Positions 1 through 64,000 of a stretch of 64,000 nucleotides of DNA are shown piece after piece (the stretch's first letter is position 1; the number at the start of each line of letters is the position of its first letter). This DNA is from Virgibacillus necropolis. Lineage in GTDB: Bacteria; Bacillota; Bacilli; Bacillales; Amphibacillaceae. The stretch is from positions 930,001 through 994,000 of the forward strand of contig NZ_CP022437.1 of assembly GCF_002224365.1 (NCBI RefSeq). The letters are read 5' to 3'. A program made the position numbers and the translations under genes. Under the pieces are notes generated by a model. The model was not told where the DNA came from and ran no database searches. It saw only the letters and a list, made by a program, of their open reading frames with translations.

Positions 1-1077
1 TCGGACATGGACTTTCAAGCGCCACCTGAAATTTTGAACACAATTAGAGATCACACGGATCACGGTATATTTGGATACACTAGATGGAATCATGATACAT
101 TTAAGTACGCAATCGTTGATTGGTATCAGAAAAGATTCTCGGCAAAGGTTCACAAAGAATGGATTGTGTATAGTCCAAGTGTTGTTTATTCCATTTCAAA
201 GTTAATTGAAATTTTAACAGAGGAAAATGACAATATTATTTTGCAAATACCTGCTTATGATGCATTCTTTAAGCAAATAGGCAATTCACGATGTAATCTT
301 TTCAGAAATCGGCTTATGTATAAGGATGGTCACTATGAGCTGGATCTGATAGATTTAGAGTCTAAATTATCTCATCCTAGATCAAAGGTGCTACTGCTTT
401 GCAATCCGCACAACCCTACAGGAAGGGTATGGAAAAGGTCCGAGTTGGTAAAAGTTGTGAATCTTTGTGAACAATATAATGTAAAAATTATATCGGATGA
501 TATTCATATGGATATTGTATATGAGGATCATTCATATGTACCGATAACGGATGTCTCAAATAATTATCTGGAAAACGTATTCATCTGTACATCAGCAAGT
601 AAAACGTTCAATACTCCTAGTTTAGGAGGATCATATGCTTTTATCCCAAATGAAAAGATAAAAGACAAGTTTATTGCCTTAATGAAGAATCGTGATGGAG
701 TTTCAAGCGCAACTATTTTCGGTGTATTATCTGTAATAGAAGGGTATAATCAGGCCGGATATTGGGTTGATGAATTACGTTCCCATCTTTATGAAAATAT
801 GAAAATAGTTAAGACTTTTATAGAAAGTGAACTTCCGATCTTAAAGTTTAATATACCAGAGTCGACTTATTTAGCATGGATTGACTGTACAGGGTTAAAG
901 GTGACAAATCAAAAACTACAGGAAGCTCTTGTTAATAAAGGGAAAGTTGGCATTATGTCAGGAGAAGTTTACGGACAAAAGGATGGTTGTTTTTTAAGAA
1001 TGAATATTGGATGTCCGCAAGAAAAATTAGTAATGGGTTTGGAAAGATTGAAGAAGTCAGTTGATTATGTGCAATAG
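1..1077 (+). CDS. PatB/MalY-type PLP aminotransferase (C-S lyase), 5' truncated by window edge
   Basis: This is a fold-type I pyridoxal-phosphate enzyme of the MalY/PatB group (cystathionine beta-lyase/C-S lyase, class I/II aminotransferase fold), expected to be cytosolic. The reading frame is open to base 1. The first visible residues, SDMDFQAPPEI, match the family's internal W-V-A-D-M-D-F block, so roughly 30 N-terminal residues lie outside the window and the ATG at base 7 is not the start. Visible family motifs are the NPHNPTGRVW block, the SDDIHMD aspartate region and the SASKTFN segment carrying the PLP lysine. It ends before a 547-bp gap, so it does not belong to the PTS operon downstream. 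The exact substrate cannot be told from sequence. Confidence 0.88.
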   Translation, partial: SDMDFQAPPEILNTIRDHTDHGIFGYTRWNHDTFKYAIVDWYQKRFSAKVHKEWIVYSPSVVYSISKLIEILTEENDNIILQIPAYDAFFKQIGNSRCNLFRNRLMYKDGHYELDLIDLESKLSHPRSKVLLLCNPHNPTGRVWKRSELVKVVNLCEQYNVKIISDDIHMDIVYEDHSYVPITDVSNNYLENVFICTSASKTFNTPSLGGSYAFIPNEKIKDKFIALMKNRDGVSSATIFGVLSVIEGYNQAGYWVDELRSHLYENMKIVKTFIESELPILKFNIPESTYLAWIDCTGLKVTNQKLQEALVNKGKVGIMSGEVYGQKDGCFLRMNIGCPQEKLVMGLERLKKSVDYVQ

Positions 1078-1387
1078 AGTTTTAAACGGAGCTCCTATGA
1101 TATTTGATCTTAAGTGCCTGTCTCCTGGAACTATTCTGAATTGGGGGAGGATAATTTTATGAGGAAATATTTAGTGACATAATGAATAGGGGGTTATTTT
1201 CTACAGGATTTTTTAAAATTAATGTGGTACCTAGTATTGGATTAAGGGTACTGAAGGTTACACTTTCACACCGTGGTGTGTACATCAAGGAGGAAATGCA
1301 AGGGAAACTGTAAATTTTTACCATAAATCTAAAAAGAATATTGAAACGAATGGGTTAAATCTAACTAATTAATGAACATAAATCAAT

Positions 1388-1434
1388 AAAAAGGCGACTT
1401 CAAATTCAGATAGTGAATTTTAGTCGCTTTTTTT
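1388..1434. terminator. Bidirectional-looking intrinsic terminator
   Basis: A two-part stem (GCGACT...AGTCGC, interrupted by AAATTC...GAATTT) is flanked by an A run on the left and seven T on the right. It separates the PatB-like gene and remnant from the PTS-transketolase operon. Confidence 0.75.
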
Positions 1435-1571
1435 GATGCAAATTATTAAGTGTGTTAGAAAATCATAGGATTTTCAGTGGTATCCGGTCTATGTCCCGTT
1501 TTTCTTATGGATAAAATTAATAGCGTATACTTATTGTTAAATATTCTGACAAAAGTTGTACTTAAATTGTG

Positions 1572-1599
1572 TTGATTAATGAAAGCGCTTAAATATAAT
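1572..1599 (+). promoter_or_regulatory. Putative sigma-A promoter with embedded cre box for the first PTS-transketolase operon
   Basis: TTGATT (1572-1577) and TATAAT (1594-1599) are 16 bp apart. The spacer holds ATGAAAGCGCTTAAA (1579-1593), which fits the catabolite responsive element consensus WTGNAANCGNWNNCW at all but one constrained position. A cre between -35 and -10 would give CcpA repression. The leader would be only about 20 nt, ending in an AGGAGGGAGGG ribosome site. Confidence 0.55.
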
Positions 1600-1624
1600 A
1601 TGAATATAGGAGGGAGGGATACAC

Positions 1625-3697
1625 ATGCTCGAGCAAAGGTCACTTAATACTTTAGAAATAATTATGAGCAACCCGAATTGTACAATTAAAGATTTGGAAA
1701 TGAAAACATCGTTAACGAGAAGGCAAGTAATGTATGATCTCGAAAAGATTAATTATTGGATGAAGGAGAACAATTTTTTTGAAATCGAGCAGAATAGAAC
1801 AAATGGTCTAATGATCTTAAATGCTACCAATGCCTCTAATGATATTTTAAACAGATTGGCAGAAGAGAAAAATGTGCAGGTTTTTACTGAACAGGAAAGA
1901 CAAATCGTATTATACTTTTACTTATTTATCTGCCAAGAAGATGTTTCATTATACCATCTGATGAATCTGCTGAGTGTAAGCAGAGGTACAGTGAATGAGG
2001 ATTTGAAGAAGCTTTCCAATAGATTACGAGAGCATAATTTGCAGATTTCCTACACCCGGCTAAGAGGATACTTTATCGAAGGAAAAGAAAGTGATGCCAG
2101 ATATATGGCTATGCTTTTAGTTGCCAACTTGGTTGCTAAAGAACAGGGAACAGGTCTTTTAATATTTGTTCTTGAAAAGGAGGGTTTTCATCAAGAGGAA
2201 TGGAGTACATTAATCAACAACCAACTCAGTAAGCATCAGGTTATATTCTCAGATAATGGATTGTTGGAGGTAAATTATATAATTGCTTTTGTTTTTGCCA
2301 GGGGTCTTGATATAGAAAAAAATTTTTGTACAGATAAAAATATGAATTTAAACCGTCTAACAGAATATCGTGTTGCGGAATCGATTATCCAGGAACTGTC
2401 GGGTTCTGGCTATCAGTATCATAAGTACCTTGACTTTATAACTTCATTAATACTTTCCTACTCTACAGGAGATAGCAGCAAGAAGACGGAAAGCTACTAC
2501 TCTTTAAGAAATTTTGTTTATAAAATATTTCTTAAACTGGAAGTTTCCTATGGGATCAATTTAACGGATAAGGAGCAGGCCTTTGAGCAAATTTATGCCC
2601 ACTTCAGACCAGCATATTACCGAATTATTTTTCAATACCCAATTGTTAATCCTTTAAAAACTAAAATACAAGAGCAGTACAGCGTTTTGTTTAAAATATT
2701 AAAAGATATTTTTGACCCCATTAGTCTCCCTAGCGGGGACCATGTATCAGACGATGAATTAGCCTATCTGACGATTCACTTTGCAACGTTAATTAAAAAT
2801 AACAAAAGTGAAAGAACAATTAAAACGAAGGCAGCGATTATTTGTCCAAATGGTACAGGGGTTTCGTTAATTATCTATAAAGAATTAAAAAGTATTTTTC
2901 CGGAAATTGAATTTTTAAAGCCAGTATCAATAGGTGCTTTGGATTTTATTATGGATGAGATAGATGTTATTTTTTCTACCAATTTAATTAAAACTTCTAA
3001 ACCATTGTTTATTGTGCGCCCAATTATGACAAATATAGAAAAAGCTAATCTGATTAAAAACTTCTATGAAAGTAAGGGAAATTCAGTTTTCATGGAAAAT
3101 AATTATCCTGTAGAAGACTTGCTGAAGATTGTAGATAAATATACAGACATTAGAAGCGCGAAAAAAATAGTCAATGAATTAAACAAACTAACTTCAAATA
3201 TTCTCTATGTAGATGGGGAAAGGAGGCAGCCCATGCTAAGTGAAATAATTAATGCGGAATTGATTCAGCTACACGTAAACGCAACGGATTGGAAAGACGC
3301 AATCAGGAAAAGCAGCATTCCATTAGTAAAACAAAATAAAATTACGGAGAATTATGTAGACGCCATGATAACAAGTGCAGAGGAGAGTGGGCCTTACATT
3401 GTTATAACAAAGAATGTGGCTTTACCTCATGCGAGGCCTGAAGAAGGGGTACGGGAATTAGCGATTAGTCTGACTACCCTGGAGAGTCCGGTAGAATTCG
3501 GAAATGATGAAAATGATCCGGTCAAATATATTTTTTGCCTGAGTGCAACGGATAATACCACTCATTTGAAAGCTATTTCCGAGCTTGTAGATTTATTGGG
3601 TGATAGTGATTTTTATAGAATGATTGAAAAATCACAGGATCCTAGTGAAATTATAAATTATATTCAAAAAATAGAAAAGGAGATGAGCAACGTATGA
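1625..3697 (+). CDS. BglG/Mga-type PRD transcriptional regulator with EIIB-like and EIIA domains
   Basis: PTS-controlled transcription factor, 690 aa. Order of parts: an N-terminal helix-turn-helix (about 1-60), a second HTH (about 85-150), PRD modules (about 180-390), a Gat-type EIIB-like domain with Cys407 (ICPNGTG), and a C-terminal mannitol/fructose-type EIIA domain with the phospho-His602 in LPHARPEEG. The ATG follows AGGAGGGAGGG. The stop overlaps the start of the EIIB gene by 4 bp (ATGA), so it is translationally coupled to the PTS it should control. Unlike the paralogous operon on the - strand, there is no separate EIIA gene, so this EIIA domain may also phosphorylate the transporter EIIB (inference). 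Confidence 0.88.
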   Translation: MLEQRSLNTLEIIMSNPNCTIKDLEMKTSLTRRQVMYDLEKINYWMKENNFFEIEQNRTNGLMILNATNASNDILNRLAEEKNVQVFTEQERQIVLYFYLFICQEDVSLYHLMNLLSVSRGTVNEDLKKLSNRLREHNLQISYTRLRGYFIEGKESDARYMAMLLVANLVAKEQGTGLLIFVLEKEGFHQEEWSTLINNQLSKHQVIFSDNGLLEVNYIIAFVFARGLDIEKNFCTDKNMNLNRLTEYRVAESIIQELSGSGYQYHKYLDFITSLILSYSTGDSSKKTESYYSLRNFVYKIFLKLEVSYGINLTDKEQAFEQIYAHFRPAYYRIIFQYPIVNPLKTKIQEQYSVLFKILKDIFDPISLPSGDHVSDDELAYLTIHFATLIKNNKSERTIKTKAAIICPNGTGVSLIIYKELKSIFPEIEFLKPVSIGALDFIMDEIDVIFSTNLIKTSKPLFIVRPIMTNIEKANLIKNFYESKGNSVFMENNYPVEDLLKIVDKYTDIRSAKKIVNELNKLTSNILYVDGERRQPMLSEIINAELIQLHVNATDWKDAIRKSSIPLVKQNKITENYVDAMITSAEESGPYIVITKNVALPHARPEEGVRELAISLTTLESPVEFGNDENDPVKYIFCLSATDNTTHLKAISELVDLLGDSDFYRMIEKSQDPSEIINYIQKIEKEMSNV

Positions 3698-3972
3698 AAG
3701 AAGCGTTAGTCGCATGTCGCACCGGGATGGGAAGTAGCATGATGCTGAAAATAAAGGTGGAGCAAGTGGTAAGAGAAAATAATTATCCTATCAAGGTTCA
3801 CCATGACACCCTGAGTGCCGTTAATCAATTTAAGGGGGACCTACTCATCACGTTGGAAGACTTGGTTCCTGATGTCAAAGACAAAGTTAAGTATGTGATA
3901 GGTATTAAAAATTTGATGGACAAAGAAGAAATAAAGAGCAAGTTAAATGAGTTTTTGGAGGTAAATGTATAA
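3694..3972 (+). CDS. PTS EIIB component, ascorbate/galactitol (Ula/Gat) type
   Basis: Small cytosolic phosphotransfer protein of 92 aa. The active-site cysteine is Cys8 in ACRTGMGSSMM, the CxxGxGSS loop of UlaB/GatB-like EIIB proteins. It accepts phosphate from an EIIA and passes it to the sugar held by the UlaA-type EIIC encoded 30 bp downstream. Its start lies inside the regulator's stop (4-bp overlap). The family is known for L-ascorbate transport, but the neighbouring genes here contain no ascorbate-catabolic enzymes, so the substrate is open. Confidence 0.85.
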   Translation: MKEALVACRTGMGSSMMLKIKVEQVVRENNYPIKVHHDTLSAVNQFKGDLLITLEDLVPDVKDKVKYVIGIKNLMDKEEIKSKLNEFLEVNV

Positions 3973-4002
3973 GTGGAAATATAATAAGAGGGGGAATATA
4001 TA

Positions 4003-5277
4003 ATGGAGCTTATAAGAGCTTTTGCAATAGACTTGCTGGGATCTGCGGCTATTTTAGTCGGATTAATGGCTTTGATGGGTTTGCTTTTGCAAAAAAAGCC
4101 CTTTGATGAGGTATTAACAGGAACACTAAAAACGATTGTGGGATTCTTAATATTCACCGTAGGATCTGGAGCAGCAGTTTTAGCTCTTAATAGTTTTCAA
4201 GATTTATTCAGTGAAGGATTTAGTTTAGATGGTGTGCTGCCACTGGCAGAAGCTGTTACAGCGCTTGCCCAGGATAGATTTGGAACCGTCGTATCTCTAG
4301 TTATGTTGTTAGGTTTTCTTTTTAATCTATTGTTTGCACGAATCACGCCATTTAAATATATCTTTTTAACTGGACAGCATAATCTGTATTTTGCAGCACT
4401 ATTAACTGTAATGATGAAAGCACTAGATGTTGGCAATACCGGAATCGTTCTAATTGGTGGTGTTATCTTAGGGCTGGCTGCTTGTATTTTTCCGGCCATT
4501 GCTCAACCGTTTATGAGAAAAGTTACTGGTGATGATGAAATCGCACTTGGGCATTATGTAAGTGTTGGTTATGCGATTTCAGGATGGATAGGATCAAAGG
4601 TAGGTAAGCCTGAAGATACAACGGAAAATTTAAATCTTCCCAAGTGGCTCTCCATGTTCAAGGACTATGTTGTAGGTGTTAGTTTAACAATCGTTGTTTT
4701 CTTCTATATTGCAACATTTGCTGCAGGTCCAACGTTTGTAGAAAGTATATCTGGTGGGATGCATTGGTTAGTATATCCATTATTGCAAGGGCTAACTTTT
4801 GCAGCAGCACTTTATGTAATTATTACTGGTGTTAGGATGCTTCTTGGTGAAATTGTCAATGCATTTGTCGGTATCTCTGAGAAGTTAATACCAAACGCTA
4901 AACCAGCCTTAGATTGTCCGGTTGTATTCTCCTTCGCGCCAACAGCGACGGTAATTGGATTTCTTTCTGCATATGCTGGCGGCCTAATCTGTATGTTTGT
5001 GTTTGGAGTTCTTAATGTTTCTGTAATAATCCCAGTAGCCGTGCCATACTTTTTTATCGGTGCAACTGCAGGGGTGTTTGGTAATGCAACTGGTGGTTGG
5101 AAGGGAGCAGTTGTCGGCAGCTTTGTAGTTGGAATTCTTATAGCAATTGGACCTGCGCTAATTTATCCAATCATGTCAGATATAGGTTTATCAGGAACAG
5201 CATTTCCGGAAACTGATTTTACGATAGTCGGGATACTGGTTTACTATATTGGTAAATTGATTCTAGGGATATTTTAA
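4003..5277 (+). CDS. PTS EIIC transporter, UlaA/SgaT family
   Basis: Membrane permease of the phosphotransferase system, 424 aa with about ten hydrophobic segments. Features shared with UlaA-family EIIC proteins are the N-terminal LLGSAAILVGLMALMGLLLQKK helix pair, the FLTGQHNLYFAAL segment, the PALDCPVVFSFAPTA loop and GATAGVFGNATGGWKGA. It is slightly shorter at its C terminus than the paralogue at 10985-12361, which has a hydrophilic tail. The start has the GGGGG-type site 12 nt upstream. It sits between EIIB and transketolase in one operon. The transported sugar is unknown; a pentulose is suggested by the context (inference). Confidence 0.87.
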   Translation: MELIRAFAIDLLGSAAILVGLMALMGLLLQKKPFDEVLTGTLKTIVGFLIFTVGSGAAVLALNSFQDLFSEGFSLDGVLPLAEAVTALAQDRFGTVVSLVMLLGFLFNLLFARITPFKYIFLTGQHNLYFAALLTVMMKALDVGNTGIVLIGGVILGLAACIFPAIAQPFMRKVTGDDEIALGHYVSVGYAISGWIGSKVGKPEDTTENLNLPKWLSMFKDYVVGVSLTIVVFFYIATFAAGPTFVESISGGMHWLVYPLLQGLTFAAALYVIITGVRMLLGEIVNAFVGISEKLIPNAKPALDCPVVFSFAPTATVIGFLSAYAGGLICMFVFGVLNVSVIIPVAVPYFFIGATAGVFGNATGGWKGAVVGSFVVGILIAIGPALIYPIMSDIGLSGTAFPETDFTIVGILVYYIGKLILGIF

Positions 5278-5299
5278 ATTATAGAGAGGATGTTTAATT

Positions 5300-7300
5300 A
5301 TGAAGACGTTAACACAGGAAAACGTAGCAGAATTATCCATTGCAACTATTAGAACATTATCAATTGATAGTGTTGAGCACGCGAAGCATGGGCATTTGGG
5401 AATGCCTCTTGGATCAGCACCGATGGCTTATAAGTTGTTTAAAGACGTTATGAAGCATAATCCGAAAAATCCTAAATGGTACGATAGAGATCGATTTATC
5501 TTGACATCTGGACATGGATCCATTCTCTTATATACACTTTTACACTTAAGTGGTTATAATGTTTCCATTGAAGACTTGAAGGAATTCAGACAGTTAGGAA
5601 GTATTACCCCAGGACACCCAGAGGTAGATGTTACCCCAGGAGTAGAAGCGACTACAGGACCATTAGGACAGGGAATATCTACAACAGTTGGGTTTGCTAT
5701 TGCTGAGAGAAACTTAGCCCATACTTATAATAAAGAAGATATTTCTATTGTTGATCATTATACCTATACGATTTGCGGAGATGGAGACTTAATGGAAGGG
5801 GTTGCCCAGGAAGCGATGTCTCTAGCAGGTCATTTGGGTTTAGGCAAGTTAATCGTTCTATACGATTCCAATGATGTTTGTTCAGACGGTTTTGTCTCAG
5901 ATTCAAATACCGAAGATGTACAAAAGAAATACGAAGCAATGGGATGGCAAACGTTATACGTTGAAGATGGCAATGATATTAGTGCCGTACAGCAGGCAAT
6001 CGATTCAGCAAAAACAGAAACGAATAAACCTTCATTAATTGAAGTGAAAAATATTATCGGATTTGGGTCACCAAATTTTGGAGGAACAGCTGCTATTCAC
6101 AGTAATCCAGTTGGTGACGATGAATCTAAACTAATTAAACAAGCTTATAAGTGGCTACATGAAGAGAAATTTTTTATACCTGAAGAAGTGAAAGAAGATT
6201 TTGCTGAAATAGTCTCTAAAGGCAGTGAGGTTGAAAAAGATTGGAATAACCGTTTTAAGGATTATCAGGGTAAATATCCAGAGCTTGCTAAACAGTTTAT
6301 AGACAGTATGGATAATAAGGTGGAAATAGAAGATGTTAAACTAGAATTTACTGAAGACAAGATGGCAACAAGAGCTGCATCTGGTAAGGTACTGAATTCA
6401 TTGGCTAAGCAAATTCCTTCTCTTATAGGCGGCTCGGCTGATTTAGCATCGTCTAATAAAACTACGATAGATGGAAATACGTTTATGACAAAAGGTGATT
6501 ATAAGGGACCGAATATTCACTTTGGAATACGGGAATTCTCCATGGCCTCAATTGTAAACGGACTTGCATTGCATGGAGGAGTAAAAGGTTATTCAGGAAC
6601 CTTTCTGGTATTTGCTGATTATATGAAAGCAGCTATTCGAATGTCAGCTATTATTAATAGACCAGTAACATATGTGTTTACACACGACAGTATTATGCTT
6701 GGGCAGGATGGGCCAACTCACCAACCTGTGGAACAACTTGCTTCATTAAGAGCTACGCCTAATCTTAATGTCATTAGGCCTGCGGACGCTAACGAAACTA
6801 AAGCCGCCTGGTCTATTGCAATAAATTCCAAGGGTACACCTACAGCTATTATATTAGGTAGACATGATGTTCCTGTATTACCACATGCATCTGTTGAAGG
6901 AGTTAAGCGGGGAGCTTATATTATATCAGAAGGAAAAGACGAACTATCTGGAATCATTATCGCTTCAGGATCCGAGGTTGAACTAGCGCTGAAAGCACAA
7001 CAGCTATTGGAAAAAGACGGAGTTTCAATAAATGTGGTTAGTATGCCCAGCTGGGAGCTTTTTAATCAACAGGATATGGATTATAAGAATCAGGTCCTGC
7101 CTCCTGTGATTACCAATAAATTAGTAGTTGAAATGGGTTCTCCAATCGGATGGAGGGAATACGTTGGTCCTAAGGGAGAAATATGGGGTATAGATGACTT
7201 TGGGGAATCCGGCAACGGCAACGCATTGGCTGAAAAGCTCGGATTTACTTCGGAAAATATAGTTCATATATATAAAACAATGCTTGAAAGGAACCAATAA
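5300..7300 (+). CDS. tkt: Transketolase (operon-encoded paralogue 1)
   Basis: Thiamine-diphosphate enzyme moving two-carbon ketol units between sugar phosphates; 666 aa, full family length. Visible landmarks: the TPP motif CGDGDLMEG followed by YDSND, FGIREFSM with the catalytic glutamate, and [25 protein letters not shown] for substrate phosphate binding. It departs from common transketolases at usually invariant places: KHGHLGMPLGSAP instead of [10 protein letters not shown], and GQDG instead of GEDG. It is the only enzyme in its PTS operon (22 bp after EIIC), so it is probably a pathway-specific isozyme and not the housekeeping copy. A terminator follows. Confidence 0.92.
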   Translation: MKTLTQENVAELSIATIRTLSIDSVEHAKHGHLGMPLGSAPMAYKLFKDVMKHNPKNPKWYDRDRFILTSGHGSILLYTLLHLSGYNVSIEDLKEFRQLGSITPGHPEVDVTPGVEATTGPLGQGISTTVGFAIAERNLAHTYNKEDISIVDHYTYTICGDGDLMEGVAQEAMSLAGHLGLGKLIVLYDSNDVCSDGFVSDSNTEDVQKKYEAMGWQTLYVEDGNDISAVQQAIDSAKTETNKPSLIEVKNIIGFGSPNFGGTAAIHSNPVGDDESKLIKQAYKWLHEEKFFIPEEVKEDFAEIVSKGSEVEKDWNNRFKDYQGKYPELAKQFIDSMDNKVEIEDVKLEFTEDKMATRAASGKVLNSLAKQIPSLIGGSADLASSNKTTIDGNTFMTKGDYKGPNIHFGIREFSMASIVNGLALHGGVKGYSGTFLVFADYMKAAIRMSAIINRPVTYVFTHDSIMLGQDGPTHQPVEQLASLRATPNLNVIRPADANETKAAWSIAINSKGTPTAIILGRHDVPVLPHASVEGVKRGAYIISEGKDELSGIIIASGSEVELALKAQQLLEKDGVSINVVSMPSWELFNQQDMDYKNQVLPPVITNKLVVEMGSPIGWREYVGPKGEIWGIDDFGESGNGNALAEKLGFTSENIVHIYKTMLERNQ

Positions 7301-7350
7301 TTCGATGTTTTATGGATGCTGAAAAAGTTAATGTTATTTATTTTTAATCT

Positions 7351-7396
7351 AAGCCAGGGATAAGGTAGTAGTTTTACTTTATTCCTGGTTGTTTTA
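7351..7396 (+). terminator. Intrinsic terminator after transketolase 1
   Basis: The stem CCAGGGATAA / TTATTCCTGG with a loop of about 15 nt is followed by TTGTTTT. It closes the first PTS-transketolase operon. The rest of the 299-bp gap (7301-7599) shows no other clear element apart from a modest ribosome site before the ParB-like gene. Confidence 0.7.
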
Positions 7397-7599
7397 TGAC
7401 TAATAGTAATGGCAACTTACTTGTATTAAAAATAATGAATTAGTTCATGTGACAGCACGGCAAGTAGAACTGAAATTAGGCCTTAACATATTGTGTTTCA
7501 TCAAAATGGTAAGACCGCATATCTGCATTTGTAGATTTTTGTAATAGGACAATGTGTAAACAGAATACCCATATACAAAGACGAAATGGGTGATTCAAC

Positions 7600-8562
7600 A
7601 TGGGCGATCAACAAAAGAAGATTAAACTTTCACAAATAGGGTTAGAAACTAACTTTCGGAAAAAGGAAAAGGATTTGAGTCTAGAATTAAGCATTAATAG
7701 ACATGGATTAAGAGTACCTTTAATTGTGGAGGAGGAAAGTAAAGATCATTATATTTTAGTAGATGGTTACCGGCGTTTTTATGCCCTTGAATTTCTGGGG
7801 GAGATAAATGCCGAATGTAGTATAGAAAAGCTATCTTCAGAAGAGGAAAGAATAGTTAAGAGATTAGGTATAGAACTGCACACCAGGAAGAGAACGGCAT
7901 ACCAGCTGGAAAGAATGATTAACCGATTATTAGAAACTGGTAAATATGATGCAAAATTAATTGCAAGTCTATGTAATGTAACAGAAAGGACTATAACTAA
8001 ATATATACGTGGGTTGGATATTAATCCTGATTGGATTAGGAGAGGAGAACAAGCAGGTGCGGGAAGGCATGCATTTACTGATATTCATAATCTTAATTTA
8101 ACCGAAGAAAACAAGAATTATATTGCTAATAAATATATTGATAGGCAGATCAATAAAACCACTGTTGATGTCTTAAAAAAAGCTACGAGAGAAAAAGCTT
8201 TTGAGGAGATAGCAGAAGAAAATATAAAAAAGTGTATTGATCAGGTAATTGAGAAGCAATCTAAAGACTATGAAACTGTGAAAGAAGTTGTCAATGAGAA
8301 TAGTTTACAAGCTGGACACACTAAAAGCGGTCATACATTCATGCATAATTTAAATTTAAATTTGATAACGAGAATTGAAAAGGTATTTAAAAATAGATAC
8401 TACGTGAACTATTTATCTGATAAGCAAAAAGATCAACTGATTAAATCGCTAAGAAACTTAATCCTAACATTAAAACCTCCAATAAAATGGTCTTCTTTTC
8501 CCGATAAAGATCAACTTCGTGAAAATCCTGAAGATGAATTCAGTGACAGGTTGGAACATTAA
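7600..8562 (+). CDS. Orphan ParB-like DNA-binding protein
   Basis: A 320-aa protein with a ParB/Spo0J-type N-terminal domain (about 5-90): the start KIKLSQIGLETNFRK, then VDGYRRFYALEFLG, a variant of the G-x-R-R CTP-binding box. A helix-turn-helix follows at about 115-145 (IASLCNVTERTITKYIRGL). The last 150 residues are charged and helical and I do not recognise them. No parA lies nearby, so chromosome or plasmid partition is unlikely on context. Some ParB-like proteins, such as Shigella VirB, are transcription regulators, and its position between two convergent paralogous PTS operons makes a regulatory role possible (inference). Plasmid-derived origin is the alternative. Confidence 0.72.
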   Translation: MGDQQKKIKLSQIGLETNFRKKEKDLSLELSINRHGLRVPLIVEEESKDHYILVDGYRRFYALEFLGEINAECSIEKLSSEEERIVKRLGIELHTRKRTAYQLERMINRLLETGKYDAKLIASLCNVTERTITKYIRGLDINPDWIRRGEQAGAGRHAFTDIHNLNLTEENKNYIANKYIDRQINKTTVDVLKKATREKAFEEIAEENIKKCIDQVIEKQSKDYETVKEVVNENSLQAGHTKSGHTFMHNLNLNLITRIEKVFKNRYYVNYLSDKQKDQLIKSLRNLILTLKPPIKWSSFPDKDQLRENPEDEFSDRLEH

Positions 8563-8677
8563 ATTATACGATAAATTTTTAATGATTAATCCAATTTAAT
8601 CGTGGTGGGGCCAATTCCAGAACATACTTAAACATAAATAAACAAAGAGAGGAAATGAAGAAATGCGACCGAAGAAA

Positions 8678-8720
8678 TAAACGGAAGGTATCCTCTAAGT
8701 CAGAGAATACCTTCCGTTTA
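8678..8720. terminator. Intrinsic terminator between ParB-like gene and transketolase 2
   Basis: A near-perfect stem of about 18 bp (TAAACGGAAGGTAT...ATACCTTCCGTTTA, loop AAGTC) lies between convergent genes and can serve both strands. The - strand reading ends transketolase 2 transcription just 9 bp past its stop. Confidence 0.8.
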
Positions 8721-8729
8721 CTTTATCAT

Positions 8730-10733
8730 TTAATTTAATAATTCTTTAAATCGATTAACTACATTTTCAGCAGTAAAGCCAAACTCCTTAATGACTTCTT
8801 CTCCAGGACCTGAAGCCCCAAAACTATCTATACTCATTACAGATCCGTTGCTTCCGACAAACTCGTTCCAACCTACCTTGGAACCCATTTCAATTGCAAG
8901 TCTTGTTTGGATTTGTTCTGGTAAAATTTCTTCTTTGTATTCTTGTGGTTGTTTCTCAAAAAGATCCCAAGATGGCATACTAACGACGTTTACAAAAATG
9001 TTTTCATTTGCTAATAGTTTTTGAGATTCTATTGCTAGTTGGACTTCAGACCCTGAGGCAATAAGTATTCCACTAGGATTTTCTGTAGCCTTGGAAATGA
9101 CATAAGCACCTCGTTGAACACCTTGCGTCGCCAATGTATCTGAATTCTTAATAGTTGGTAATCCTTGTCTTCCCAATACCAACATCGTCGGCTTATTGGT
9201 TTGCTGTACAGCAATTTTCCATGCTTCCCTTGTTTCATTTGCATCTGCTGGTCGTATGACAGAAATCCCTGGCATTGCTCTAAATGAAGCTAACTGTTCT
9301 ATTGGTTGATGAGTAGGGCCATCCTGACCAACAGCTACGCTATCATGGGTAAAGACATAAGTTACTGGTACTTGCATAAGTGCAGCTAACCGAATCGCTG
9401 GACGCAAATAATCTGAAAAAACAAAGAATGTACTTACAAATGGCCGTAAATGATGAAGCGCTAAACCATTTGCAATAGCACCCATAGCAAATTCTCGTAC
9501 TCCGAACCATATATTCCTACCAGCATAATTCTCACTGTTTAGATCAGCAAACTTTTTTAGTTTTGTTTTTGTAGAAGAGTCTAGATCGGCTGAGCCACCG
9601 ACTAATTCGGGAATAGTCTCTGCCAATGCATTTAACGTATCACTTGATGCAACTCTAGTGGCTAGGGTATCTCCTTCTTTATAAGAAGGTAAATTGCCTT
9701 CCCAATCTTCTGGAAGTTCACCTTTCACAATTCTAAATAACTCATTCGCTAATGTGGGATGTTCTTCTTTATAGCGATTAAATAATTCGTTCCATTCATC
9801 TTCTTTTGTTTTCCCGTTTTCAATAATGGAGTGAAAGTCTTCATAAACTCCATTTGGTACATAAAAGTCTTCTTTACTTTCCCACTTATAGAATTTTTTT
9901 GTTCGTTCAATTTCTTCTTTTCCTATTGGATCACTGTGTGCATCACTTGTACCCTGTAGTGAGGGAGAACCATATCCAATGGTAGTCTTTATCTCTATAA
10001 TAGTTGGGCGACTATCCTCCGCCTTTGCTTCCTTAATCGCTCTTTCTACTTCTTCTATATTATTTCCATCTTCAACGTGTAGAACTTGCCAATTGTATGA
10101 TTCAAATCGTTTTTCAATATCCTCGGAAAATGAAAGACTAAGTTCTCCATCAAGACTGACATCATTTGAATCATATAAAACGATTAAACGTCCTAGTTTA
10201 AGGTGTCCAGCGAAAGAAGCAGCTTCACTTGACACACCTTCCATTAAATCCCCGTCTCCACAAATTGTATAGGTATAGTGATCAACAATAGGAAAATCAT
10301 TTCTGTTATATTTTTCAGCAAGGTGTCTTTCAGCTAAAGCCATTCCAACACTTACAGGAATACCTTGGCCCAGTGGCCCAGTGGTAGCTTCTACACCTGG
10401 TGTAATTCCGTACTCTGGGTGTCCTGGTGTTTTACTTCCCCATTGTCTAAAGTGCTTTAATTCATCCATCGATAAATCATATCCAGAGAGATGTAATAAA
10501 CTATACAATAACATGGAGCCGTGCCCTGCTGATAAAATAAATCTATCGCGATTAAACCAATTTGGATTCTTTGGATTTATATTCATTACTTTTTTCCAAA
10601 GTGCGTAAGCCATAGGGGCAGCTCCCATGGGCATGCCAGGATGCCCATGTTGCGCCTTTTCTACACTATCAATGGTAAGTGTACGAATCGTGTTTACTGA
10701 GAGTTCGGATATAGATGAGATTGATGTATTCAA
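8730..10733 (-). CDS. tkt: Transketolase (operon-encoded paralogue 2)
   Basis: Second full-length transketolase, 667 aa, closer to the canonical sequence than the one at 5300: [52 protein letters not shown] and [16 protein letters not shown] are all in place. It shares GQDG (not GEDG) with paralogue 1. It would work with TPP and Mg2+ in the cytosol on pentose/hexose phosphates. It is the last gene of the - strand PTS operon, but a 222-bp mobile repeat now separates it from EIIC. Its AGGAGGAAT ribosome site (10738-10746) has survived intact a few bases from the insertion. Confidence 0.93.
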
Positions 10734-10755
10734 ACAAATTCCTCCTAGTTATTTT

Positions 10756-10977
10756 GAGGCCACTGAAAAAGTGATGGATTTTAAAAATTTAACTTTTCAC
10801 CTTAACTTAGCATCTCGAATATACGGAGACTCCTGCGGGAAGCAAGAGATCGGCGAGACCCCGTAGGACGGCAGTCCGAGGAGGCTCGGCACTCGCCCGC
10901 GGAAAGCGCAGTATATTCGAAGATGCGATGGTAGATCCACCTATTTTGTACTATATTTAACCTTTTTCAGCGGCCTC
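10756..10977 (+). repeat. MITE-like mobile repeat, copy 1, with 8-bp target duplication
   Basis: This 222-bp element has imperfect terminal inverted repeats: GAGGCCACTGAAAAAG at the left and, on the other strand, GAGGCCGCTGAAAAAG at the right (one mismatch in 16). It is bordered by a perfect direct duplication GTTATTTT at 10748-10755 and 10978-10985. It has no transposase gene and its core is GC-rich and palindromic, unlike the AT-rich surroundings. A second, inverted copy lies at 21982-22263. The right duplication overlaps the EIIC stop codon, so the element landed exactly at the end of that gene. Mobilisation by a transposase elsewhere in the genome is inferred. Confidence 0.88.
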
Positions 10978-10984
10978 GTTATTT

Positions 10985-12361
10985 TTAAGATATTTTTTCA
11001 AGATCATTTTCACTGTGAGACTTTTTACCAAGCTTACTTTTAATAGCTATGGAAGCTATCAACACAAGGATAATGGTTGCAATAACACCTGGTTGACCTA
11101 AGAATTTACCAACGTTACCAAGTACAATACCTACTACAAGAAAGTCTGTATCTGAGAAAGTTGTACTAGCATTACCTAAATCCCCTAGGAGTGGTAAGAA
11201 AAGCACTGGTAAGAATGTGATGATTAGACCATTTACAAATGAACCAGCAATAGCTCCCTTTACTCCACCAGTCGCGTTACCAAACACTCCGGACGTTGCA
11301 CCTAAGAAGAAGTGAGGTACTACACCTGGTAGAATAACGACTCCTCCTGTAAAGAAAAGGGCAAACATTCCTAGGACCCCTGCAATAAAGCTAGAGAAAA
11401 AGCCGATTAAAACAGCATTAGGAGCAAATGGGAAGACAATTGGACAATCTAATGCCGGCTTGGAATTAGGAACTAGCTTTTCTGATATTCCTTTAAATGC
11501 TGGTATGATCTCCGCTAAGATTAATCGAACACCTGATAAAATGATGAATACACCAGCGGCGAATGTCACACCTTGTATAATAGAAAAGACGATGTAGTTC
11601 GTACCGCCACTAATGTTATTTTCAATAAAAGTTTGCCCTGCGAATAAAGCAGCTAGAATATAAATGATGGTCATCGTAAGTGATATACTAACGGAACTAT
11701 CTCTTAGAAAACTTAATCCTTTAGGAAAGTTAATATCTTCTGTAGACCTTGATCCTTTAAAGAGTTTTCCAATACCTGCTGATGCTACATAACCAACCGT
11801 TCCAAAATGGCCAAAACCTACATTATCATTGCCTGTAATTCGACGCATTGTTGGTTGAGCCATAGCTGGAAAGATTGCCATAATAATACCTAATGCAATT
11901 GATCCTACAATAATTAAAACCATTCCACTAAAGTTAGCAACGCTTAAGACTATTGCTAAAAAACAGGCCATATAAAAGGTATGGTGACCAGTTAAGAATA
12001 TATATTTAAGGTTTGAAAAACGAGCTAGTAATATATTTGCTATCATGCCGAAAAACATAATTAGCGCTGCTGTGGTTCCGAATTCTTCAATTGCAATAGA
12101 AATTATTGCTTCATTATTGGGAACTACTCCTTGAACACCAAATGCTTCTTGGAACATTTCACCGAACGGTTTAAGTGATCCTGATACAACCGCTGCACCT
12201 GCACTTAATACAATAAATCCAAGAAACGTTTTCGTCGTGCCTTTGGTTATTTCACTAGCAGACTTCTTTTGGATAAGAAGACCAACAAAAGCAATGATCG
12301 CAACTAATACTGCTGGTACACTTAAAATATCTACTAATAACGAAACAAAGCCATCCATCAT
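10985..12361 (-). CDS. PTS EIIC transporter, UlaA/SgaT family (paralogue 2)
   Basis: Membrane EIIC of 458 aa, a paralogue of the protein at 4003-5277. It shares the IQKKSASEITKGTTKTFLGF start region, FLTGHHTFYMACFL, SKPALDCPIVFPFAPNA and GATSGVFGNATGGVKGA. A further hydrophobic segment and a charged tail (KSKLGKKSHSENDLEKIS) extend the C terminus. It imports an unidentified sugar with phosphorylation by the EIIB encoded 9 bp upstream. The stop codon abuts the mobile repeat, and the last coding bases were not altered by the insertion. Confidence 0.87.
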   Translation of the reverse strand: MMDGFVSLLVDILSVPAVLVAIIAFVGLLIQKKSASEITKGTTKTFLGFIVLSAGAAVVSGSLKPFGEMFQEAFGVQGVVPNNEAIISIAIEEFGTTAALIMFFGMIANILLARFSNLKYIFLTGHHTFYMACFLAIVLSVANFSGMVLIIVGSIALGIIMAIFPAMAQPTMRRITGNDNVGFGHFGTVGYVASAGIGKLFKGSRSTEDINFPKGLSFLRDSSVSISLTMTIIYILAALFAGQTFIENNISGGTNYIVFSIIQGVTFAAGVFIILSGVRLILAEIIPAFKGISEKLVPNSKPALDCPIVFPFAPNAVLIGFFSSFIAGVLGMFALFFTGGVVILPGVVPHFFLGATSGVFGNATGGVKGAIAGSFVNGLIITFLPVLFLPLLGDLGNASTTFSDTDFLVVGIVLGNVGKFLGQPGVIATIILVLIASIAIKSKLGKKSHSENDLEKIS

Positions 12362-12370
12362 TAACCACCC

Positions 12371-12652
12371 CTATAGAATATTTTTTTCTTTTAGATTAGA
12401 ACTTATCTTTGATTTTAGTTCCTCTTTATCTAAGATATTATCTAAGACAATTAACTCTCCTAGATTTGATGCACTTTCAGCTAAGTCTCTTCCAATTACA
12501 AACAGGTCAGCCATATCTGATGTCGATGAACCTAAATCTGCGTGATTAACTTCAATGTCGTTTACATTGAGTTCTTTTAATACGTCCTTAATATTCATTT
12601 CAATCATAAAACTACTCCCAAGACCTGAACCACAAACGGCTAAAATTCTCAT
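12371..12652 (-). CDS. PTS EIIB component, Ula/Gat type (paralogue 2)
   Basis: Phosphotransfer protein of 93 aa with the catalytic Cys7 in AVCGSGLGSSFMIEM, a textbook CxSGxGSS loop. It should take phosphate from the EIIA encoded 44 bp upstream and hand it to the sugar on EIIC. It is more canonical around the cysteine than its counterpart in operon 1 (ACRTGMGSS). Confidence 0.87.
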   Translation of the reverse strand: MRILAVCGSGLGSSFMIEMNIKDVLKELNVNDIEVNHADLGSSTSDMADLFVIGRDLAESASNLGELIVLDNILDKEELKSKISSNLKEKNIL

Positions 12653-12696
12653 TTTCTACACTCTCCTCTAAGTTAAATTCTTTTTAAATTTTCCTA

Positions 12697-13128
12697 CTAA
12701 ACAACTTGTAAAATCTGATCGACTGAAGAAGCGTTTTTAATTTGGCTCATTCTTTCGTCATCTGAAAGCACTTCTGCTAGTTTCGATAAAATGTTTAAGT
12801 GAGATGTACTATCTAATGCCGCTAGAACGAACACTAGCGAAACATGATGGCCATTATCTGAAAAGGGGATACAATGATCAATTTTTAATAAACTTATCCC
12901 CATCTTCATAACTCCTTCTTCCGGTCTTGCATGTGCAATGGCAATTCCAGGAGCAATAACAATGTAAGGACCTAACTTTTTAACACTCTTAATCATGGCT
13001 TGCACGTAATGTTGATTTATATAATTTTTTTTAATAAGTGGTTCGGCAGCTTTTTTTATGGCATCTTCCCAAGAATCAACTTCGGAAGCAATTTGGATCA
13101 TATCTCTCTCTAAAACACTATTTATCAA
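12697..13128 (-). CDS. PTS EIIA component, mannitol/fructose (Ntr) type
   Basis: Cytosolic EIIA of 143 aa with the phospho-acceptor His66 in IAIAHARPEEG. It takes phosphate from HPr and supplies EIIB. The sequence strongly resembles the EIIA domain at the end of the operon 1 regulator (both have HARPEEGV), suggesting that the free EIIA and the fused domain share a recent origin. It lies between the regulator and EIIB; operon 1 lacks a matching gene. Confidence 0.87.
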   Translation of the reverse strand: MINSVLERDMIQIASEVDSWEDAIKKAAEPLIKKNYINQHYVQAMIKSVKKLGPYIVIAPGIAIAHARPEEGVMKMGISLLKIDHCIPFSDNGHHVSLVFVLAALDSTSHLNILSKLAEVLSDDERMSQIKNASSVDQILQVV

Positions 13129-13158
13129 TTAATCTCTTCCTCCTTTGCCGTCGTAGAC

Positions 13159-15111
13159 CTATAAACTACTGACTTTATCAATTAGTTTTAAAAAGGTAGA
13201 TTTATCACTTTTTATAATATCTTCTAAATTTGATTCGCTTTTTAAGAGTTTTGTTAGCTGCCGAAGTGCATTTAAATGTATTTTGGCATTGGTACTAGCA
13301 AGGCAAATCACAATAGAGATAGGATCACTTGCTGAATGTCCAAAGGCAATGGGGTTCTTCAACTTTATGAAACTTATCCCAAGTGAATTCACTCCATCTG
13401 ATGGTTTTGCGTGTGGCATTGCAATACCTTTATCAATGACCATATAAGGGCCATGTTTATCAAATAACTGCATAATAGCATCTAGATATTCTTGCGTTAC
13501 TTTCTTCTCCTTAATAAGCAGGTTCACAGCAAGTTTTATCGCATCCATCCAATCTGAAGCTTCTATATCCCAAGACACCAACTCTGGTGTGAGTATCTCA
13601 CCTAACACTGGACCAACTGAAACATCACTAGTTACTTTTTCACGCTGAATATTCATTAGAGAGCTAATTTTATCCCTATCTTCTTTAGGTAAGAAAGGGC
13701 CAACTTTAATAGTAGGAACAGAAAATTGTTTCGTTGGTATAGTAGAAATAACCCAATCAATCTTTTTTTCCTGTAAATAGCTTTCTGTTATATCGTATAG
13801 AGGATACGTATCCTCTATTTCGATTTCATGAAAGTATCTCTCAAGTCGAGTTTTCAATAATTGTGAAGTACCCATGCCGCTTCCGCACACAAGTAGTACT
13901 TTTATTTTATAATCATCAAGGTCGACCTGCCGTTCTATCGATGAACCGATATGCAAAGCAATATATGCTTGTTCATCTGTATTAAAGTTAATCTCAAATG
14001 CTTCTTCCAGGATGTGAAGACTGTTGTTAACAACCTCTACAACATCAGGATATTGATTGGAAATTTCATTTTTTAAAGGGTTAACAAGATGTAGATTATA
14101 TTTTAGACGGTGGATAGCTGGTCTTAGGTGAACGAGTAAACCCTGATATAAATCGTTGTCTTTAGTTAAATCTACACCTATTTGAAAACTTACTTCTTGA
14201 ATGAAATTCTTTACATGCCTGCTAAACGAAGCATTCTCCAATGACTGGTTAGACGGATCTGGTGAAAGCATCTTCGCGCCTAATAAATGCAGGGTAATAT
14301 AACCTATTTCTGCTTCAGGGATAGCTAACTCAAATCGCATTTCTATATCTTCTTTAATTTGTTTCGCCACCATAAACTCTGGATTTTTCTTTAAACTTTC
14401 AAGCTCTTGTATAGGCATATTTATTTCATTGCCATTTTTGACTCGATGGATAGTAATCGCAATATGGAAGACCAACCCGTTCTTTGCAGAGTTTATTATC
14501 CTATGGTTTAGTGAGTTGAGCTTTTCGGTAACAGAGTTATTTATTAATTCAAATTCGTGATCGGAAAGAACAGTTAGTTTTTTCGGAAGATCATTTAGCC
14601 CATGTTGCTGAGATGCAACTTCCACATAGGATTGTCTATACACTTGTTCAGGCCCATTTATTACAAAACCTTTGTTCTGGACATAGTCTAAAGCCAGATT
14701 TCTATGGATAAGCCACTTTTCTACCTCTTTCAAGTCTTCTACAATGGTTCTTCTGGTAACGAATAGTAATTGTGCAAATTTATTCGAACTAATAGGTTGC
14801 CCTTTTTCAAATAAGTATTTTAATATGGCATCTTTCCTTTCTGTTGGTGATAGGTGTTTGTTATAGTTCGATTCTTCATATTTAGGTTTAAAATCGTCAT
14901 TTGAAACAACTAATCGCACACCCTGTAGCCGCTCATGTAAAAGTTTAGCGCCTTTCTTTTCTACATAATATTCAATTTTTTCAAGATCATAGCGAATACT
15001 TCTTTTACTAACATGGTGAATAGTGGATAGTTCATTTACACTTACAAACTGTCTTCTTTCTAGTAACAAAGTAACAATATTTCGTTGACGAAGATTAAGC
15101 AGGATTAGCAC
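13159..15111 (-). CDS. BglG/Mga-type PRD transcriptional regulator with EIIB-like and EIIA domains (paralogue 2)
   Basis: PTS-controlled regulator of up to 650 aa: N-terminal HTH (about 5-60, SVNELSTIHHVSKRSIRYDLEKI), second HTH (about 85-145), two PRDs (about 180-400), EIIB-like domain with Cys409 (VCGSGMGTS), and C-terminal EIIA with His567 (AMPHAKPSDG). The start is uncertain. The GTG at 15111 overlaps the perfect AAGGAGGTG ribosome site and is unlikely to be used; the CTG at 15102, eight bases after AGGAGG, gives LNLRQRNIVTLLL, the usual beginning for this family. It heads the - strand PTS-transketolase operon and should regulate it in response to sugar and CcpA/HPr status. Confidence 0.87.
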   Translation of the reverse strand: MLILLNLRQRNIVTLLLERRQFVSVNELSTIHHVSKRSIRYDLEKIEYYVEKKGAKLLHERLQGVRLVVSNDDFKPKYEESNYNKHLSPTERKDAILKYLFEKGQPISSNKFAQLLFVTRRTIVEDLKEVEKWLIHRNLALDYVQNKGFVINGPEQVYRQSYVEVASQQHGLNDLPKKLTVLSDHEFELINNSVTEKLNSLNHRIINSAKNGLVFHIAITIHRVKNGNEINMPIQELESLKKNPEFMVAKQIKEDIEMRFELAIPEAEIGYITLHLLGAKMLSPDPSNQSLENASFSRHVKNFIQEVSFQIGVDLTKDNDLYQGLLVHLRPAIHRLKYNLHLVNPLKNEISNQYPDVVEVVNNSLHILEEAFEINFNTDEQAYIALHIGSSIERQVDLDDYKIKVLLVCGSGMGTSQLLKTRLERYFHEIEIEDTYPLYDITESYLQEKKIDWVISTIPTKQFSVPTIKVGPFLPKEDRDKISSLMNIQREKVTSDVSVGPVLGEILTPELVSWDIEASDWMDAIKLAVNLLIKEKKVTQEYLDAIMQLFDKHGPYMVIDKGIAMPHAKPSDGVNSLGISFIKLKNPIAFGHSASDPISIVICLASTNAKIHLNALRQLTKLLKSESNLEDIIKSDKSTFLKLIDKVSSL

Positions 15112-15125
15112 CTCCTTGAATTAAT

Positions 15126-15140
15126 TGTAATCGCTTTCAC
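15126..15140 (-). promoter_or_regulatory. cre box upstream of the second PTS-transketolase operon
   Basis: On the - strand, GTGAAAGCGATTACA matches WTGNAANCGNWNNCW at all constrained positions but the first. It lies just upstream of the regulator's ribosome site, so CcpA would act as a roadblock or repressor. Operon 1 has a cre in a similar place. Confidence 0.6.
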
Positions 15141-15274
15141 GCAGAATTATGAGATGAAAGACCTTTCCAATAATAAACGGAAATTTTGCACATCCCATTT
15201 TGAATATTCTATCACTATCAGGTGATCTGCAGATAGGAGTCATGTTAGGTTGTGTTTGTAAATACCTGTCATGT

Positions 15275-15280
15275 TATACT
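15275..15280 (+). promoter_or_regulatory. Extended -10 promoter element for the RpiR regulator gene
   Basis: TGTTATACT contains an extended -10 (TG-N-TATACT) 33 bp before the start codon. A weak -35 (TTGTGT) lies upstream at slightly long spacing. The start codon is preceded by AGGGAGAG. Confidence 0.45.
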
Positions 15281-15312
15281 ACTTTTAAAACGACCTACAG
15301 GGAGAGCAACTG

Positions 15313-16041
15313 ATGAATTTACAAGATCGCGCTCATAAGTATGAGTACAAATTAAATGATACGGATGATCAGATTATTACGTATATAGTTGAGAATAAAT
15401 CAACTGTTATTGTTACGTCGATTCAGACGCTTGCAAAAACGTTGTACACAGTGCCGAATACGATTACCCGTTTATCCAAGAAGTTGGGGTATGATGGTTT
15501 TTCTCAATTAAAGAATAATCTTAAGGAAGAAGTACACGAGAAAGAAATGGAACCTGCGGAGAGTGTTCACTATAATATGAAGCGAACCCTTGAACTTTTA
15601 GATGATGAAATACTCTCTATCATTGCCAAGAAGATTCATCAAGCAGATCATGTATACATTTTCGGTGTGGGTGATACAGTTCCTTTTTGTGAGCTTTTTT
15701 CTACTCATCTTAAAATCGGTGGAAAGGCGGTTGAGTTTTTCTTGCATCGTCATGATGCCGTATATGCAGTTAATCATGCCACTAAACATGATGTTTTATT
15801 TCTTATCAGTATGTCTGGAGAAACGAAGCAAATATTGGAAATAGCTGAGTTAGCCAGGTCAAAAGGGGTAACAATTATCTCCTTGACACACTTTACCCGT
15901 AATACGTTACAGGATAAAGCAGATTATAAATTTTTCTTCTATTCCCCTAAGCGAATGCTTGAGAACTACAATACCTCAGATAAAACACCCGTCATGCTCG
16001 CTTTACAAGTATTATCTAACATTTATTGGGAAACTGTTTAA
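15313..16041 (+). CDS. RpiR/MurR-family transcriptional regulator (HTH plus SIS domain)
   Basis: A 242-aa regulator with an N-terminal HTH_6 domain (about 1-75; VETSIQTLAKTLYTVPNTITRLSKKLG region) and a C-terminal sugar-phosphate-binding SIS domain (about 100-240), including DHVYIFGVGDT and FLISMSGETKQILEIAELA. Such proteins sense phosphosugars and usually control the adjacent catabolic genes. Its stop is 124 bp before the mannosylglycerate PTS gene, with a perfect palindrome and two cre boxes in between. In E. coli the mng genes are controlled by MngR, a GntR-family protein; here an RpiR protein occupies that place. Mannosyl-6-phosphoglycerate or mannose-6-phosphate is a plausible ligand (inference). 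Confidence 0.87.
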   Translation: MNLQDRAHKYEYKLNDTDDQIITYIVENKSTVIVTSIQTLAKTLYTVPNTITRLSKKLGYDGFSQLKNNLKEEVHEKEMEPAESVHYNMKRTLELLDDEILSIIAKKIHQADHVYIFGVGDTVPFCELFSTHLKIGGKAVEFFLHRHDAVYAVNHATKHDVLFLISMSGETKQILEIAELARSKGVTIISLTHFTRNTLQDKADYKFFFYSPKRMLENYNTSDKTPVMLALQVLSNIYWETV

Positions 16042-16058
16042 TGTGTATTTATACACAT
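16041..16058 (+). promoter_or_regulatory. Perfect palindrome, candidate operator of the mannosylglycerate operon
   Basis: ATGTGTAT-TT-ATACACAT is an uninterrupted 8+2+8 inverted repeat starting at the last base of the RpiR stop codon. It has no T tract directly after it, so it is more likely a protein-binding site than a terminator. The RpiR protein is the obvious candidate binder; the sequence also resembles GntR/HutC-type operators. Confidence 0.5.
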
Positions 16059-16071
16059 GTAAACGGTTTCC
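16057..16071 (+). promoter_or_regulatory. cre box 1 upstream of mannosylglycerate PTS
   Basis: ATGTAAACGGTTTCC fits WTGNAANCGNWNNCW except for the last base. It overlaps the right end of the palindrome at 16041-16058. Confidence 0.5.
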
Positions 16072-16101
16072 TTTTATTCTTTGGTGTACTTTTATAAAGA
16101 T

Positions 16102-16116
16102 TAGTAAACGCTTTCT
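16102..16116 (+). promoter_or_regulatory. cre box 2 overlapping the likely mannosylglycerate promoter
   Basis: TAGTAAACGCTTTCT fits the cre consensus with one mismatch (A for T at position 2). An extended -10, TGCTAAGAT (16124-16132), lies just downstream, so this cre would cover the -35 region. Confidence 0.5.
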
Positions 16117-16167
16117 TTTCCTGTGCTAAGATGAGGACAATTAATAATCGTTGAGGAGGCAAAAGTG

Positions 16168-18129
16168 ATGAGATTACAAAGTTTGACCTCATCTAACCTA
16201 ATATGGACAAATCAGTCTTTTTCTACTAAAGATGAAACAATTCGGTTCTTAGTAGAACAATTAAATAGCAATGGTAAGCTCCACTCGAAAGAAGACTTTT
16301 ATCAAGCGGTAATGGAAAGAGAATCTTTATCTGCAACAGGGCTTGAAGGGGGATTAGCCATTCCGCATGGCAAGTCTTCGGCTGTAAAGGAAGCGGCTTT
16401 TGCAGTTGCGACGCTTGAGAAGCCGATAGCGGAGTGGGAGAGTGTCGATGAAAGCAACCAGGTTGAACTCGTCATGCTACTAGCTATCCCGGACAATGAA
16501 GCAGGTTCAACACACCTGAATTTACTAGCGGAGTTAATGACAAGGTTGGCTGATCCAGCTTACAAGGAAAGACTGATGCAAGCAAAAACAAGTGATCAGT
16601 TCTTTGATGCGCTTGACTTTGAAGAAGAGAAACAAGAAGGTAACGACCAACAAACAACTAAAACGATTCTTGCTATAACAGCATGCCCAGCAGGGATCGC
16701 GCACACGTATATGGCAGCTGAAGCTCTGGTAAGAGCCGGTAAGGAATTAAATGTAAAAGTTATGGTTGAAAAACAAGGCGCGAACGGTATTGAAGATCGG
16801 CATTCGAAAAAACAAATTACCGAGGCAGATGCTGTTATTTTTGCGGCGGATGTAGCTGTTAAAGATCAAGGGAGATTTTCGAAATTACCGCGCGTTACGA
16901 CATCTGTAGCAACCCCTTTGAAAAATGCAAAAGGGATTCTTGAAGAAGCGATTGAAAAGTCGAATCAATCTCCTAAATCATCAAGAGACCATCAGGAAAT
17001 AATTGAGGAAGATGAAGAGCCGGAAAGCAAATCATTTAAGAAAGAAATAAAAGATTCTATTATGACTGGTATTTCGTATATTATCCCAATCATTGTAGCT
17101 GGTGGAATGACGCTTGCCTTTGCTGTGTTGGTTTCACAAGCATTTGGATTACAGGATGTCTACGCGGAAGAAGGTTCATGGCTATGGTTGTTCCGTCAAT
17201 TAGGTGGTTCCATGCTTGGTACCTTAATGGTTCCAGTACTAGCTGCATACATGGCTTATTCTATTGGCGATAAGCCTGCACTCGGACCAGGTTTTGCCGC
17301 TGGTATTTGTGCGAATTTAATTGGTAGTGGCTTTTTAGGTGGTATGCTCGGTGGTATTCTAGCTGGTTATATCATTAAATTTTTGAAGAAACATGTACAA
17401 ACTTCTGGTACGTTTTCTGGTTTTGTAAGCTTTTGGCTTTATCCAGTTGTGGGAACGCTTTCTGTTGGTGCGATTATGCTATTTGTTGTTGGCGAGCCAT
17501 TGGCAGCACTAAACAGTGGATTAATCAGCTGGCTTGAAGGATTGTCTGGTGGAAATGCTATTTTGCTGGGAGTAATTTTAGGTGCAATGGTATCATTCGA
17601 CCTCGGTGGCCCAGTAAACAAGGCAGCCTACGCATTCTGTATTGGAGCAATGGCGAGTGGTAATATTATGCCTTATGCTGCATTTGCTTCCGTCAAAATG
17701 GTGTCAGCCTTTGCTGTAACAGGAGCTACAATTATTGGTAAGCAGTACTTTACAAAGCCTGAACAAGAGGTAGGAAAACAAACATGGCTGCTTGGACTGG
17801 CCGGAATTACGGAGGGAGCTATCCCGTTTATGATTAATGACCCGCTTCGAGTAATTCCTTCACTTGTTGCTGGTTCAGCTGTAACAGGTGGAATCGTTGC
17901 CTATTTTGGAATTGGACTAAATGTTCCAGGAGCAGGAATCTTTTCACTAGCCCTTTTGCAGGGACAACCATTATTTACAGCCGCTAGTGTTTGGCTTGGT
18001 GCTGCGCTTATAGGTGCATTTATTTCCATGGTATTACTAATAATCACACGTAAAAATAAATTAAAAAAACAATCAAGGACAACATCGCAGGCTGAAGAAA
18101 GTGCACAAATGGAAACAGCCGTAAACTAA
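16168..18129 (+). CDS. mngA: PTS EIIABC, fructose/2-O-alpha-mannosylglycerate family (MngA-like)
   Basis: Complete single-chain fructose-family permease of about 653 aa: EIIA (about 1-150, phospho-His67 in LAIPHGKSS), EIIB (about 165-270, Cys173 in ITACPAGIAHTYMAAE) and a membrane EIIC (about 290-635, GFAAGICANLIGSGFLGGMLGG, SFDLGGPVNKAAYAF). Fructose permeases share this layout, but the next two genes encode a MngB-type mannosidase and a glycerate kinase, which makes 2-O-alpha-mannosyl-D-glycerate the best substrate call. The import product would be mannosyl-6-phosphate-glycerate. I chose the ATG eight bases after GAGGAGG; a GTG codon lies directly before it. Confidence 0.85.
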   Translation: MRLQSLTSSNLIWTNQSFSTKDETIRFLVEQLNSNGKLHSKEDFYQAVMERESLSATGLEGGLAIPHGKSSAVKEAAFAVATLEKPIAEWESVDESNQVELVMLLAIPDNEAGSTHLNLLAELMTRLADPAYKERLMQAKTSDQFFDALDFEEEKQEGNDQQTTKTILAITACPAGIAHTYMAAEALVRAGKELNVKVMVEKQGANGIEDRHSKKQITEADAVIFAADVAVKDQGRFSKLPRVTTSVATPLKNAKGILEEAIEKSNQSPKSSRDHQEIIEEDEEPESKSFKKEIKDSIMTGISYIIPIIVAGGMTLAFAVLVSQAFGLQDVYAEEGSWLWLFRQLGGSMLGTLMVPVLAAYMAYSIGDKPALGPGFAAGICANLIGSGFLGGMLGGILAGYIIKFLKKHVQTSGTFSGFVSFWLYPVVGTLSVGAIMLFVVGEPLAALNSGLISWLEGLSGGNAILLGVILGAMVSFDLGGPVNKAAYAFCIGAMASGNIMPYAAFASVKMVSAFAVTGATIIGKQYFTKPEQEVGKQTWLLGLAGITEGAIPFMINDPLRVIPSLVAGSAVTGGIVAYFGIGLNVPGAGIFSLALLQGQPLFTAASVWLGAALIGAFISMVLLIITRKNKLKKQSRTTSQAEESAQMETAVN

Positions 18130-18154
18130 AAAGACATAAGGGTAGGGATTACGT

Positions 18155-20770
18155 ATGAAGCAGGTACACATTGTGCCACATATGCATTGGGATCGTGAAT
18201 GGTACTTTACTACAGAGGAATCACGTATTTTACTTGTCAACAATATGGAAGAAATTATGGATCGGTTAGAAAATGACCCTGATTATCCGTACTATGTACT
18301 AGATGGACAGACATCCATTCTAGAGGACTATTTCGCTGTGAAACCTGAAGCAAAGGGACGCGTTAAGAAGCTTGTTCAAGCAGGCAAGCTCATCATAGGT
18401 CCATGGTATACGCAAACAGATGAAATGGTTGTTGGTGGCGAATCGATCGTCCGAAATTTATTATATGGAATAAAGGATAGCAAGGAGTTTGGTAGTCCAA
18501 TGATGATTGGCTATCTTCCTGACTCATTTGGACAATCCGCTCAAATGCCGCATATTTTAAATGGTTTTGACATTAAATACACTATCTTTTGGCGTGGTAC
18601 ATCAGAACGACACGGGACAGATAAAACCGAATTTTACTGGGAGTCAAATGATGGATCAAGAGTGCTTGTTCAACTTCTTCCACTCGGTTATGCGATTGGT
18701 AAATATTTGCCACAAGATGAATCTGCCTTAAAGCAGCGTATGGAGAAATATTTTCCTGTTCTTGACCGTGGTGCTACGACAGATCATACGATACTTCCGA
18801 ATGGTCATGATCAAATGCCGATTCAAAAGGATATCTATGAAGTTATCGAAAAGCTTGGGCAGTTGTATCCTGATCGTGAGTTTTTCCTAAGTAAATTTGA
18901 AAATGTATTTGCTAAAATCGAACAGCAAGAAAACTTGGCTACGTTGAATGGTGAATTCTTAGACGGTAAATATATGCGTGTTCACCGAAGCATTTATTCC
19001 ACTCGGATGGATATTAAGGCAGCAAACGCACGCGTTGAAAATAAAATCACGAATATACTAGAACCATTAGCTTCTATGGCTTATGATTTAGGCTTTGAGT
19101 ACCATCATGGTTTAATCGAATTGATCTGGAAAGAAATAATAAAGAATCATGCGCATGATAGTATCGGTTGCTGCTGTTCCGATAAAGTTCACCGGGAAAT
19201 AGCGAACCGCTTATTTTTGGCAGAAGAAAAAACAGATCAGCTAATTGAGTTCTATAAACGGCAGATTGTCGATTCGATGGAAGCAACTAATGACATGGAT
19301 CGCTTAACGTTGTTCAACTTCCTTCCATATAATCGGGAAGAAGTCGTAACGACCGAGATTATTTCGAAATACAATGCTTTTTCATTAGAAAATGAAGGGG
19401 GAGAATCGATAAACTTTGAGATTCTTAAAGCCGAAGAGATCGATCCGGGACTGATTGATAGACAAATCGTCCATTATGGAAATTATGAGCCATTTATAAA
19501 GTATAAAATCCAGCTTAAAGAAGCACTACCATCCATGGGTTATCGGACTTATTTTGTCAAAGAGGTTCAAGATGCCGTGGGGAATAGTTGCCACGCTAAG
19601 CAGACCATTGAAACGGATTATTATACCGTTTCCGTTAATGAAAATGGGACATTAAAGATTTGGGATAAACAGATTAAAAAGTCATTTGACCAAGTACTTC
19701 TTTTAGAAAACGGTGGCGATGACGGAGATGAATACGATTATTCACCTGTAGAAAACGAGGATCTCATCTTTAGTAACGATGTTGTGGCAAACGTTTCACT
19801 TGAGCAAAATGATTACGCAGCAAACATCGATATCCGTTACACGTTATCTGTGCCTGGAAATATCGAGGAAAGAAAGTCTGGAGAAAAGACTAGCCATGTA
19901 GACGTTAGGTTCAGTCTGTTTATACCAAACCATAAACCAATTATTGACGTTTCGTGCGAGTTGAATAACTTTGCAAAAGATCATCGATTGCGTGCATATA
20001 TTCCAACAGGACTAAGCTCATCATTCTCGGTTGCTGATAACCAGTTCGGACATATCAAAAGAAATGTCTACGATTCAGCGATGGATGTTTGGGAGCGAGA
20101 TAACTGGAACGAGCGCCCAGACGCTATTTACCCTATGTTGAACTATGTCGGTTTATCTAGTAAAGAATATGGTCTAAGTGTACTTACAAATAGTACGCGG
20201 GAGTATGAAATAGTTGGTGAACAGTATGATACAATTGCCTTAACTTTATTCCGAAGCATCGGTCATTTAGGTAAGGGTGATATGCTGCGCAGACCAGGCA
20301 GACCTTCAGGAATTAAGCTTCCTACCCCAGACTCACAAATGATTGGAAAGCTTAACCTGGATTTTGCATTGGTTTCACATGAGGGAAGTACATTGGACGC
20401 AAATGTTGCTAAGACAGCCAAGGAATATCTAACACCTGTACATGCATACAATAAGATTCCTTATAATGCGATGAAGTTAAATGCGTCAGGGATTGAGACT
20501 CCTCTTTCCTATCAACTTTTAAAAGAGGAAAGTTCTGTCGCTGTTCTAAGTACGTTGAAGAAATCTGAACAGGAAAACGCGTTAGTCCTTAGGGTGTTTA
20601 ACCCTTCAGACAAAGCATTTGAAGCGACTTACCATATTGAAGGCGACGTAAAAGAAGCTTATCAAACCAATTTAAATGAGGATCAACAAGAAAAGTTGGC
20701 TCATGATCAAGGTACCATCCATGTTCCATTAAAAGTAAACCAATCACAAACGATTTCCATAAAAAAATAA
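18155..20770 (+). CDS. mngB: GH38 alpha-mannosidase, mannosylglycerate hydrolase (MngB-like)
   Basis: Cytosolic retaining alpha-mannosidase of 871 aa, the length of E. coli MngB. The GH38 zinc/catalytic motifs are HMHWDREWY (His9, His11, Asp13), the nucleophile Asp123 in LPDSFGQSAQMPHIL, and IIKNHAHDSIGCCCSDKVH. The N-terminal barrel is followed by the central helical and beta-sandwich domains. No signal peptide is seen, consistent with acting on substrate imported by the PTS encoded 25 bp upstream. Expected reaction: mannosyl-6-phosphoglycerate to mannose-6-phosphate plus glycerate, which the two following enzymes use. Confidence 0.88.
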   Translation: MKQVHIVPHMHWDREWYFTTEESRILLVNNMEEIMDRLENDPDYPYYVLDGQTSILEDYFAVKPEAKGRVKKLVQAGKLIIGPWYTQTDEMVVGGESIVRNLLYGIKDSKEFGSPMMIGYLPDSFGQSAQMPHILNGFDIKYTIFWRGTSERHGTDKTEFYWESNDGSRVLVQLLPLGYAIGKYLPQDESALKQRMEKYFPVLDRGATTDHTILPNGHDQMPIQKDIYEVIEKLGQLYPDREFFLSKFENVFAKIEQQENLATLNGEFLDGKYMRVHRSIYSTRMDIKAANARVENKITNILEPLASMAYDLGFEYHHGLIELIWKEIIKNHAHDSIGCCCSDKVHREIANRLFLAEEKTDQLIEFYKRQIVDSMEATNDMDRLTLFNFLPYNREEVVTTEIISKYNAFSLENEGGESINFEILKAEEIDPGLIDRQIVHYGNYEPFIKYKIQLKEALPSMGYRTYFVKEVQDAVGNSCHAKQTIETDYYTVSVNENGTLKIWDKQIKKSFDQVLLLENGGDDGDEYDYSPVENEDLIFSNDVVANVSLEQNDYAANIDIRYTLSVPGNIEERKSGEKTSHVDVRFSLFIPNHKPIIDVSCELNNFAKDHRLRAYIPTGLSSSFSVADNQFGHIKRNVYDSAMDVWERDNWNERPDAIYPMLNYVGLSSKEYGLSVLTNSTREYEIVGEQYDTIALTLFRSIGHLGKGDMLRRPGRPSGIKLPTPDSQMIGKLNLDFALVSHEGSTLDANVAKTAKEYLTPVHAYNKIPYNAMKLNASGIETPLSYQLLKEESSVAVLSTLKKSEQENALVLRVFNPSDKAFEATYHIEGDVKEAYQTNLNEDQQEKLAHDQGTIHVPLKVNQSQTISIKK

Positions 20771-20779
20771 GATATTAGG

Positions 20780-20806
20780 AGCCAGAGAGTAATATCTCTG
20801 GCTTTT
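20780..20806 (+). terminator. Intrinsic terminator between mngB and glycerate kinase
   Basis: The stem AGCCAGAGA/TCTCTGGCT with a 6-nt loop is followed by TTT. The T tract is short, so read-through into the glycerate kinase gene 33 bp later is likely; it may set the kinase at a lower level than the PTS and mannosidase. Confidence 0.65.
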
Positions 20807-20838
20807 AATCTATTAATAATATAGTTGGAGGAAGAGTC

Positions 20839-21960
20839 ATGCAAATTGTATTAGCACCAGATTCATTTAAAGGAAGCATAACGTCGATACGAGCTTCCGA
20901 AACGATGGCTGAAGCAATAACCTCTATTGATCCGAGTATTCAAACGATAATCAAACCAATGGCTGATGGAGGGGAAGGCACATTAGAAGCATTATTAAAG
21001 GCAACTACAGGCGTGAGCGTTCCCTTTTTTTGCCGTGGACCATTAGGTGAAGCGTCAGAGAGCTTTTTTGCAGAAATTGATAATCAAACGGCTGTTATTG
21101 AATGTGCTACTATTGCGGGGTTACCGTTAGTGCCCCTTGGTCAAAGAAACCCTGATGTCACAACAACCTATGGAATAGGAGAAGCAATTTTACGCGCAAT
21201 GGACAGGGGTAATAAGCATTTGATCATTGGCCTTGGTGGTAGCTCGACAAACGATGGTGGCCTTGGGATGCTACAAGCATTAGGGATGAAAGCATTCAAT
21301 GCTGATGCTGAAAAGGTAGGTATCTTTGGCAAAGATCTATTGGAAATTGAAGCGGTCGATTTCGGTGGTATGGATCCACGTCTAATGGAAGTTACGATCC
21401 AAGTTGCTTGTGATGTTGACAATCCATTAACAGGATCAAACGGTGCCACGTATGTTTATGGGCCGCAAAAAGGGGCGACGAATGATCAACTACAAGTATA
21501 TGATCAAGCATTAAGTAGGTACGGGCAGTTAATTGAGAAAGCATGTAATCATTCGCTTGCAAACGTTAAGGGAGCTGGCGCGGCTGGTGGTCTAGGTTTT
21601 GCCTTGCTAGCAATCGGCGCTAAGTTACAGTCGGGTGCGAAACTTGTAGCGGACGCAATTAAACTGGAAGAAGCTATTAAGGTAGCTGATCTAGTAATAA
21701 CTGGTGAGGGACAAAGTGATGAGCAAACCTTATATGGCAAAGCACCAGGTTATGTGGCAGAGCTGGCTGCAGTGCATCACAAACCTACCATTCTGTTATC
21801 AGGAAGCTTGGATGGTAATGTAGACAAGTTAAACGATGTGTTTGCTGGGTGCTTTTCAATTGTTCCCGGCTCGAGAACATTGCAGCAATGTATGGATAAC
21901 GGGGAACTTTATTTGTATAATGCTACTAAGCAGCTTATTCATTTAATACGAAAGTTGTAG
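20839..21960 (+). CDS. Glycerate kinase, GlxK/GarK family
   Basis: Glycerate kinase type 1 (GarK/GlxK family), 373 aa, phosphorylating D-glycerate, usually to 2-phosphoglycerate in this family. Family marks are the start IVLAPDSFKGSITS, PMADGGEGTLEALL, GLGGSSTNDGGLGMLQALG, GAGAAGGLGFALLA and VITGEGQSDEQT. AGTTGGAGGAAGAG precedes the ATG. It completes mannosylglycerate breakdown by taking the glycerate half released by the GH38 enzyme into lower glycolysis. The mobile repeat copy 2 begins 22 bp after its stop. Confidence 0.92.
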   Translation: MQIVLAPDSFKGSITSIRASETMAEAITSIDPSIQTIIKPMADGGEGTLEALLKATTGVSVPFFCRGPLGEASESFFAEIDNQTAVIECATIAGLPLVPLGQRNPDVTTTYGIGEAILRAMDRGNKHLIIGLGGSSTNDGGLGMLQALGMKAFNADAEKVGIFGKDLLEIEAVDFGGMDPRLMEVTIQVACDVDNPLTGSNGATYVYGPQKGATNDQLQVYDQALSRYGQLIEKACNHSLANVKGAGAAGGLGFALLAIGAKLQSGAKLVADAIKLEEAIKVADLVITGEGQSDEQTLYGKAPGYVAELAAVHHKPTILLSGSLDGNVDKLNDVFAGCFSIVPGSRTLQQCMDNGELYLYNATKQLIHLIRKL

Positions 21961-21981
21961 AAGGGGACAGAGGGACAGGTT

Positions 21982-22263
21982 GAAGCCGCTGAAAAAGTTA
22001 AATATAGTACAAAATAGGTGGATCTCCCATCGCATCTTCGAATATACATCGCGCACCTTAGGGCGAGTGTCGAGCCTCCTCGGACTGCCGTCCTGCGGGG
22101 TCTCGCCGATCTCTTGCTTCCCGCAAGATAAGGAATGCTGCCCTGAAAAGGCATCGCACGAAGAAAAAGTGCTTTTCTTTTTCGAGGAGTCTCCGTATAT
22201 TCGAGATGCTAAGGTAAGGTGAAAAGTTAAATTTTTAACATCCATCACTTTTTCAGTAGCCTC
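21982..22263 (-). repeat. MITE-like mobile repeat, copy 2 (inverted, with internal insert)
   Basis: Same element as at 10756-10977 in the opposite orientation: it begins GAAGCCGCTGAAAAAG and ends CACTTTTTCAGTAGCCTC. It is about 60 bp longer because an extra segment (about 22125-22187) interrupts the core between the parts that read GCGGGAAGC and AGGAGTCTCC in copy 1. The flanks GGACAGGT and GGGCAGGT match at 7 of 8 bases, an eroded target duplication. Several short open frames inside it are not genes. Confidence 0.85.
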
Positions 22264-22324
22264 GGGCAGGTCCTTCTGTTCCGGTTAGAATAATACTATA
22301 TTAATTTAGGTGGAGGCATACATG

Positions 22325-23281
22325 ATGTACAATGAACCAATTTTTTTACAGCCTGTTTTTCAAGAAAGAATTTGGGGTGGTAAAAAACTAAGAACAGAAT
22401 TTAATTATCCGATAACCTCTGAAAATACTGGTGAGGCATGGGTAATATCCGCACACCCGAACGGTCCTAATCGTATAGCAAATGGACCTTCGGAGGGGAA
22501 AACGTTAGCAGACATTTGGAAAGAAAATGGGGAGTTATTTAATAAATCATCTACTAATACGGAAGATTACCCTTTATTAGTCAAAATTCTTGATGCTAAT
22601 GCAGATCTGTCTGTACAGGTACATCCAGATGATAAATTTGCAAGTGAGGTAGAAGGTCAACCCTATGGAAAAACAGAATGCTGGTATGTACTTAGTGCGG
22701 ATTCCGACGCGGAAATAATTTTAGGCCATCATGCTAATTCTCGAGATGAGTTGGAGCAAATGCTGGATAGCGGACAATGGGAAGGATTATTGCAGCGTAT
22801 AAAAGTACAAGCAGGCGACTTCATCTATGTTCCAAGTGGTACGATTCACGCAATAGGTAAAGGAATTGTTATTTTAGAAACACAACAAAGCTCTGATATA
22901 ACATACCGAGTTTACGACTATGATAGGGTTGGCGCAGACGGTCAAACTAGGGAACTGCATCTAGATCGTGCGAAAGAAGTGACTACTGTTCCACATCAGC
23001 CAGCTGGTGTTCATCAAACTGTAAAAACAATTGAAGGTTTAACGATTAAAAAGTTAGTAAAGGAAAAGTATTTCACTGTTTATCATTGGCAACTGGATGG
23101 CAAGGTTAATCAACGATTGGAGAATGATTTTCTGCAGGTCAGTGTGATAGAAGGCAAGGCAGAAATAACAGTTGATGGGAATACTTTTACTATAGAAAAG
23201 GGAAGTAACTTTATTTTGCCTTATACTGTAAAGGAGTACGAGTTATCTGGGAATGCGGAGTTTGTTGTTTCGCATACGTAG
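22325..23281 (+). CDS. manA: Mannose-6-phosphate isomerase, class I (ManA)
   Basis: Zinc-dependent cupin enzyme converting mannose-6-phosphate to fructose-6-phosphate; 318-319 aa, the size of Bacillus ManA/Pmi. It shows the family start IFLQPVFQERIWGGKKLRTEF, the zinc ligands in LSVQVHPDDKFA and GKTECWYVL, and VPSGTIHAIGKGIVILE with the third metal ligand histidine. I chose ATG 22325, eight bases after GGTGGAGG; the in-frame GTG at 22310 is part of that ribosome site. It takes the mannose-6-phosphate released by MngB, and could also serve the mannoside locus downstream. Confidence 0.93.
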   Translation: MYNEPIFLQPVFQERIWGGKKLRTEFNYPITSENTGEAWVISAHPNGPNRIANGPSEGKTLADIWKENGELFNKSSTNTEDYPLLVKILDANADLSVQVHPDDKFASEVEGQPYGKTECWYVLSADSDAEIILGHHANSRDELEQMLDSGQWEGLLQRIKVQAGDFIYVPSGTIHAIGKGIVILETQQSSDITYRVYDYDRVGADGQTRELHLDRAKEVTTVPHQPAGVHQTVKTIEGLTIKKLVKEKYFTVYHWQLDGKVNQRLENDFLQVSVIEGKAEITVDGNTFTIEKGSNFILPYTVKEYELSGNAEFVVSHT

Positions 23282-23300
23282 AGTATTTAGGAGGGATAAA

Positions 23301-23952
23301 ATGAGCTATTCCATAGGCGTGCGTAGATATAGGAGGTACAAAAGTTGCTTTGTCGGTAGTAGACTAAAGTGGAACTATTATTAGTAAATCTATTATTCCG
23401 ACCGACCTAACTTTTACATCGGAAGCAATGATAGCAAGAATTAATTTGGAAATTATAAATCTGATTGATCAATCTAGGATCCTTAAGGAACGACTAGTGG
23501 GTATTGGGATTAGTGCACTTGGCCCTTTAGATAGTAAAAATGGCATTATTACATGCCCACCAAACCTGAAAAATTGGATTAATGTCCCGATTCAAAAGTT
23601 GGTGGAAGAGTCGTTTTCCATTCCTGTTACGTTAGAAAATGATGCTAACGCTGTAGCTCTAGCTGAAAAATGGGTAGGCATGGCTTAAGGATGTGATAAT
23701 TTTACATATATAACTATAAGTACTGTGATTGGAGCCGGAATTATTGCTAATGGAAAATTGCTCAGAGGCGTTAGAGGAAATGCCGGTGACATTGGACACA
23801 CAGTAGTTGATCCATCATTTGGTCAGTGCGCCTGTGGTCAATATGCCTTAATTCCAACAGGACGTGAAACTCAGATTGTTCCTGCTAAGTTAGATCAGAA
23901 TGCCGGCGTTATTGGGGCGGCTGGGTTGGGGTTTGATGTAATAGACTTTTGA
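23301..23952 (+). pseudogene. Decayed ROK-family sugar kinase (fructokinase/glucokinase-like)
   Basis: ROK kinase remnant with an intact AGGAGGG site and ATG but several lesions: a frameshift within the first ten codons (SIGV then DIGGTKVALSV in another frame), a TAG before SGTIISKSI, a TAA after AEKWVGMA, and an internal deletion. The CACGQ zinc-motif start runs straight into a C-terminal end reading IVPAKLDQNAGVIGAAGL, so roughly 100 residues are gone. Functional kinases of this type phosphorylate fructose or mannose. It lies 19 bp after manA and was probably the last gene of that operon. Confidence 0.85.
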
Positions 23953-24555
23953 TAAATCATTATGGGCCTAGTTTTTTAGAATTATTACAGGAATAGTAAG
24001 GCCCACGTAGACTCATTATGAGATGTGTAGGTCTTACTATTTATTCTCCACTACAAACGCCGCCATTTACAAAAATTTATCGATAATAGTAATAGACGAT
24101 CGTACTTTTAAAAAGCCGGGCTTTGGGAAGGAGTTGCAAATAGTTCCAACTGACGAAGAAACACTTTTTAAGGAAAATGAGAAACATAATGAACGATGCA
24201 GAAGAAACTGACTTGCAACATCAACAAAAAGTAGTCGACAATACGAACCACAGTTTCGTCCACAAAATTACCCCATTAACCTAAACAAAAAGATAACCCA
24301 TAAATTTGGAAAGGCAAAACAAAACTTATTTAATTGTACAGGGCTAAAGACCCTTGTAGGTTTCAGGTACTTATTTTTTAAATTTATTCAATATTTATAA
24401 CATTTTTCAAATACCATTATTACAAAATATGTTATAAACCAAAATGAAAACGCAATCATAAATGTTAATATATTTATATAACTCGATTAGAGAAATGGAG
24501 GGAGCTATTTTTATTATATATATATAAATTTCGTTTAAAAATAGGAGGCTAAAAT
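23953..24555. other. 603-bp gap: long inverted repeat, no convincing gene
   Basis: An inverted repeat AATAGTAAG...CTTACTATT at 23992-24041 with weak U character may end transcription of the manA operon. A small hairpin lies at 24337-24358 (TACAGGG/CCCTTGTA). A 62-codon open frame at 24023-24211 has no ribosome site and no recognisable family. The right end carries the cre box of the next operon. Confidence 0.5.
24444..24458 (+). promoter_or_regulatory. cre box upstream of the mannoside ABC-importer operon
   Basis: ATGAAAACGCAATCA matches WTGNAANCGNWNNCW at every constrained position, the best cre in the window. It lies about 115 bp before the solute-binding protein start and implies CcpA control of the locus. 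Confidence 0.65.
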
Positions 24556-24558
24556 TTG

Positions 24559-25800
24559 ATGTTAAAAAAGTATTTAAGTTTATTGTTAATCGTTGCGCTT
24601 TTTGGAATTCTAGCAGCATGTGGAAATGATTCTGAAAAGTCATCAAGTTCAGTTACATTAGATGTTCAATATTATACAGAGGCAATTAGTGATGGTGCTA
24701 TTGAAGCAGCAAAAGAAGAATTCTCAGATTACACATTAAATTTCACTGAAGTACCAGCAGATGATACTTATGATGTAAAACTTAGAACAAGTTTAGATTC
24801 TGATTCAGCTCCAGATATTGTAACAATCAATTCTAACATACAAGAATTCCTGCCATATGCAGATAAATTTGTGAATTTCCTTGATTATGATGTAGAAAGT
24901 CTGGCAGAAAATTATGTTGAGTGGAAATGGGAATCTGCAAAAACTGCAGATAAAAGTTCAATGATTGCTATGCTGATCGATATAGGGCCTACCGCATTAT
25001 TCTATAGAATTGATTTGTTTGAAAAAGCAGGTCTTCCAACAGACCCACAAGAAGTATCAAATACAATTGTTACATCTGAAGATTATATGGAAGCAGCTAA
25101 AACATTATCAGAAGAAATTGACAAACCAATGTTCTTATCAGCTGTAGCATTACTTGGTGAAGAATACCGTAAGTTAAATTCTAGTATGTACAACAAAGAA
25201 GGCGAACTTACATTAGCAGATGGAAAATTAAAAGAAATTTGGGATTACACTGTGAAAGCAGTTAATGAAGGATATACATTAGGAACTAGAGCTAATACAA
25301 TCGATAACGTTGTAGCACAAAATAAAGGTTTATATGGGGCATATATTGGTGCCTCTTGGGGCGTTCTTGACGTGAAAGATGCTAAGGAAACGAAAGGAAA
25401 GTGGAGAATTGCTAAAGCACCAGGTGGTTATTCAAACCAAGGTGGTTCCTATTTAGCAGTTTTAGGAAACTCTGATCATCCTGAAGAAGCTGTGGAAGTA
25501 GTAAAATACTTAACTAATTTTGATAGTCAATTAGCTAACTTAACTGAAAACAGTTTATTCCCATCTCATCAAGAAGTATATGATACAGAAGCAATGGTTA
25601 ATAAAGATGAATGGTTTGGTGGTCAAAATATCAATGAATATTTCATTGAAGCTGCAGAAAATATTGAATATGTATACAGAGACCCTCGTGATTCAGCAGC
25701 ATTTACTATTTTTACTGATGAAATTCACTTGGTTGAATCACAAAATAAAGATCCAGAAGAAGCATGGAATGACGCTGTGAAAAAAGCTGAGCAACTGTAA
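24559..25800 (+). CDS. ABC transporter sugar-binding lipoprotein (family 1)
   Basis: Extracellular solute-binding protein of 413 aa anchored by lipid. The signal peptide MLKKYLSLLLIVALFGILAA ends in the lipobox LAAC-G, with the cysteine at about residue 21. The mature part has the family 1 (MalE-like) layout with a DSDSAPDIVTINSN hinge segment. A TTG codon directly precedes the ATG; either suits the AGGAGG site. It should deliver oligosaccharides to the two permeases encoded downstream; the alpha-mannosidases in the same cluster point to manno-oligosaccharides (inference). Confidence 0.9.
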   Translation: MLKKYLSLLLIVALFGILAACGNDSEKSSSSVTLDVQYYTEAISDGAIEAAKEEFSDYTLNFTEVPADDTYDVKLRTSLDSDSAPDIVTINSNIQEFLPYADKFVNFLDYDVESLAENYVEWKWESAKTADKSSMIAMLIDIGPTALFYRIDLFEKAGLPTDPQEVSNTIVTSEDYMEAAKTLSEEIDKPMFLSAVALLGEEYRKLNSSMYNKEGELTLADGKLKEIWDYTVKAVNEGYTLGTRANTIDNVVAQNKGLYGAYIGASWGVLDVKDAKETKGKWRIAKAPGGYSNQGGSYLAVLGNSDHPEEAVEVVKYLTNFDSQLANLTENSLFPSHQEVYDTEAMVNKDEWFGGQNINEYFIEAAENIEYVYRDPRDSAAFTIFTDEIHLVESQNKDPEEAWNDAVKKAEQL

Positions 25801-25803
25801 GAA

Positions 25804-25838
25804 AATTAGGTGCCAAGGCAATCCTCGGGCACCTAATT
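25804..25838 (+). terminator. Perfect hairpin between binding protein and permease genes
   Basis: An 11-bp perfect stem AATTAGGTGCC/GGCACCTAATT with a 13-nt loop lies 3 bp after the binding-protein stop. No strong T tract follows, so it likely attenuates transcription or protects the 3' end of the binding-protein mRNA, a usual way to make more binding protein than permease. Confidence 0.6.
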
Positions 25839-25931
25839 ACATATTTTAATACTTTAGAATAAGTAAACTAAGCCTTTCGCATTAAGACTACTTCATGCTT
25901 CCTATTTCTAATATTAAGGACGGGTATACTA

Positions 25932-26861
25932 ATGGAGCAAATACAAGACTATAATCAAATTTCAAAAAAAGAAAAGTTAAAAAAATGGTTTGATAAGATT
26001 ACCCCATATATCTTTATTTCCCCATTCTATATATTGTTTGTAGTATTCGGTTTGTTCCCAATCATCTTCTCGGCTATTTTAGCTTTCAATAAATGGGATG
26101 GCATTGGAGATATGGAATTTGTTGGAATGCAAAATTTCAATCGTTTAATACAGGATAGTGAGTTTTGGCTATCTGTATATAACACACTGATTATTTGGAT
26201 TATCGGTACTGCACCGATGATTTTAGCAGCATTAGTTATTGCCTTTTTAATTAATTTAAAAATAATTAAATATAAAAACTTTTACCGCACAACAATGTTC
26301 ATGCCATACGTAACATCTGTTGTTGCTGTAACTATCCTATTTGGATTAGTTTTTTCAAGTTCTTCTGGATTAGCGAACGGTTTATTGCAGTTTTTGGGTT
26401 TTGAACGGATCGATTTTATTAATGATCCTTTCTGGGTGAAACTTGTTATTGCCTCCGTTAATATATGGCAATATATAGGTTATAACATGATTATCTTTTT
26501 CACTGGTTTGCAGCGTATACCCAAAGATTATTATGAAGCAGCAATCATTGATGGAGCGAGCAATTATCAAATCTTCAGTAAAATTACCATACCAATAATT
26601 AAACCAATTATTTTATTTGTTGTCATGATGTCGACCATCGGGGGCATTCAAATATTTACTGAAGCACAAGTTCTGGTGCCAACGAATGCAACTGCTGAAG
26701 GTGGTTCTTTAACGGTTGTTTATTATATGTATAAAATAGCATTTGAAAGAAGTAATTATGGTTACGGAGCAACTGTCTCATGGGGATTGGTTGCGATTAT
26801 AATTATGTTCTCTATTCTAAATTGGTATCTAACGACAAAAAGAATTAAAGGTGAAGAATAA
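25932..26861 (+). CDS. ABC sugar permease, MalF/UgpA type
   Basis: Inner-membrane subunit of a carbohydrate (CUT1) importer, 309 aa with six predicted membrane segments starting at ITPYIFISPFYILFVVFGLFPIIF. The EAA loop that contacts the ATPase is EAAIIDGASNYQIFSKITIPIIKP at about residues 203-226. Its stop overlaps the next permease start by one base (TAATG). No ATPase gene lies in the cluster. Confidence 0.9.
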   Translation: MEQIQDYNQISKKEKLKKWFDKITPYIFISPFYILFVVFGLFPIIFSAILAFNKWDGIGDMEFVGMQNFNRLIQDSEFWLSVYNTLIIWIIGTAPMILAALVIAFLINLKIIKYKNFYRTTMFMPYVTSVVAVTILFGLVFSSSSGLANGLLQFLGFERIDFINDPFWVKLVIASVNIWQYIGYNMIIFFTGLQRIPKDYYEAAIIDGASNYQIFSKITIPIIKPIILFVVMMSTIGGIQIFTEAQVLVPTNATAEGGSLTVVYYMYKIAFERSNYGYGATVSWGLVAIIIMFSILNWYLTTKRIKGEE

Positions 26862-27688
26862 TGAGGAAATTTAATGTATCATCAATCATTATAAGGGGTG
26901 TTTTGCTATTAGGTGTTGCGTTTTCCGCTTTTCCTTTTTATTGGATGATTGTAACGGCCAGCAGAGCTACTACGGAGATTTATTCAGTTCCACCGAAATT
27001 TACGTTAGGTGACGAATTACTTAATAATATTTATACGGTTTTTGAAAGTACAAGTTTTTTTCAATCCTTCTTAAATACATTGTTTATTGCAGTTGTTTCA
27101 ACTACTTTGATTTTATTTTTTGACTCTTTAGCAGGGTACACATTTGCTAAATTAAAATTTAAGGGAAGGCATACATTGTTTGTAATTTTATTATCTACCA
27201 TGATGATTCCAGGGTTATTAAACATTATTCCTCAATTTATTATGATGGATACTATTGGGTGGGTTGGCTCCTATAAAGCATTGATAATACCTGGTATGGT
27301 AAATGCATTTGGTATCTTCTGGATTAAACAATACGCAGAAGGAGCAATACCTAACACTTTATTGGAAGCAGCCAAAATTGATGGCTGTACAACATTTGGT
27401 ATCTACTGGAAAATAGCATTACCTATTTTACGGCCCTCTTTAGCATTTTTAGGATTATTCACATTTATGCAATCATGGAATGATTATATGTGGCCATTGA
27501 TCATCCTGAATGATCCTGAGAAATTTACATTAATGCTTGAATTGACACAGTTACAAGGCTTGTATTTTACAAATTATCCATTAGTTATTACGGGTACACT
27601 TTTAGCGACAATACCTATTTTAATTGTATTCTTCATTTTCAGTAAGCAATTAATGTCCGGAATTACGGAGGGTGCTATTAAGGAATAA
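26861..27688 (+). CDS. ABC sugar permease, MalG/UgpE type
   Basis: Partner permease of 275 aa with six membrane segments and the EAA loop EAAKIDGCTTFGIYWKIALPILRP at about residues 168-191. It forms a heterodimer with the preceding protein, with which it is translationally coupled. A shared multi-operon ATPase of the MsmX type, encoded elsewhere, would be needed for transport. Confidence 0.9.
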   Translation: MRKFNVSSIIIRGVLLLGVAFSAFPFYWMIVTASRATTEIYSVPPKFTLGDELLNNIYTVFESTSFFQSFLNTLFIAVVSTTLILFFDSLAGYTFAKLKFKGRHTLFVILLSTMMIPGLLNIIPQFIMMDTIGWVGSYKALIIPGMVNAFGIFWIKQYAEGAIPNTLLEAAKIDGCTTFGIYWKIALPILRPSLAFLGLFTFMQSWNDYMWPLIILNDPEKFTLMLELTQLQGLYFTNYPLVITGTLLATIPILIVFFIFSKQLMSGITEGAIKE

Positions 27689-27709
27689 TAACAAGGGGAA
27701 TGAAAAATA

Positions 27710-28303
27710 ATGGAAGAAAAAATCATCGAAGGATTAGAGATATTGTGGAATATTTTCGTTTTAAGCCTGCTTGTCATTACATTTTCATTGTTAATTATTT
27801 CTATTGTTCCTTCATTTCTAGCGTGTATTTCAGTTGTAAGGCAATTAAAGGAAAAGAAAGTAAGTAATTTAGATATTAATGTGATTGCTTTCTGGGGAAA
27901 TTTTAAAAGTTATTTTTGGAAAGGTGTCATTGTTCAACTATTTGGAGCAGTTGTGTTAGTAGTTGCTTACATTAATTTTCAGCTAATCATCCAAAGCAAC
28001 AACAGTATTGAAAAGTTTATTGTTATAACTGTTACGATAACATTTTTGATTATAACATTGATGTTCTTATTGAATTTAATGTATGGAATAACTATTAAAC
28101 ATGTGAATGTGAAGCTATTGGAACATAACTTGTTATTGGTGTTTGCTAAATTACCTATAGTGTTATTACTTTCACTTTGTTATTTACTTTTTTTCGTTAC
28201 AGCATTTTTATTACCTCAAGTACTGATTTTAACAGTAGGGTTATTAATCCTAATTCATTATAAGACAGGATCAAAAATATGGGAACAATTTGATCAGGTT
28301 TAA
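27710..28303 (+). CDS. YesL-like DUF624 membrane protein
   Basis: A 197-aa protein with about five hydrophobic segments, of the DUF624 (YesL) family, commonly found beside CUT1-type sugar ABC transporters in Bacillaceae (for example the yes rhamnogalacturonan cluster). Its function is not established. The ribosome site AAGGGGAATG lies before the ATG, 21 bp after the MalG-type permease, so it is in the same operon. An accessory role in transport is the usual guess. Confidence 0.7.
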   Translation: MEEKIIEGLEILWNIFVLSLLVITFSLLIISIVPSFLACISVVRQLKEKKVSNLDINVIAFWGNFKSYFWKGVIVQLFGAVVLVVAYINFQLIIQSNNSIEKFIVITVTITFLIITLMFLLNLMYGITIKHVNVKLLEHNLLLVFAKLPIVLLLSLCYLLFFVTAFLLPQVLILTVGLLILIHYKTGSKIWEQFDQV

Positions 28304-28329
28304 TATTAATTCATAAGGAGAATACGAAT

Positions 28330-31300
28330 ATGTTTTTTACTCTGGAAAAGTTAAGCAGCAGAATAGAAGAATTAGAAAAATACAGGTATATAAACAGACA
28401 AAATATAGAAATTTGGCATTGTAAAGAAGATATTTCCAAAAACGAAAAGTACCCACCTGAAGTTGATTCTTCATGGGGAAAACTGGAAAAAGGTGATCAA
28501 TGGACAGGCAGAGACCGATATTTTTGGCTGAGTACAGAGGTTTCGATACCAAATCCTGATTATGGACGAGTAATTATGCTGTTTGATTTCGGAAAGACAG
28601 ATGGAGGAACAAATTCAGGATTTGAATCATTGCTGTTTATAGATGGGAAACCATATCAAGGGGTAGATGGAAATCATAAAGAAGTATTAATAGGAGAAGA
28701 ATATTACGGCAAGAAAGTAAAGGTTAGTTTGAAATTATGGACCGGGTTAGAAGGCGGAGGCCCACCACAAATTAATAATCATAACTATAAATACAGTGAT
28801 CTGGCTTTTCTGCATCCTGAAGTGGATGATTTATATTTTACAAGTAACATGATTTTAAAAACAGTAAAAATTTTAGATGATAATAACCACGAAAAATGGC
28901 ATTTGCAAAAGATACTGAATGACAGTTATAAACTGATAGACTGGTCTGACCCAGGCAATGAAGTGTTTTATTATTCATGTATAGAAGCAAATAAACAACT
29001 CCAAAGCGATTTAGATAAATTAAATAAACACACACCTGTAACAGTAACGGCAATCGGTCACACACATATTGATGTAGCATGGCTCTGGCGCTTGAAACAT
29101 ACGAGAGAAAAATCTGCAAGATCTTTTTCTACGGTTTTAAGGTTAATGGAACAATATCCAGATTATTATTTCCTGCAATCTCAACCACAATTATATGCCT
29201 ATATTAAAGCGGAATATCCAGAAATTTATTCTCAAATAAATAACAGGGTAAAAGATGGGAAATGGGAAATAGATGGTGCAATGTGGCTGGAAGCAGATTG
29301 TAATATATCATCCGGTGAATCTTTAGTTAGGCAAATTTTATATGGTACTAAATTTATGATGGAAGAATTCGGAAAGAAGCCTAAATTTTTATGGTTGCCA
29401 GATGTTTTTGGTTATTCGTGGGCTTTACCGCAAATTTTAAAGAAAACGAATTTAGATACTTTTATGACAACAAAAATAAGCTGGAATCAATACAATCGTA
29501 TGCCTCATGACACTTTCTGGTGGAGAGGAATCGATGGAAGTGAAGTGCTGACCCACTTTATATCAACACCTGAACCAGAAGATTATGGTACTGATTCGTT
29601 CTTTTACACATACAATGGCGTAATTGAACCCAAGACAGTAAAAGGAACATATGATAATTACGTTGATAAGGATATCAATCATGAGTTATTGCTTGCCTAT
29701 GGCCATGGCGATGGTGGTGGTGGTGTTAATCGTGAAATGCTAGAAAACCGCAGACGTTTAGATAAAATACCAGGGTTGCCAAATGTGAAAACAGGCAGTG
29801 CAAATGAATACTTTGATAATTTGCATAACACGATTATGAATTCCAATAATTATGTGCATACCTGGGATGGAGAATTATACCTTGAATACCATCGGGGCAC
29901 GTATACATCTCAAGCCTTTATGAAAAAGACAAATAGAAAATTAGAACAAGATTTTAGAGAAACAGAGTTTTTGAATACTTGGGCAACTATAGATAATAAA
30001 GACTTGGCTTATCCAAAGGATGTGTTTTTACATGGATGGCACATTCTGTTAAGAAATCAATTTCACGATATCATTCCAGGAACTTCGATTAAGGAAGTGT
30101 ATGAAGACTCAAAAATAGAATATCAAGAAGCATCTGATTTGATTACTGAAATTAATGATACTTGGGAGAAGACAGCGCTAACGAATGACGAAAACACGTG
30201 GTCAGTTATCAATAGTGCTACTTGGGACCGAGATGAAATCGTTCATATTCTGGAAGAAAATCCTAATTTACAATTTAAGGATGAATCAGGAAAATTATTA
30301 GAAGCCACTAAAGTGTCTGATGGCTATAAAGTATTTGTATCTGATATTCCAAGTTTAGGTTATAAAACAATCAAGAGTGTTGAAGAAATTCCAAATCATG
30401 CTAATCAATTGGAATTCATACAGAAAGACAATCGTATAGAAACACCTTTTTATATAGTTAGCTGGAATGGAAAAGGCCAGTTAGATGCCATTTATGATAA
30501 AAAAAATGATCGTCAAATATTAGCTGAAAATCGAAATGGTAATGTGTTTCAATTATTTGAGGATAAACCAATGAATTTTGATGCGTGGGATATCGATATA
30601 TATTATCAAGATAAATATAAAGAATTAGAAGCTGAAATTATTTCTGTAAAAGAAAAAAATTCACTATTTATTGAAGTTGAATTTTCTTATAATTTTGGCC
30701 AATCTACCTTAACGCAAAGTATGATTCTGTATAAGGATTCTAAACGAATTGATTTTAATACAAAAGTTGATTGGCATGAACGTCAACAATTACTGAAAGC
30801 TGCCTTCCCGGTAAACATAAGAGCTACTGAGGCAACTTATGATATTCAATTTGGAAATGTAAAAAGACCAACTCACTGGAATACTAGTTGGGATATGGCG
30901 AAATTTGAGAGTGTAGCACATCAATGGGTTGATCTATCAGAATATAAATCTGGCATAAGTTTATTAAATGATTGTAAGTACGGACACGATGTTAAAGATA
31001 ATGTATTACGCCTTACCCTGCTTAAGGGGCCTACTTTTCCGGATCCAGATGCTGATATTGGATATCACGAATTTACTTATAGTTTGTATCCGCATCAAGG
31101 TGATTTTATTACGGGAGAGACAGTTCAAGCTGCATGGGAATTAAATAATCCCCTTCATGTATGTAAAGGAAAAATGGATTCCAGCATGGAACAATTATTG
31201 GAAATATCAGGTGAACCTAATATTCTAATTGATGCAATCAAACAACCTGAAGGACATACAAATGGTATGTTGATACGTTTCCATGATTACTCTGGGGGAA

Positions 31301-31452
31301 CACAGAAGTTTTCACTAAAACCAAATTTTGCTTTCAAATCATGGATGGAAACAAACTTGCTTGAAGAGGAGACAGGCAGTAAAGAAATCGCTCAAAGAAT
31401 ATCAATAGAATTAAAGCCATATGAAATTAAAACAATCCTGATTGAGCAATAA
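28330..31452 (+). CDS. GH38 alpha-mannosidase, large cytosolic (MAN2C1-like) type
   Basis: Retaining alpha-mannosidase of 1040 aa. It has an N-terminal extension of about 235 residues ahead of the catalytic barrel, the architecture of class II cytosolic enzymes (MAN2C1, yeast Ams1). Motifs: AIGHTHIDVAWLWRLKHTREKSARSF (zinc and substrate binding), nucleophile Asp358 in WLPDVFGYSWALPQIL, and LRNQFHDIIPGTSIKEVYED. No signal peptide is seen. It is unlike the 871-aa MngB-type enzyme at 18155, so the genome carries two GH38 subtypes. It should trim imported alpha-mannosides from the non-reducing end, complementing the GH125 enzyme at 42687. Confidence 0.92.
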   Translation: MFFTLEKLSSRIEELEKYRYINRQNIEIWHCKEDISKNEKYPPEVDSSWGKLEKGDQWTGRDRYFWLSTEVSIPNPDYGRVIMLFDFGKTDGGTNSGFESLLFIDGKPYQGVDGNHKEVLIGEEYYGKKVKVSLKLWTGLEGGGPPQINNHNYKYSDLAFLHPEVDDLYFTSNMILKTVKILDDNNHEKWHLQKILNDSYKLIDWSDPGNEVFYYSCIEANKQLQSDLDKLNKHTPVTVTAIGHTHIDVAWLWRLKHTREKSARSFSTVLRLMEQYPDYYFLQSQPQLYAYIKAEYPEIYSQINNRVKDGKWEIDGAMWLEADCNISSGESLVRQILYGTKFMMEEFGKKPKFLWLPDVFGYSWALPQILKKTNLDTFMTTKISWNQYNRMPHDTFWWRGIDGSEVLTHFISTPEPEDYGTDSFFYTYNGVIEPKTVKGTYDNYVDKDINHELLLAYGHGDGGGGVNREMLENRRRLDKIPGLPNVKTGSANEYFDNLHNTIMNSNNYVHTWDGELYLEYHRGTYTSQAFMKKTNRKLEQDFRETEFLNTWATIDNKDLAYPKDVFLHGWHILLRNQFHDIIPGTSIKEVYEDSKIEYQEASDLITEINDTWEKTALTNDENTWSVINSATWDRDEIVHILEENPNLQFKDESGKLLEATKVSDGYKVFVSDIPSLGYKTIKSVEEIPNHANQLEFIQKDNRIETPFYIVSWNGKGQLDAIYDKKNDRQILAENRNGNVFQLFEDKPMNFDAWDIDIYYQDKYKELEAEIISVKEKNSLFIEVEFSYNFGQSTLTQSMILYKDSKRIDFNTKVDWHERQQLLKAAFPVNIRATEATYDIQFGNVKRPTHWNTSWDMAKFESVAHQWVDLSEYKSGISLLNDCKYGHDVKDNVLRLTLLKGPTFPDPDADIGYHEFTYSLYPHQGDFITGETVQAAWELNNPLHVCKGKMDSSMEQLLEISGEPNILIDAIKQPEGHTNGMLIRFHDYSGGTQKFSLKPNFAFKSWMETNLLEEETGSKEIAQRISIELKPYEIKTILIEQ

Positions 31453-31604
31453 TGTTTGAACTTTGCGAATCTATTTCTTTTAATATGGAAATGAAATACT
31501 TTTGTAGATTATTGTATTGAAAATGCGATAAGAACTAATTTTAGTTGCGATAAAAAACTGTCACTTCTTCTACATGTTATTGTCAAAAAAAGTCATTAGG
31601 TGAA

Positions 31605-31633
31605 TTGTTTTCCAACAAGTTAGATCTTACTAT
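31605..31633 (+). promoter_or_regulatory. Putative sigma-A promoter of the regulator/Lac-type PTS operon
   Basis: TTGTTT (31605-31610) and TACTAT (31628-31633) are 17 bp apart, about 24 bp before the start codon. The 205-bp gap before it has no clear terminator for the GH38 gene. Confidence 0.45.
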
Positions 31634-31657
31634 AGATAAGAGGAGGTAGCATATGCG

Positions 31658-33676
31658 ATGAAGTTAAAAGAAAGGGAAATGAAAATTTTAGAATTCCTTC
31701 TTAAACAAGGTGATTTTGTCAATTATAAAGTTATCTCTAACAAATTAAATTTATCTAGCCGACAAGTAAGATATGATTTGGAGAATTTGAATGAAACACT
31801 CATTAAATCAGATTTTAATGTGGTGAAAAGACATCATAAAAAAGGTGTTCTTATCATTAAAAAAGATAAATTAAGAGAAGAACTGGAACAATTCAAAAAA
31901 TATACAACGAAAACAAAATATAAATTTTCAAGAGAAAATATACAGCGGTTTATTTTATTGAAATTACTGCTAAATGACAGTCCGGTACAGGTTTCCGAGC
32001 TTCAGGATATTTTGTTTGTATCCCGAACCACTGTCTTAAATCACTTAAATGATTTAGAAGGACTTTTATTTTTAGAAAACCTAAAATTGGAACATAAACA
32101 ACGAAAAGGCTTCTATGTAGAAGGGGGTAAGATAAATAAATACAATCTACTTTCACAAACGTTAATAAATATTATCAATGTTCGGGAACTGTATAGTTTT
32201 ATATTAGATAATGATAAAGTTTTTTCAAAAGAGGCAGAGATAATATTTTTTAGTTTATTAGATATAGAATATGTTCATCAAGCTTTGCTGGAATGTCAAA
32301 AGATAGAAAAATATCTCGATAAGATATTAAATGATCGAATGTTCGTACTTCTATTAACAATTATCATGAAGATAATAGAAAGGGATAATAACTGGTTTTT
32401 TGACACAGAAAGGTTTGAAAATAATTCATTTTTATCTGAGCAGGAGAAGTTAATACAAAGTTTATTACAGTCTTCAAAAAATGAATTAACTGAACAGATG
32501 AATGAATTTGTGGATTCCATTATGGAAGAAGTCGGCAGTTCATTTCATATAGATTTCTTTAAAAATGGAGAATTCGTATCGCAATTGAAACATCATATAG
32601 AGATGATGTTTAACAGAAACAAACAATCTGTAATAGTTAAAAACCCAGTTTTCGATCAATTTATTGCAGACCACAAGGAACTGTTTCTCGCTACAAAGAA
32701 AGCCTGTAATAATGCAGAGAATTTATTAGGAATTAATATTGATGAACAAGAAATCTCATTTATCGCAATCTACTTTGCATCTGAGCTTAAAAAGAAAGAA
32801 AGTGAAAAGCTAAGAAAAGCAAAAATATTAGTTATTTGCGCTGAAGGTATCGCAATTTCCAAGATGATTATGGTTCAAATGGAAAAAATATTCGAATATA
32901 AAAAAATTGATACAGCTTCTGTTCATGAATTCAATGAAGAAAAATTAAAAGAGTATGATCTTATTGTAACAACAGTAGAGATTCCGGATATATCCAGCGC
33001 AAAGATTGTAAAGATTAATAATTATTTGCAAAGAAAAGATATTGAAACGTTACAGCAATTTCTAAGCCTCAAATTTATGGTGAATGATAAAAAGAACCTA
33101 GATAAGTTTAACCTATTAATGAAAACAATCCGTGAGAATACTAGTTCTATCAATAATTTAAGTAAACTGGAACTTGATTTAATCAGCATTTTGTCCAGGG
33201 AAGAAACAAATAAAGTTAATAATACACTACCTAAAATAAAGTTTGGTGAGGAACATATTACGATTAATAAAGGGAAATTAAGATGGGATGAAGGGATCAA
33301 ATTAGGAACAAGTGCATTAATTGACAGAACATATGTTACACCGAACTATGAGAATAAAATTACACATAATATAAGAAAATATGGACCATATATGGTAGTT
33401 GCACCAGGTGTGATGATTGCCCATGCAGGAATGGAAGACGGTGTGATTGAAGAATCAATGTGGCTAACCATTTTACCTTATGGGATACGACTGAATGACC
33501 GGTTTGATGAACCGATAACAGTAATTTTTACACTGGCCTTTAAGAATAAAGGTACTCGTCACTTGATGGAGAAAATAGCAAATCTGGCTCTAAACAAAGA
33601 AAAAATGAATCATATTATAGAGCTATCTTCAAGCGAAGAAATATACGACTTTGTTTCAGCATCTATCTATAACTAA
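31658..33676 (+). CDS. BglG/Mga-type PRD regulator with EIIB-like and EIIA domains (third in window)
   Basis: PTS-controlled regulator of 672 aa: HTH (about 5-55), second HTH (about 90-150), PRDs (about 170-385), an EIIB-like domain with Cys394 (VICAEGIAISK), and EIIA with His589 (MIAHAGMEDG). The EIIB loop has lost the usual GxGTS glycine/serine pattern, and the EIIA block lacks the ARP of the other two regulators. It is followed 12 bp later by a lactose/cellobiose-type PTS, a transporter family distinct from its own EIIA type. It probably controls this PTS and the mannoside catabolic genes. Confidence 0.85.
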   Translation: MKLKEREMKILEFLLKQGDFVNYKVISNKLNLSSRQVRYDLENLNETLIKSDFNVVKRHHKKGVLIIKKDKLREELEQFKKYTTKTKYKFSRENIQRFILLKLLLNDSPVQVSELQDILFVSRTTVLNHLNDLEGLLFLENLKLEHKQRKGFYVEGGKINKYNLLSQTLINIINVRELYSFILDNDKVFSKEAEIIFFSLLDIEYVHQALLECQKIEKYLDKILNDRMFVLLLTIIMKIIERDNNWFFDTERFENNSFLSEQEKLIQSLLQSSKNELTEQMNEFVDSIMEEVGSSFHIDFFKNGEFVSQLKHHIEMMFNRNKQSVIVKNPVFDQFIADHKELFLATKKACNNAENLLGINIDEQEISFIAIYFASELKKKESEKLRKAKILVICAEGIAISKMIMVQMEKIFEYKKIDTASVHEFNEEKLKEYDLIVTTVEIPDISSAKIVKINNYLQRKDIETLQQFLSLKFMVNDKKNLDKFNLLMKTIRENTSSINNLSKLELDLISILSREETNKVNNTLPKIKFGEEHITINKGKLRWDEGIKLGTSALIDRTYVTPNYENKITHNIRKYGPYMVVAPGVMIAHAGMEDGVIEESMWLTILPYGIRLNDRFDEPITVIFTLAFKNKGTRHLMEKIANLALNKEKMNHIIELSSSEEIYDFVSASIYN

Positions 33677-33688
33677 GGAGATTTTATC

Positions 33689-34006
33689 ATGAACAATGAA
33701 CAAATATCGTTTGAAATAATTTCAAAAGCAGGTGATGCATTCAGTAAATTAATGGAAGCACTCAAATTACAACGGTTGGGAAAAAGCGAAGAAGTAGAAC
33801 AATGTATCTCTGAATCTGAAAAGTTAATCAATGAAGCACATAACATTCAAACAGAGTTAATTGTAAATGAGTCAAGAGGAGAGAAGAATGAATTTTCCGT
33901 ACTCCTCATACATGCTCAAGATACTTTAATGAACAGCATATTATTGATGACTGTTACTAAAGAAATGGTAGAAATGTATAATATGCTGAAAGTGGAGGAG
34001 AGATAA
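33689..34006 (+). CDS. PTS EIIA component, lactose/cellobiose type
   Basis: All-helical EIIA of 105 aa (LacF/CelC/ChbA family) with phospho-acceptor His75 in LLIHAQDTLMNS. Members form trimers, take phosphate from HPr and pass it to a LacEB/CelA-type EIIB. The stop overlaps the EIIB start by one base (TAATG). Confidence 0.92.
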   Translation: MNNEQISFEIISKAGDAFSKLMEALKLQRLGKSEEVEQCISESEKLINEAHNIQTELIVNESRGEKNEFSVLLIHAQDTLMNSILLMTVTKEMVEMYNMLKVEER

Positions 34007-34341
34007 TGGGAATGGATAAACTTCATATACTACTATTATGTAATTTAGGATCGTCTACGGGAATTATGGTTTCGAAAATGAAGGAAGTAGCTAGAAATAG
34101 TGCAAAACTTAAAAAGGTTGATATTAATATTGAAGCACACCCTGCAGGCGAATTAAGAGAGTATATTGATAAATTTGATGTAATTCTTTTAGGACCTCAA
34201 ATAGCACATAGATATGATGAACTGGAAGCAATCGCTGATCAAAAAAATACACCTATAGGAATTATTGATAGTAGAGATTATGGGAGCATCAATGCAGGAA
34301 ACATCCTGAAACAATCAATCGTAATGAAAATGAATAAATAA
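34006..34341 (+). CDS. PTS EIIB component, lactose/cellobiose type
   Basis: A 111-aa EIIB of the cellobiose/diacetylchitobiose family with Cys12 in LLLCNLGSSTGIMV and the LLGPQIAHRYDEL segment typical of CelA/ChbB. It accepts phosphate from the overlapping EIIA and phosphorylates the sugar on EIIC. The family handles beta-glucosides, chitobiose and lactose. In this mannosidase cluster a mannobiose or a core disaccharide is possible (inference). Confidence 0.92.
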   Translation: MGMDKLHILLLCNLGSSTGIMVSKMKEVARNSAKLKKVDINIEAHPAGELREYIDKFDVILLGPQIAHRYDELEAIADQKNTPIGIIDSRDYGSINAGNILKQSIVMKMNK

Positions 34342-34363
34342 TGAGATAGGAAGAGAAAGCTAT

Positions 34364-35671
34364 ATGAGTTTAATATTTTCGCGATTGGAGAAAAGAATAA
34401 CAAAATTGCAAAAAAAAATAGCTCCCATTGCTGCGAAAATCGAACAACAAAGGCATCTGGCATCTATTAAAAATGGTGTCAAGGATTTAACGTTTATTCT
34501 GTTAGTAGGTTCGTTTTTCTTGATGGTTTATATACTTTGTAACTATCTAGAAAGTGTTTTTGGGATGACTTTAATCAGTAATATGCAAATTTTGAGGATG
34601 CCTATTCAATTAACATTTGGAATGCTATCCATTTATGCTGCAATAACAGTTTCCTATCGACATGCTAAATCGTATGACATGCCGATTTTGATTCCTATTT
34701 TTTCTAGTATCCTTGTAACAGGTATTGCAGCAGGAGCAATAAATTTGAATGGAATTGATCTTGAACAACTAAACTCAAAAGGATTTCTCTTAGCAATTTT
34801 ATTATCATTATTAATCGTTGAAATTTATAACAAGTTTTTACAATATGAAGCAAGAGGAATTTTAAGGAAAGTCCCAGAGGGCAGTATATACACAATGAAG
34901 ATTTTGTTTCCCATTATTATTTTGTCAAGTGTATTTCTATTAATTAATGATTTGTTTAATCATTTTACAGGTTACTCAAATGGACTAGATTTTGTATTTA
35001 GTATTTTATTAAGTGAAATCTCATCTATTGATACACCTATCATGGTATTTATCATAGTATTTATCGAAATGTTGTTTTGGTACATTGGCATAAATGGATA
35101 TGCGGTGCTTGCTAGTTTTGTACTACCGATATCAACATTTTATCTTGCAGAAAATGTAAAACTAACCATGTCTGGGCAAGAAGCTGAATACATTTTTACA
35201 CCAAATTTCTGGGACTATTTTGCAAGCTTAACAGGCTCTGGTTTAGTAGGAGCATTAGTTGTTTTAGCGTTATTTTCCAAACTGGACAGTATACGTTCTA
35301 CTGGTAAAACTTCTGTAATACCTAGTATTTTTTCTATTTCCGAACCGATATTATATGGGTTGCCAATTTGTTTTAATATTTACTTGTTTATCCCTTTTGT
35401 TATTGGTACTCCTATTTTAGCTACATTACAATGGTATGTTTTCAAATGGGGCTGGGTAAATATCCCGATTGTACATGTAGCAGATGCTCCAACACCGTTT
35501 GCACAAGTTATTTCCACGATGGATTTCAGAGCGATTATCTTAATACTTGTTATTTTTATTTTGGCGGTGGCCATGTACTATCCGTTTTTCAAGATGTATG
35601 AAAAAAGTGTAGAAAAGCAAAAAGAAAAGGAACAAGATAGCAGATTTGATGATCTTGATTTAGATTTTTAA
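34364..35671 (+). CDS. PTS EIIC component, lactose/cellobiose type
   Basis: Membrane permease of 435 aa with about ten hydrophobic segments. Family marks include LFWYIGINGYAVLASFVLPIS, the SIFSISEPILYGLPICFN substrate region and FVIGTPILATLQWYVFKWGWVNIP. It starts with a 45-residue charged stretch before the first membrane helix, and ends in an acidic tail (QDSRFDDLDLDF). Together with the two preceding genes it makes a complete three-gene Lac-type PTS. Confidence 0.92.
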   Translation: MSLIFSRLEKRITKLQKKIAPIAAKIEQQRHLASIKNGVKDLTFILLVGSFFLMVYILCNYLESVFGMTLISNMQILRMPIQLTFGMLSIYAAITVSYRHAKSYDMPILIPIFSSILVTGIAAGAINLNGIDLEQLNSKGFLLAILLSLLIVEIYNKFLQYEARGILRKVPEGSIYTMKILFPIIILSSVFLLINDLFNHFTGYSNGLDFVFSILLSEISSIDTPIMVFIIVFIEMLFWYIGINGYAVLASFVLPISTFYLAENVKLTMSGQEAEYIFTPNFWDYFASLTGSGLVGALVVLALFSKLDSIRSTGKTSVIPSIFSISEPILYGLPICFNIYLFIPFVIGTPILATLQWYVFKWGWVNIPIVHVADAPTPFAQVISTMDFRAIILILVIFILAVAMYYPFFKMYEKSVEKQKEKEQDSRFDDLDLDF

Positions 35672-35690
35672 TTTATGAGGAGAGTTATAA

Positions 35691-36644
35691 ATGAAATATA
35701 TTGATATAAAAGGCACAAAGAACAATCAGACTGTCACGTTATCCTGCTCTAATATTGTGATGGGGACAGCTGATTTTCTGAAACCGGATAATATGAAGGA
35801 AGCCGAAGTATTATTGGATAGATATGTGGAATTAGGTGGTAATTTATTCGATTCAGCAAGGCATTATCGGCACAGTGAAAAAGTACTTGGTATGTGGATG
35901 GGATCGAAAAAAAACAGGGAGGAAGTACATATTTTGACCAAGGGATGTCACCCAGTCAGGGAGGCTCCAGGTACACCGCGTGTATCTCCTGAAAATATCG
36001 ATGAGGATTTGATGACAAGCTTAGAGTATTTGAAGACAGATTATGTTGACTTATATGCTCTTCATCGTGATAATCCTGAAAAACCAGTCGGGCCAATCAT
36101 GGAAGCTTTACATCGACATGTGGAAGCTGGAAGAATCAGGGCTATCGGATTTTCTAATTGGGAACTTGATCGAATAATGGAAGCGGATAATTATGCAAAA
36201 GAAAATGGTTTGACTCGGATTTCGTTTAACAGTCCTAATTTAAGTTTAGCAAAACCTTTAAGACCTCGCTGGGAAAATTGTGTTTCAGCTAACGGGAACA
36301 TGATTGAATGGCATAATGAAACCGAGATTCCATTGTTATCCTGGTCTGCCCAGGCTGGGGGTCTCTTCTCTGGCAGATTTAATCCCGAAAGCAGAGATAA
36401 TCAGGAAATGGTTGAAGTATATTATAGTGAAGACAACTGGGAGAGGTATGAGCGTGTGAAACAGCTTGCTGAGGATAAGAATGTTGAACCAATCCAGGTC
36501 TCTCTATCCTATGTACTTAACCAAAAGTTTCCTTCCTGCGCTATTATAGGACCCGCAAATGTTGCTGAATTGGAGTCATCTTTAAAAGGAGCAGAAATTG
36601 CACTGACCGAAGATGAAGTTAATTGGATAGATTTAAAAAAATAA
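35691..36644 (+). CDS. Aldo/keto reductase
   Basis: NAD(P)H-dependent TIM-barrel oxidoreductase of 317 aa. The catalytic tetrad can be placed: FDSARHYRHSEKVLG (Asp and Tyr), HILTKGC (Lys) and YALHRDN (His). The C terminus has SLSYVLNQKFPSCAIIGPANVAELESSL for cofactor binding. It lies 19 bp after the PTS EIIC gene and just before a TIM-barrel isomerase. It could oxidise or reduce a sugar released inside the cell, or act on a cyclitol, given the iol genes downstream; the substrate is not deducible. Confidence 0.87.
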   Translation: MKYIDIKGTKNNQTVTLSCSNIVMGTADFLKPDNMKEAEVLLDRYVELGGNLFDSARHYRHSEKVLGMWMGSKKNREEVHILTKGCHPVREAPGTPRVSPENIDEDLMTSLEYLKTDYVDLYALHRDNPEKPVGPIMEALHRHVEAGRIRAIGFSNWELDRIMEADNYAKENGLTRISFNSPNLSLAKPLRPRWENCVSANGNMIEWHNETEIPLLSWSAQAGGLFSGRFNPESRDNQEMVEVYYSEDNWERYERVKQLAEDKNVEPIQVSLSYVLNQKFPSCAIIGPANVAELESSLKGAEIALTEDEVNWIDLKK

Positions 36645-36665
36645 TTTGATATGTGAGGTTATTTC

Positions 36666-37451
36666 ATGACACTTAAAAGTAAACTGGCCGCACAAATGTA
36701 CTCGGTCCGCCTTGAGTTCGAAAAGGATTGCGAAGGAACATTGAGAAGATTGAAGGATATAGGTTTCGAAGCTATCCAACTGGATGGCATGAGGGGCAAT
36801 GATCCAGAAAAAGTAGCGGAATTAATACGCAAGTATGATCTTAAAGTGGCAGGAATGCATATCAAACATGACCGCTTCTTCAACGATCTTGACAATGTAT
36901 TATATGAAGCGTATTTATTTCAATGCAAAACAATCTACGATAAATATATTGACGATGAAGACCAGCATGAAGAAGGTTATAAGAAAACGAAAAAAAAATT
37001 ATTGGAAGTGGCTAGAGATTTAAGTCCATTGGGTTTCAGAGTTGGGGTTCATAATCCAGAATACGATTATAATAACCAGGTGAATGGACGTAAATTACTT
37101 GATTATTTAACTGATCCTGTGGATGGAATTTGTATTTATTCAGAGCCTGATACCTATTGGATGACTGTGGCGGGAGAAAATCCTGTTGAAACACTAAAAA
37201 AATATAGTGGACGGGCACCGATTCTGCACTTGAAAGATTACAAAGAAGGCTTCGAATCAGATGATATGGATAATAATCTTGTTGAGGTCGGTTTAGGTGA
37301 TGTCAATATGGAGGAAGTAATCCAGTGGGGAGAATGGAATGGTGTGGAATTCTATTGCATTGAACAAGATTATTCCAAAATTGGCATTTTTGAAAGTCTG
37401 AAACAAGGATTTGAACATATTTTACATTTAGGGAATAAAATTAAATCGTAA
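36666..37451 (+). CDS. Xylose-isomerase-like TIM barrel, sugar phosphate isomerase/epimerase
   Basis: A 261-aa AP-endonuclease-2-type TIM barrel (IolE/IolI/UxuA-like superfamily). Visible metal-site candidates: AAQMYSVRLEFEKD at the start, HNPEYDY, YSEPDTYWM, ILHLKDYKEG and FYCIEQDYS with the terminal glutamate. Members isomerise, epimerise or dehydrate sugars and inososes using a divalent metal. Neighbours are an aldo/keto reductase and phosphoesterases. A role similar to inosose dehydratase or isomerase is possible since iolE is missing from the iol cluster here, but this is a guess. Confidence 0.8.
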   Translation: MTLKSKLAAQMYSVRLEFEKDCEGTLRRLKDIGFEAIQLDGMRGNDPEKVAELIRKYDLKVAGMHIKHDRFFNDLDNVLYEAYLFQCKTIYDKYIDDEDQHEEGYKKTKKKLLEVARDLSPLGFRVGVHNPEYDYNNQVNGRKLLDYLTDPVDGICIYSEPDTYWMTVAGENPVETLKKYSGRAPILHLKDYKEGFESDDMDNNLVEVGLGDVNMEEVIQWGEWNGVEFYCIEQDYSKIGIFESLKQGFEHILHLGNKIKS

Positions 37452-37499
37452 ATTTCAAATGTATTTGTAGATATTTATTAAAAGGGGCTGGTTATTAGT

Positions 37500-38192
37500 T
37501 TGTTAACAGATATTTTTGATGAAGAATTTATCGAATCTATAATAAAGCTATTAGTTGCCCTTCTTCTAGCTGGCATAGTTGGCTTTGAAAGAGAAATTAA
37601 CAGGCATTCCGCTGGGTTCCGGACTCATATATTAGTAGGAGTAAGTTCGTGTCTGATGATGATTCTATCAATTAATGGTTTTCAACATTTTATGGAAAAT
37701 TATTCGGAAGTTCGTTTTGATCCAGCCCGTATTCCATCTTATGTAATAAGCGGTATTGGATTCTTAGGAGCTGGTACTATTGTTGTACATGGTGGTACGA
37801 TTCACGGGCTCACTACTGCTGCATCTATTTGGACCGTGGCCGGTTTAGGATTAATTGTTGGAAATGGAATGTACAAAGAAGCAATCGTTGCGACACTGGT
37901 CATTCTTTTAAGTCTAGTGGTATTGAAAAAATTTAGTAAATCCCTAAATAAAAATTATAACGAAGTGATATGTGAAGTATTAATAAAAGAAGAAAATCTG
38001 ATGCAATTTATAGAGGATATTACTAAGCGCTCAATTCATATCCGTAAATATGTAATTACTGATGAACCAGAAGAACTTAAAAGAATCAAACTTTATATAG
38101 AAGGAGTAAATAAGAAAAAGGATTCAGGTTTATTAGAACTATTAGCTAATAAAAATGTTTTTAAAAAAGTCGAAATTGAGTATAGAGCTTAG
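37500..38192 (+). CDS. MgtC/SapB-family membrane protein
   Basis: A 230-aa protein with four to five N-terminal hydrophobic segments typical of MgtC: LLVALLLAGIVGFEREINRHSAGFRTHILVG, then SGIGFLGAGTIV and GLTTAASIWTVAGLGLIVG, then a small soluble C-terminal domain. It starts with TTG after AAGGGG. MgtC proteins are linked to survival at low Mg2+ and to phosphate/ATP homeostasis. Its position between a sugar isomerase and three phosphoesterases is unexpected; control of intracellular phosphate or Mg2+ during breakdown of a phosphorylated substrate is one reading (inference). Confidence 0.85.
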   Translation: MLTDIFDEEFIESIIKLLVALLLAGIVGFEREINRHSAGFRTHILVGVSSCLMMILSINGFQHFMENYSEVRFDPARIPSYVISGIGFLGAGTIVVHGGTIHGLTTAASIWTVAGLGLIVGNGMYKEAIVATLVILLSLVVLKKFSKSLNKNYNEVICEVLIKEENLMQFIEDITKRSIHIRKYVITDEPEELKRIKLYIEGVNKKKDSGLLELLANKNVFKKVEIEYRA

Positions 38193-38286
38193 CTTATTTA
38201 TGTGAAACAAACCTTCTTCTATAAAAGATTTCTATTATTAGATTAACAGTGGATCTCAGTTAAATAATAGAAAAGGAGCTTTGATA

Positions 38287-39150
38287 ATGGAACTTATTAG
38301 GGAAAAAAACGGTAATTTAAGGATTCTACAATTAACAGACTTACATATAGGTCAGTTACCTTTTGATAATGATGATATAAGGACTTTTGATCACATAAAA
38401 AAAGTCAGCAATGAATATAATCCCGACTTGATAGTAATTACTGGTGATTTGATATGGTCAGAGGGTATTGAAAAACCCGGCAAAAGTTTTGAAGAATTAA
38501 TTAAAGTGTTAAATAGCCTTCAAAAACCAATAACAGTAACTTATGGCAATCATGATACAGAAGAAAATATAACTCGATCTGACTTAAGAGAATTAGAAAA
38601 AAAACTAGATTATAAGGTTAATAAAAAGCATTCTTATATTGTCGAAGAACGAGAGTCATATTGTATTGAATTAAGAGATGAGAGTCAGGAGCTTTTAAAT
38701 GTGTTATATGTCATTGATAGTGGTGCAGTCGACCCGCTAAGAATCGGTACTTATGAATATGTGCATCCGAAACAAGTAAATTGGTTTTATGACGTTTCAA
38801 ACTTTTACAAACAAGAAAAATCAAAAAAGACAGAGGATTTATTATTTTTACATATCCCTCTTCCTGAATATAAAGACGCGTGGAAGAATGGACAAGTATA
38901 TGGTTATAAATATGAAGAGGTTTCATCCCCTGTACTTAATACTGGTTTATTTACATCATTATTATTGGATAAACAAGTAAAAGGGGTTTTTTGCGGACAT
39001 GATCATGATAATGATTTTGATGCAATTTATCATGGTATAAAACTCTGCTTCGGTAGAGTATCGGGATTTAATTGTTATGGGGAACTTTCAAGAGGAGCCA
39101 GAATAATTGAATTGCAATCAAATGAATCTTTTAAAACATACTTGATTTAG
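38287..39150 (+). CDS. Calcineurin-like metallophosphoesterase
   Basis: Cytosolic two-metal phosphoesterase of 287 aa with the full motif set: QLTDLHIG (D-x-H), VITGDLIW (GD), VTYGNHDTE (GNHD), FLHIPLPEY (H) and GVFCGHDHDND (GHDH). I chose ATG 38287, eight bases after AAAGGAG; a TTG two codons earlier is in frame. Relatives act as phosphodiesterases or phosphomonoesterases (CpdA/Icc, PAP-like). It is the first of three consecutive phosphoesterases of unrelated folds, suggesting that the substrate of this locus carries phosphate groups. No signal peptide is seen. Confidence 0.88.
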   Translation: MELIREKNGNLRILQLTDLHIGQLPFDNDDIRTFDHIKKVSNEYNPDLIVITGDLIWSEGIEKPGKSFEELIKVLNSLQKPITVTYGNHDTEENITRSDLRELEKKLDYKVNKKHSYIVEERESYCIELRDESQELLNVLYVIDSGAVDPLRIGTYEYVHPKQVNWFYDVSNFYKQEKSKKTEDLLFLHIPLPEYKDAWKNGQVYGYKYEEVSSPVLNTGLFTSLLLDKQVKGVFCGHDHDNDFDAIYHGIKLCFGRVSGFNCYGELSRGARIIELQSNESFKTYLI

Positions 39151-39177
39151 AATCCATAAAATGAAAAGAGGCGGACA

Positions 39178-39963
39178 ATGAATTTTTCTCTTCAATTAAT
39201 GAGTTATAACATTAAGTATGATTCAGCCGAAGAAAATGAAGGTTGGTCTGAAAGAAGGAAACTAGTCGGTAAGATTATAAAACAACAGAACCCTGACCTA
39301 ATAGGTATGCAAGAATGCTTATATCATCAAATAACAGATCTGCAAGAAATGTTATCAGGATACAGTTGGATTGGATTTGGTAGAGAAGGAGGAAGTAAAG
39401 GAGAGTTCACACCTATTTTTTATAAGAAGAAAAGGTTCAGAGTAATAGAATATGATCATGTTTGGTTATCGGACACACCGAATAAAATTGCATCTAAGAC
39501 ATGGGGGAATATTGTTCCAAGAATTGTAACTTGGGTTCTCTTTTTAGATAAAGATACAAAAAAGACATTTTATCAAATAAATACACATTTTGATAACCAC
39601 TCAGCACTAGCACGTGTGAAGAGTGCAGAATTAATAAATAAAATAATAAATGACTTTAATCCTCAATTCCCCATCCTGTTGAGTGGTGACTTTAACGTTG
39701 GCTGTAATTCAGAGATTTATTCTTATTTCACTAAAGAAGGTAGTTTTGTTGATGTCTGGGATACAGCAATAAAAACAGAAAATAGTTCTTTAGGAAGCTT
39801 CAATGATTTTCATAATCTAACAGGTGGAAAAGATCGGATAGATTGGATTTTAATGAAAGCTAAAGCAAATGTGAATTTTGTGAAGTTAGTGAATGATACA
39901 GTGAATAATCAATTCCCTAGTGATCATTTCCCTGTTGTTACGAGTTTGTATTATATGGATTAA
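39178..39963 (+). CDS. Endonuclease/exonuclease/phosphatase (EEP) family hydrolase
   Basis: A DNase I-like fold phosphoesterase of 261 aa: MSYNIKYDS, LIGMQECLYHQ (metal-binding Glu), QINTHFDNHS, LLSGDFNVGCNS and the terminal FPSDHFPVV with the catalytic Asp-His pair. The family includes sphingomyelinases, inositol-polyphosphate phosphatases and other phosphodiesterases as well as nucleases. It has no signal peptide and lies 27 bp after the metallophosphoesterase gene. In this sugar cluster a role on a phosphorylated glycan or glycolipid head group is likelier than DNA cleavage (inference). Confidence 0.87.
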   Translation: MNFSLQLMSYNIKYDSAEENEGWSERRKLVGKIIKQQNPDLIGMQECLYHQITDLQEMLSGYSWIGFGREGGSKGEFTPIFYKKKRFRVIEYDHVWLSDTPNKIASKTWGNIVPRIVTWVLFLDKDTKKTFYQINTHFDNHSALARVKSAELINKIINDFNPQFPILLSGDFNVGCNSEIYSYFTKEGSFVDVWDTAIKTENSSLGSFNDFHNLTGGKDRIDWILMKAKANVNFVKLVNDTVNNQFPSDHFPVVTSLYYMD

Positions 39964-40009
39964 AGTTTATTAGTTTATGTATTCGGAATTTACTAGGATG
40001 GTGATTGAT

Positions 40010-41011
40010 ATGAAGGTAGACTACCATTTGCACCTTGAAGAAGGTCCATATAGTGTGAGTTTTCTAAATAACACTTATCGGGCTATTCAATACTTTTATC
40101 CAGTTGATACCGCTCATCAAGGCACAAAAGAAGGAATGAATGAAAATATTGCACTGTTAAGTGAGCGGTTTAAGCATACGGAGTTTTCAGAGTGGTGGCT
40201 TGAATTATATTTAGAAGAAGCATTGCGAAAGGGTTTAAAAGAAGTTGGAATTGTCGATCACCTCTATCGCTTCAGAGACACGAGAGACTATTTTTTAAAG
40301 TATATCGACGTAGATTCAAAAGAAATAGGTGAACAACAATTAGATTGGCTTAACAAAGTAATGGTTAGAGATTTGCATGAATTCGTTGACATGATTCAAT
40401 CCCAGAAAAATCGCTGGAGGAAAAAGGGGATTGAGTTGCGCTTAGGTATGGAAGCAGATTATTTTGAAGGTGGAGAAGAAGAATTACAAAAATTATTGGA
40501 AGGATACCCATTTGATTATGTAATTGGTTCAGTACACTTTTTAAAAGGATGGGGCTTCGATAACCCACAATTACAACATAGATTTAAAAATTATAATTTG
40601 GTAGAAATATATGAAAAACATTTTAATACCATCATAAAAGCTGCTAAAAGTAAATTGTTCGATTTTCTTGCCCACTTAGATAATCTCAAAGTGTTTAATT
40701 ACCGTCCAGATGAATCGCAATTGGCAGGAATATATGAAAAAGTAGCAAAAACACTTGCAGAACACGATGTAGCTACGGAAGTAAATCCAGGTTTATATTA
40801 CAGATATCCTGTAAAAGAAATGTGCCCAAGTCCAAGATTCATGGAAATATTGGTGAAACATGGTGTGAAATTTACTACTTCTTCTGATTCCCATTTTCCA
40901 GACCAAATAGGTATATATAATGAAGAAATTCAGGAATTGTTACGTTCAAATGGCATTAATAACCTAGTTACCTTTGAAAATCGAAAAAGAATTATGAAAC
41001 CATTTTTGTAA
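40010..41011 (+). CDS. PHP-domain phosphatase (histidinol-phosphatase-like)
   Basis: A 333-aa PHP-fold metal-dependent phosphoesterase: DYHLHLEEGPYS (H-x-H), EVGIVDHLYRF, LRLGMEADYFEG, VIGSVHFLKGWG, FLAHLDNLK and TTSSDSHFPDQIG contain the usual histidine/aspartate metal ligands. I chose the ATG at 40010 with GGTGA upstream; an earlier in-frame ATG (39977) adds eleven unlikely residues. HisK-type relatives remove phosphate from histidinol-phosphate, but no his genes are near, and many PHP proteins are general sugar-phosphate phosphatases or phosphodiesterases. Confidence 0.85.
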   Translation: MKVDYHLHLEEGPYSVSFLNNTYRAIQYFYPVDTAHQGTKEGMNENIALLSERFKHTEFSEWWLELYLEEALRKGLKEVGIVDHLYRFRDTRDYFLKYIDVDSKEIGEQQLDWLNKVMVRDLHEFVDMIQSQKNRWRKKGIELRLGMEADYFEGGEEELQKLLEGYPFDYVIGSVHFLKGWGFDNPQLQHRFKNYNLVEIYEKHFNTIIKAAKSKLFDFLAHLDNLKVFNYRPDESQLAGIYEKVAKTLAEHDVATEVNPGLYYRYPVKEMCPSPRFMEILVKHGVKFTTSSDSHFPDQIGIYNEEIQELLRSNGINNLVTFENRKRIMKPFL

Positions 41012-41027
41012 AAACGAGGTATTTGTT

Positions 41028-42686
41028 ATGAAATTGTTTTGTTTTAGTTCATTAGAAAAGGTATTTTTAGATGGCCCAGTTCATGGAGTCGAACAACCAC
41101 AGGGATCTTGTTTGTTGGGAGAGAAATATGCAATACAAATTGCATTTTATGTGGATAAGGTAAACACTCCGATCCAGTTAGATCTGAAGACAGAACTACA
41201 GGAACAAATTAATGTATATAAGGTAGAACATGTTCCCTCAGAATTACCGAATGGTGAGGGACACGACCAGGATATTATTACTGGTAAACCTGGTTTATTT
41301 CCAGATGTACTTCAATCAAGCAGATTACCGGTTCAGTTTTCCAGATTAAAAACGGATGTCTGGTATTCTTTTTGGATAGAATTTGAAACTGCAAACCCTA
41401 AATTAAGCGGGACTCATGATATTTTGTTCACACTAGATTATGAAAACAAATATGGAAAACAAATCACATCTAGAACGTTCCAGTTGGAAGTAATTGCCAA
41501 GAAGTTACCTAAGAGTACTATTAAGCACACAGAATGGATTCATACGGATTGTTTAATGAATTATTATCAAATAGAAGCATTCAGTGATGAATATTGGGAG
41601 CTTGTTGATAAATATATTAGTATGGCAGTGGTTCATAGTCAAAATATGATGCTTACACCAATATTTACACCCCCAATTGATACGAACATAGGTGGGGAAA
41701 GACGGACTGTGCAACTTGTGGATATAAAAAAGAACAGTGATGAATATGAATTTGATTTTACAAACTTGCAAAAATGGAGCGATATTTGTAAAAAAAATAA
41801 TGTTCAATATTTAGAAATCATTCATTTATTTACGCAATGGGGGGCTAAATCTACACCTAAAATAGAGGTTACAGTTGACGAAGAAAAAGTGAACTTTTTT
41901 GGGTGGGAGACCGCTTCAGCATCGAAAGAATATATTTTGTTTTTACAGCAATTTATTCCATCATTAATAGAATGGTTAAAGGAAAATGAATGGGATAATA
42001 ATGTTTATTTCCATATCTCTGATGAACCATCAATAGATGATATTGAACATTATCAAGAAGCTAGTAATTGTGTAAGAAAATTGGTAAAAGGTTATCCAAT
42101 TATAGATGCGATGTCAGACTATTATTTATATAAAAAAGGATTAGTGGATATTCCGGTTGTCGCAAATAACCAAATAAGAATTTTTCTCGATAATAAGACG
42201 TCACCTCTGTGGACCTACTATTGTGGTGCACATAATTATAAAGTATCCAATAGATTTTTCGATATGCCATCCTATCGAAATAGAATTCTTGGTTATCAAT
42301 TATTTAAATATAATATTGATGGTTTTCTGCATTGGGGCTATAACTTCTGGAATACACAGTATTCAAAAAAGGCTATTAACCCCTATGAAATTACTGATGC
42401 AGAGGTCAGCTTTCCTTCGGGTGATAGTTTTGTAGTATATCCAGGCGAGAAGGGACCTCTTCCTTCTTTGCGGTTAAAAGTAATAAATGAGGCTTTTCAA
42501 GATTTTCGAGCAATGCAAGCAATAGAAAATATTTATGGAAGAAATGCAGTCGATGAATTGATAGAGAAGTATTTACCAAACTTAAGTTTTGATGAGTATC
42601 CCAAAAATCAAAAATACATTTTTTCAATAAGAGAACATATAAACAAGTTAATTAAAGACAGCATGAAAACGGAGTGTGGAAAGTAG
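41028..42686 (+). CDS. DUF4091 protein, glycoside-hydrolase-like (GH123-related architecture)
   Basis: A 552-aa protein with an N-terminal beta-rich domain (about 1-165) and a TIM-barrel-like region ending in the DUF4091 signature: VYFHISDEPSIDDIEHYQ (a DEP acidic motif), GFLHWGYNFWNTQYS, FPSGDSFVVYPGEKGPLPSLRLK and EAFQDFRAM. Proteins with this ending include GH123-type N-acetyl-hexosaminidases. The D-E pair would be the catalytic candidate. No signal peptide, so the substrate would be an imported oligosaccharide; a hexosaminidase would suit the chitobiose or GlcN part of a glycan core (inference). It abuts the GH125 gene with no gap. Confidence 0.78.
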   Translation: MKLFCFSSLEKVFLDGPVHGVEQPQGSCLLGEKYAIQIAFYVDKVNTPIQLDLKTELQEQINVYKVEHVPSELPNGEGHDQDIITGKPGLFPDVLQSSRLPVQFSRLKTDVWYSFWIEFETANPKLSGTHDILFTLDYENKYGKQITSRTFQLEVIAKKLPKSTIKHTEWIHTDCLMNYYQIEAFSDEYWELVDKYISMAVVHSQNMMLTPIFTPPIDTNIGGERRTVQLVDIKKNSDEYEFDFTNLQKWSDICKKNNVQYLEIIHLFTQWGAKSTPKIEVTVDEEKVNFFGWETASASKEYILFLQQFIPSLIEWLKENEWDNNVYFHISDEPSIDDIEHYQEASNCVRKLVKGYPIIDAMSDYYLYKKGLVDIPVVANNQIRIFLDNKTSPLWTYYCGAHNYKVSNRFFDMPSYRNRILGYQLFKYNIDGFLHWGYNFWNTQYSKKAINPYEITDAEVSFPSGDSFVVYPGEKGPLPSLRLKVINEAFQDFRAMQAIENIYGRNAVDELIEKYLPNLSFDEYPKNQKYIFSIREHINKLIKDSMKTECGK

Positions 42687-43955
42687 ATGTATGAAGGAGT
42701 ATTAAAAGCAGCAAATGATATCGTTCAACAACAAATTGCAGATGAAAAAGTACGGAATATGTTTCAAAAATGCTTTGGGGACATGTTAAGGAATTCAATT
42801 AAAGAGCTGGATGATGGGAGTATTTTTGTTGTAACTGGAGATATACCGGCGATGTGGCTGCGCGATTCCACCTGCCAATTACGGCCATTTATGATATTTG
42901 CAGGTCAATTTGAAGATCTTGACGCTTTAATTGTAAGTACTATTAACAAACAGATGTCTTTAATATTAACTGATCCTTACGCAAATGCTTTCAATGCGGA
43001 GCCGAATGGAAATAGATGGGATGATGATATTCCTTTACAAAAGCCAGAAATATGGGAACGAAAATACGAGATTGACTCACTTTGTTTTCCATTTCAGCTA
43101 GCCTATCAATATTGGAAATATACTGGTCAGGTAGAAATTTTTGATGATACTTTAAAAAAAGCAATGGAAACTGTTATTTCGGTATGGAGAACAGAGCAGG
43201 ATCATGAAAATAAATCTGATTATCGTTTTCAAAGACCAGGTACCGAAGACTTACCTAATAACGGTTTAGGCTCTAATGTGGGGTATACTGGAATGACCTG
43301 GTCGGGCTTTAGACCAAGTGATGATGCATGTAATTACCATTTTTTAATATCAAGTAATTTGTTTGCTATTAGAATCCTGGAAATTATGGAAGAAATTGCG
43401 GAAAAAGTTTATCGTGATTCAATACTTTCAACAAATGCAAATCAATTGGCAAATGAAATAGCAGATGGTGTACAAAAATATGGAATTGTGACCATTGATA
43501 AAAGCACACAAATATATGCTTATGAGGTTGATGGACTGGGAAACCATATTTTAATGGATGACAGTAATATACCAAGTTTATTGTCACTGCCATTGCTTAC
43601 TAATATTTCGAAAGATGATGGAATTTATCAAGCAACCCGGGATTATATCTTGAGTAATTTGAATCCATATTATTACAAAGGGCAATTTGCAGAAGGAATT
43701 GGAAGTCCACATACACCTAATCAGCAAGTATGGCCAATTGCTATATCAGTAGAAGGTTTAACAGCCATTGAAGACAATGAAAAATGGGGAAAAATAAAAT
43801 TGATTAGTGAAAATGATGCAGGTACCAATCTTGTGCATGAGTCTTTTCATGTGGATAACCCTGATTTATTTACCCGTGAATGGTTTTCATGGGCAAATTC
43901 TATGTTTTGTGAGTTAGTGCTAGATTTTTGTGGATATAAAATAAAATATAAATAA
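42687..43955 (+). CDS. GH125 exo-alpha-1,6-mannosidase
   Basis: Metal-independent inverting alpha-mannosidase of 422 aa (GH125, formerly DUF1237). Clear family blocks are TGDIPAMWLRDSTCQLRPFM, FNAEPNGNRWDDD, WERKYEIDSLCFPFQLAY, NVGYTGMTWSGFRPSDDA, MDDSNIPSLLSLPLL, the GSPHTPNQQVWPIAISVEGL region, and VHESFHVDNPDLFTREWFSWANSMF. Characterised members release alpha-1,6-linked mannose. The start codon directly follows the stop of the DUF4091 gene. With the GH38 enzyme at 28330 it gives the cell both alpha-1,2/1,3 and alpha-1,6 trimming in the cytosol. Confidence 0.93.
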   Translation: MYEGVLKAANDIVQQQIADEKVRNMFQKCFGDMLRNSIKELDDGSIFVVTGDIPAMWLRDSTCQLRPFMIFAGQFEDLDALIVSTINKQMSLILTDPYANAFNAEPNGNRWDDDIPLQKPEIWERKYEIDSLCFPFQLAYQYWKYTGQVEIFDDTLKKAMETVISVWRTEQDHENKSDYRFQRPGTEDLPNNGLGSNVGYTGMTWSGFRPSDDACNYHFLISSNLFAIRILEIMEEIAEKVYRDSILSTNANQLANEIADGVQKYGIVTIDKSTQIYAYEVDGLGNHILMDDSNIPSLLSLPLLTNISKDDGIYQATRDYILSNLNPYYYKGQFAEGIGSPHTPNQQVWPIAISVEGLTAIEDNEKWGKIKLISENDAGTNLVHESFHVDNPDLFTREWFSWANSMFCELVLDFCGYKIKYK

Positions 43956-44114
43956 TCCATTTTGATTTGATAGGAAATTTTAAAAAAATCACCAACAATT
44001 TAATCGTTCAGGTTCTTAATATGGCACTACAGTAATTGTTAGGACCCATAATAGAAACTTAATTTTACCCCAATTGCTAACGTAGAGTTAATTATTTACA
44101 AGGGAGGAATAAAA

Positions 44115-45590
44115 TTGGCAGAAGTTAAAACTGAGGCAAGAAAGATAAAAAATTATATTAATGGAGAATGGGTAGAAAGTAAAACAACAAAGTACGAGGT
44201 TGTTTATAATCCAGCAACAAAAGAAGAAATTGCACAGGTACCCCTTTCAACAAAAGAAGAAGTGGACTATGCTGCAGAAGTTGCAAAAAAAGCATTTGAA
44301 GAATGGAAAAACGTACCTGTTCAAAAACGAGCGAGAATTCTATTTAACTATCAGCAATTATTACAAAATAATAAAGAGGAATTGGCTCGTCTGATTACAA
44401 TTGAAAACGGTAAAAATACAACAGAAGCATTAGGTGAAGTTGGACGTGGAATTGAAAATGTTGAATTTGCGGCCGGTGCTCCAACATTAATGATGGGCGA
44501 CTCATTAACTAATATTGCAACAGATATGGAAGCAACAAACTATCGCTACCCAATCGGAGTTGTTGGGGGTATTACTCCATTTAACTTCCCAATGATGGTA
44601 CCTTGCTGGATGTTTCCAATGGCTATTGCAATGGGGAACTCATTTATTCTGAAGCCATCAGAAAAGACCCCATTATTAACGGAGAAATTGGCTGACCTAC
44701 TAGAAGAAGCAGGACTTCCTAAAGGTGTATTTAGTGTGGTTTATGGTGCACATGATGTTGTAAATGGTATTCTTGATCACCCTGAAATTAAAGCTATTTC
44801 ATTTGTTGGCTCAAAACCAGTTGGTGAATATGTTTACAAACGTGGCAGTGAAAACCTGAAACGTGTTCAAGCACTTACCGGTGCAAAAAACCACACAACT
44901 GTATTAAATGATGCAGATTTGGATGATGCTGTTAAAGACATTATCGCTTCTGCATTTGGTTCAGCTGGAGAGCGCTGCATGGCATGTGCTGTTGTAACAG
45001 TTGAAGACGGTGTTGCAGATGAATTTATTGCAATGCTTAAAGGAGCGGCAGATAACTTGAAAATGGGTAACGGTTTAGATGACGGCGTATTCCTCGGACC
45101 TGTTATTCGTGAAGATAATCAAAAACGTACACTGGAATATATTGAAAAAGGTGTTCAGGAAGGTGCTAACCTGGTACGAGACGGTCGTAAAGAAAAAATG
45201 GACAATGGATACTTTGTTGGACCAACCATCTTTGAAGGTGTAAAAACAGATATGACAATTTGGAAAGATGAAATTTTTGCTCCAGTACTTTCAGTAGTAC
45301 GTGTTAGTAATCTAAAAGAAGCGGTTGAAGTTGCCAATCAATCTGAATTCGCAAACGGTGCTTGTCTATTCACATCTAATGCTTCGTCAATCCGTTACTT
45401 TCGTGAAAATATTGATGCAGGTATGATTGGTGTTAACTTAGGGGTTCCAGCACCAATGGCGTTCTTCCCATTCTCTGGCTGGAAATCTTCATTTTTCGGT
45501 ACTTTACATGCAAATGGTAAAGATGGTGTTGATTTCTATACGCGTAAGAAAGTAGTAACTGCTCGTTATAAAACACCAGATTTTAAATAA
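44115..45590 (+). CDS. iolA: Methylmalonate-semialdehyde dehydrogenase (IolA/MmsA)
   Basis: CoA-acylating aldehyde dehydrogenase of 491 aa that converts malonate semialdehyde (from myo-inositol) to acetyl-CoA or methylmalonate semialdehyde to propionyl-CoA. It shows [31 protein letters not shown] and the catalytic cysteine in [13 protein letters not shown]. The TTG start follows AGGGAGGAAT by five bases. It is the first of four iol genes on the + strand, 159 bp after the GH125 gene; I see no clear terminator or strong promoter in that gap, so transcription may continue from the mannoside genes. Confidence 0.94.
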
Positions 45591-45665
45591 GTAATAGGTT
45601 TGAACGATTTAGGAATAAGGGGTTCGCCTTTTGTTCCAAAAAGTAATACATGGGGGGATTTTTTT

Positions 45666-46484
45666 ATGAGTAAACTGCTCCGCAAACCAAAACGGGAAGA
45701 GGTTTCTGAAGGCATAACACTTGTACATGAAGTGTCAAAGCAAAATTCAGATTTAAAATATGTAGGCTTTAGAGTAATTGATCTTGTTAAAGGCGCAAAA
45801 TATGTAGAGTCTTTGGTTAAAGAAGAATGCTGTATTGTTGCATTAACTGGAAGGATTAATGTAACAGAAGGTGAAACTTCTTTTAAGGATTTAGGTACAC
45901 GGGATAGTGTTTTTGAAAGGAAACCAACCGATAGTGTATATGTTTCTAATGATCTCACCTTTGAAGTAGAAGCAGTAACTGATGCAAGAATAGTTCTTTG
46001 CTATTCTCCTTCTGAAAATCAATTACCTACTAAACTAATTAAAGCTGAAGAAAATAGTATCGAAAATAGAGGTGAATATAGCAATAAGCGTTTGGTTCAT
46101 AATATCCTTCCAGACTCAGATTCTACTGCTAATAGTTTGCTGGTTGTAGAGGTATTCACTGAAACCGGCAACTGGTCCAGTTATCCACCACATAAACATG
46201 ATCAGGATAATCTACCGGAAGAATCATTCCTCGAGGAAAGCTATTATCACCAAATGGATCCGCCACAAGGATTTGTGTTCCAGCGTGTGTATACAGATGA
46301 TCGGTCGCTGGATGAAACAATGAATGTTGAAAACGGAGATGTTGTCCTAGTACCAAAAGGTTATCATCCAGTAGGAGTGCCTGATGGATATAGCTCTTAT
46401 TATTTAAATGTAATGGCAGGACCAGAAAGAATTTGGAAATTCCATAATGATAAGGATCATGAATGGATACTGGATCGTAAATAG
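45666..46484 (+). CDS. iolB: 5-deoxy-glucuronate isomerase (IolB)
   Basis: Bicupin enzyme of 272 aa converting 5-deoxy-glucuronate to 5-dehydro-2-deoxy-gluconate (2-deoxy-5-keto-gluconate) in inositol breakdown. Key blocks are YPPHKHDQDN and EESYYHQMDPPQGFVFQRVYTDD with the metal ligands, and DVVLVPKGYHPVGVPDGY. I chose ATG 45666 (MSKLLRKPKREEV) with GGGGGGA nine bases upstream; the longer frame from 45600 lacks a ribosome site. It lies 75 bp after iolA. Confidence 0.94.
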   Translation: MSKLLRKPKREEVSEGITLVHEVSKQNSDLKYVGFRVIDLVKGAKYVESLVKEECCIVALTGRINVTEGETSFKDLGTRDSVFERKPTDSVYVSNDLTFEVEAVTDARIVLCYSPSENQLPTKLIKAEENSIENRGEYSNKRLVHNILPDSDSTANSLLVVEVFTETGNWSSYPPHKHDQDNLPEESFLEESYYHQMDPPQGFVFQRVYTDDRSLDETMNVENGDVVLVPKGYHPVGVPDGYSSYYLNVMAGPERIWKFHNDKDHEWILDRK

Positions 46485-46504
46485 TTGTGAGGGGTGTTAA
46501 CCAG

Positions 46505-47494
46505 ATGGGTTTTAAATTCAATAATGACAGAATATACGATATTATCGCAATCGGCCGTGCATGTATTGACCTAAATGCAGCTGAATACAATCGCCCGATG
46601 GAGGAAACTATGACATTTTCAAAATATGTTGGTGGTTCCCCAGCTAATATAGCAATTGGTTGCTCCAAGCTAGGCTTAAAGGTAGGGTTTATCGGTAAAA
46701 TACCAGATGATCAGCATGGGAATTTCATTAAGAAGTATATGGCTGATGCTGGGATTAATACTTCTAATATGGTCATTGATAAAGAGGGACATAAAGCAGG
46801 ACTTACATTTACAGAAATTAAAAGTCCGGAAGAGTGCAGTATTTTGATGTACCGTGAAAAAGCAGCAGATCTATACTTAAATCCTAGTGAAGTGCATGAG
46901 GAATATATTAAGCAAGCAAAAGTATTACTTGTCTCCGGAACCGCATTGGCACAAAGTCCTTCTAGGGAAGCTGCAATCAAAGCAGTTGGACTTGCAAGGA
47001 AAAATGATGTGAAGGTGATATTTGAATTGGATTATCGTCCTTACACATGGAAATCCAAGGAGGAGACCGCTGTCTATTACTCGTTAATCGCAGAGCAGGC
47101 TGATATCGTTATTGGAACACGTGATGAGTATGACACGATGGAAAACCTGGAAGAAGGTATGGGTGAAAACCAGAAGTCGGTAAATTTTCTGTTCAAACAT
47201 CGCCCAGGGTTATTAGTAATTAAGCATGGTGTTGAAGGTTCGTACGCTTATACAAGAGCGGGAGATGTATTCAGAGGCCATGCATATAAATCAAGAGTCT
47301 TGAAAACCTTTGGTGCGGGTGATTCCTATGCTTCTGCTCTCTTGTATGCGCTAATCCGTGGCAAAGATATCGAAACTGCATTAAAGTTCGGCAGTGCATC
47401 AGCTGCTATTGTTGTTAGCAAGCATAGCTCTTCAGAAGCAATGCCTACTGTTGATGAAATTGAGCAATTGATTTCAGAGAACGAAAAAAAGTAA
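46505..47494 (+). CDS. iolC: 5-dehydro-2-deoxygluconokinase (IolC)
   Basis: PfkB-family sugar kinase of 329 aa that phosphorylates 2-deoxy-5-keto-gluconate. It has VGGSPANIAIGCSKLGLKVGFIG near the N terminus and the catalytic TFGAGDSYASALLYALIRG near the C terminus. The ATG at 46505 is eight bases after AGGGGTG; the GTG at 46487 belongs to that ribosome site. It starts 20 bp after iolB and is followed by iolD. Confidence 0.93.
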   Translation: MGFKFNNDRIYDIIAIGRACIDLNAAEYNRPMEETMTFSKYVGGSPANIAIGCSKLGLKVGFIGKIPDDQHGNFIKKYMADAGINTSNMVIDKEGHKAGLTFTEIKSPEECSILMYREKAADLYLNPSEVHEEYIKQAKVLLVSGTALAQSPSREAAIKAVGLARKNDVKVIFELDYRPYTWKSKEETAVYYSLIAEQADIVIGTRDEYDTMENLEEGMGENQKSVNFLFKHRPGLLVIKHGVEGSYAYTRAGDVFRGHAYKSRVLKTFGAGDSYASALLYALIRGKDIETALKFGSASAAIVVSKHSSSEAMPTVDEIEQLISENEKK

Positions 47495-47515
47495 TGGGGA
47501 AGGTCGGGTTATCAT

Positions 47516-49429
47516 ATGGGAAATAAAATCAAATTAACAACCGCCCAGGCTCTGGTAAAATTTTTAAATCAGCAATATATCTATATCGATGGAGAGGAAT
47601 TCCCGTTTGTGGAAGGTGTATTCAGTATTTTTGGACATGGAAATGTTCTTGGGATTGGTCAGGCACTTGAACAGGATTCCGGCCATTTAAAATTGTTTCA
47701 GGGAAAAAATGAACAAGGTATGGCTCATGCGGCTATTGCCTACAGCAAACAAAAACTTCGTCGTAAAATTTACGCTGTAACTACTTCAGTTGGACCTGGT
47801 TCTGCCAATCTTGTGGCAGCTGCTGGAACAGCTTTGGTAAATAATATTCCAGTGTTATTTTTACCTGGTGACACGTTTGCAACGAGACATCCTGACCCGG
47901 TATTACAGCAGGTAGAACATGAACATAGTGCAGCGATAACAACAAATGATGCACTTCAGCCTGTATCGAGATACTGGGATCGTGTTACTCGTCCAGAACA
48001 GCTGATGTCAAGTTTGATTCGTGCATTCGAAGTAATGACAGATCCTGGGAAGGCTGGCCCTGCTACAATTTGTATTTCTCAGGACGTAGAGGGAGAAGCA
48101 TACGATTACGATGAGCCTTTCTTTGCAAAAAGGGTCCACTATCTTGATCGTGAAACTCCAGTGGTAAGAGAATTAACTGGTGCTGCTGAATTAATTAAAG
48201 CAAGTAAAAAACCTGTCATTATAGTTGGTGGCGGAGCGAAATACTCCGGTGCACGTGAAGTTTTAATGGATCTTTCCGAGAAACACAATATTCCATTAGT
48301 GGAGACCCAGGCCGGAAAAGCTACGGTTGAGTCAGCCTTTAAAAATAATCTGGGTGGTATAGGAGTTACTGGAACTTTATCAGCAAATAAAGCGGCTAAA
48401 CAGGCTGATTTAATTATTGGTCTTGGTACAAGATACACTGACTTTGCTACTTCTTCCAAAACTGCATTCGATTTTGACTCGACTAAATTCCTTAATATAA
48501 ATGTCAGTCGTATGCAAACATATAAATTAGATGCCTTTCAAGTTGTTGCAGATGCTAAAGTGACACTTGAACAGATTGCAACACTGCTTGAGGGATATAC
48601 AACAGAGTTTGGTGAAGCTATTTCGGATTTAAAAGAGGAATGGTTAACTGAACGTAATCGATTAGCGAATATTACATTTAAACGAGATGGTTTCACTCCT
48701 GAGGTTCAGGAACATTTTTCCCAGGAAGTATTAAATGAATATGCAGATAGACTGGAGTCTGAATTTGCTCAAACGACAGCGCTTCTTACAATCAACGAGA
48801 CAATCGCTCCTGATAGCAATGTTGTTACATCTGCAGGCTCGCTTCCAGGGGATATGCAGCGGATTTGGAATTCAGGCAAACCTAATACGTATAATGTGGA
48901 ATACGGATATTCCTGTATGGGATATGAAATTTCCGGAGCTTTAGGTGTTAAACTGGCTGACCCTAAAAGTGAGGTTTATTCATTTGTTGGGGATGGAAGT
49001 TTCCTTATGCTGCACTCTGAATTGATTACAGCACTCCAGTATAATCAAAAGATTAACATTCTATTATTTGATAATTCGGGATTTGGATGTATTAATAATT
49101 TACAGATGGGAAATGGAAGCAAAAGTTTCTTAACCGAATTCAGAACCAATGACAACAAAGTGTTGAATGTTGATTATGCAAAAGTAGCTGAAGGATATGG
49201 AGCTAAGGTATATCGTGCAAATACAGTTGACGAATTAAAAGCAGCCTTAAAGGATGCGGAAAAGCAGGAAGTCTCCACTCTAATTGAAATAAAAGTATTG
49301 CCCAAGACAATGACTGAAGGCTATGAAAGCTGGTGGAATGTCGGGGTTGCTGAGGTTTCGGAAAATGAGAATGTCCAAAAGGCCTATAAAGAAATTACGA
49401 AAATGAGAAAAAAAGCAAAACAATACTAA
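47516..49429 (+). CDS. iolD: 3D-(3,5/4)-trihydroxycyclohexane-1,2-dione hydrolase (IolD)
   Basis: TPP-dependent ring-opening enzyme of inositol catabolism, 637 aa, with acetolactate-synthase-like domains. It shows FQGKNEQGMAHAAIAYSKQ (catalytic Glu), TSVGPGSANLVAAAGTAL, FLPGDTFATRHPDPVLQQVEH, and the TPP site FVGDGSFLMLHSELITA followed by DNSGFGCINNLQ. It makes 5-deoxy-glucuronate, the IolB substrate. Only iolA-B-C-D are here. iolG, iolE, iolJ, iolR and an inositol permease are absent from the window, and the sequence after iolD is a pseudogene region. Confidence 0.94.
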   Translation: MGNKIKLTTAQALVKFLNQQYIYIDGEEFPFVEGVFSIFGHGNVLGIGQALEQDSGHLKLFQGKNEQGMAHAAIAYSKQKLRRKIYAVTTSVGPGSANLVAAAGTALVNNIPVLFLPGDTFATRHPDPVLQQVEHEHSAAITTNDALQPVSRYWDRVTRPEQLMSSLIRAFEVMTDPGKAGPATICISQDVEGEAYDYDEPFFAKRVHYLDRETPVVRELTGAAELIKASKKPVIIVGGGAKYSGAREVLMDLSEKHNIPLVETQAGKATVESAFKNNLGGIGVTGTLSANKAAKQADLIIGLGTRYTDFATSSKTAFDFDSTKFLNINVSRMQTYKLDAFQVVADAKVTLEQIATLLEGYTTEFGEAISDLKEEWLTERNRLANITFKRDGFTPEVQEHFSQEVLNEYADRLESEFAQTTALLTINETIAPDSNVVTSAGSLPGDMQRIWNSGKPNTYNVEYGYSCMGYEISGALGVKLADPKSEVYSFVGDGSFLMLHSELITALQYNQKINILLFDNSGFGCINNLQMGNGSKSFLTEFRTNDNKVLNVDYAKVAEGYGAKVYRANTVDELKAALKDAEKQEVSTLIEIKVLPKTMTEGYESWWNVGVAEVSENENVQKAYKEITKMRKKAKQY

Positions 49430-49487
49430 AAAAATATGAAAATTAAAGTAAGACAAAGCAGCTAAAGTTTCATCAAACCTAGCATCA

Positions 49488-49765
49488 AAAGGGTTGGATT
49501 ATTACCACAAATTAGTTGGTGTATTAGTTTCAAATGTGATCGAGCCTATGTGTACACTATACAATTGGAATTTACTTCAAGCATTATAGGATAATGGTGG
49601 ATGGAATAATCGTGAAACAATTGAGGCGTTAGTTAATTATTCAGAGGTAATGTTTAAAGGAAAGGTCAACCATTGGATTACGTTAAATGAGCCATGGTGT
49701 ATTGCATTTTTATCTAATTATGTTGGCAGCCATGCACCCGAGAATAAAGACCTGCAGTTCAACAC
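49488..49765 (+). pseudogene. GH1 beta-glucosidase/6-phospho-beta-glucosidase remnant
   Basis: An internal piece of a GH1 gene, about 90 codons of a usual 450: KGLDYYHKLVGVLVSNVIEPMCTLYNW, then a TAG where Gln is expected, DNGGWNNRETIEALVNY, and GKVNHWITLNEPWCIAFLSNY containing the acid/base Glu of the NEP motif, ending near HAPENKDLQ. No start or ribosome site survives. It sits in the 470-bp gap between iolD and the ABC exporter; the bases after it (to 49899) show nothing else recognisable. Confidence 0.85.
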
Positions 49766-49899
49766 AGATCTCCCATTATTTAATGGTTGCTCATGGAAAA
49801 ATAGTGAAAAAAAGATAGCTATTATTGGCTGTAACAAACGATCGCAAATAATTGGTTTGAAGTCTAAGTACACATTTTGTGATATGAAAAAGTAGTGAG

Positions 49900-51693
49900 G
49901 TGTTGGCGATAAAGAAAGATAAGAATCAATCGTTTGATTATGAAAGATTGTTTGATAATCGCCATATAAAAGATAAACCATTTAAAACCTTTTTTATGTT
50001 ATATCAGGGTCAAAGGAAAAATATACTCCTCTCATTTTTTTTCTTTTTGATAAAGCATTCACCAGTTTGGGTTATTCCAGTTGTTACTGCAAATATGATT
50101 AATATAGCTAGTGCCCCTGAAAAACATAGTATTACAGAACTATGGATCAATTTGGCGGTAATATTAGTGATTATTGTACAAAACATCCCATCACAGTTAT
50201 TGCATATCAGTTTTTTAAGTAAAGCTTCGAGACAGGTAGAAGCCGCTTTAAGGAGTACGATGGTTCGCAAGTTACAACATCTATCTATTTCATATCATAG
50301 CGAGGCTAGAACTGGACAACTGCAATCGAAAGTTTTACGAGATGTTGAAAATATTGAAGTTTTAACAAAACAGATGATGTTTACTTTTTCAGCGGCAATT
50401 ACCAATGTTGTAGTTGCGATTTCTGTAACTGCATTTACAAATGGAACCGTTGCTATCTTTTTTATATTAGTCATTCCAATTGCATTAGGGCTAGTATATA
50501 TATTTAAACGTAATTTACAAACAAAGAACAAGGATTTCAGAACGCAAATTGAATCCATGTCGGGTCAAGTTGCTGAAACAGTAGCAATGATAACCGTTAC
50601 CCGGGCACATGGATTAGAGGAACTGGAAATTAATAAAACGGATAAAACTCTACACACATTAAAAGGAAAAGGCTATAAATTAGATATGTCGGAAGCTTTA
50701 TTTGGTGCTTCCGGATGGGTTGTGTTTACATCTTTTCAAATGTTTACGTTAATTTTCACATCCATTATAGCATACCGGGGATCTATGCAAGTTGGGGATA
50801 TCGCGATGTATCAAGCATATTTCACGTCGATACTAATGTCTGTCAATCAGATTATTAATGTATATCCCCAATTAGCTAAAGGCTATGAATCTATTGTATC
50901 TGTATCAGAAGTTTTATTTTCGAACAAAAACGTGGAATATAAAGGAACGAAGCGGATAGCAAATGTCCAAGGAAAATTCACATTTGACAACGTTCAATTT
51001 AAATATGACGATACTGAAAAGCATGTGCTGTCTGATTTTAATTTAGATGTTAGTGTTGGAGAAAGCATTGCCTTTGTAGGCGAGTCTGGTGCGGGAAAAT
51101 CTACTGTATTGAGTTTACTAGTTGGATTTTACCGTCCTACAAATGGACGTATTTACGTTGATAGTATTTCTTTTGATGAACTTGATATGCAATCCTACAG
51201 GAAGAATATTGCTATCGTTTCACAGAATACAATCTTATTCTCTGGTTCAATTAAGGATAATATAACGTATGGGTTAAGGGATGTTACAACAGAGAGATTA
51301 GACAAAGTGATAAAAATGTCTAATCTGCAAGATGTGATCGCTGCCATGCCGGATGGTTTAAATACAAAAATTGGTGAACATGGCGGAAAGTTATCAGGTG
51401 GTCAAAGACAACGTATTGCTATCGCTCGTGCATTAGCGCGGAATCCAGATGTAATTTTGCTTGATGAAGCTACGTCTGCATTGGATAACAAGTCCGAATA
51501 TAAAGTCCAACAAGCTATTAGCGAGCTGATCAAAGACCGCACAACTTTCATTGTTGCGCACCGGTTATCAACCATTCGAGATGCTGATCGTATTGTTGTA
51601 ATGCGTGAAGGGAAATGTGTAGAAACTGGTACTTTTGATGAATTGATTGAGCGGAAAGGTGAGTTTTATCAGTTGAGAGAGATGCAGTTTTAA
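49900..51693 (+). CDS. ABC exporter, fused permease and ATPase (MsbA/LmrA type half-transporter)
   Basis: A 597-aa half-transporter: transmembrane domain with six helices (about 45-330) and an ATPase domain (about 350-590) with Walker A GESGAGKST, the Q-loop SQNTILFSGSI, the signature LSGGQRQRIAIARALA, Walker B VILLDEATSALD and the H-loop IVAHRLST. It works as a dimer. The start is unclear: the GTG at 49900 and TTG at 49903 crowd the GTGAGGTG ribosome site, and no ATG lies nearby. The substrate is unknown; no partner half-transporter is next to it, so a homodimer is likely. Confidence 0.88.
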   Translation: MLAIKKDKNQSFDYERLFDNRHIKDKPFKTFFMLYQGQRKNILLSFFFFLIKHSPVWVIPVVTANMINIASAPEKHSITELWINLAVILVIIVQNIPSQLLHISFLSKASRQVEAALRSTMVRKLQHLSISYHSEARTGQLQSKVLRDVENIEVLTKQMMFTFSAAITNVVVAISVTAFTNGTVAIFFILVIPIALGLVYIFKRNLQTKNKDFRTQIESMSGQVAETVAMITVTRAHGLEELEINKTDKTLHTLKGKGYKLDMSEALFGASGWVVFTSFQMFTLIFTSIIAYRGSMQVGDIAMYQAYFTSILMSVNQIINVYPQLAKGYESIVSVSEVLFSNKNVEYKGTKRIANVQGKFTFDNVQFKYDDTEKHVLSDFNLDVSVGESIAFVGESGAGKSTVLSLLVGFYRPTNGRIYVDSISFDELDMQSYRKNIAIVSQNTILFSGSIKDNITYGLRDVTTERLDKVIKMSNLQDVIAAMPDGLNTKIGEHGGKLSGGQRQRIAIARALARNPDVILLDEATSALDNKSEYKVQQAISELIKDRTTFIVAHRLSTIRDADRIVVMREGKCVETGTFDELIERKGEFYQLREMQF

Positions 51694-51721
51694 AGAAAAT
51701 AATAGTTCAATATTTAAGAGC

Positions 51722-51766
51722 AAAAACTCCCACGGATCTAAAGAATATCATTCCGGGGTTTTTTAT
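51722..51766 (+). terminator. Likely intrinsic terminator after the ABC exporter
   Basis: ACTCC pairs with GGGGT and, after a 3-nt bulge, GGA with TCC; a T-rich run follows. The hairpin is imperfect but lies 29 bp after the stop and precedes a region of gene fragments. Confidence 0.5.
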
Positions 51767-51785
51767 TATGCATAACTTTAAGTTT

Positions 51786-52001
51786 TATAACGAACCACTA
51801 ACAATCGTTGGTAGCTCATTGTTTTTTCCTTCTAATCGTCCGAATACGTTTCCTGCTCCGTTTTCCGTAAACGATAAGCCGTCTTCCCCATCCACCGATT
51901 GTTGCTCCTCTTTGGAATATCCCAAGCGAAAGCTTCCATTATCATTGGTTAAGTCGATTTTATGTAAGTGGAATCCCCCAATAGCGTGTGAACCTAAGTA
52001 A
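51786..52001 (-). pseudogene. Fragment of an M20-family amidohydrolase (N-carbamoyl-amino-acid hydrolase-like), N-terminal part
   Basis: Read on the - strand, an open piece gives RLGYSKEEQQSVD followed by GLSFTENGAGNVFGRLEGKN and IVSGS, the N-terminal substrate and metal region of hydantoinase/carbamoylase-type M20 peptidases (D-x-x-GN-x-x-G-x-x-x-G). It has no start and is cut off at both ends. A + strand open frame over the same bases is only its shadow. A second piece of the same family, on the other strand, lies at 52300-52461. Confidence 0.65.
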
Positions 52002-52029
52002 AACTTGTTTGATGTCTATCCTAATAAAA

Positions 52030-52215
52030 TCCGGACAAAGGACCAGGTTCCCCTTTCCAGTTAACCAGTTTTAATTTCATTCTCATAACACCCTTACCTT
52101 TACTATTTGTTCTTTCTAATGAAATTTCTCCAATTTCATTTGTGTTCCTTACATGTGTACCACCACATGCTTGTTCATCTATATCACCAATTGAAACAAC
52201 TAAGTTCCAAGAATT
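52030..52215 (-). pseudogene. Fragment of an AlaX-type alanyl-tRNA editing protein
   Basis: On the - strand the sequence reads NLVVSIGDIDEQACGGTHV and then RNTNEIGEISLERTNSKGKGVMRM, the zinc-binding CGGTH block and the KGKG/R ending of trans-editing domains related to alanyl-tRNA synthetase. Only the C-terminal portion remains and there is no start, so it is a remnant. Confidence 0.75.
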
Positions 52216-52299
52216 AAAAAACTAGCAAAGCTGATTTTTAAAATGGTTATTTATTTCACCTAATCCACAACAACAGTTAGTAAACTAAATGATACAAAC

Positions 52300-52461
52300 T
52301 TGTGTACTCACTAGAAAAAGAAAACCTTTCAACAGGTATTGTGTCAGGAATGGCAGATCCAAGTATGCTGCAAATAGAATTTACGGAAAAGGCCGAGCAT
52401 GCTGGTAATACACCAATGTATGATTGAAAGGATGACTGGTTCTTGCGAGGGAGTTTATCGT
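52300..52461 (+). pseudogene. Fragment of an M20-family amidohydrolase, dimerisation-domain part
   Basis: On the + strand: GIVSGMADPSMLQIEFTEKAEHAGNTPMYD, a TGA, then KDDWF. This matches the GIVxGIAGPxxLxVxxxGxAxHAGxTPMxxRKDA block of N-carbamoyl-L-amino-acid hydrolases, with an in-frame stop where Arg is usual. It lies on the opposite strand to the N-terminal piece at 51786-52001, so at least one inversion separated the halves or they came from two genes. Confidence 0.75.
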
Positions 52462-52560
52462 AACCATCCACGATTTTCCAAAACAGGTTAGCTCAATAGC
52501 ATGAGATGAGTGGTGTAAAGATTGCAGAGGTAGAACATAGTTATCTGACTTAACTAAACA

Positions 52561-52589
52561 TTGACATATCTCTATTTTGTTATTATAAT
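52561..52589 (+). promoter_or_regulatory. Consensus sigma-A promoter of the ethanolamine operon
   Basis: TTGACA (52561-52566), 17-bp spacer, TATAAT (52584-52589): a perfect match to both consensus hexamers, 60 bp before the eutW start codon. Such a strong promoter suggests that regulation comes later, by antitermination. Confidence 0.85.
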
Positions 52590-52648
52590 TCTAATAGTTT
52601 ATAGGACTAATAAACTAAATGGTAAGTTAAGTTGGTGATAAACTTATA

Positions 52649-54073
52649 ATGGTTGAAATCACATCGATTGAGTCAATCTGTCATTTGCAAACAAATTTAT
52701 CGCAAGAAGACGTTAAAAAGATTTTAGAGATTAGCCAAAGTATTCAATTGACGGCTGACCTATCTAAAGCGAATATTTTCATAGATTGTCTTACGACTAA
52801 TGAGGAACATGCCATTGTTGTTGCTGAAGCAGCCCCAACAGATATTGACCCTATCTATGAAAATCCTGTAGTCGGTAAAAGAGCGTATGAAGCATTCGAA
52901 CCTGCTGTGCTTTATTGTCTTAGGACAGGGAACTCAATGACATCTAATCGAGCAATTACACAAGAAAGTAAACAGGTAGAGCAAAGTGTTGTTCCAATCC
53001 ATGGGCACAAAGGTAACATTATTGGTGCTTTGATTATGGAGAAGGACATTAGTAATCAATTTAAAGAACAAGCGGAATTGAAAGCGTTGTCACAAGCGAC
53101 GGAATCTTTAAGCGGTGTTTTAATGGGTGTTTCTGATAACCATCCTATTATCCCAGAGCTAATTGAAGAAGCATTATTCTTTGTAGAATCAAATGGCAAA
53201 CTGATTTATTCTAACCCTGCAGCGATTAATTTACTACATGGATTGACCGGGGCTAAATGTAATAATGGGGAGGATATTCTCGAACATTTACCTTGCTTAG
53301 ATGAAATTATCATGAAACCGGATGTTTTATTAGTTAGGGAAATGAAGGTTTTTGATAAGACATTTAAGGTGAAAAAAATACATTTACCTAAAAAGGAAAA
53401 GTATAATGGAATGTTCATTATTTTAAGAGATTTAACAGAGCTAAGGGAAAAAGAACAAGAACTGATTATGAAATCGGTTGCTATTCAGGAAATTCATCAC
53501 CGCGTAAAAAACAATTTGCAAACTGTTGCTAGCCTACTTCGATTACAAATGCGAAGAGGGGTTCCAGAGGAAAGTAAGGTTTATTTTCTTGAAAGCTTAA
53601 ATCGCATACTTAGCATTGCCTCAGTTTATGAGGTAATCTTATCCAATAGAAGTATAGATAGGGTAGATATTTATGAGTTGACCGAAAAAATTGGTAATAT
53701 GCTAGTACATACGGAAAGTAAAGAAGGTACTCAGATTCGTATTTACTATGAAGGATCAGAATTAATAATAGAGTCCAAAAGGGCGGTATCTGTTGCTTTA
53801 ATTATCAATGAGTTAATACAGAATTGTATAAATCATGCTTTTAAAGGAAGACGTACTGGAGTTATAGAAGTGATTTTTGAACAATATGATGATCTAATCA
53901 TTGTAAAGGTTAACGATAATGGAATTGGCTATACCCCAAAAAGTAAGCCTTCCCTTGGTCTAGATATTGTAAATATGATGGTAGAACATGACCTAGCCGG
54001 TGAGTTTGAATTTAAAAAGATTGATAAAGGTTCACAAGCTAAAATAATATTTCCTTTAGAAGGACGGGTTTAA
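52649..54073 (+). CDS. eutW: Ethanolamine sensor histidine kinase (EutW)
   Basis: Soluble histidine kinase of 474 aa of the HisKA_2/HWE-like type (PdtaS/EutW). The N-terminal region (about 1-150) is a GAF-like sensor, followed by a PAS-like domain (about 165-265), the phospho-acceptor segment IQEIHHRVKNNLQTVASLLRLQ (His283/His284) and an ATPase domain with ALIINELIQNCINHAF (N box) and VNDNGIGYTPKSKPSLGLDIV (G boxes). No membrane segments, so it senses a cytosolic signal, by family ethanolamine. Its stop is directly followed by eutV. The phosphate acceptor is the EutV receiver domain. Confidence 0.92.
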   Translation: MVEITSIESICHLQTNLSQEDVKKILEISQSIQLTADLSKANIFIDCLTTNEEHAIVVAEAAPTDIDPIYENPVVGKRAYEAFEPAVLYCLRTGNSMTSNRAITQESKQVEQSVVPIHGHKGNIIGALIMEKDISNQFKEQAELKALSQATESLSGVLMGVSDNHPIIPELIEEALFFVESNGKLIYSNPAAINLLHGLTGAKCNNGEDILEHLPCLDEIIMKPDVLLVREMKVFDKTFKVKKIHLPKKEKYNGMFIILRDLTELREKEQELIMKSVAIQEIHHRVKNNLQTVASLLRLQMRRGVPEESKVYFLESLNRILSIASVYEVILSNRSIDRVDIYELTEKIGNMLVHTESKEGTQIRIYYEGSELIIESKRAVSVALIINELIQNCINHAFKGRRTGVIEVIFEQYDDLIIVKVNDNGIGYTPKSKPSLGLDIVNMMVEHDLAGEFEFKKIDKGSQAKIIFPLEGRV

Positions 54074-54670
54074 ATGAAAAAAAGGATAGTCCTGGTGGAG
54101 GATGAGTCGATCGCACGCATGGATATATCATTGACCCTACAAGATGCTGGATATGAAGTTGTCGGACAGGCCGGGAATGGGGAAAAAGCTATCGAAGTTG
54201 TTCATGAGTGTCAGCCTGACCTCATAATAATGGATATTAAAATGCCAAAACTTAATGGGCTAAAAGCCAGTAAGATTATCTCTCAAAAGTTCAATATTCC
54301 TATTCTTTTATTAACAGCTTATAGCCAACAAGACTTTATAGATAAGGCGAAAGAATCGAATATAGTAGGATACATTGTGAAACCTGTTTCAGGTGATCGA
54401 TTAATTCCATCGATAGAGATTGCACTCCACCAGAGTGAAGTTTCTAACCAATATCGAAAAGAAATAAAAGAGGCAAAAGATCATTTGAATGAACGTAAAG
54501 TGATTGAAAAAGCAAAAGGTATTTTAATGGAGCGATTTAATTACAGTGAAGAGAACGCATTTAAGAAAATCAGAACCATAAGTATGAATAAGCAAGTTAC
54601 CCTTGGAAGAGTGGCAAAACACATCATAAAAAAGTACTCTTCCGGTGATTTAAAAACGAAAAGTGAATAA
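54074..54670 (+). CDS. eutV: ANTAR-domain response regulator/antiterminator (EutV)
   Basis: A 198-aa two-component regulator: receiver domain (about 1-120) with Asp54 in LIIMDIKMP, a coiled linker, and a C-terminal ANTAR RNA-binding domain (about 130-190: KVIEKAKGILMERFNYSEENAFKKI). After phosphorylation by EutW, EutV proteins dimerise and bind paired hexaloop hairpins in eut mRNA leaders, preventing terminator formation. Two such elements are found in this operon, at 54675-54722 and 56988-57045. The start codon immediately follows the eutW stop. Confidence 0.94.
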   Translation: MKKRIVLVEDESIARMDISLTLQDAGYEVVGQAGNGEKAIEVVHECQPDLIIMDIKMPKLNGLKASKIISQKFNIPILLLTAYSQQDFIDKAKESNIVGYIVKPVSGDRLIPSIEIALHQSEVSNQYRKEIKEAKDHLNERKVIEKAKGILMERFNYSEENAFKKIRTISMNKQVTLGRVAKHIIKKYSSGDLKTKSE

Positions 54671-54674
54671 TACA

Positions 54675-54722
54675 GGGCAAAGGTGCTAAAGGAATGGGTT
54701 CCCATTTCTTTAGCACCTTTTT
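54675..54722 (+). promoter_or_regulatory. EutV/ANTAR antitermination element before eutH (hexaloop hairpin overlapping a terminator)
   Basis: A short hairpin GGC-AAAGGT-GCT (54676-54687) has a six-base loop with A at position 1 and G at position 4, the known EutV recognition pattern. It shares bases with a strong terminator, AAAGGTGCTAAAG...CTTTAGCACCTTTTT (54679-54722), so the two structures exclude each other. The partner upstream hairpin (P1) was not identified with confidence; it would lie within the end of eutV. Confidence 0.7.
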
Positions 54723-54773
54723 GTCTTTTTACAGGGGAAATTAAAACTAATTAATAGGAAAGTGGGAATTAGT

Positions 54774-56051
54774 ATGGTATTAGTAGGCAATATTGTAATT
54801 TACATTATTATGGCATGTGCTGTTATTGGGGCGATTGCTTCTATCAAAAACAGCGAAGACGGTATCGGTGGTCAATTTATGGAAGGAATTCATACGATTG
54901 GTCATATATTTGTTCCAGCAGCAGGGATTATGGCTTCTATCCCGTATCTTTCTTGGTTTATAAACAAAGTATTTGGTCCCGTCTATGAAAGTATTGGTGC
55001 GGATCCAGCTATAGCTGCGACTACAATTTTAGCATCTGATATGGGTGGGTACCAATTAGCTGAAGCGCTTAAGCTATCATATGAGGGATGGACTATGGCG
55101 CTTATCGTTGGCTTTATGGCTGGAGCGACAATTGTGTTTTCCATACCTATGGGTCTCGCTATGCTTGATAAAAGAGATCATAAGTACATGGCGCTAGGAA
55201 TTATGTCTGGTATTTTAACCATTCCTATCGGTGTGTTAATTTCCAGTGTGATTATTACTCTTACGAATGCCAAAATAAGGGATGTCATCTCTACAACCAC
55301 GGAATCCACGTATGAGTTTACTATGAGTTACTTACAAATTTTTATTAATTTGACCCCGCTTTTTGTATTTGTAGTAATACTTGCTCTTGGTTTGTATTTC
55401 TTGCCAGATTTAATGGTTAAAGGATTCATGTGGTTTGGAACAATTGTAGACGCAGGTATTAAATTAGTTTTAGTGTTTTCTATAGTTGAAATCTTTACGG
55501 GTCTATTTTCAACGGTTTTTGGTACTTGGGGATTCGATCCCATTATGGCTGATAAAGAAGACCAATTCCGTGCACTAGAAACCGCTGGTTATATAGGTAT
55601 TATGCTTGCAGGTGCTTTCCCGATGGTATATCTTTTGAGAAAGTACGCCTCTAGACCTTTAGAAGCAATCGGTAAAAAGCTAGGTTTAAGCTCAGTAGGT
55701 AGTGCGGGGTTAGTAGCCACAATTGCCAATATACTGGCAATGTTTAAGTTAGTTCAGTACATGCGGCCTAAAGATAAGGTTATAAATATCGCTTTTGGTG
55801 TCTGCGCAGCCTTCTTATTGGGAGATCATTTATCCTATACAGCAAATTTTCAGCCAACCTTAATTCTACCTATTATTATCGGTAAACTTTCAGCCGGATT
55901 GATTGCTATAGGAGTGGCTTACTGGATTTCCATACCTAAGGCCATGGAGCTGGAAAGAATTGATCGCGAAACAGGTGTCATTGGGAAAGATGAGTATTTG
56001 GAAAAAGAAGAATTTGGAGAGGAAGATATTGCGACAAAGGAGGCAAATTAA
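54774..56051 (+). CDS. eutH: Ethanolamine permease EutH
   Basis: Integral membrane transporter of 425 aa with about ten hydrophobic segments. Family marks include NSEDGIGGQFMEGIHTIGHIFVPAAGIMASIPYL, ATTILASDMGGYQLAEAL, AGAFPMVYLLRKYASRPLEAIG and FLLGDHLSYTANFQP. It imports ethanolamine at low pH or low concentration. I chose ATG 54774 with AGGAAAG upstream; the GTG at 54762 overlaps that site. It lies behind the first ANTAR-controlled terminator. The acidic C-terminal tail runs into eutS, whose start is one base after its stop. Confidence 0.93.
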   Translation: MVLVGNIVIYIIMACAVIGAIASIKNSEDGIGGQFMEGIHTIGHIFVPAAGIMASIPYLSWFINKVFGPVYESIGADPAIAATTILASDMGGYQLAEALKLSYEGWTMALIVGFMAGATIVFSIPMGLAMLDKRDHKYMALGIMSGILTIPIGVLISSVIITLTNAKIRDVISTTTESTYEFTMSYLQIFINLTPLFVFVVILALGLYFLPDLMVKGFMWFGTIVDAGIKLVLVFSIVEIFTGLFSTVFGTWGFDPIMADKEDQFRALETAGYIGIMLAGAFPMVYLLRKYASRPLEAIGKKLGLSSVGSAGLVATIANILAMFKLVQYMRPKDKVINIAFGVCAAFLLGDHLSYTANFQPTLILPIIIGKLSAGLIAIGVAYWISIPKAMELERIDRETGVIGKDEYLEKEEFGEEDIATKEAN

Positions 56052-56052
56052 A

Positions 56053-56394
56053 ATGAATGAAGAAAAGAAAAGGTTTATCCAGGAGTTTGTGCCGGGTAAA
56101 CAGATTACTCTAAGTCATCTAATCGCAAACCCGGATGTTAGCATGTTTGAAAAGTTAGGTATAGAAGAGTCAGGTGCGTTGGGTATTCTAACATTAACCC
56201 CAAGTGAAACGGTAATTATAGCAGGGGATTATGCTACCAAAGCTGCTCATGTTGGTATTGGATTTTTGGATCGATTTACAGGGAGTCTAGTTCTTATAGG
56301 AAGTGTCTCTGAAGTGGATATCGCTATGAAAGAGGTCAATCGATTTTTATCGGAAACACTTGGTTATACACCAGCTACAATCACTAAATCTTAG
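56053..56394 (+). CDS. eutS: Microcompartment shell protein EutS (PduU-like, circularly permuted BMC)
   Basis: Hexamer-forming BMC shell protein of 113 aa: KRFIQEFVPGKQITLSHLIANP, then GALGILTLTPSETVIIAGDYATKAAHVGIGFLDRFTGSLVLIG, matching the EutS/PduU permuted BMC fold. The N-terminal extension forms the small beta-barrel over the pore in known EutS structures. An AAGGAGG site inside the end of eutH precedes the ATG. A longer open frame from 55960 is only an artefact of the eutH tail. Confidence 0.94.
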   Translation: MNEEKKRFIQEFVPGKQITLSHLIANPDVSMFEKLGIEESGALGILTLTPSETVIIAGDYATKAAHVGIGFLDRFTGSLVLIGSVSEVDIAMKEVNRFLSETLGYTPATITKS

Positions 56395-56419
56395 AAACTA
56401 TCAACTAGGGGGCGACCGA

Positions 56420-56936
56420 ATGGTGAAAAAAAATCGCGGAATGATTGTAGGTTCCATCGGGGCGGGTAAATCAACTTTAACAAATGCTTTACTAGGACGT
56501 GAAAATAAAGCAGTGAAGACCCAGACATTAAATTATGATAACTGGCTAGTTGATACACCGGGAGAATACACAGAAAATCCATTACATTATAAAACCATTA
56601 TGGCTACTTCCCTTGAGGTTTCCCATGTCCTATTCGTACAGGATGCAACGAAAAAAAAAAACGATTTTCCCGCCAGGCTTTAGTACAGGGATTAATAAAT
56701 TGCCTATAGGGGTGGTAACAAAGGCCGACGCAGAAACAGCGGATATACCAAAAGCTATACACCAGCTAAAAAGGGTGATCTCTAAAGGCCCCATTGTCAT
56801 AACTTCTGCGGAAGAAAATAGAGGATTAGATATTATTAGGGATCTAGTAAAGTGTAAAAGTATAAAGGAAATGAAAGAATATGCCGAAAGCTGTGATAGT
56901 GAGGATATTACTTTTAATGAAACCCTTTACAAATAA
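56420..56936 (+). pseudogene. eutP: EutP GTPase-like protein, interrupted by a +1 frameshift in an 11-A run
   Basis: Ras-like P-loop protein of the EutP/PduV family, thought to act as an acetate kinase or GTPase linked to ethanolamine microcompartments. The first frame (56420-56683) has GSIGAGKSTLTNALLG (Walker A) and WLVDTPGEY (G3). After VQDATKKK it shifts. The second frame supplies TIFPPGFSTGINKLPIGVVTKADAETAD (G4-like TKAD) through to FNETLYK at 56936. The break is exactly at eleven consecutive A (56651-56661); removing one A restores about 171 aa, the normal family length. It may be a real mutation, a slippage site, or a sequencing error. Confidence 0.85.
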
Positions 56937-56987
56937 ACTATTTTAAACTAATATAATAGTTAGATATATTTTAAAAAGAATAGATTC

Positions 56988-57045
56988 AAGGCAAAGGCGC
57001 CTTATACAACTATCTAAATGGATAGTTCGTATGGGGTGCCTTTTT
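56988..57045 (+). promoter_or_regulatory. EutV/ANTAR antitermination element before eutA
   Basis: The hairpin AAGGC-AAAGGC-GCCTT (56988-57003) has a 5-bp stem and a hexaloop with A1 and G4. It overlaps the terminator AAAGGCGCC..ATAC..ACTATC / GGATAGT..GTAT..GGTGCCTTTTT (56993-57045). Binding of phosphorylated EutV to the hairpin would block the terminator and allow eutABC expression. An upstream hairpin at 56948-56963 has loop ATAATA, which lacks G4, so P1 remains uncertain. Confidence 0.8.
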
Positions 57046-57068
57046 GTGTTTAAGAAGGAGTGGCATGT

Positions 57069-58496
57069 ATGGATCAACGTAAAAAAGAAGAGCTACTAAG
57101 TGCTGGAATTGATATTGGTACAAGTACAACAAAACTCATAATTAGTAGATTTTCTCTTATGAATACAGCGGGAAGTACACATATGCCTCGTATTGAAATT
57201 GTTGATAAAGAAGTCGTTTATAAAAGCCCTATTTTCAGAACACCATTGAAATCGGACAATGAAATTGACATGAATGCAATAGAAGAAATGGTTTTGTCTC
57301 AGTATAATGAAGCCAATATTACATCAAATGATATTAAAACGGGTGCTGTGATCATCACTGGGGAGACAGCTACAAAAACGAATGCACAAGAGATGATTAA
57401 TCACTTATCAAGACATGCAGGAGAGTTTTTAGTAGCAACGGCGGGACCTGACTTAGAAAGCATCATAGCTGCTAAAGGATCAGGTGCTTACGATTATTCA
57501 AAAAACACGAACAAAACGATTGCGAATATAGACATTGGGGGTGGGACCGCGAATATAGCGGTTTATCAATACGGAAAGCTACTTGGTACGTGCACCCTCC
57601 ATGTTGGTGGGAAATTAATTGAAGTTAGTGACGATAAGATAAATTATATTGCTCCATCTTTAAAGAAGGCCATTAAGCGAATAGATATTTCTATTAAAGA
57701 AGGAGAAAAATATGATCAAAAAGACCTTAGAAAGATAACCGATTATATGACTACTATCATTTCTTCTATGCTTAGAAATGAATTGACTGAGACTGAAGAT
57801 TTGCTCTTAGGGCGTTTGCCGAACTGGGAACAACCAATTGATGTGATTATGTTCTCCGGAGGGGTCTCGGAATGCATTTATCATTCTGAGAATTGCCATT
57901 CCGTTGATAGGTATAATGACATTGGTAATCTTTTAGCTATGTCGATTACGGAGGATGCTACATTAGCATCGTGGGAATGGATTAAACCTAATGAGACGGT
58001 ACGCGCGACAGTTTTGGGAGCCGGAACTCAAACGACTGAAATTAGTGGAGGAACTATTCAAGTTGATAATGAAACCCTTCCCTTGAGGAACCTTCCAGTG
58101 TATAAAATTCCCTTCAAAGGGGATTTCGCTGAAAACTTATCCCAACTCACTCAATCGATTGAAGCAGGTATAGAAATATACGATCCAAAAAAAGAGGGGC
58201 AAAACTTTGCATTATATCTATCAGACCTTCCTTTATTAGGGTTTAAGGAAATGCAAAGTTTGGCGGATGCTCTAGTGAACGCTGTTAGAAAAAAACCTAA
58301 ACAGCAGCCACTAATCATCGTTCTTGAACGAGATCTTGCCAAATCCCTTGGGCAGACAATTCGTGTCCAACACGAGCATCAACACACCTTGTGTATTGAT
58401 CAGATTTATGTAGAACATGGGGATTATTTAGACATTGGAAAAGCTTTACAATCAGGTGTAGTACCAGTTGTTATTAAAACACTAACTTTTCATTAA
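57069..58496 (+). CDS. eutA: Ethanolamine ammonia-lyase reactivating factor EutA
   Basis: Hsp70/actin-fold ATPase of 475 aa that exchanges damaged cobalamin from ethanolamine ammonia-lyase. Phosphate-binding blocks are LSAGIDIGTSTTKLIISR at the N terminus and ANIDIGGGTANIAVYQYG in the middle; MFSGGVSECIY and GAGTQTTEISGGT follow. I chose ATG 57069, eight bases after AAGGAG. It lies directly behind the second ANTAR-controlled terminator and heads the lyase gene set. Confidence 0.94.
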   Translation: MDQRKKEELLSAGIDIGTSTTKLIISRFSLMNTAGSTHMPRIEIVDKEVVYKSPIFRTPLKSDNEIDMNAIEEMVLSQYNEANITSNDIKTGAVIITGETATKTNAQEMINHLSRHAGEFLVATAGPDLESIIAAKGSGAYDYSKNTNKTIANIDIGGGTANIAVYQYGKLLGTCTLHVGGKLIEVSDDKINYIAPSLKKAIKRIDISIKEGEKYDQKDLRKITDYMTTIISSMLRNELTETEDLLLGRLPNWEQPIDVIMFSGGVSECIYHSENCHSVDRYNDIGNLLAMSITEDATLASWEWIKPNETVRATVLGAGTQTTEISGGTIQVDNETLPLRNLPVYKIPFKGDFAENLSQLTQSIEAGIEIYDPKKEGQNFALYLSDLPLLGFKEMQSLADALVNAVRKKPKQQPLIIVLERDLAKSLGQTIRVQHEHQHTLCIDQIYVEHGDYLDIGKALQSGVVPVVIKTLTFH

Positions 58497-58514
58497 CGGG
58501 AAGGAGGCTATCTG

Positions 58515-59879
58515 TTGAATTTAACAATTAAGCATTTAGGACATACATATCAATTCTCTTCATTAAAAGACCTTTTTGCAAAGGCGAACGAAGAGAAGTC
58601 TGGAGATCGTTTAGCTGGAGTTGGAGCAGACAGTGTACAAGAGCGAATTGCAGCTAAAGAAATAATGGGTGATTTAACACTTCAAGTTATTCGGGATAAT
58701 CCTCTTCTTCCACCCGAGGAGGATGAAGTATCTAGAATTATTGAATCCCTAGTCAATGAAAGAATCTATTCATCCATCAAAAGTTGGTCGATATCTGAAT
58801 TGCGAGAGTATATATTAGACAGCGAAACAACAGGGGAAGACCTTAAACGAATAAGTCAAGGGCTAACAAGTGAGATGATAGCAGCTGTTGCAAAACTTAT
58901 GTCTAATCTGGATCTAATTCATGCATCAAATAAGCTTGAAATATTAACTAAATGTAACATTACAATTGGTCAAAAAGGCGTACTTTCTTCTAGGTTACAG
59001 CCTAATCACCCCACTGATAATGTTGGGGGCATGCTTGCTTCACTAAAAGAGGGGCTTTCCTATGGTGTGGGGGATGCTGTTATAGGGATTAACCCAGTTG
59101 AAGATTCCGTTGAAAGTGTAAAGAGGCTTCTTCATGCTACTCACGACTTCATGGAGGAGTGGAAGATACCGACACAAAATTGCGTTTTAGCACACGTCAC
59201 GACACAAATGAAGGCAATTGAACAAGGTGCTCCTGCAGATATGATTTTTCAAAGTATTGCGGGGACAGAAACCGCCAATCGATCTTTTGGGATTGATTCG
59301 ACTCTTCTTAGTGAGGCGAGTGAATTAGCAAAAGTGCAGGGGACGGGGACAGGCCCTCAAAGGTTGTACTTTGAAACTGGTCAAGGCTCGGAGCTATCAG
59401 CTGAAGCTCACCATGGGATTGATCAAATGACACTTGAGGCTAGAAATTACGGTTTTGCCCGTTACTATGATCCTTATATTGTAAATACAGTTGTCGGGTT
59501 CATAGGCCCAGAGTATCTTTATGACAATAAACAGGTCATACGGGCAGGCCTTGAAGATCATTTCATGGGGAAGATGCATCTCCTACCAATGGGTGTTGAC
59601 ATTTGTTATACGAACCACATAAAGGCCGATCAAAATGATATAGAGAATCTTGGTGTTTTGCTAACAACAGCTGGTGTCAATTTTATTATTGCTGCCCCGA
59701 TGGGCGATGATTGTATGTTGAACTATCAGTCAATGAGTTATCATGACGTGGCGACTTTACGTCAAACATTTAACAAACGTCCATCCCCCCTATTTGAAAA
59801 GTGGTTAGAAGGTATGGGCATTTTAGAAAATGGTAAACTTACAAGCCAAGCCGGCGATCCTACAATATTTACACGATAG
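58515..59879 (+). CDS. eutB: Ethanolamine ammonia-lyase large subunit EutB
   Basis: Catalytic subunit of adenosylcobalamin-dependent ethanolamine ammonia-lyase (ethanolamine to acetaldehyde and ammonia), 454 aa, the family size. Visible active-site blocks are GQKGVLSSRLQPNHPTDNVGGMLASLKEGLSYGVGDAVIGINPVEDS, FQSIAGTETANRSFGID, YFETGQGSELSAEAHHG (substrate-binding Glu) and GVDICYTNHIKADQND. The TTG start follows AAGGAGG by seven bases. EutC is encoded 12 bp downstream. Confidence 0.96.
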   Translation: MNLTIKHLGHTYQFSSLKDLFAKANEEKSGDRLAGVGADSVQERIAAKEIMGDLTLQVIRDNPLLPPEEDEVSRIIESLVNERIYSSIKSWSISELREYILDSETTGEDLKRISQGLTSEMIAAVAKLMSNLDLIHASNKLEILTKCNITIGQKGVLSSRLQPNHPTDNVGGMLASLKEGLSYGVGDAVIGINPVEDSVESVKRLLHATHDFMEEWKIPTQNCVLAHVTTQMKAIEQGAPADMIFQSIAGTETANRSFGIDSTLLSEASELAKVQGTGTGPQRLYFETGQGSELSAEAHHGIDQMTLEARNYGFARYYDPYIVNTVVGFIGPEYLYDNKQVIRAGLEDHFMGKMHLLPMGVDICYTNHIKADQNDIENLGVLLTTAGVNFIIAAPMGDDCMLNYQSMSYHDVATLRQTFNKRPSPLFEKWLEGMGILENGKLTSQAGDPTIFTR

Positions 59880-59891
59880 GAGGTGGGAGAT

Positions 59892-60857
59892 ATGGATCCG
59901 TCTACCATTGAAAAGGTTACTAAAATTGTATTATCAAAATTGCAATCGATTGATGATTCACGTAATGAAGAAGGTGTGAAGATGTGGGATCATACAGCTT
60001 CAACACCCACAGTTGAACGTTTTCCTTCATCCTCTATTGAAGAAGGGGCTGTAGGACAAGTAAAGTTTTCTAAATTCGATACAACAGTTAAAAAAACTAA
60101 TCACCGCGCTAATAAAGGGAATGGTGAAGCCACAATCCAACAAAAAGAACCGTTGGATGGTTTAAAGGAGCTTACCAATAAGACACCAGCAAGGATTGGT
60201 GTTGGGCGCGCAGGTGTAAGACCAAAGACAAATGCCTGGTTAAAATTCAGATATGATCATGCTGCAGCGGTTGACGCAGTATTTGGGGAAGTCGATCAAA
60301 GTCTATTAGAAGCACTTGAATTATTTACTGTAAAAACTAAAGTGACAGATAAGGAGACTTATATTAGAAGACCAGATTTTGGAAGAAGACTATCGGATGA
60401 AGCCAAAGAAATGTTGAATGAAAAATGTCAACAATCCCCACAAATTCAGATTATTGTATCTGATGGCTTAAGTTCAAAAGCGATAAATGCAAACTTGGAG
60501 GATGTTTATCTTTCGCTACAACAATCATTGAAGACCTTAGGACTTGATGTTGGGACTTCCTTTTTTATAGAAAAGGGAAGAGTAGCGGTTATGGATGACA
60601 TAGGGGAGCAGTTAAAACCAGAAGTTGTCATTTTATTGGTTGGCGAACGACCTGGACTGGTTAGCGCAGAGTCATTAAGCGCCTACTTGTGTTACAAACC
60701 CAGATTAGACACGATTGAATCTGATCGTACTGTTTTATCCAATATACATCAGGGTGGAATCCCGCCAGTAGAAGCGGGGGCCTACTTGGGTAGCTTAGTT
60801 GAAAAAATAGTAAGCTATGAAGCTAGCGGTGTCTCCCTAGTTAAAAAGGAAGGGTAA
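59892..60857 (+). CDS. eutC: Ethanolamine ammonia-lyase small subunit EutC
   Basis: Small subunit of the lyase, 321 aa, holding the corrinoid ring with EutB. The core runs from about residue 95: TPARIGVGRAGVRPKTNAWLKFRYDHAAAVDAVFGEV, RRPDFGRRLSDEA, VSDGLSSKAINAN, VILLVGERPGLVSAESLSAYLCYKPR and NIHQGGIPPVEAGAYLG. The first 20 residues (MDPSTIEKVTKIVLSKLQ) form a predicted amphipathic helix joined by a low-complexity linker, the layout of a microcompartment encapsulation peptide. I chose ATG 59892, eight bases after GGAGG. Confidence 0.95.
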   Translation: MDPSTIEKVTKIVLSKLQSIDDSRNEEGVKMWDHTASTPTVERFPSSSIEEGAVGQVKFSKFDTTVKKTNHRANKGNGEATIQQKEPLDGLKELTNKTPARIGVGRAGVRPKTNAWLKFRYDHAAAVDAVFGEVDQSLLEALELFTVKTKVTDKETYIRRPDFGRRLSDEAKEMLNEKCQQSPQIQIIVSDGLSSKAINANLEDVYLSLQQSLKTLGLDVGTSFFIEKGRVAVMDDIGEQLKPEVVILLVGERPGLVSAESLSAYLCYKPRLDTIESDRTVLSNIHQGGIPPVEAGAYLGSLVEKIVSYEASGVSLVKKEG

Positions 60858-60869
60858 AGGAGGCAGGAC

Positions 60870-61523
60870 ATGAGGTTAGATCCAATTTACGCGGACATAC
60901 TTTCCGTACGTATCATTCCCAACGTGGATCCAATGCTAGCTAAACAGCTCAAAATCAAGAAAAGTCATAAAAGTTTAGCAATGTTTACTGTCGACCTAGA
61001 CGATGTAGGAGTTACTGCTTTAGATGAGGCAACAAAACATGCAGATGTTGACGTTGCGTATGCTCAATCATTCTATGCGGGTGCGGATCATGCATCAGGC
61101 CCCTTATCAGGTGAGTTCATTGGAATTTTATCCGGTCCAAATCCTGATGAGGTCAAAAGTGGAATGGGCGCTGTTAAACAAGTGGTTGAACATGAAGCTT
61201 ATTTTGAGGCAATTAATGAAGCCAAAACGCACAGTTTGTATGCGCATGTCGTGTCAAAACCAGGAAAGTTTTTATCTAAAGAGGCGGGGGTTGAACCTGG
61301 TCAAGCACTTGCTTACCTTATCGCTCCACCATTGGAGGCTGTTTATGGGATTGATACTGCTTTGAAAGCTTCTAATGTGGAACTTACCACCTTTTACAGG
61401 CCACCAACAGAAACAAACTTTGGTGGAGGCTTGCTAACGGGGACACAATCTTCTTGTCATGCTGCCTGTGAGGCCTTTCGTGAAGCTGTAATGGAAGTTG
61501 CTGAAAATTCAACCCGTTATTAA
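60870..61523 (+). CDS. eutL: Microcompartment shell protein EutL (tandem BMC trimer)
   Basis: Trimeric shell protein of 217 aa with two fused BMC domains: LDPIYADILSVRIIPNVDPMLAKQL, FTVDLDDVGVTALDEATKHADVDVAYAQSFYAGADHASGPLSGE in the first half, and APPLEAVYGIDTALKASNVELTTFYRPPTETNFGGGLLTGTQSSCHAACEAF in the second. EutL forms gated pores, and ethanolamine is known to bind and influence pore closure. AGGAGG precedes the ATG, 12 bp after eutC. Confidence 0.96.
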   Translation: MRLDPIYADILSVRIIPNVDPMLAKQLKIKKSHKSLAMFTVDLDDVGVTALDEATKHADVDVAYAQSFYAGADHASGPLSGEFIGILSGPNPDEVKSGMGAVKQVVEHEAYFEAINEAKTHSLYAHVVSKPGKFLSKEAGVEPGQALAYLIAPPLEAVYGIDTALKASNVELTTFYRPPTETNFGGGLLTGTQSSCHAACEAFREAVMEVAENSTRY

Positions 61524-61551
61524 GTATTAATTTAGAAAGGAGTGTTACATT

Positions 61552-63075
61552 ATGGAGTTTGATTCTGACTTGCAATCCATTCAAGAGATGAGAGGTGCAG
61601 TTAAACGGGCTAAAGTGGCTCAGAAAAAGTTTGAAGAATTTTCGCAGGAGAAAATTGATTATATCGTTAAAAAGGTTGCCGATGCAGCTTTTGAACAATC
61701 CGAGTTTTTAGCAAGAATGGCCGTTGAAGAGACGGGTATGGGTGTAGTCGAACATAAAATAATTAAAAACCAAGTAGGTTCGCGAGACGTCTATGAATCT
61801 ATCAAGGATGAAAAGACGGTGGGAATAGTAAATGAAGACCGTGAAAGAAAGGTAACTGAATTTGCTTACCCATTTGGTGTAATAGCAGGCATCATTCCTA
61901 CTACTAACCCGACTTCAACAGCTTTTTTCAAAACGTTGATTTCATTAAAAACGCGAAATGCTATTGTTGTTAGTCCACATCCCTATGCGGCAAAGTGTAC
62001 AGTAGAGGCATTAAAAATATGTAATAAAGCCGCGGTTGAAGCTGGTGCACCTGAAGGGATTATCGGATGGATTTCTAAACCATCTATGCCTGCAACAACA
62101 GAGCTTATGAAACATAAAGATGTTGATTTAATTTTAGCAACGGGAGGTGGAGGACTTGTAAAAGCAGCCTATAGCTCCGGAAAGCCAGCTTATGGTGTTG
62201 GTCCAGGAAATGTTCCTGTTTATCTAGAGAAATCGTGCAATGTTAAGCAGGCCGTCAAAATGGTCGTCGATAGTAAGACGTTTGATAATGGAACAATATG
62301 TGCCACAGAGCAAGGCATTGTAGTTGATCAAAATATTAAAGAGGTAACGATACGAGAACTAAAAAATAGTGGTGCATATTTCTTAGACTCGGAAGAAAAG
62401 AAAAAGATGGAAGATGTGATCTCCCCTTTAAGAGGAGGTAAATTAAACCCAAAAATTGTAGGGCGTACAGCTCCGAAAATCGCGGAGATGGCTGGTATTA
62501 CTGTTCCGAATGATACAAGATTGCTTATTGCAGAAGAAAATCAAATCGGAAAAGATATACCATTTTCAATAGAAAAGCTAGCACCTATTTTCCCGCTTTA
62601 TGCAGCAAAAAGTGAGGAAGAAGCTAAGAGAATTTGTCTTGAACTATTGGAACTTGGAGGTAGAGGCCATACCCTATCCTTACACACAAATGATGACAAG
62701 GTAGCTAAGATGTACGGTCATGAAATGCCGGTTTCTAGATTAGTGGTTAACACACCTTCCAGTATTGGTGCGGTAGGCGCAACGACGGGATTAAAAGCCT
62801 CAATGACATTAGGTTGTGGCTCTTATGGTGGAAACATTACTTCAGACAATATCACAGCCAGTCATTTGTTGAACATAAAGAGATTGGCTTATGGCATTAA
62901 AGATGTAGAGATACCTAAGCCATCCGAAAATCGTGTAGTTGAAAGTAGTAACTCATCCGAATCAAATGAAATTGATGAAATTGTTGATCAAGTTTTTCAA
63001 AAGGTAGATACAAAAGATCTAGATCCACAAGTGGTATCAAAGATAGTGGAAAAGGTATTAAAACAATACCAATAA
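61552..63075 (+). CDS. eutE: CoA-acylating acetaldehyde dehydrogenase EutE (PduP-like)
   Basis: Microcompartment aldehyde dehydrogenase of 507 aa, converting acetaldehyde to acetyl-CoA with NAD+ and CoA. It has [17 protein letters not shown]-type cofactor sequence (here [17 protein letters not shown]), [28 protein letters not shown], and the catalytic cysteine in [12 protein letters not shown]. The last 48 residues (about 460-507) are a Ser/Asn-rich linker followed by two amphipathic helices ([12 protein letters not shown] and [12 protein letters not shown]), resembling encapsulation peptides, here at the C terminus and not the N terminus. AGAAAGGAGTG precedes the start. Confidence 0.94.
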
Positions 63076-63094
63076 AAATTAGGAGGAATTTAAA

Positions 63095-63391
63095 ATGGCA
63101 CTTAATGGCGCATTAGGAATGATTGAGACAAAAGGACTTGTAGCATCGGTAGAGGCAGCAGACGCAATGGTAAAGGCAGCAAACGTTAACTTAGTTGGAA
63201 AAATTCACGTTGGTGGCGGAATTGTAACTATCTTAGTAAGTGGAGATGTTGGTGCTGTAAAAGCAGCTACTGAATCAGGTAGTGCAGCAGCACAACGGGT
63301 AGGGGAGCTTTTATCCGTACATGTGATTCCACGTCCACACAACGAACTGGAAAGCATTCTTCCAAAAATTGAAGTGAATCAACAAAGTTAA
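63095..63391 (+). CDS. eutM: Microcompartment shell protein EutM/PduA type (single BMC)
   Basis: Hexameric BMC shell protein of 98 aa forming the main facets. The sequence is canonical: [31 protein letters not shown], the pore loop [44 protein letters not shown]. The pore motif is HVGGG where EutM usually has QIGGG. AGGAGGAA lies nine bases before the ATG; it follows eutE by 19 bp. Confidence 0.95.
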
Positions 63392-63434
63392 TCTTTGAGT
63401 TTATGTGGAGTACAGTGAAAGTGAGGTTAGGTGA

Positions 63435-64000
63435 TTGAATCAACAAAGCCTAGACGAAATCGTTAAAGATGTGATTACTCAACTTCATAATAATAATGAG
63501 GGTTCTTCTAGCGGTATACCTATTGGTGTATCCGCTAGACACTGTCATTTGGACAAAATAGCGTTAGAGCGGTTATTTGGAGAAGGATACGAGCTTACCA
63601 AAAAAGCAAACTTGGGACAGCCAGGCCAGTTCGCTAGCAACGAGACTGTCACCATAGTTGGGCCAAAGGGAAGCATTGAAAAAGTAAGGATTTTGGGTCC
63701 GTTGAGGAAGTCATCGCAGGTTGAGGTAAGTCAAACTGATGCCTTTAAGTTAGGATTAAAACCTCCTATACGCGACTCAGGCAACTTAAGTAACTCTTCG
63801 CCCATAACTATCGTAGGGCCAAAAGGAAGTATATTCCTTCATGAGGGTTTGATTATAGCTCAAGCACATATACACATGAGCCCTGAGAATGCAGAACACT
63901 ATGGTGTACAAAATGGTGAACATGTAAGGGTTAAGGTTGGTAATGAAAGAAGACCCATACAGTTCGAGAAAGTTCTTATCCGTGTATCCAAGAAGTATAA
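63435..64000 (+). CDS. pduL: Phosphate acyltransferase PduL (EutD-type role), 3' end beyond the window
   Basis: Zinc-dependent phosphotransacylase converting acetyl-CoA to acetyl-phosphate inside the microcompartment. 188 codons are visible, open to the window end. The zinc-site histidines occur in GVSARHCHLD and AQAHIHMSPENA; NLGQPGQFASNETVTIVGPKG appears in the first of two similar barrel repeats and SPITIVGPKGSI in the second. The TTG start follows GAGGTT by about 7 bases. The N-terminal helix NQQSLDEIVKDVITQLHNN looks like an encapsulation peptide and parallels the EutC N terminus. Confidence 0.92.
   Translation, partial: MNQQSLDEIVKDVITQLHNNNEGSSSGIPIGVSARHCHLDKIALERLFGEGYELTKKANLGQPGQFASNETVTIVGPKGSIEKVRILGPLRKSSQVEVSQTDAFKLGLKPPIRDSGNLSNSSPITIVGPKGSIFLHEGLIIAQAHIHMSPENAEHYGVQNGEHVRVKVGNERRPIQFEKVLIRVSKKY

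Follow-up and report, generated by a model that had tools for sequence, protein, structure and literature searches.

Gene content of the locus

The window, by which we mean the whole 64,000-nucleotide stretch of Virgibacillus necropolis that was analysed (contig NZ_CP022437.1, positions 930,001 to 994,000), holds at 24556-49429 a single co-directional run of about twenty genes on the + strand, according to ORF calls and profile searches. The order is ABC importer, GH38, PRD regulator, Lac-type PTS, aldo-keto reductase (AKR), IolE-like barrel, MgtC, three phosphoesterases, GH123, GH125 and iolABCD:

24556..25800, +, ABC importer lipoprotein (SBP); SBP_bac_8 E 6.6e-20
25932..26861, +, ABC permease 1; BPD_transp_1
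26861..27688, +, ABC permease 2; BPD_transp_1; 66-79% in relatives with a locus-type importer
27710..28303, +, DUF624 membrane protein; PF04854; again adjoins the importer in relatives
28330..31452, +, GH38 alpha-mannosidase; all four GH38 domains; inside the locus in relatives too
31658..33676, +, PRD-type PTS-controlled regulator; HTH_11, PRD, PTS_IIB, PTS_EIIA_2
33689..34006, +, PTS EIIA, Lac type; PF02255 E 7.2e-31
34006..34341, +, PTS EIIB; PF02302
34364..35671, +, PTS EIIC, lactose/cellobiose family; PF02378; TIGR00410 180 bits, below the cut-off of 236
35691..36644, +, AKR; PF00248 E 9.2e-56
36666..37451, +, IolE-like TIM barrel; AP_endonuc_2-like; best PDB sequence match 8bvk AtOGE, 7.8e-15
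37500..38192, +, MgtC-family membrane protein; PF02308 E 1.8e-39; also in the Neobacillus and FJAT-27245 loci
38281..39150 (ATG at 38287), +, calcineurin-like phosphodiesterase (MPE); PF00149
39178..39963, +, EEP phosphatase, mannosyl-6-phosphatase-like; PF03372; 4c1r 4.5e-41
39977..41011 (ATG at 40010), +, PHP phosphatase, histidinol-phosphatase kind; PF02811; PRK06740
41028..42686, +, GH123 beta-N-acetylgalactosaminidase-like; PF13320 E 8.5e-104; 8k2l 5.9e-156
42687..43955, +, GH125 alpha-1,6-mannosidase; PF06824 E 4.6e-145
44115..45590, +, iolA; Aldedh E 2.5e-157; 76-81% orthologs in iol clusters
45600..46484, +, iolB; KduI/IolB PF04962
46487..47494, +, iolC; PfkB
47516..49429, +, iolD; TIGR04377 888.7 bits, above the cut-off of 715

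The run from importer to iolABCD had been noticed in a preliminary description of the DNA and is borne out by the ORFs and family searches. The MgtC gene between the barrel and the phosphoesterases, which it had missed, has to be added. The three consecutive phosphoesterases (PF00149, PF03372, PF02811) are separated by 27 and 13 bp, while the gap is 0 bp between GH123 and GH125 and 159 bp between GH125 and iolA. As described earlier, inspection by eye revealed no N-terminal signal sequence on the catalytic proteins; the SBP carries a lipobox. No enzyme for the use of GlcN was found within the window locus.

Recurrence in other genomes

These genes have not come together by chance. Bacillaceae, Vagococcus, Enterococcus and Streptococcus all hold versions of the locus, and orthologs of the SBP are 69-70% identical in Neobacillus and genome G233 and 49-58% in Vagococcus, Enterococcus, Streptococcus and Lapidilactobacillus. 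Neobacillus niacini has the whole set reordered, with GH2, ROK and a LamG-calcineurin protein in addition. Most of the set is found in another order in Bacillus sp. FJAT-27245, with a different importer and without GH125 and PTS in the locus; one strand there carries SIS, class II aldolase, PfkB, ManA, PHP, MgtC, two GH38 genes and GH123, and also ROK, a CehA-like PHP, MPE, EEP, AKR, the IolE-like gene and iolBCAD, the SIS, aldolase and PfkB genes being of the GalNAc-catabolism kind. In Streptococcus cuniculi the genes from AKR to EEP form one tight run (largest gap 64 bp) and GH38 overlaps iolB, and both there and in Enterococcus sp. MJM12 iolBCD is joined to GH38, PTS, AKR and the IolE-like gene. 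The Vagococcus locus is a further version and holds GH123. Parts of the locus occur without iolD in four genomes (G880, G902, G903, G905), and the G233 locus has no mannosidases in the stretch fetched. A PIG-L deacetylase gene by the G233 locus adjoins a NamZ cluster and was not counted as a locus gene.

Six other genomes have both iolD and the locus, and in four of these iolD lies inside it, for which random placement within 30 kb either side would give about 7e-7, a figure that ignores shared descent. Neobacillus and FJAT-27245 were chosen when their iol genes were already visible; leaving them aside, two of four have iolD in the locus (about 0.002, again ignoring shared descent). Judged in relatives carrying the importer or the AKR/IolE-like pair, the preliminary expectations hold: MPE, PHP, EEP, GH125/GH38 and iolABCD stand together in Neobacillus and, GH125 excepted, in FJAT-27245, and iol genes are neighbours of the locus in Enterococcus and S. 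cuniculi.

Phosphoesterases

By fold, the MPE model is nearest to Lmo2642 and GpdQ (Z 24). It resembles the glycerophosphodiesterase GpdQ with Z 24.1 and rmsd 2.6 over 234 residues, but identity is 15%. The EEP protein matches 4c1r, a structure named mannosyl-6-phosphatase and presumably from Bacteroides thetaiotaomicron, at 4.5e-41 with the GDFN and SDHFP motifs, which we take to be catalytic, aligned and located. Homology over the domain and the motifs suggest that it is of the mannosyl-6-phosphatase type; our literature search on mannosyl-6-phosphatase gave nothing on point. PHP scores above the NCBIfam PRK06740 cut-off (494 vs 442 bits).

The three phosphoesterases recur with the mannosidases in carriers of the importer or the pair, as anticipated earlier, but most MPE and EEP relatives sit apart from mannosidases and PHP is inside the locus in only three genomes. 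Linkage of the parts is thus not obligatory: among the best 79 of 540 MPE loci, counting neighbours within about 10 kb, GH38 was present in six, GH125 in three and the IolE-like gene in five. Where MPE adjoins ABC genes of the ATPase type (in Psychrobacillus, Pontibacillus and others), it was set aside as belonging to a separate context; GH125 was found in 0/5 genomes with that arrangement vs 7/7 with the locus-type or a related importer (the latter in Salinicoccus, SBP 37%).

An EEP relative occurs in 25 of 159 genomes of the family, the window's own included. The EEP of S. cuniculi and that of Neobacillus are distant relatives (30-34%). EEP loci were fetched from 20 of the 24 other matching genomes, and a BLAST comparison with the proteins of the window found no GH38, GH125 or GH123 in them, so EEP by itself is uninformative about mannosides and was rejected as a lone marker for them. 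One of the 20 (L020) has a 34% IolE-like gene; in another (L003) EEP is paired with MPE near a glucose-type PTS EIICB and an antiterminator, without mannosidases. A second Neobacillus GH125 locus (L164) holds an EEP relative and no iol genes. The settings of L164 and L003 fit a plainer mannose-phosphate or sugar-phosphate role.

Glycosidases and the nature of the glycan

GH38 has its catalytic and C-terminal domains over the cut-offs (four domains), and GH125 matches PF06824 with 484.1 bits vs 23.4. The protein earlier called DUF4091 and glycosidase-like belongs to family GH123 (GH123_cat 347.8 bits vs 23.1, E 8.5e-104). It closely matches the solved structure 8k2l (5.9e-156), and the SDEP motif, with a D-E pair that is presumably catalytic, was aligned and located. 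We take 8k2l to be the NgaP2 of PMC11087588, so that GH123 would match a beta-GalNAcase that releases monosaccharide. GH123 occurs in 10 of 397 genomes of the order, its own included, and none of the nine other GH123 loci fetched from the order has MPE, EEP or PHP.

If a GPI glycan utilisation system is defined, as we do here, by linked genes acting on inositol, alpha-mannose, beta-GalNAc and phosphoesters, the window, Neobacillus and FJAT-27245 have this linkage. The animal GPI glycan combines mannose, beta-GalNAc, phosphate and inositol; PMC7125958 gives it as EtNP-6Mana2-Mana6-(EtNP)2Mana4-GlcNa6-myoIno-P with betaGalNAc on Man1, extendable by b1-3Gal. GH2 lies near GH123 in Vagococcus and Neobacillus, which fits a GalNAc side chain extended by Gal on GPI. 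Of the substrates suggested in the preliminary description, the GPI glycan is favoured by the relative of a GH123-type beta-GalNAcase, while yeast phosphomannan and fungal inositol-phosphoceramide are disfavoured. The enzymes could also act on another mannosyl-inositol phosphate, such as actinobacterial phosphatidylinositol mannosides or lipomannan, or the head groups of fungal mannosyl-inositol-phosphoceramide, with iol burning the inositol. GH125, GH38, the phosphoesterases and iol fit this equally, and neither the S. cuniculi nor the Enterococcus locus has GH123. However, the GH123 in the loci of four genomes (window, Neobacillus, Vagococcus, FJAT-27245) calls for beta-GalNAc, as do the SIS/aldolase/PfkB genes of one of these loci, and the GH2 in two of them calls for Gal. 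We know of no beta-GalNAc on phosphatidylinositol mannosides, lipomannan or mannosyl-inositol-phosphoceramide, and such a substrate seems unlikely to us.

We hold it to be improbable that yeast phosphomannan or phosphorylated N-glycans are what the locus breaks down, with iolABCD as an unrelated neighbour. The known repertoires for yeast mannan and for N-glycans do include GH38, GH125 and phosphatases, and in the yeast alpha-mannan loci of B. thetaiotaomicron they act on imported alpha-mannan pieces, according to PMC10154615; moreover, the window EEP is homologous to 4c1r, and EEP occurs in L164 without iol. Unlike the B. thetaiotaomicron loci, the one in the window shows no GH76, GH99 or GH92 in a scan of 20 of its proteins, and thereby lacks the endo-mannanase (GH76/GH99) expected of a yeast alpha-mannan PUL, and it adds ABC and PTS import, GH123, the AKR/IolE-like pair and inositol genes; iol is also inside the locus in four other genomes. 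Firmicute N-glycan loci likewise combine an ABC importer with cytosolic GH38 and GH125, and this genome has a second, more N-glycan-like locus of this kind (GH38/GH38/GH125) at 768-776 kb. In the GH125 tree, however, a branch with 100/100 support separates four locus GH125s from a further 11, among which this genome's second GH125 falls, and the window locus differs also in its added phosphoesterases and iol genes. An Enterococcus GH125 adjoining iol groups with the 11 others. In the GH38 tree, made without the second FJAT-27245 GH38, the eight locus rows need two changes and 33/500 shuffles were as low, thus giving no clear evidence of GH38 specialisation.

The AKR/IolE-like pair and the inositol genes

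The barrel was assigned to the IolE/IolI superfamily in the preliminary description, and its fold is clear even though it scores below the Pfam cut-off for AP_endonuc_2 (29.1 vs 31.1 bits). It is, however, no close IolE (TIGR04379 24.5 bits vs 290) and by sequence is nearest to an O-glycoside-cleaving beta-eliminase. By fold it has Z 25.8 to 8tcd, 23.4 to IolE and 22.1 to 8bvk. D162, H188 and E233 are invariant in 9/9 sequences, and the first site HNHDFE reads H[NC]PEYD in 7/9; we assume these residues and the first-site positions to be metal ligands. No literature on point was found on 8TCD or on an AKR with inosose dehydratase.

The window iolABCD resembles that of the canonical iolABCDEG operon and shares 73-81% identity with its counterparts in Neobacillus and G233. 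In contrast to that operon, iolE and iolG over the cut-offs are missing from this genome (G000; best 58.5 vs 290 and 173.2 vs 355 bits), and the AKR and IolE-like genes are in the run, joined to glycosidases. None of the five genomes with iolD in the locus has iolE above the TIGR04379 cut-off, whereas both of those with iolD elsewhere do; canonical iolE and iolG are both missing from G000, G899, G900 and G904, and iolE, the only one looked at there, from G911. The IolG model matches in 10/10 genomes tested, in two of them over the cut-off, and an IolG may therefore have escaped recognition. The AKR and IolE-like proteins might simply take the places of IolG and IolE in the use of free inositol, the mannoside and inositol being two co-regulated but chemically separate diets, a reading that the missing genes and the fold likeness to IolE make possible but that we consider doubtful. 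Against it, the pair is retained in the loci of G233 and G901 even though each of these genomes has, at another place, a full iol cluster that includes iolE and iolG; a glycoside beta-eliminase is the nearest sequence relative of the barrel; and the pair lies with PTS genes. The AKR adjoins the IolE-like gene in every fetched locus holding both, and the pair is directly 3' of EIIC in four genomes and within a run with PTS genes in three more.

The barrel shares its superfamily with, and by sequence is nearest to, AtOGE, the AL1/BT1 3-keto-glucoside lyases and the levoglucosan pathway LgdA-B1-B2-C, in which LgdB1, annotated as a sugar phosphate isomerase, carries out beta-elimination (PMC7676230). 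These pathways differ in having the usual dehydrogenase in place of an AKR, and in the window the proposed ketone would be on the inositol side, with the product entering IolD.

Proposed pathway and its meaning

At the genomic level, the idea of a pathway for a phosphorylated alpha-mannoside that may also contain inositol is supported. We judge it slightly more probable than the opposite that the genes of the run form a single locus for the catabolism of a glycosyl-inositol phosphate, with a GPI-anchor glycan or free GPI as the likeliest substrate. A soluble glycan, already freed from lipid and protein elsewhere, would be imported by the ABC transporter; ethanolamine-phosphate and phosphate would be cleaved off the mannose and inositol by MPE, as a phosphodiesterase, and by EEP and PHP, as phosphatases; GH123 would take off the beta-GalNAc side chain, and GH38 and GH125 the alpha-mannoses. 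Alternatively, a glycosyl-inositol could enter by import and phosphorylation through the Lac-type PTS. The inositol ring of the glycosyl-inositol left over would be oxidised by the AKR, the barrel would split or dehydrate the product to a diketone, and this would reach central metabolites via IolD, B, C and A. The activities, substrate and step order are all predicted from homology and gene context.

GPI carries GlcN at C6 of D-myo-inositol. By our reasoning from cyclitol nomenclature, loss of the C6 substituent would give the 3D-(3,5/4) diketone used by IolD, and loss at C4 its mirror image. Tentatively, the GlcN-inositol bond might be cut from the inositol side, the AKR oxidising C2 and the barrel beta-eliminating the sugar from C6; since the product would be the IolD substrate, IolG and IolE would be unnecessary. 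The classical sugar-side 3-keto cleavage by the two enzymes was ranked lower, because it would free inositol and yet the genomes show no iolE. PI-PLC (PF00388) was searched for in 15 genomes, a set without FJAT-27245, and the sole match, in G000, is a GDPD (151 bits against 23); as no PI-PLC was found, the proposal does not account for the freeing of GPI from membranes, and the lack of an enzyme for GlcN in the window locus and the loose linkage of the parts in other genomes also speak against it.

Although animal, fungal and protozoan cells bear a coat of GPI anchors and free GPIs, we found no described bacterial pathway for the degradation of the GPI glycan in the open-licence literature. 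If the proposal is true, the locus would supply enzymes for GPI analysis and represent a route by which inositol reaches bacteria from glycans. It would also account for iol operons that have neither iolE nor iolG, and a lyase acting on a glycoside from the inositol side may be a further gain.

Gene content and protein families

We observed the gene content and order of the preliminary description in the run at 24556-49429, except that an MgtC gene at 37500 had been missed and the protein then called DUF4091 is GH123_cat (PF13320). All 21 genes of the locus lie on the + strand, in a 4.34 Mb genome of a single contig, of which the window is 930001-994000. The three phosphoesterase genes are 27 bp and then 13 bp apart, the GH123 gene directly abuts GH125, and 159 bp separate GH125 from iolA. 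The central genes are:

35691, +, aldo-keto reductase (AKR)
36666, +, IolE-like barrel
37500-38192, +, MgtC-family protein
38281, +, calcineurin-like phosphodiesterase (MPE)
39178, +, EEP phosphatase
39977, +, PHP phosphatase

In the PDB sequence comparison, EEP matched 4c1r, whose chain is named mannosyl-6-phosphatase (E 4.5e-41), and contains its GDFN and SDHFP motifs; the first-ranked PDB hit, 3mpr, is apparently this protein again. GH123 matched 8k2l, a monosaccharide-releasing beta-GalNAcase (5.9e-156), which is taken to be NgaP2 of Paenibacillus sp. TS12 according to an extract of PMC11087588. MPE had no PDB sequence match at E 0.01, and its predicted structure (pLDDT 89.8) is closest to Lmo2642 (Z 24.2) and the glycerophosphodiesterase GpdQ (Z 24.1). 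The PHP protein satisfied a histidinol-phosphatase-type family model.

The IolE-like barrel fell far below the IolE model (24.5 bits against the 290 needed), and its top PDB sequence match was 8bvk, the "O-glycoside cleaving beta-eliminase from A. tumefaciens AtOGE". By fold, the predicted barrel (pLDDT 93) ranked closest to Art22 isomerase (Z 26.1), followed by the 3-keto-beta-glucopyranoside-1,2-lyases AL1 (25.8) and BT1 (24.7) and by IolE (23.6 and 23.4). H[NC]PEYD occurs in seven aligned barrels, at a position where those of Bacillus sp. FJAT-27245 and locus L020 have HNHDFE. A PTS lies within the locus in six of the seven genomes, the seventh (G880) having a reduced locus, and we speculate that the H[NC]PEYD variant may mark a PTS-phosphorylated substrate.

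Conservation of the gene set

An alignment of MPE with nine relatives served as the query against the genome collection, giving at least 595 stretches and at least 540 relatives. The best 80 of these relatives, in 79 loci, were kept, and a neighbour was scored if it lay within ~10 kb and matched at E <1e-10. Only a minority of these loci reproduces the gene set of the window: mannosidases were near MPE in few (GH38 in 6/79, GH125 in 3/79), and AKR was found in 8, PHP in 7, the IolE-like barrel in 5, and GH123, EEP and iolD in 2 each.

Gene orders in relatives (identity to the window protein in brackets)
Neobacillus niacini AT2.8, in transcription order: iolA-B-C-D, EEP (34%), MgtC, MPE (63%), PHP (62%), GH125 (63%), SBP, two permeases, DUF624, GH38 (64%), PRD regulator, EIIA-B-C, AKR (66%), IolE-like (72%), LamG-calcineurin protein, PHP-like protein, GH123 (45%), ROK, GH2
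Bacillus sp. FJAT-27245: GntR (by eye), SIS, class II aldolase, PfkB, ManA, PHP (57%), MgtC, GH38 (53%), ROK regulator, GH123 (45%), ROK, CehA-like PHP, ABC importer differing from the window's, MPE (35%), GH38 (53%), EEP (48%), AKR (53%), IolE-like (41%), iolB, iolC, iolA, iolD, ROK
Enterococcus sp. MJM12, single strand, 3' to 5': GH125, GNAT, Fe-ADH, iolD-C-B, C1-type peptidase, GH38, YitT, EIIC-B-A, PRD regulator, importer, IolE-like, AKR; MPE divergent
Streptococcus cuniculi WM131, no gap >64 bp: AKR, IolE-like, importer, PRD regulator, EIIA-B-C, YitT, GH38, iolB, iolC, iolD, Fe-ADH, EEP (30%); MPE divergent
Vagococcus allomyrinae: MPE, GH2, GH123, importer, GH38, GH125, PRD regulator, EIIA-B-C, AKR, IolE-like; iol cluster elsewhere in the genome
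Genome G233: importer, PTS, AKR, IolE-like, MPE block; no mannosidases in the fetched stretch

GH123 is present in some versions of the locus, not all. The Neobacillus LamG-calcineurin and PHP-like proteins both carry an N-terminal signal by eye, the PHP-like assignment itself being made by eye without a Pfam match. Genomes G880 and Streptococcus sp. LYSM12 retain AKR and the IolE-like barrel and have no iolD. An EEP relative occurs in a second Neobacillus GH125 locus without iol genes (L164), and another accompanies MPE next to a glucose-type PTS (L003); thus the phosphoesterases are not tied to inositol. In L164 (7016-14500), this second Neobacillus EEP (49% to the window's) is separated by a few genes from a GH125 of N-glycan type.

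The MgtC-family protein repeatedly adjoins PHP or MPE genes (window; L053, L175, L126, L129), perhaps in connection with phosphate load. Iron-containing alcohol dehydrogenase (Fe-ADH) follows iolD in S. cuniculi (L165 10564-11730) and Enterococcus (L154 11654-12808), with no iolA seen in either locus, and maybe reduces malonate semialdehyde in fermentation. In Vagococcus (L161 9841-13352), three further genes lie just past the IolE-like one, on the far side of a divergent regulator: GH4, a second Lac-type EIIC and one of glucosamine-6-phosphate isomerase type. Close to the G233 locus is a PIG-L-type deacetylase (L043 17627-18340), but it adjoins an ABC importer and NamZ.

Elsewhere (L052, L054-L062, L064, L065, L084, L085, L088; hosts Psychrobacillus, Pontibacillus, Facklamia, Anaerococcus, Staphylococcus), MPE adjoins an ATP-binding ABC gene, permeases, a lipoprotein of roughly 560-600 aa and often a protein of ~450 aa. 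MatE, DeoR and PHP neighbours were Pfam-confirmed in L023/L025 only. No mannosidases lie nearby, and the gene content would suggest a phosphodiester-uptake-like system.

Inositol genes

Among ten genomes searched, six had iolD: within the locus in four (the window's own, G899, G900, G904) and in a separate cluster in G233 and G901, the only two with iolE, and likewise iolG, above cut-off. FJAT-27245 has iolD within the locus, and the one TIGR04379 match in the whole genome (2.4e-6) comes from the IolE-like barrel of that locus. Canonical iolE was thus found in 0/5 genomes with iolD inside the locus versus 2/2 with iolD elsewhere. G233 and G901 still have AKR and the IolE-like barrel in the locus, which argues against the pair as a mere replacement. 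Weaker IolG-model matches occurred in all ten genomes (the iolG search covered these ten, not FJAT-27245), and one of them could supply IolG activity.

With the window left out, iolD was inside the locus in 4/6 genomes; random placement (30 kb either side) would give this at ~7e-7, shared descent ignored. Neobacillus and FJAT-27245 were chosen for follow-up when their iol genes were already visible, and hence a second estimate leaves both out (2/4, ~0.002, shared descent ignored).

Possible specialisation of the mannosidases

In an unrooted GH125 tree, one split (support 100/100) separated the locus GH125s of the window, Neobacillus, Salinicoccus and Vagococcus from 11 others, a result as low in 1/500 shuffles. 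The 11 include the window genome's second GH125 and the iol-adjacent Enterococcus GH125, and the latter is a result against GH125 specialisation. The GH38 tree gave no comparably clear locus split (2 changes, as low in 33/500 shuffles). GH125 was present in 7/7 genomes searched with a locus-type or related importer versus 0/5 where MPE adjoins the ATPase-type ABC genes instead.

The second GH125, an in-genome contrast to the window's, belongs to a GH38/GH38/GH125 locus at 768-776 kb (L041) that probably serves N-glycans; downstream proteins are GH29-like by eye. At 802-819 kb (L040), a second GH123 (45%) accompanies GH2, alpha-L-fucosidase, SIS, amidohydrolase, PfkB and, by eye, an aldolase, likely a beta-GalNAc glycan locus. 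A PTS EIIA-EIIB protein, GH38 (871 aa), glycerate kinase and mannose-6-phosphate isomerase at window 16165-23281, apart from the locus, look like mannosylglycerate use.

Proposed breakdown of a GPI glycan

According to excerpts of one source (PMC7125958), mammalian GPI is EtNP-6Man-alpha2-Man-alpha6-(EtNP)2Man-alpha4-GlcN-alpha6-myoIno-P-lipid (EtNP, ethanolamine phosphate), its first mannose bears beta-GalNAc at position 4, extendable by beta1-3 Gal and Sia, and PGAP5/MPPE1 is the EtNP phosphodiesterase listed. On bacterial GPI-glycan use with mannosidases, polysaccharide utilisation or inositol catabolism we found nothing in the open-licence PubMed Central literature, which does not prove absence. 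A search of 15 genomes turned up no PI-PLC, the sole match, in the window's genome, being a GDPD. This sits poorly with a GPI glycan as substrate, as do the loci that lack GH123, the retention of AKR and the barrel without iolD in G880 and Streptococcus sp. LYSM12, and the EEP relatives of L164 and L003.

Among the locus genes we saw none for a glycosidase that would act on the GlcN-inositol bond. As a bold proposal, AKR would oxidise inositol C2 and the barrel would then eliminate the C6 substituent. By our own working from cyclitol nomenclature, the stereochemistry would fit. Beta-elimination of a C-O glycosidic bond has been demonstrated for LgdB1, annotated as a sugar phosphate isomerase (PMC7676230, in extract).

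From composition, we infer that the families of the locus match the GPI glycan part by part. MPE would cleave the EtNP diesters and EEP the mannose-6-phosphate left afterwards; GH123 would remove GalNAc, and GH2, in Vagococcus and Neobacillus, Gal; GH125 would take alpha-1,6-mannose, GH38 the remaining alpha-mannoses, and iolABCD the inositol.
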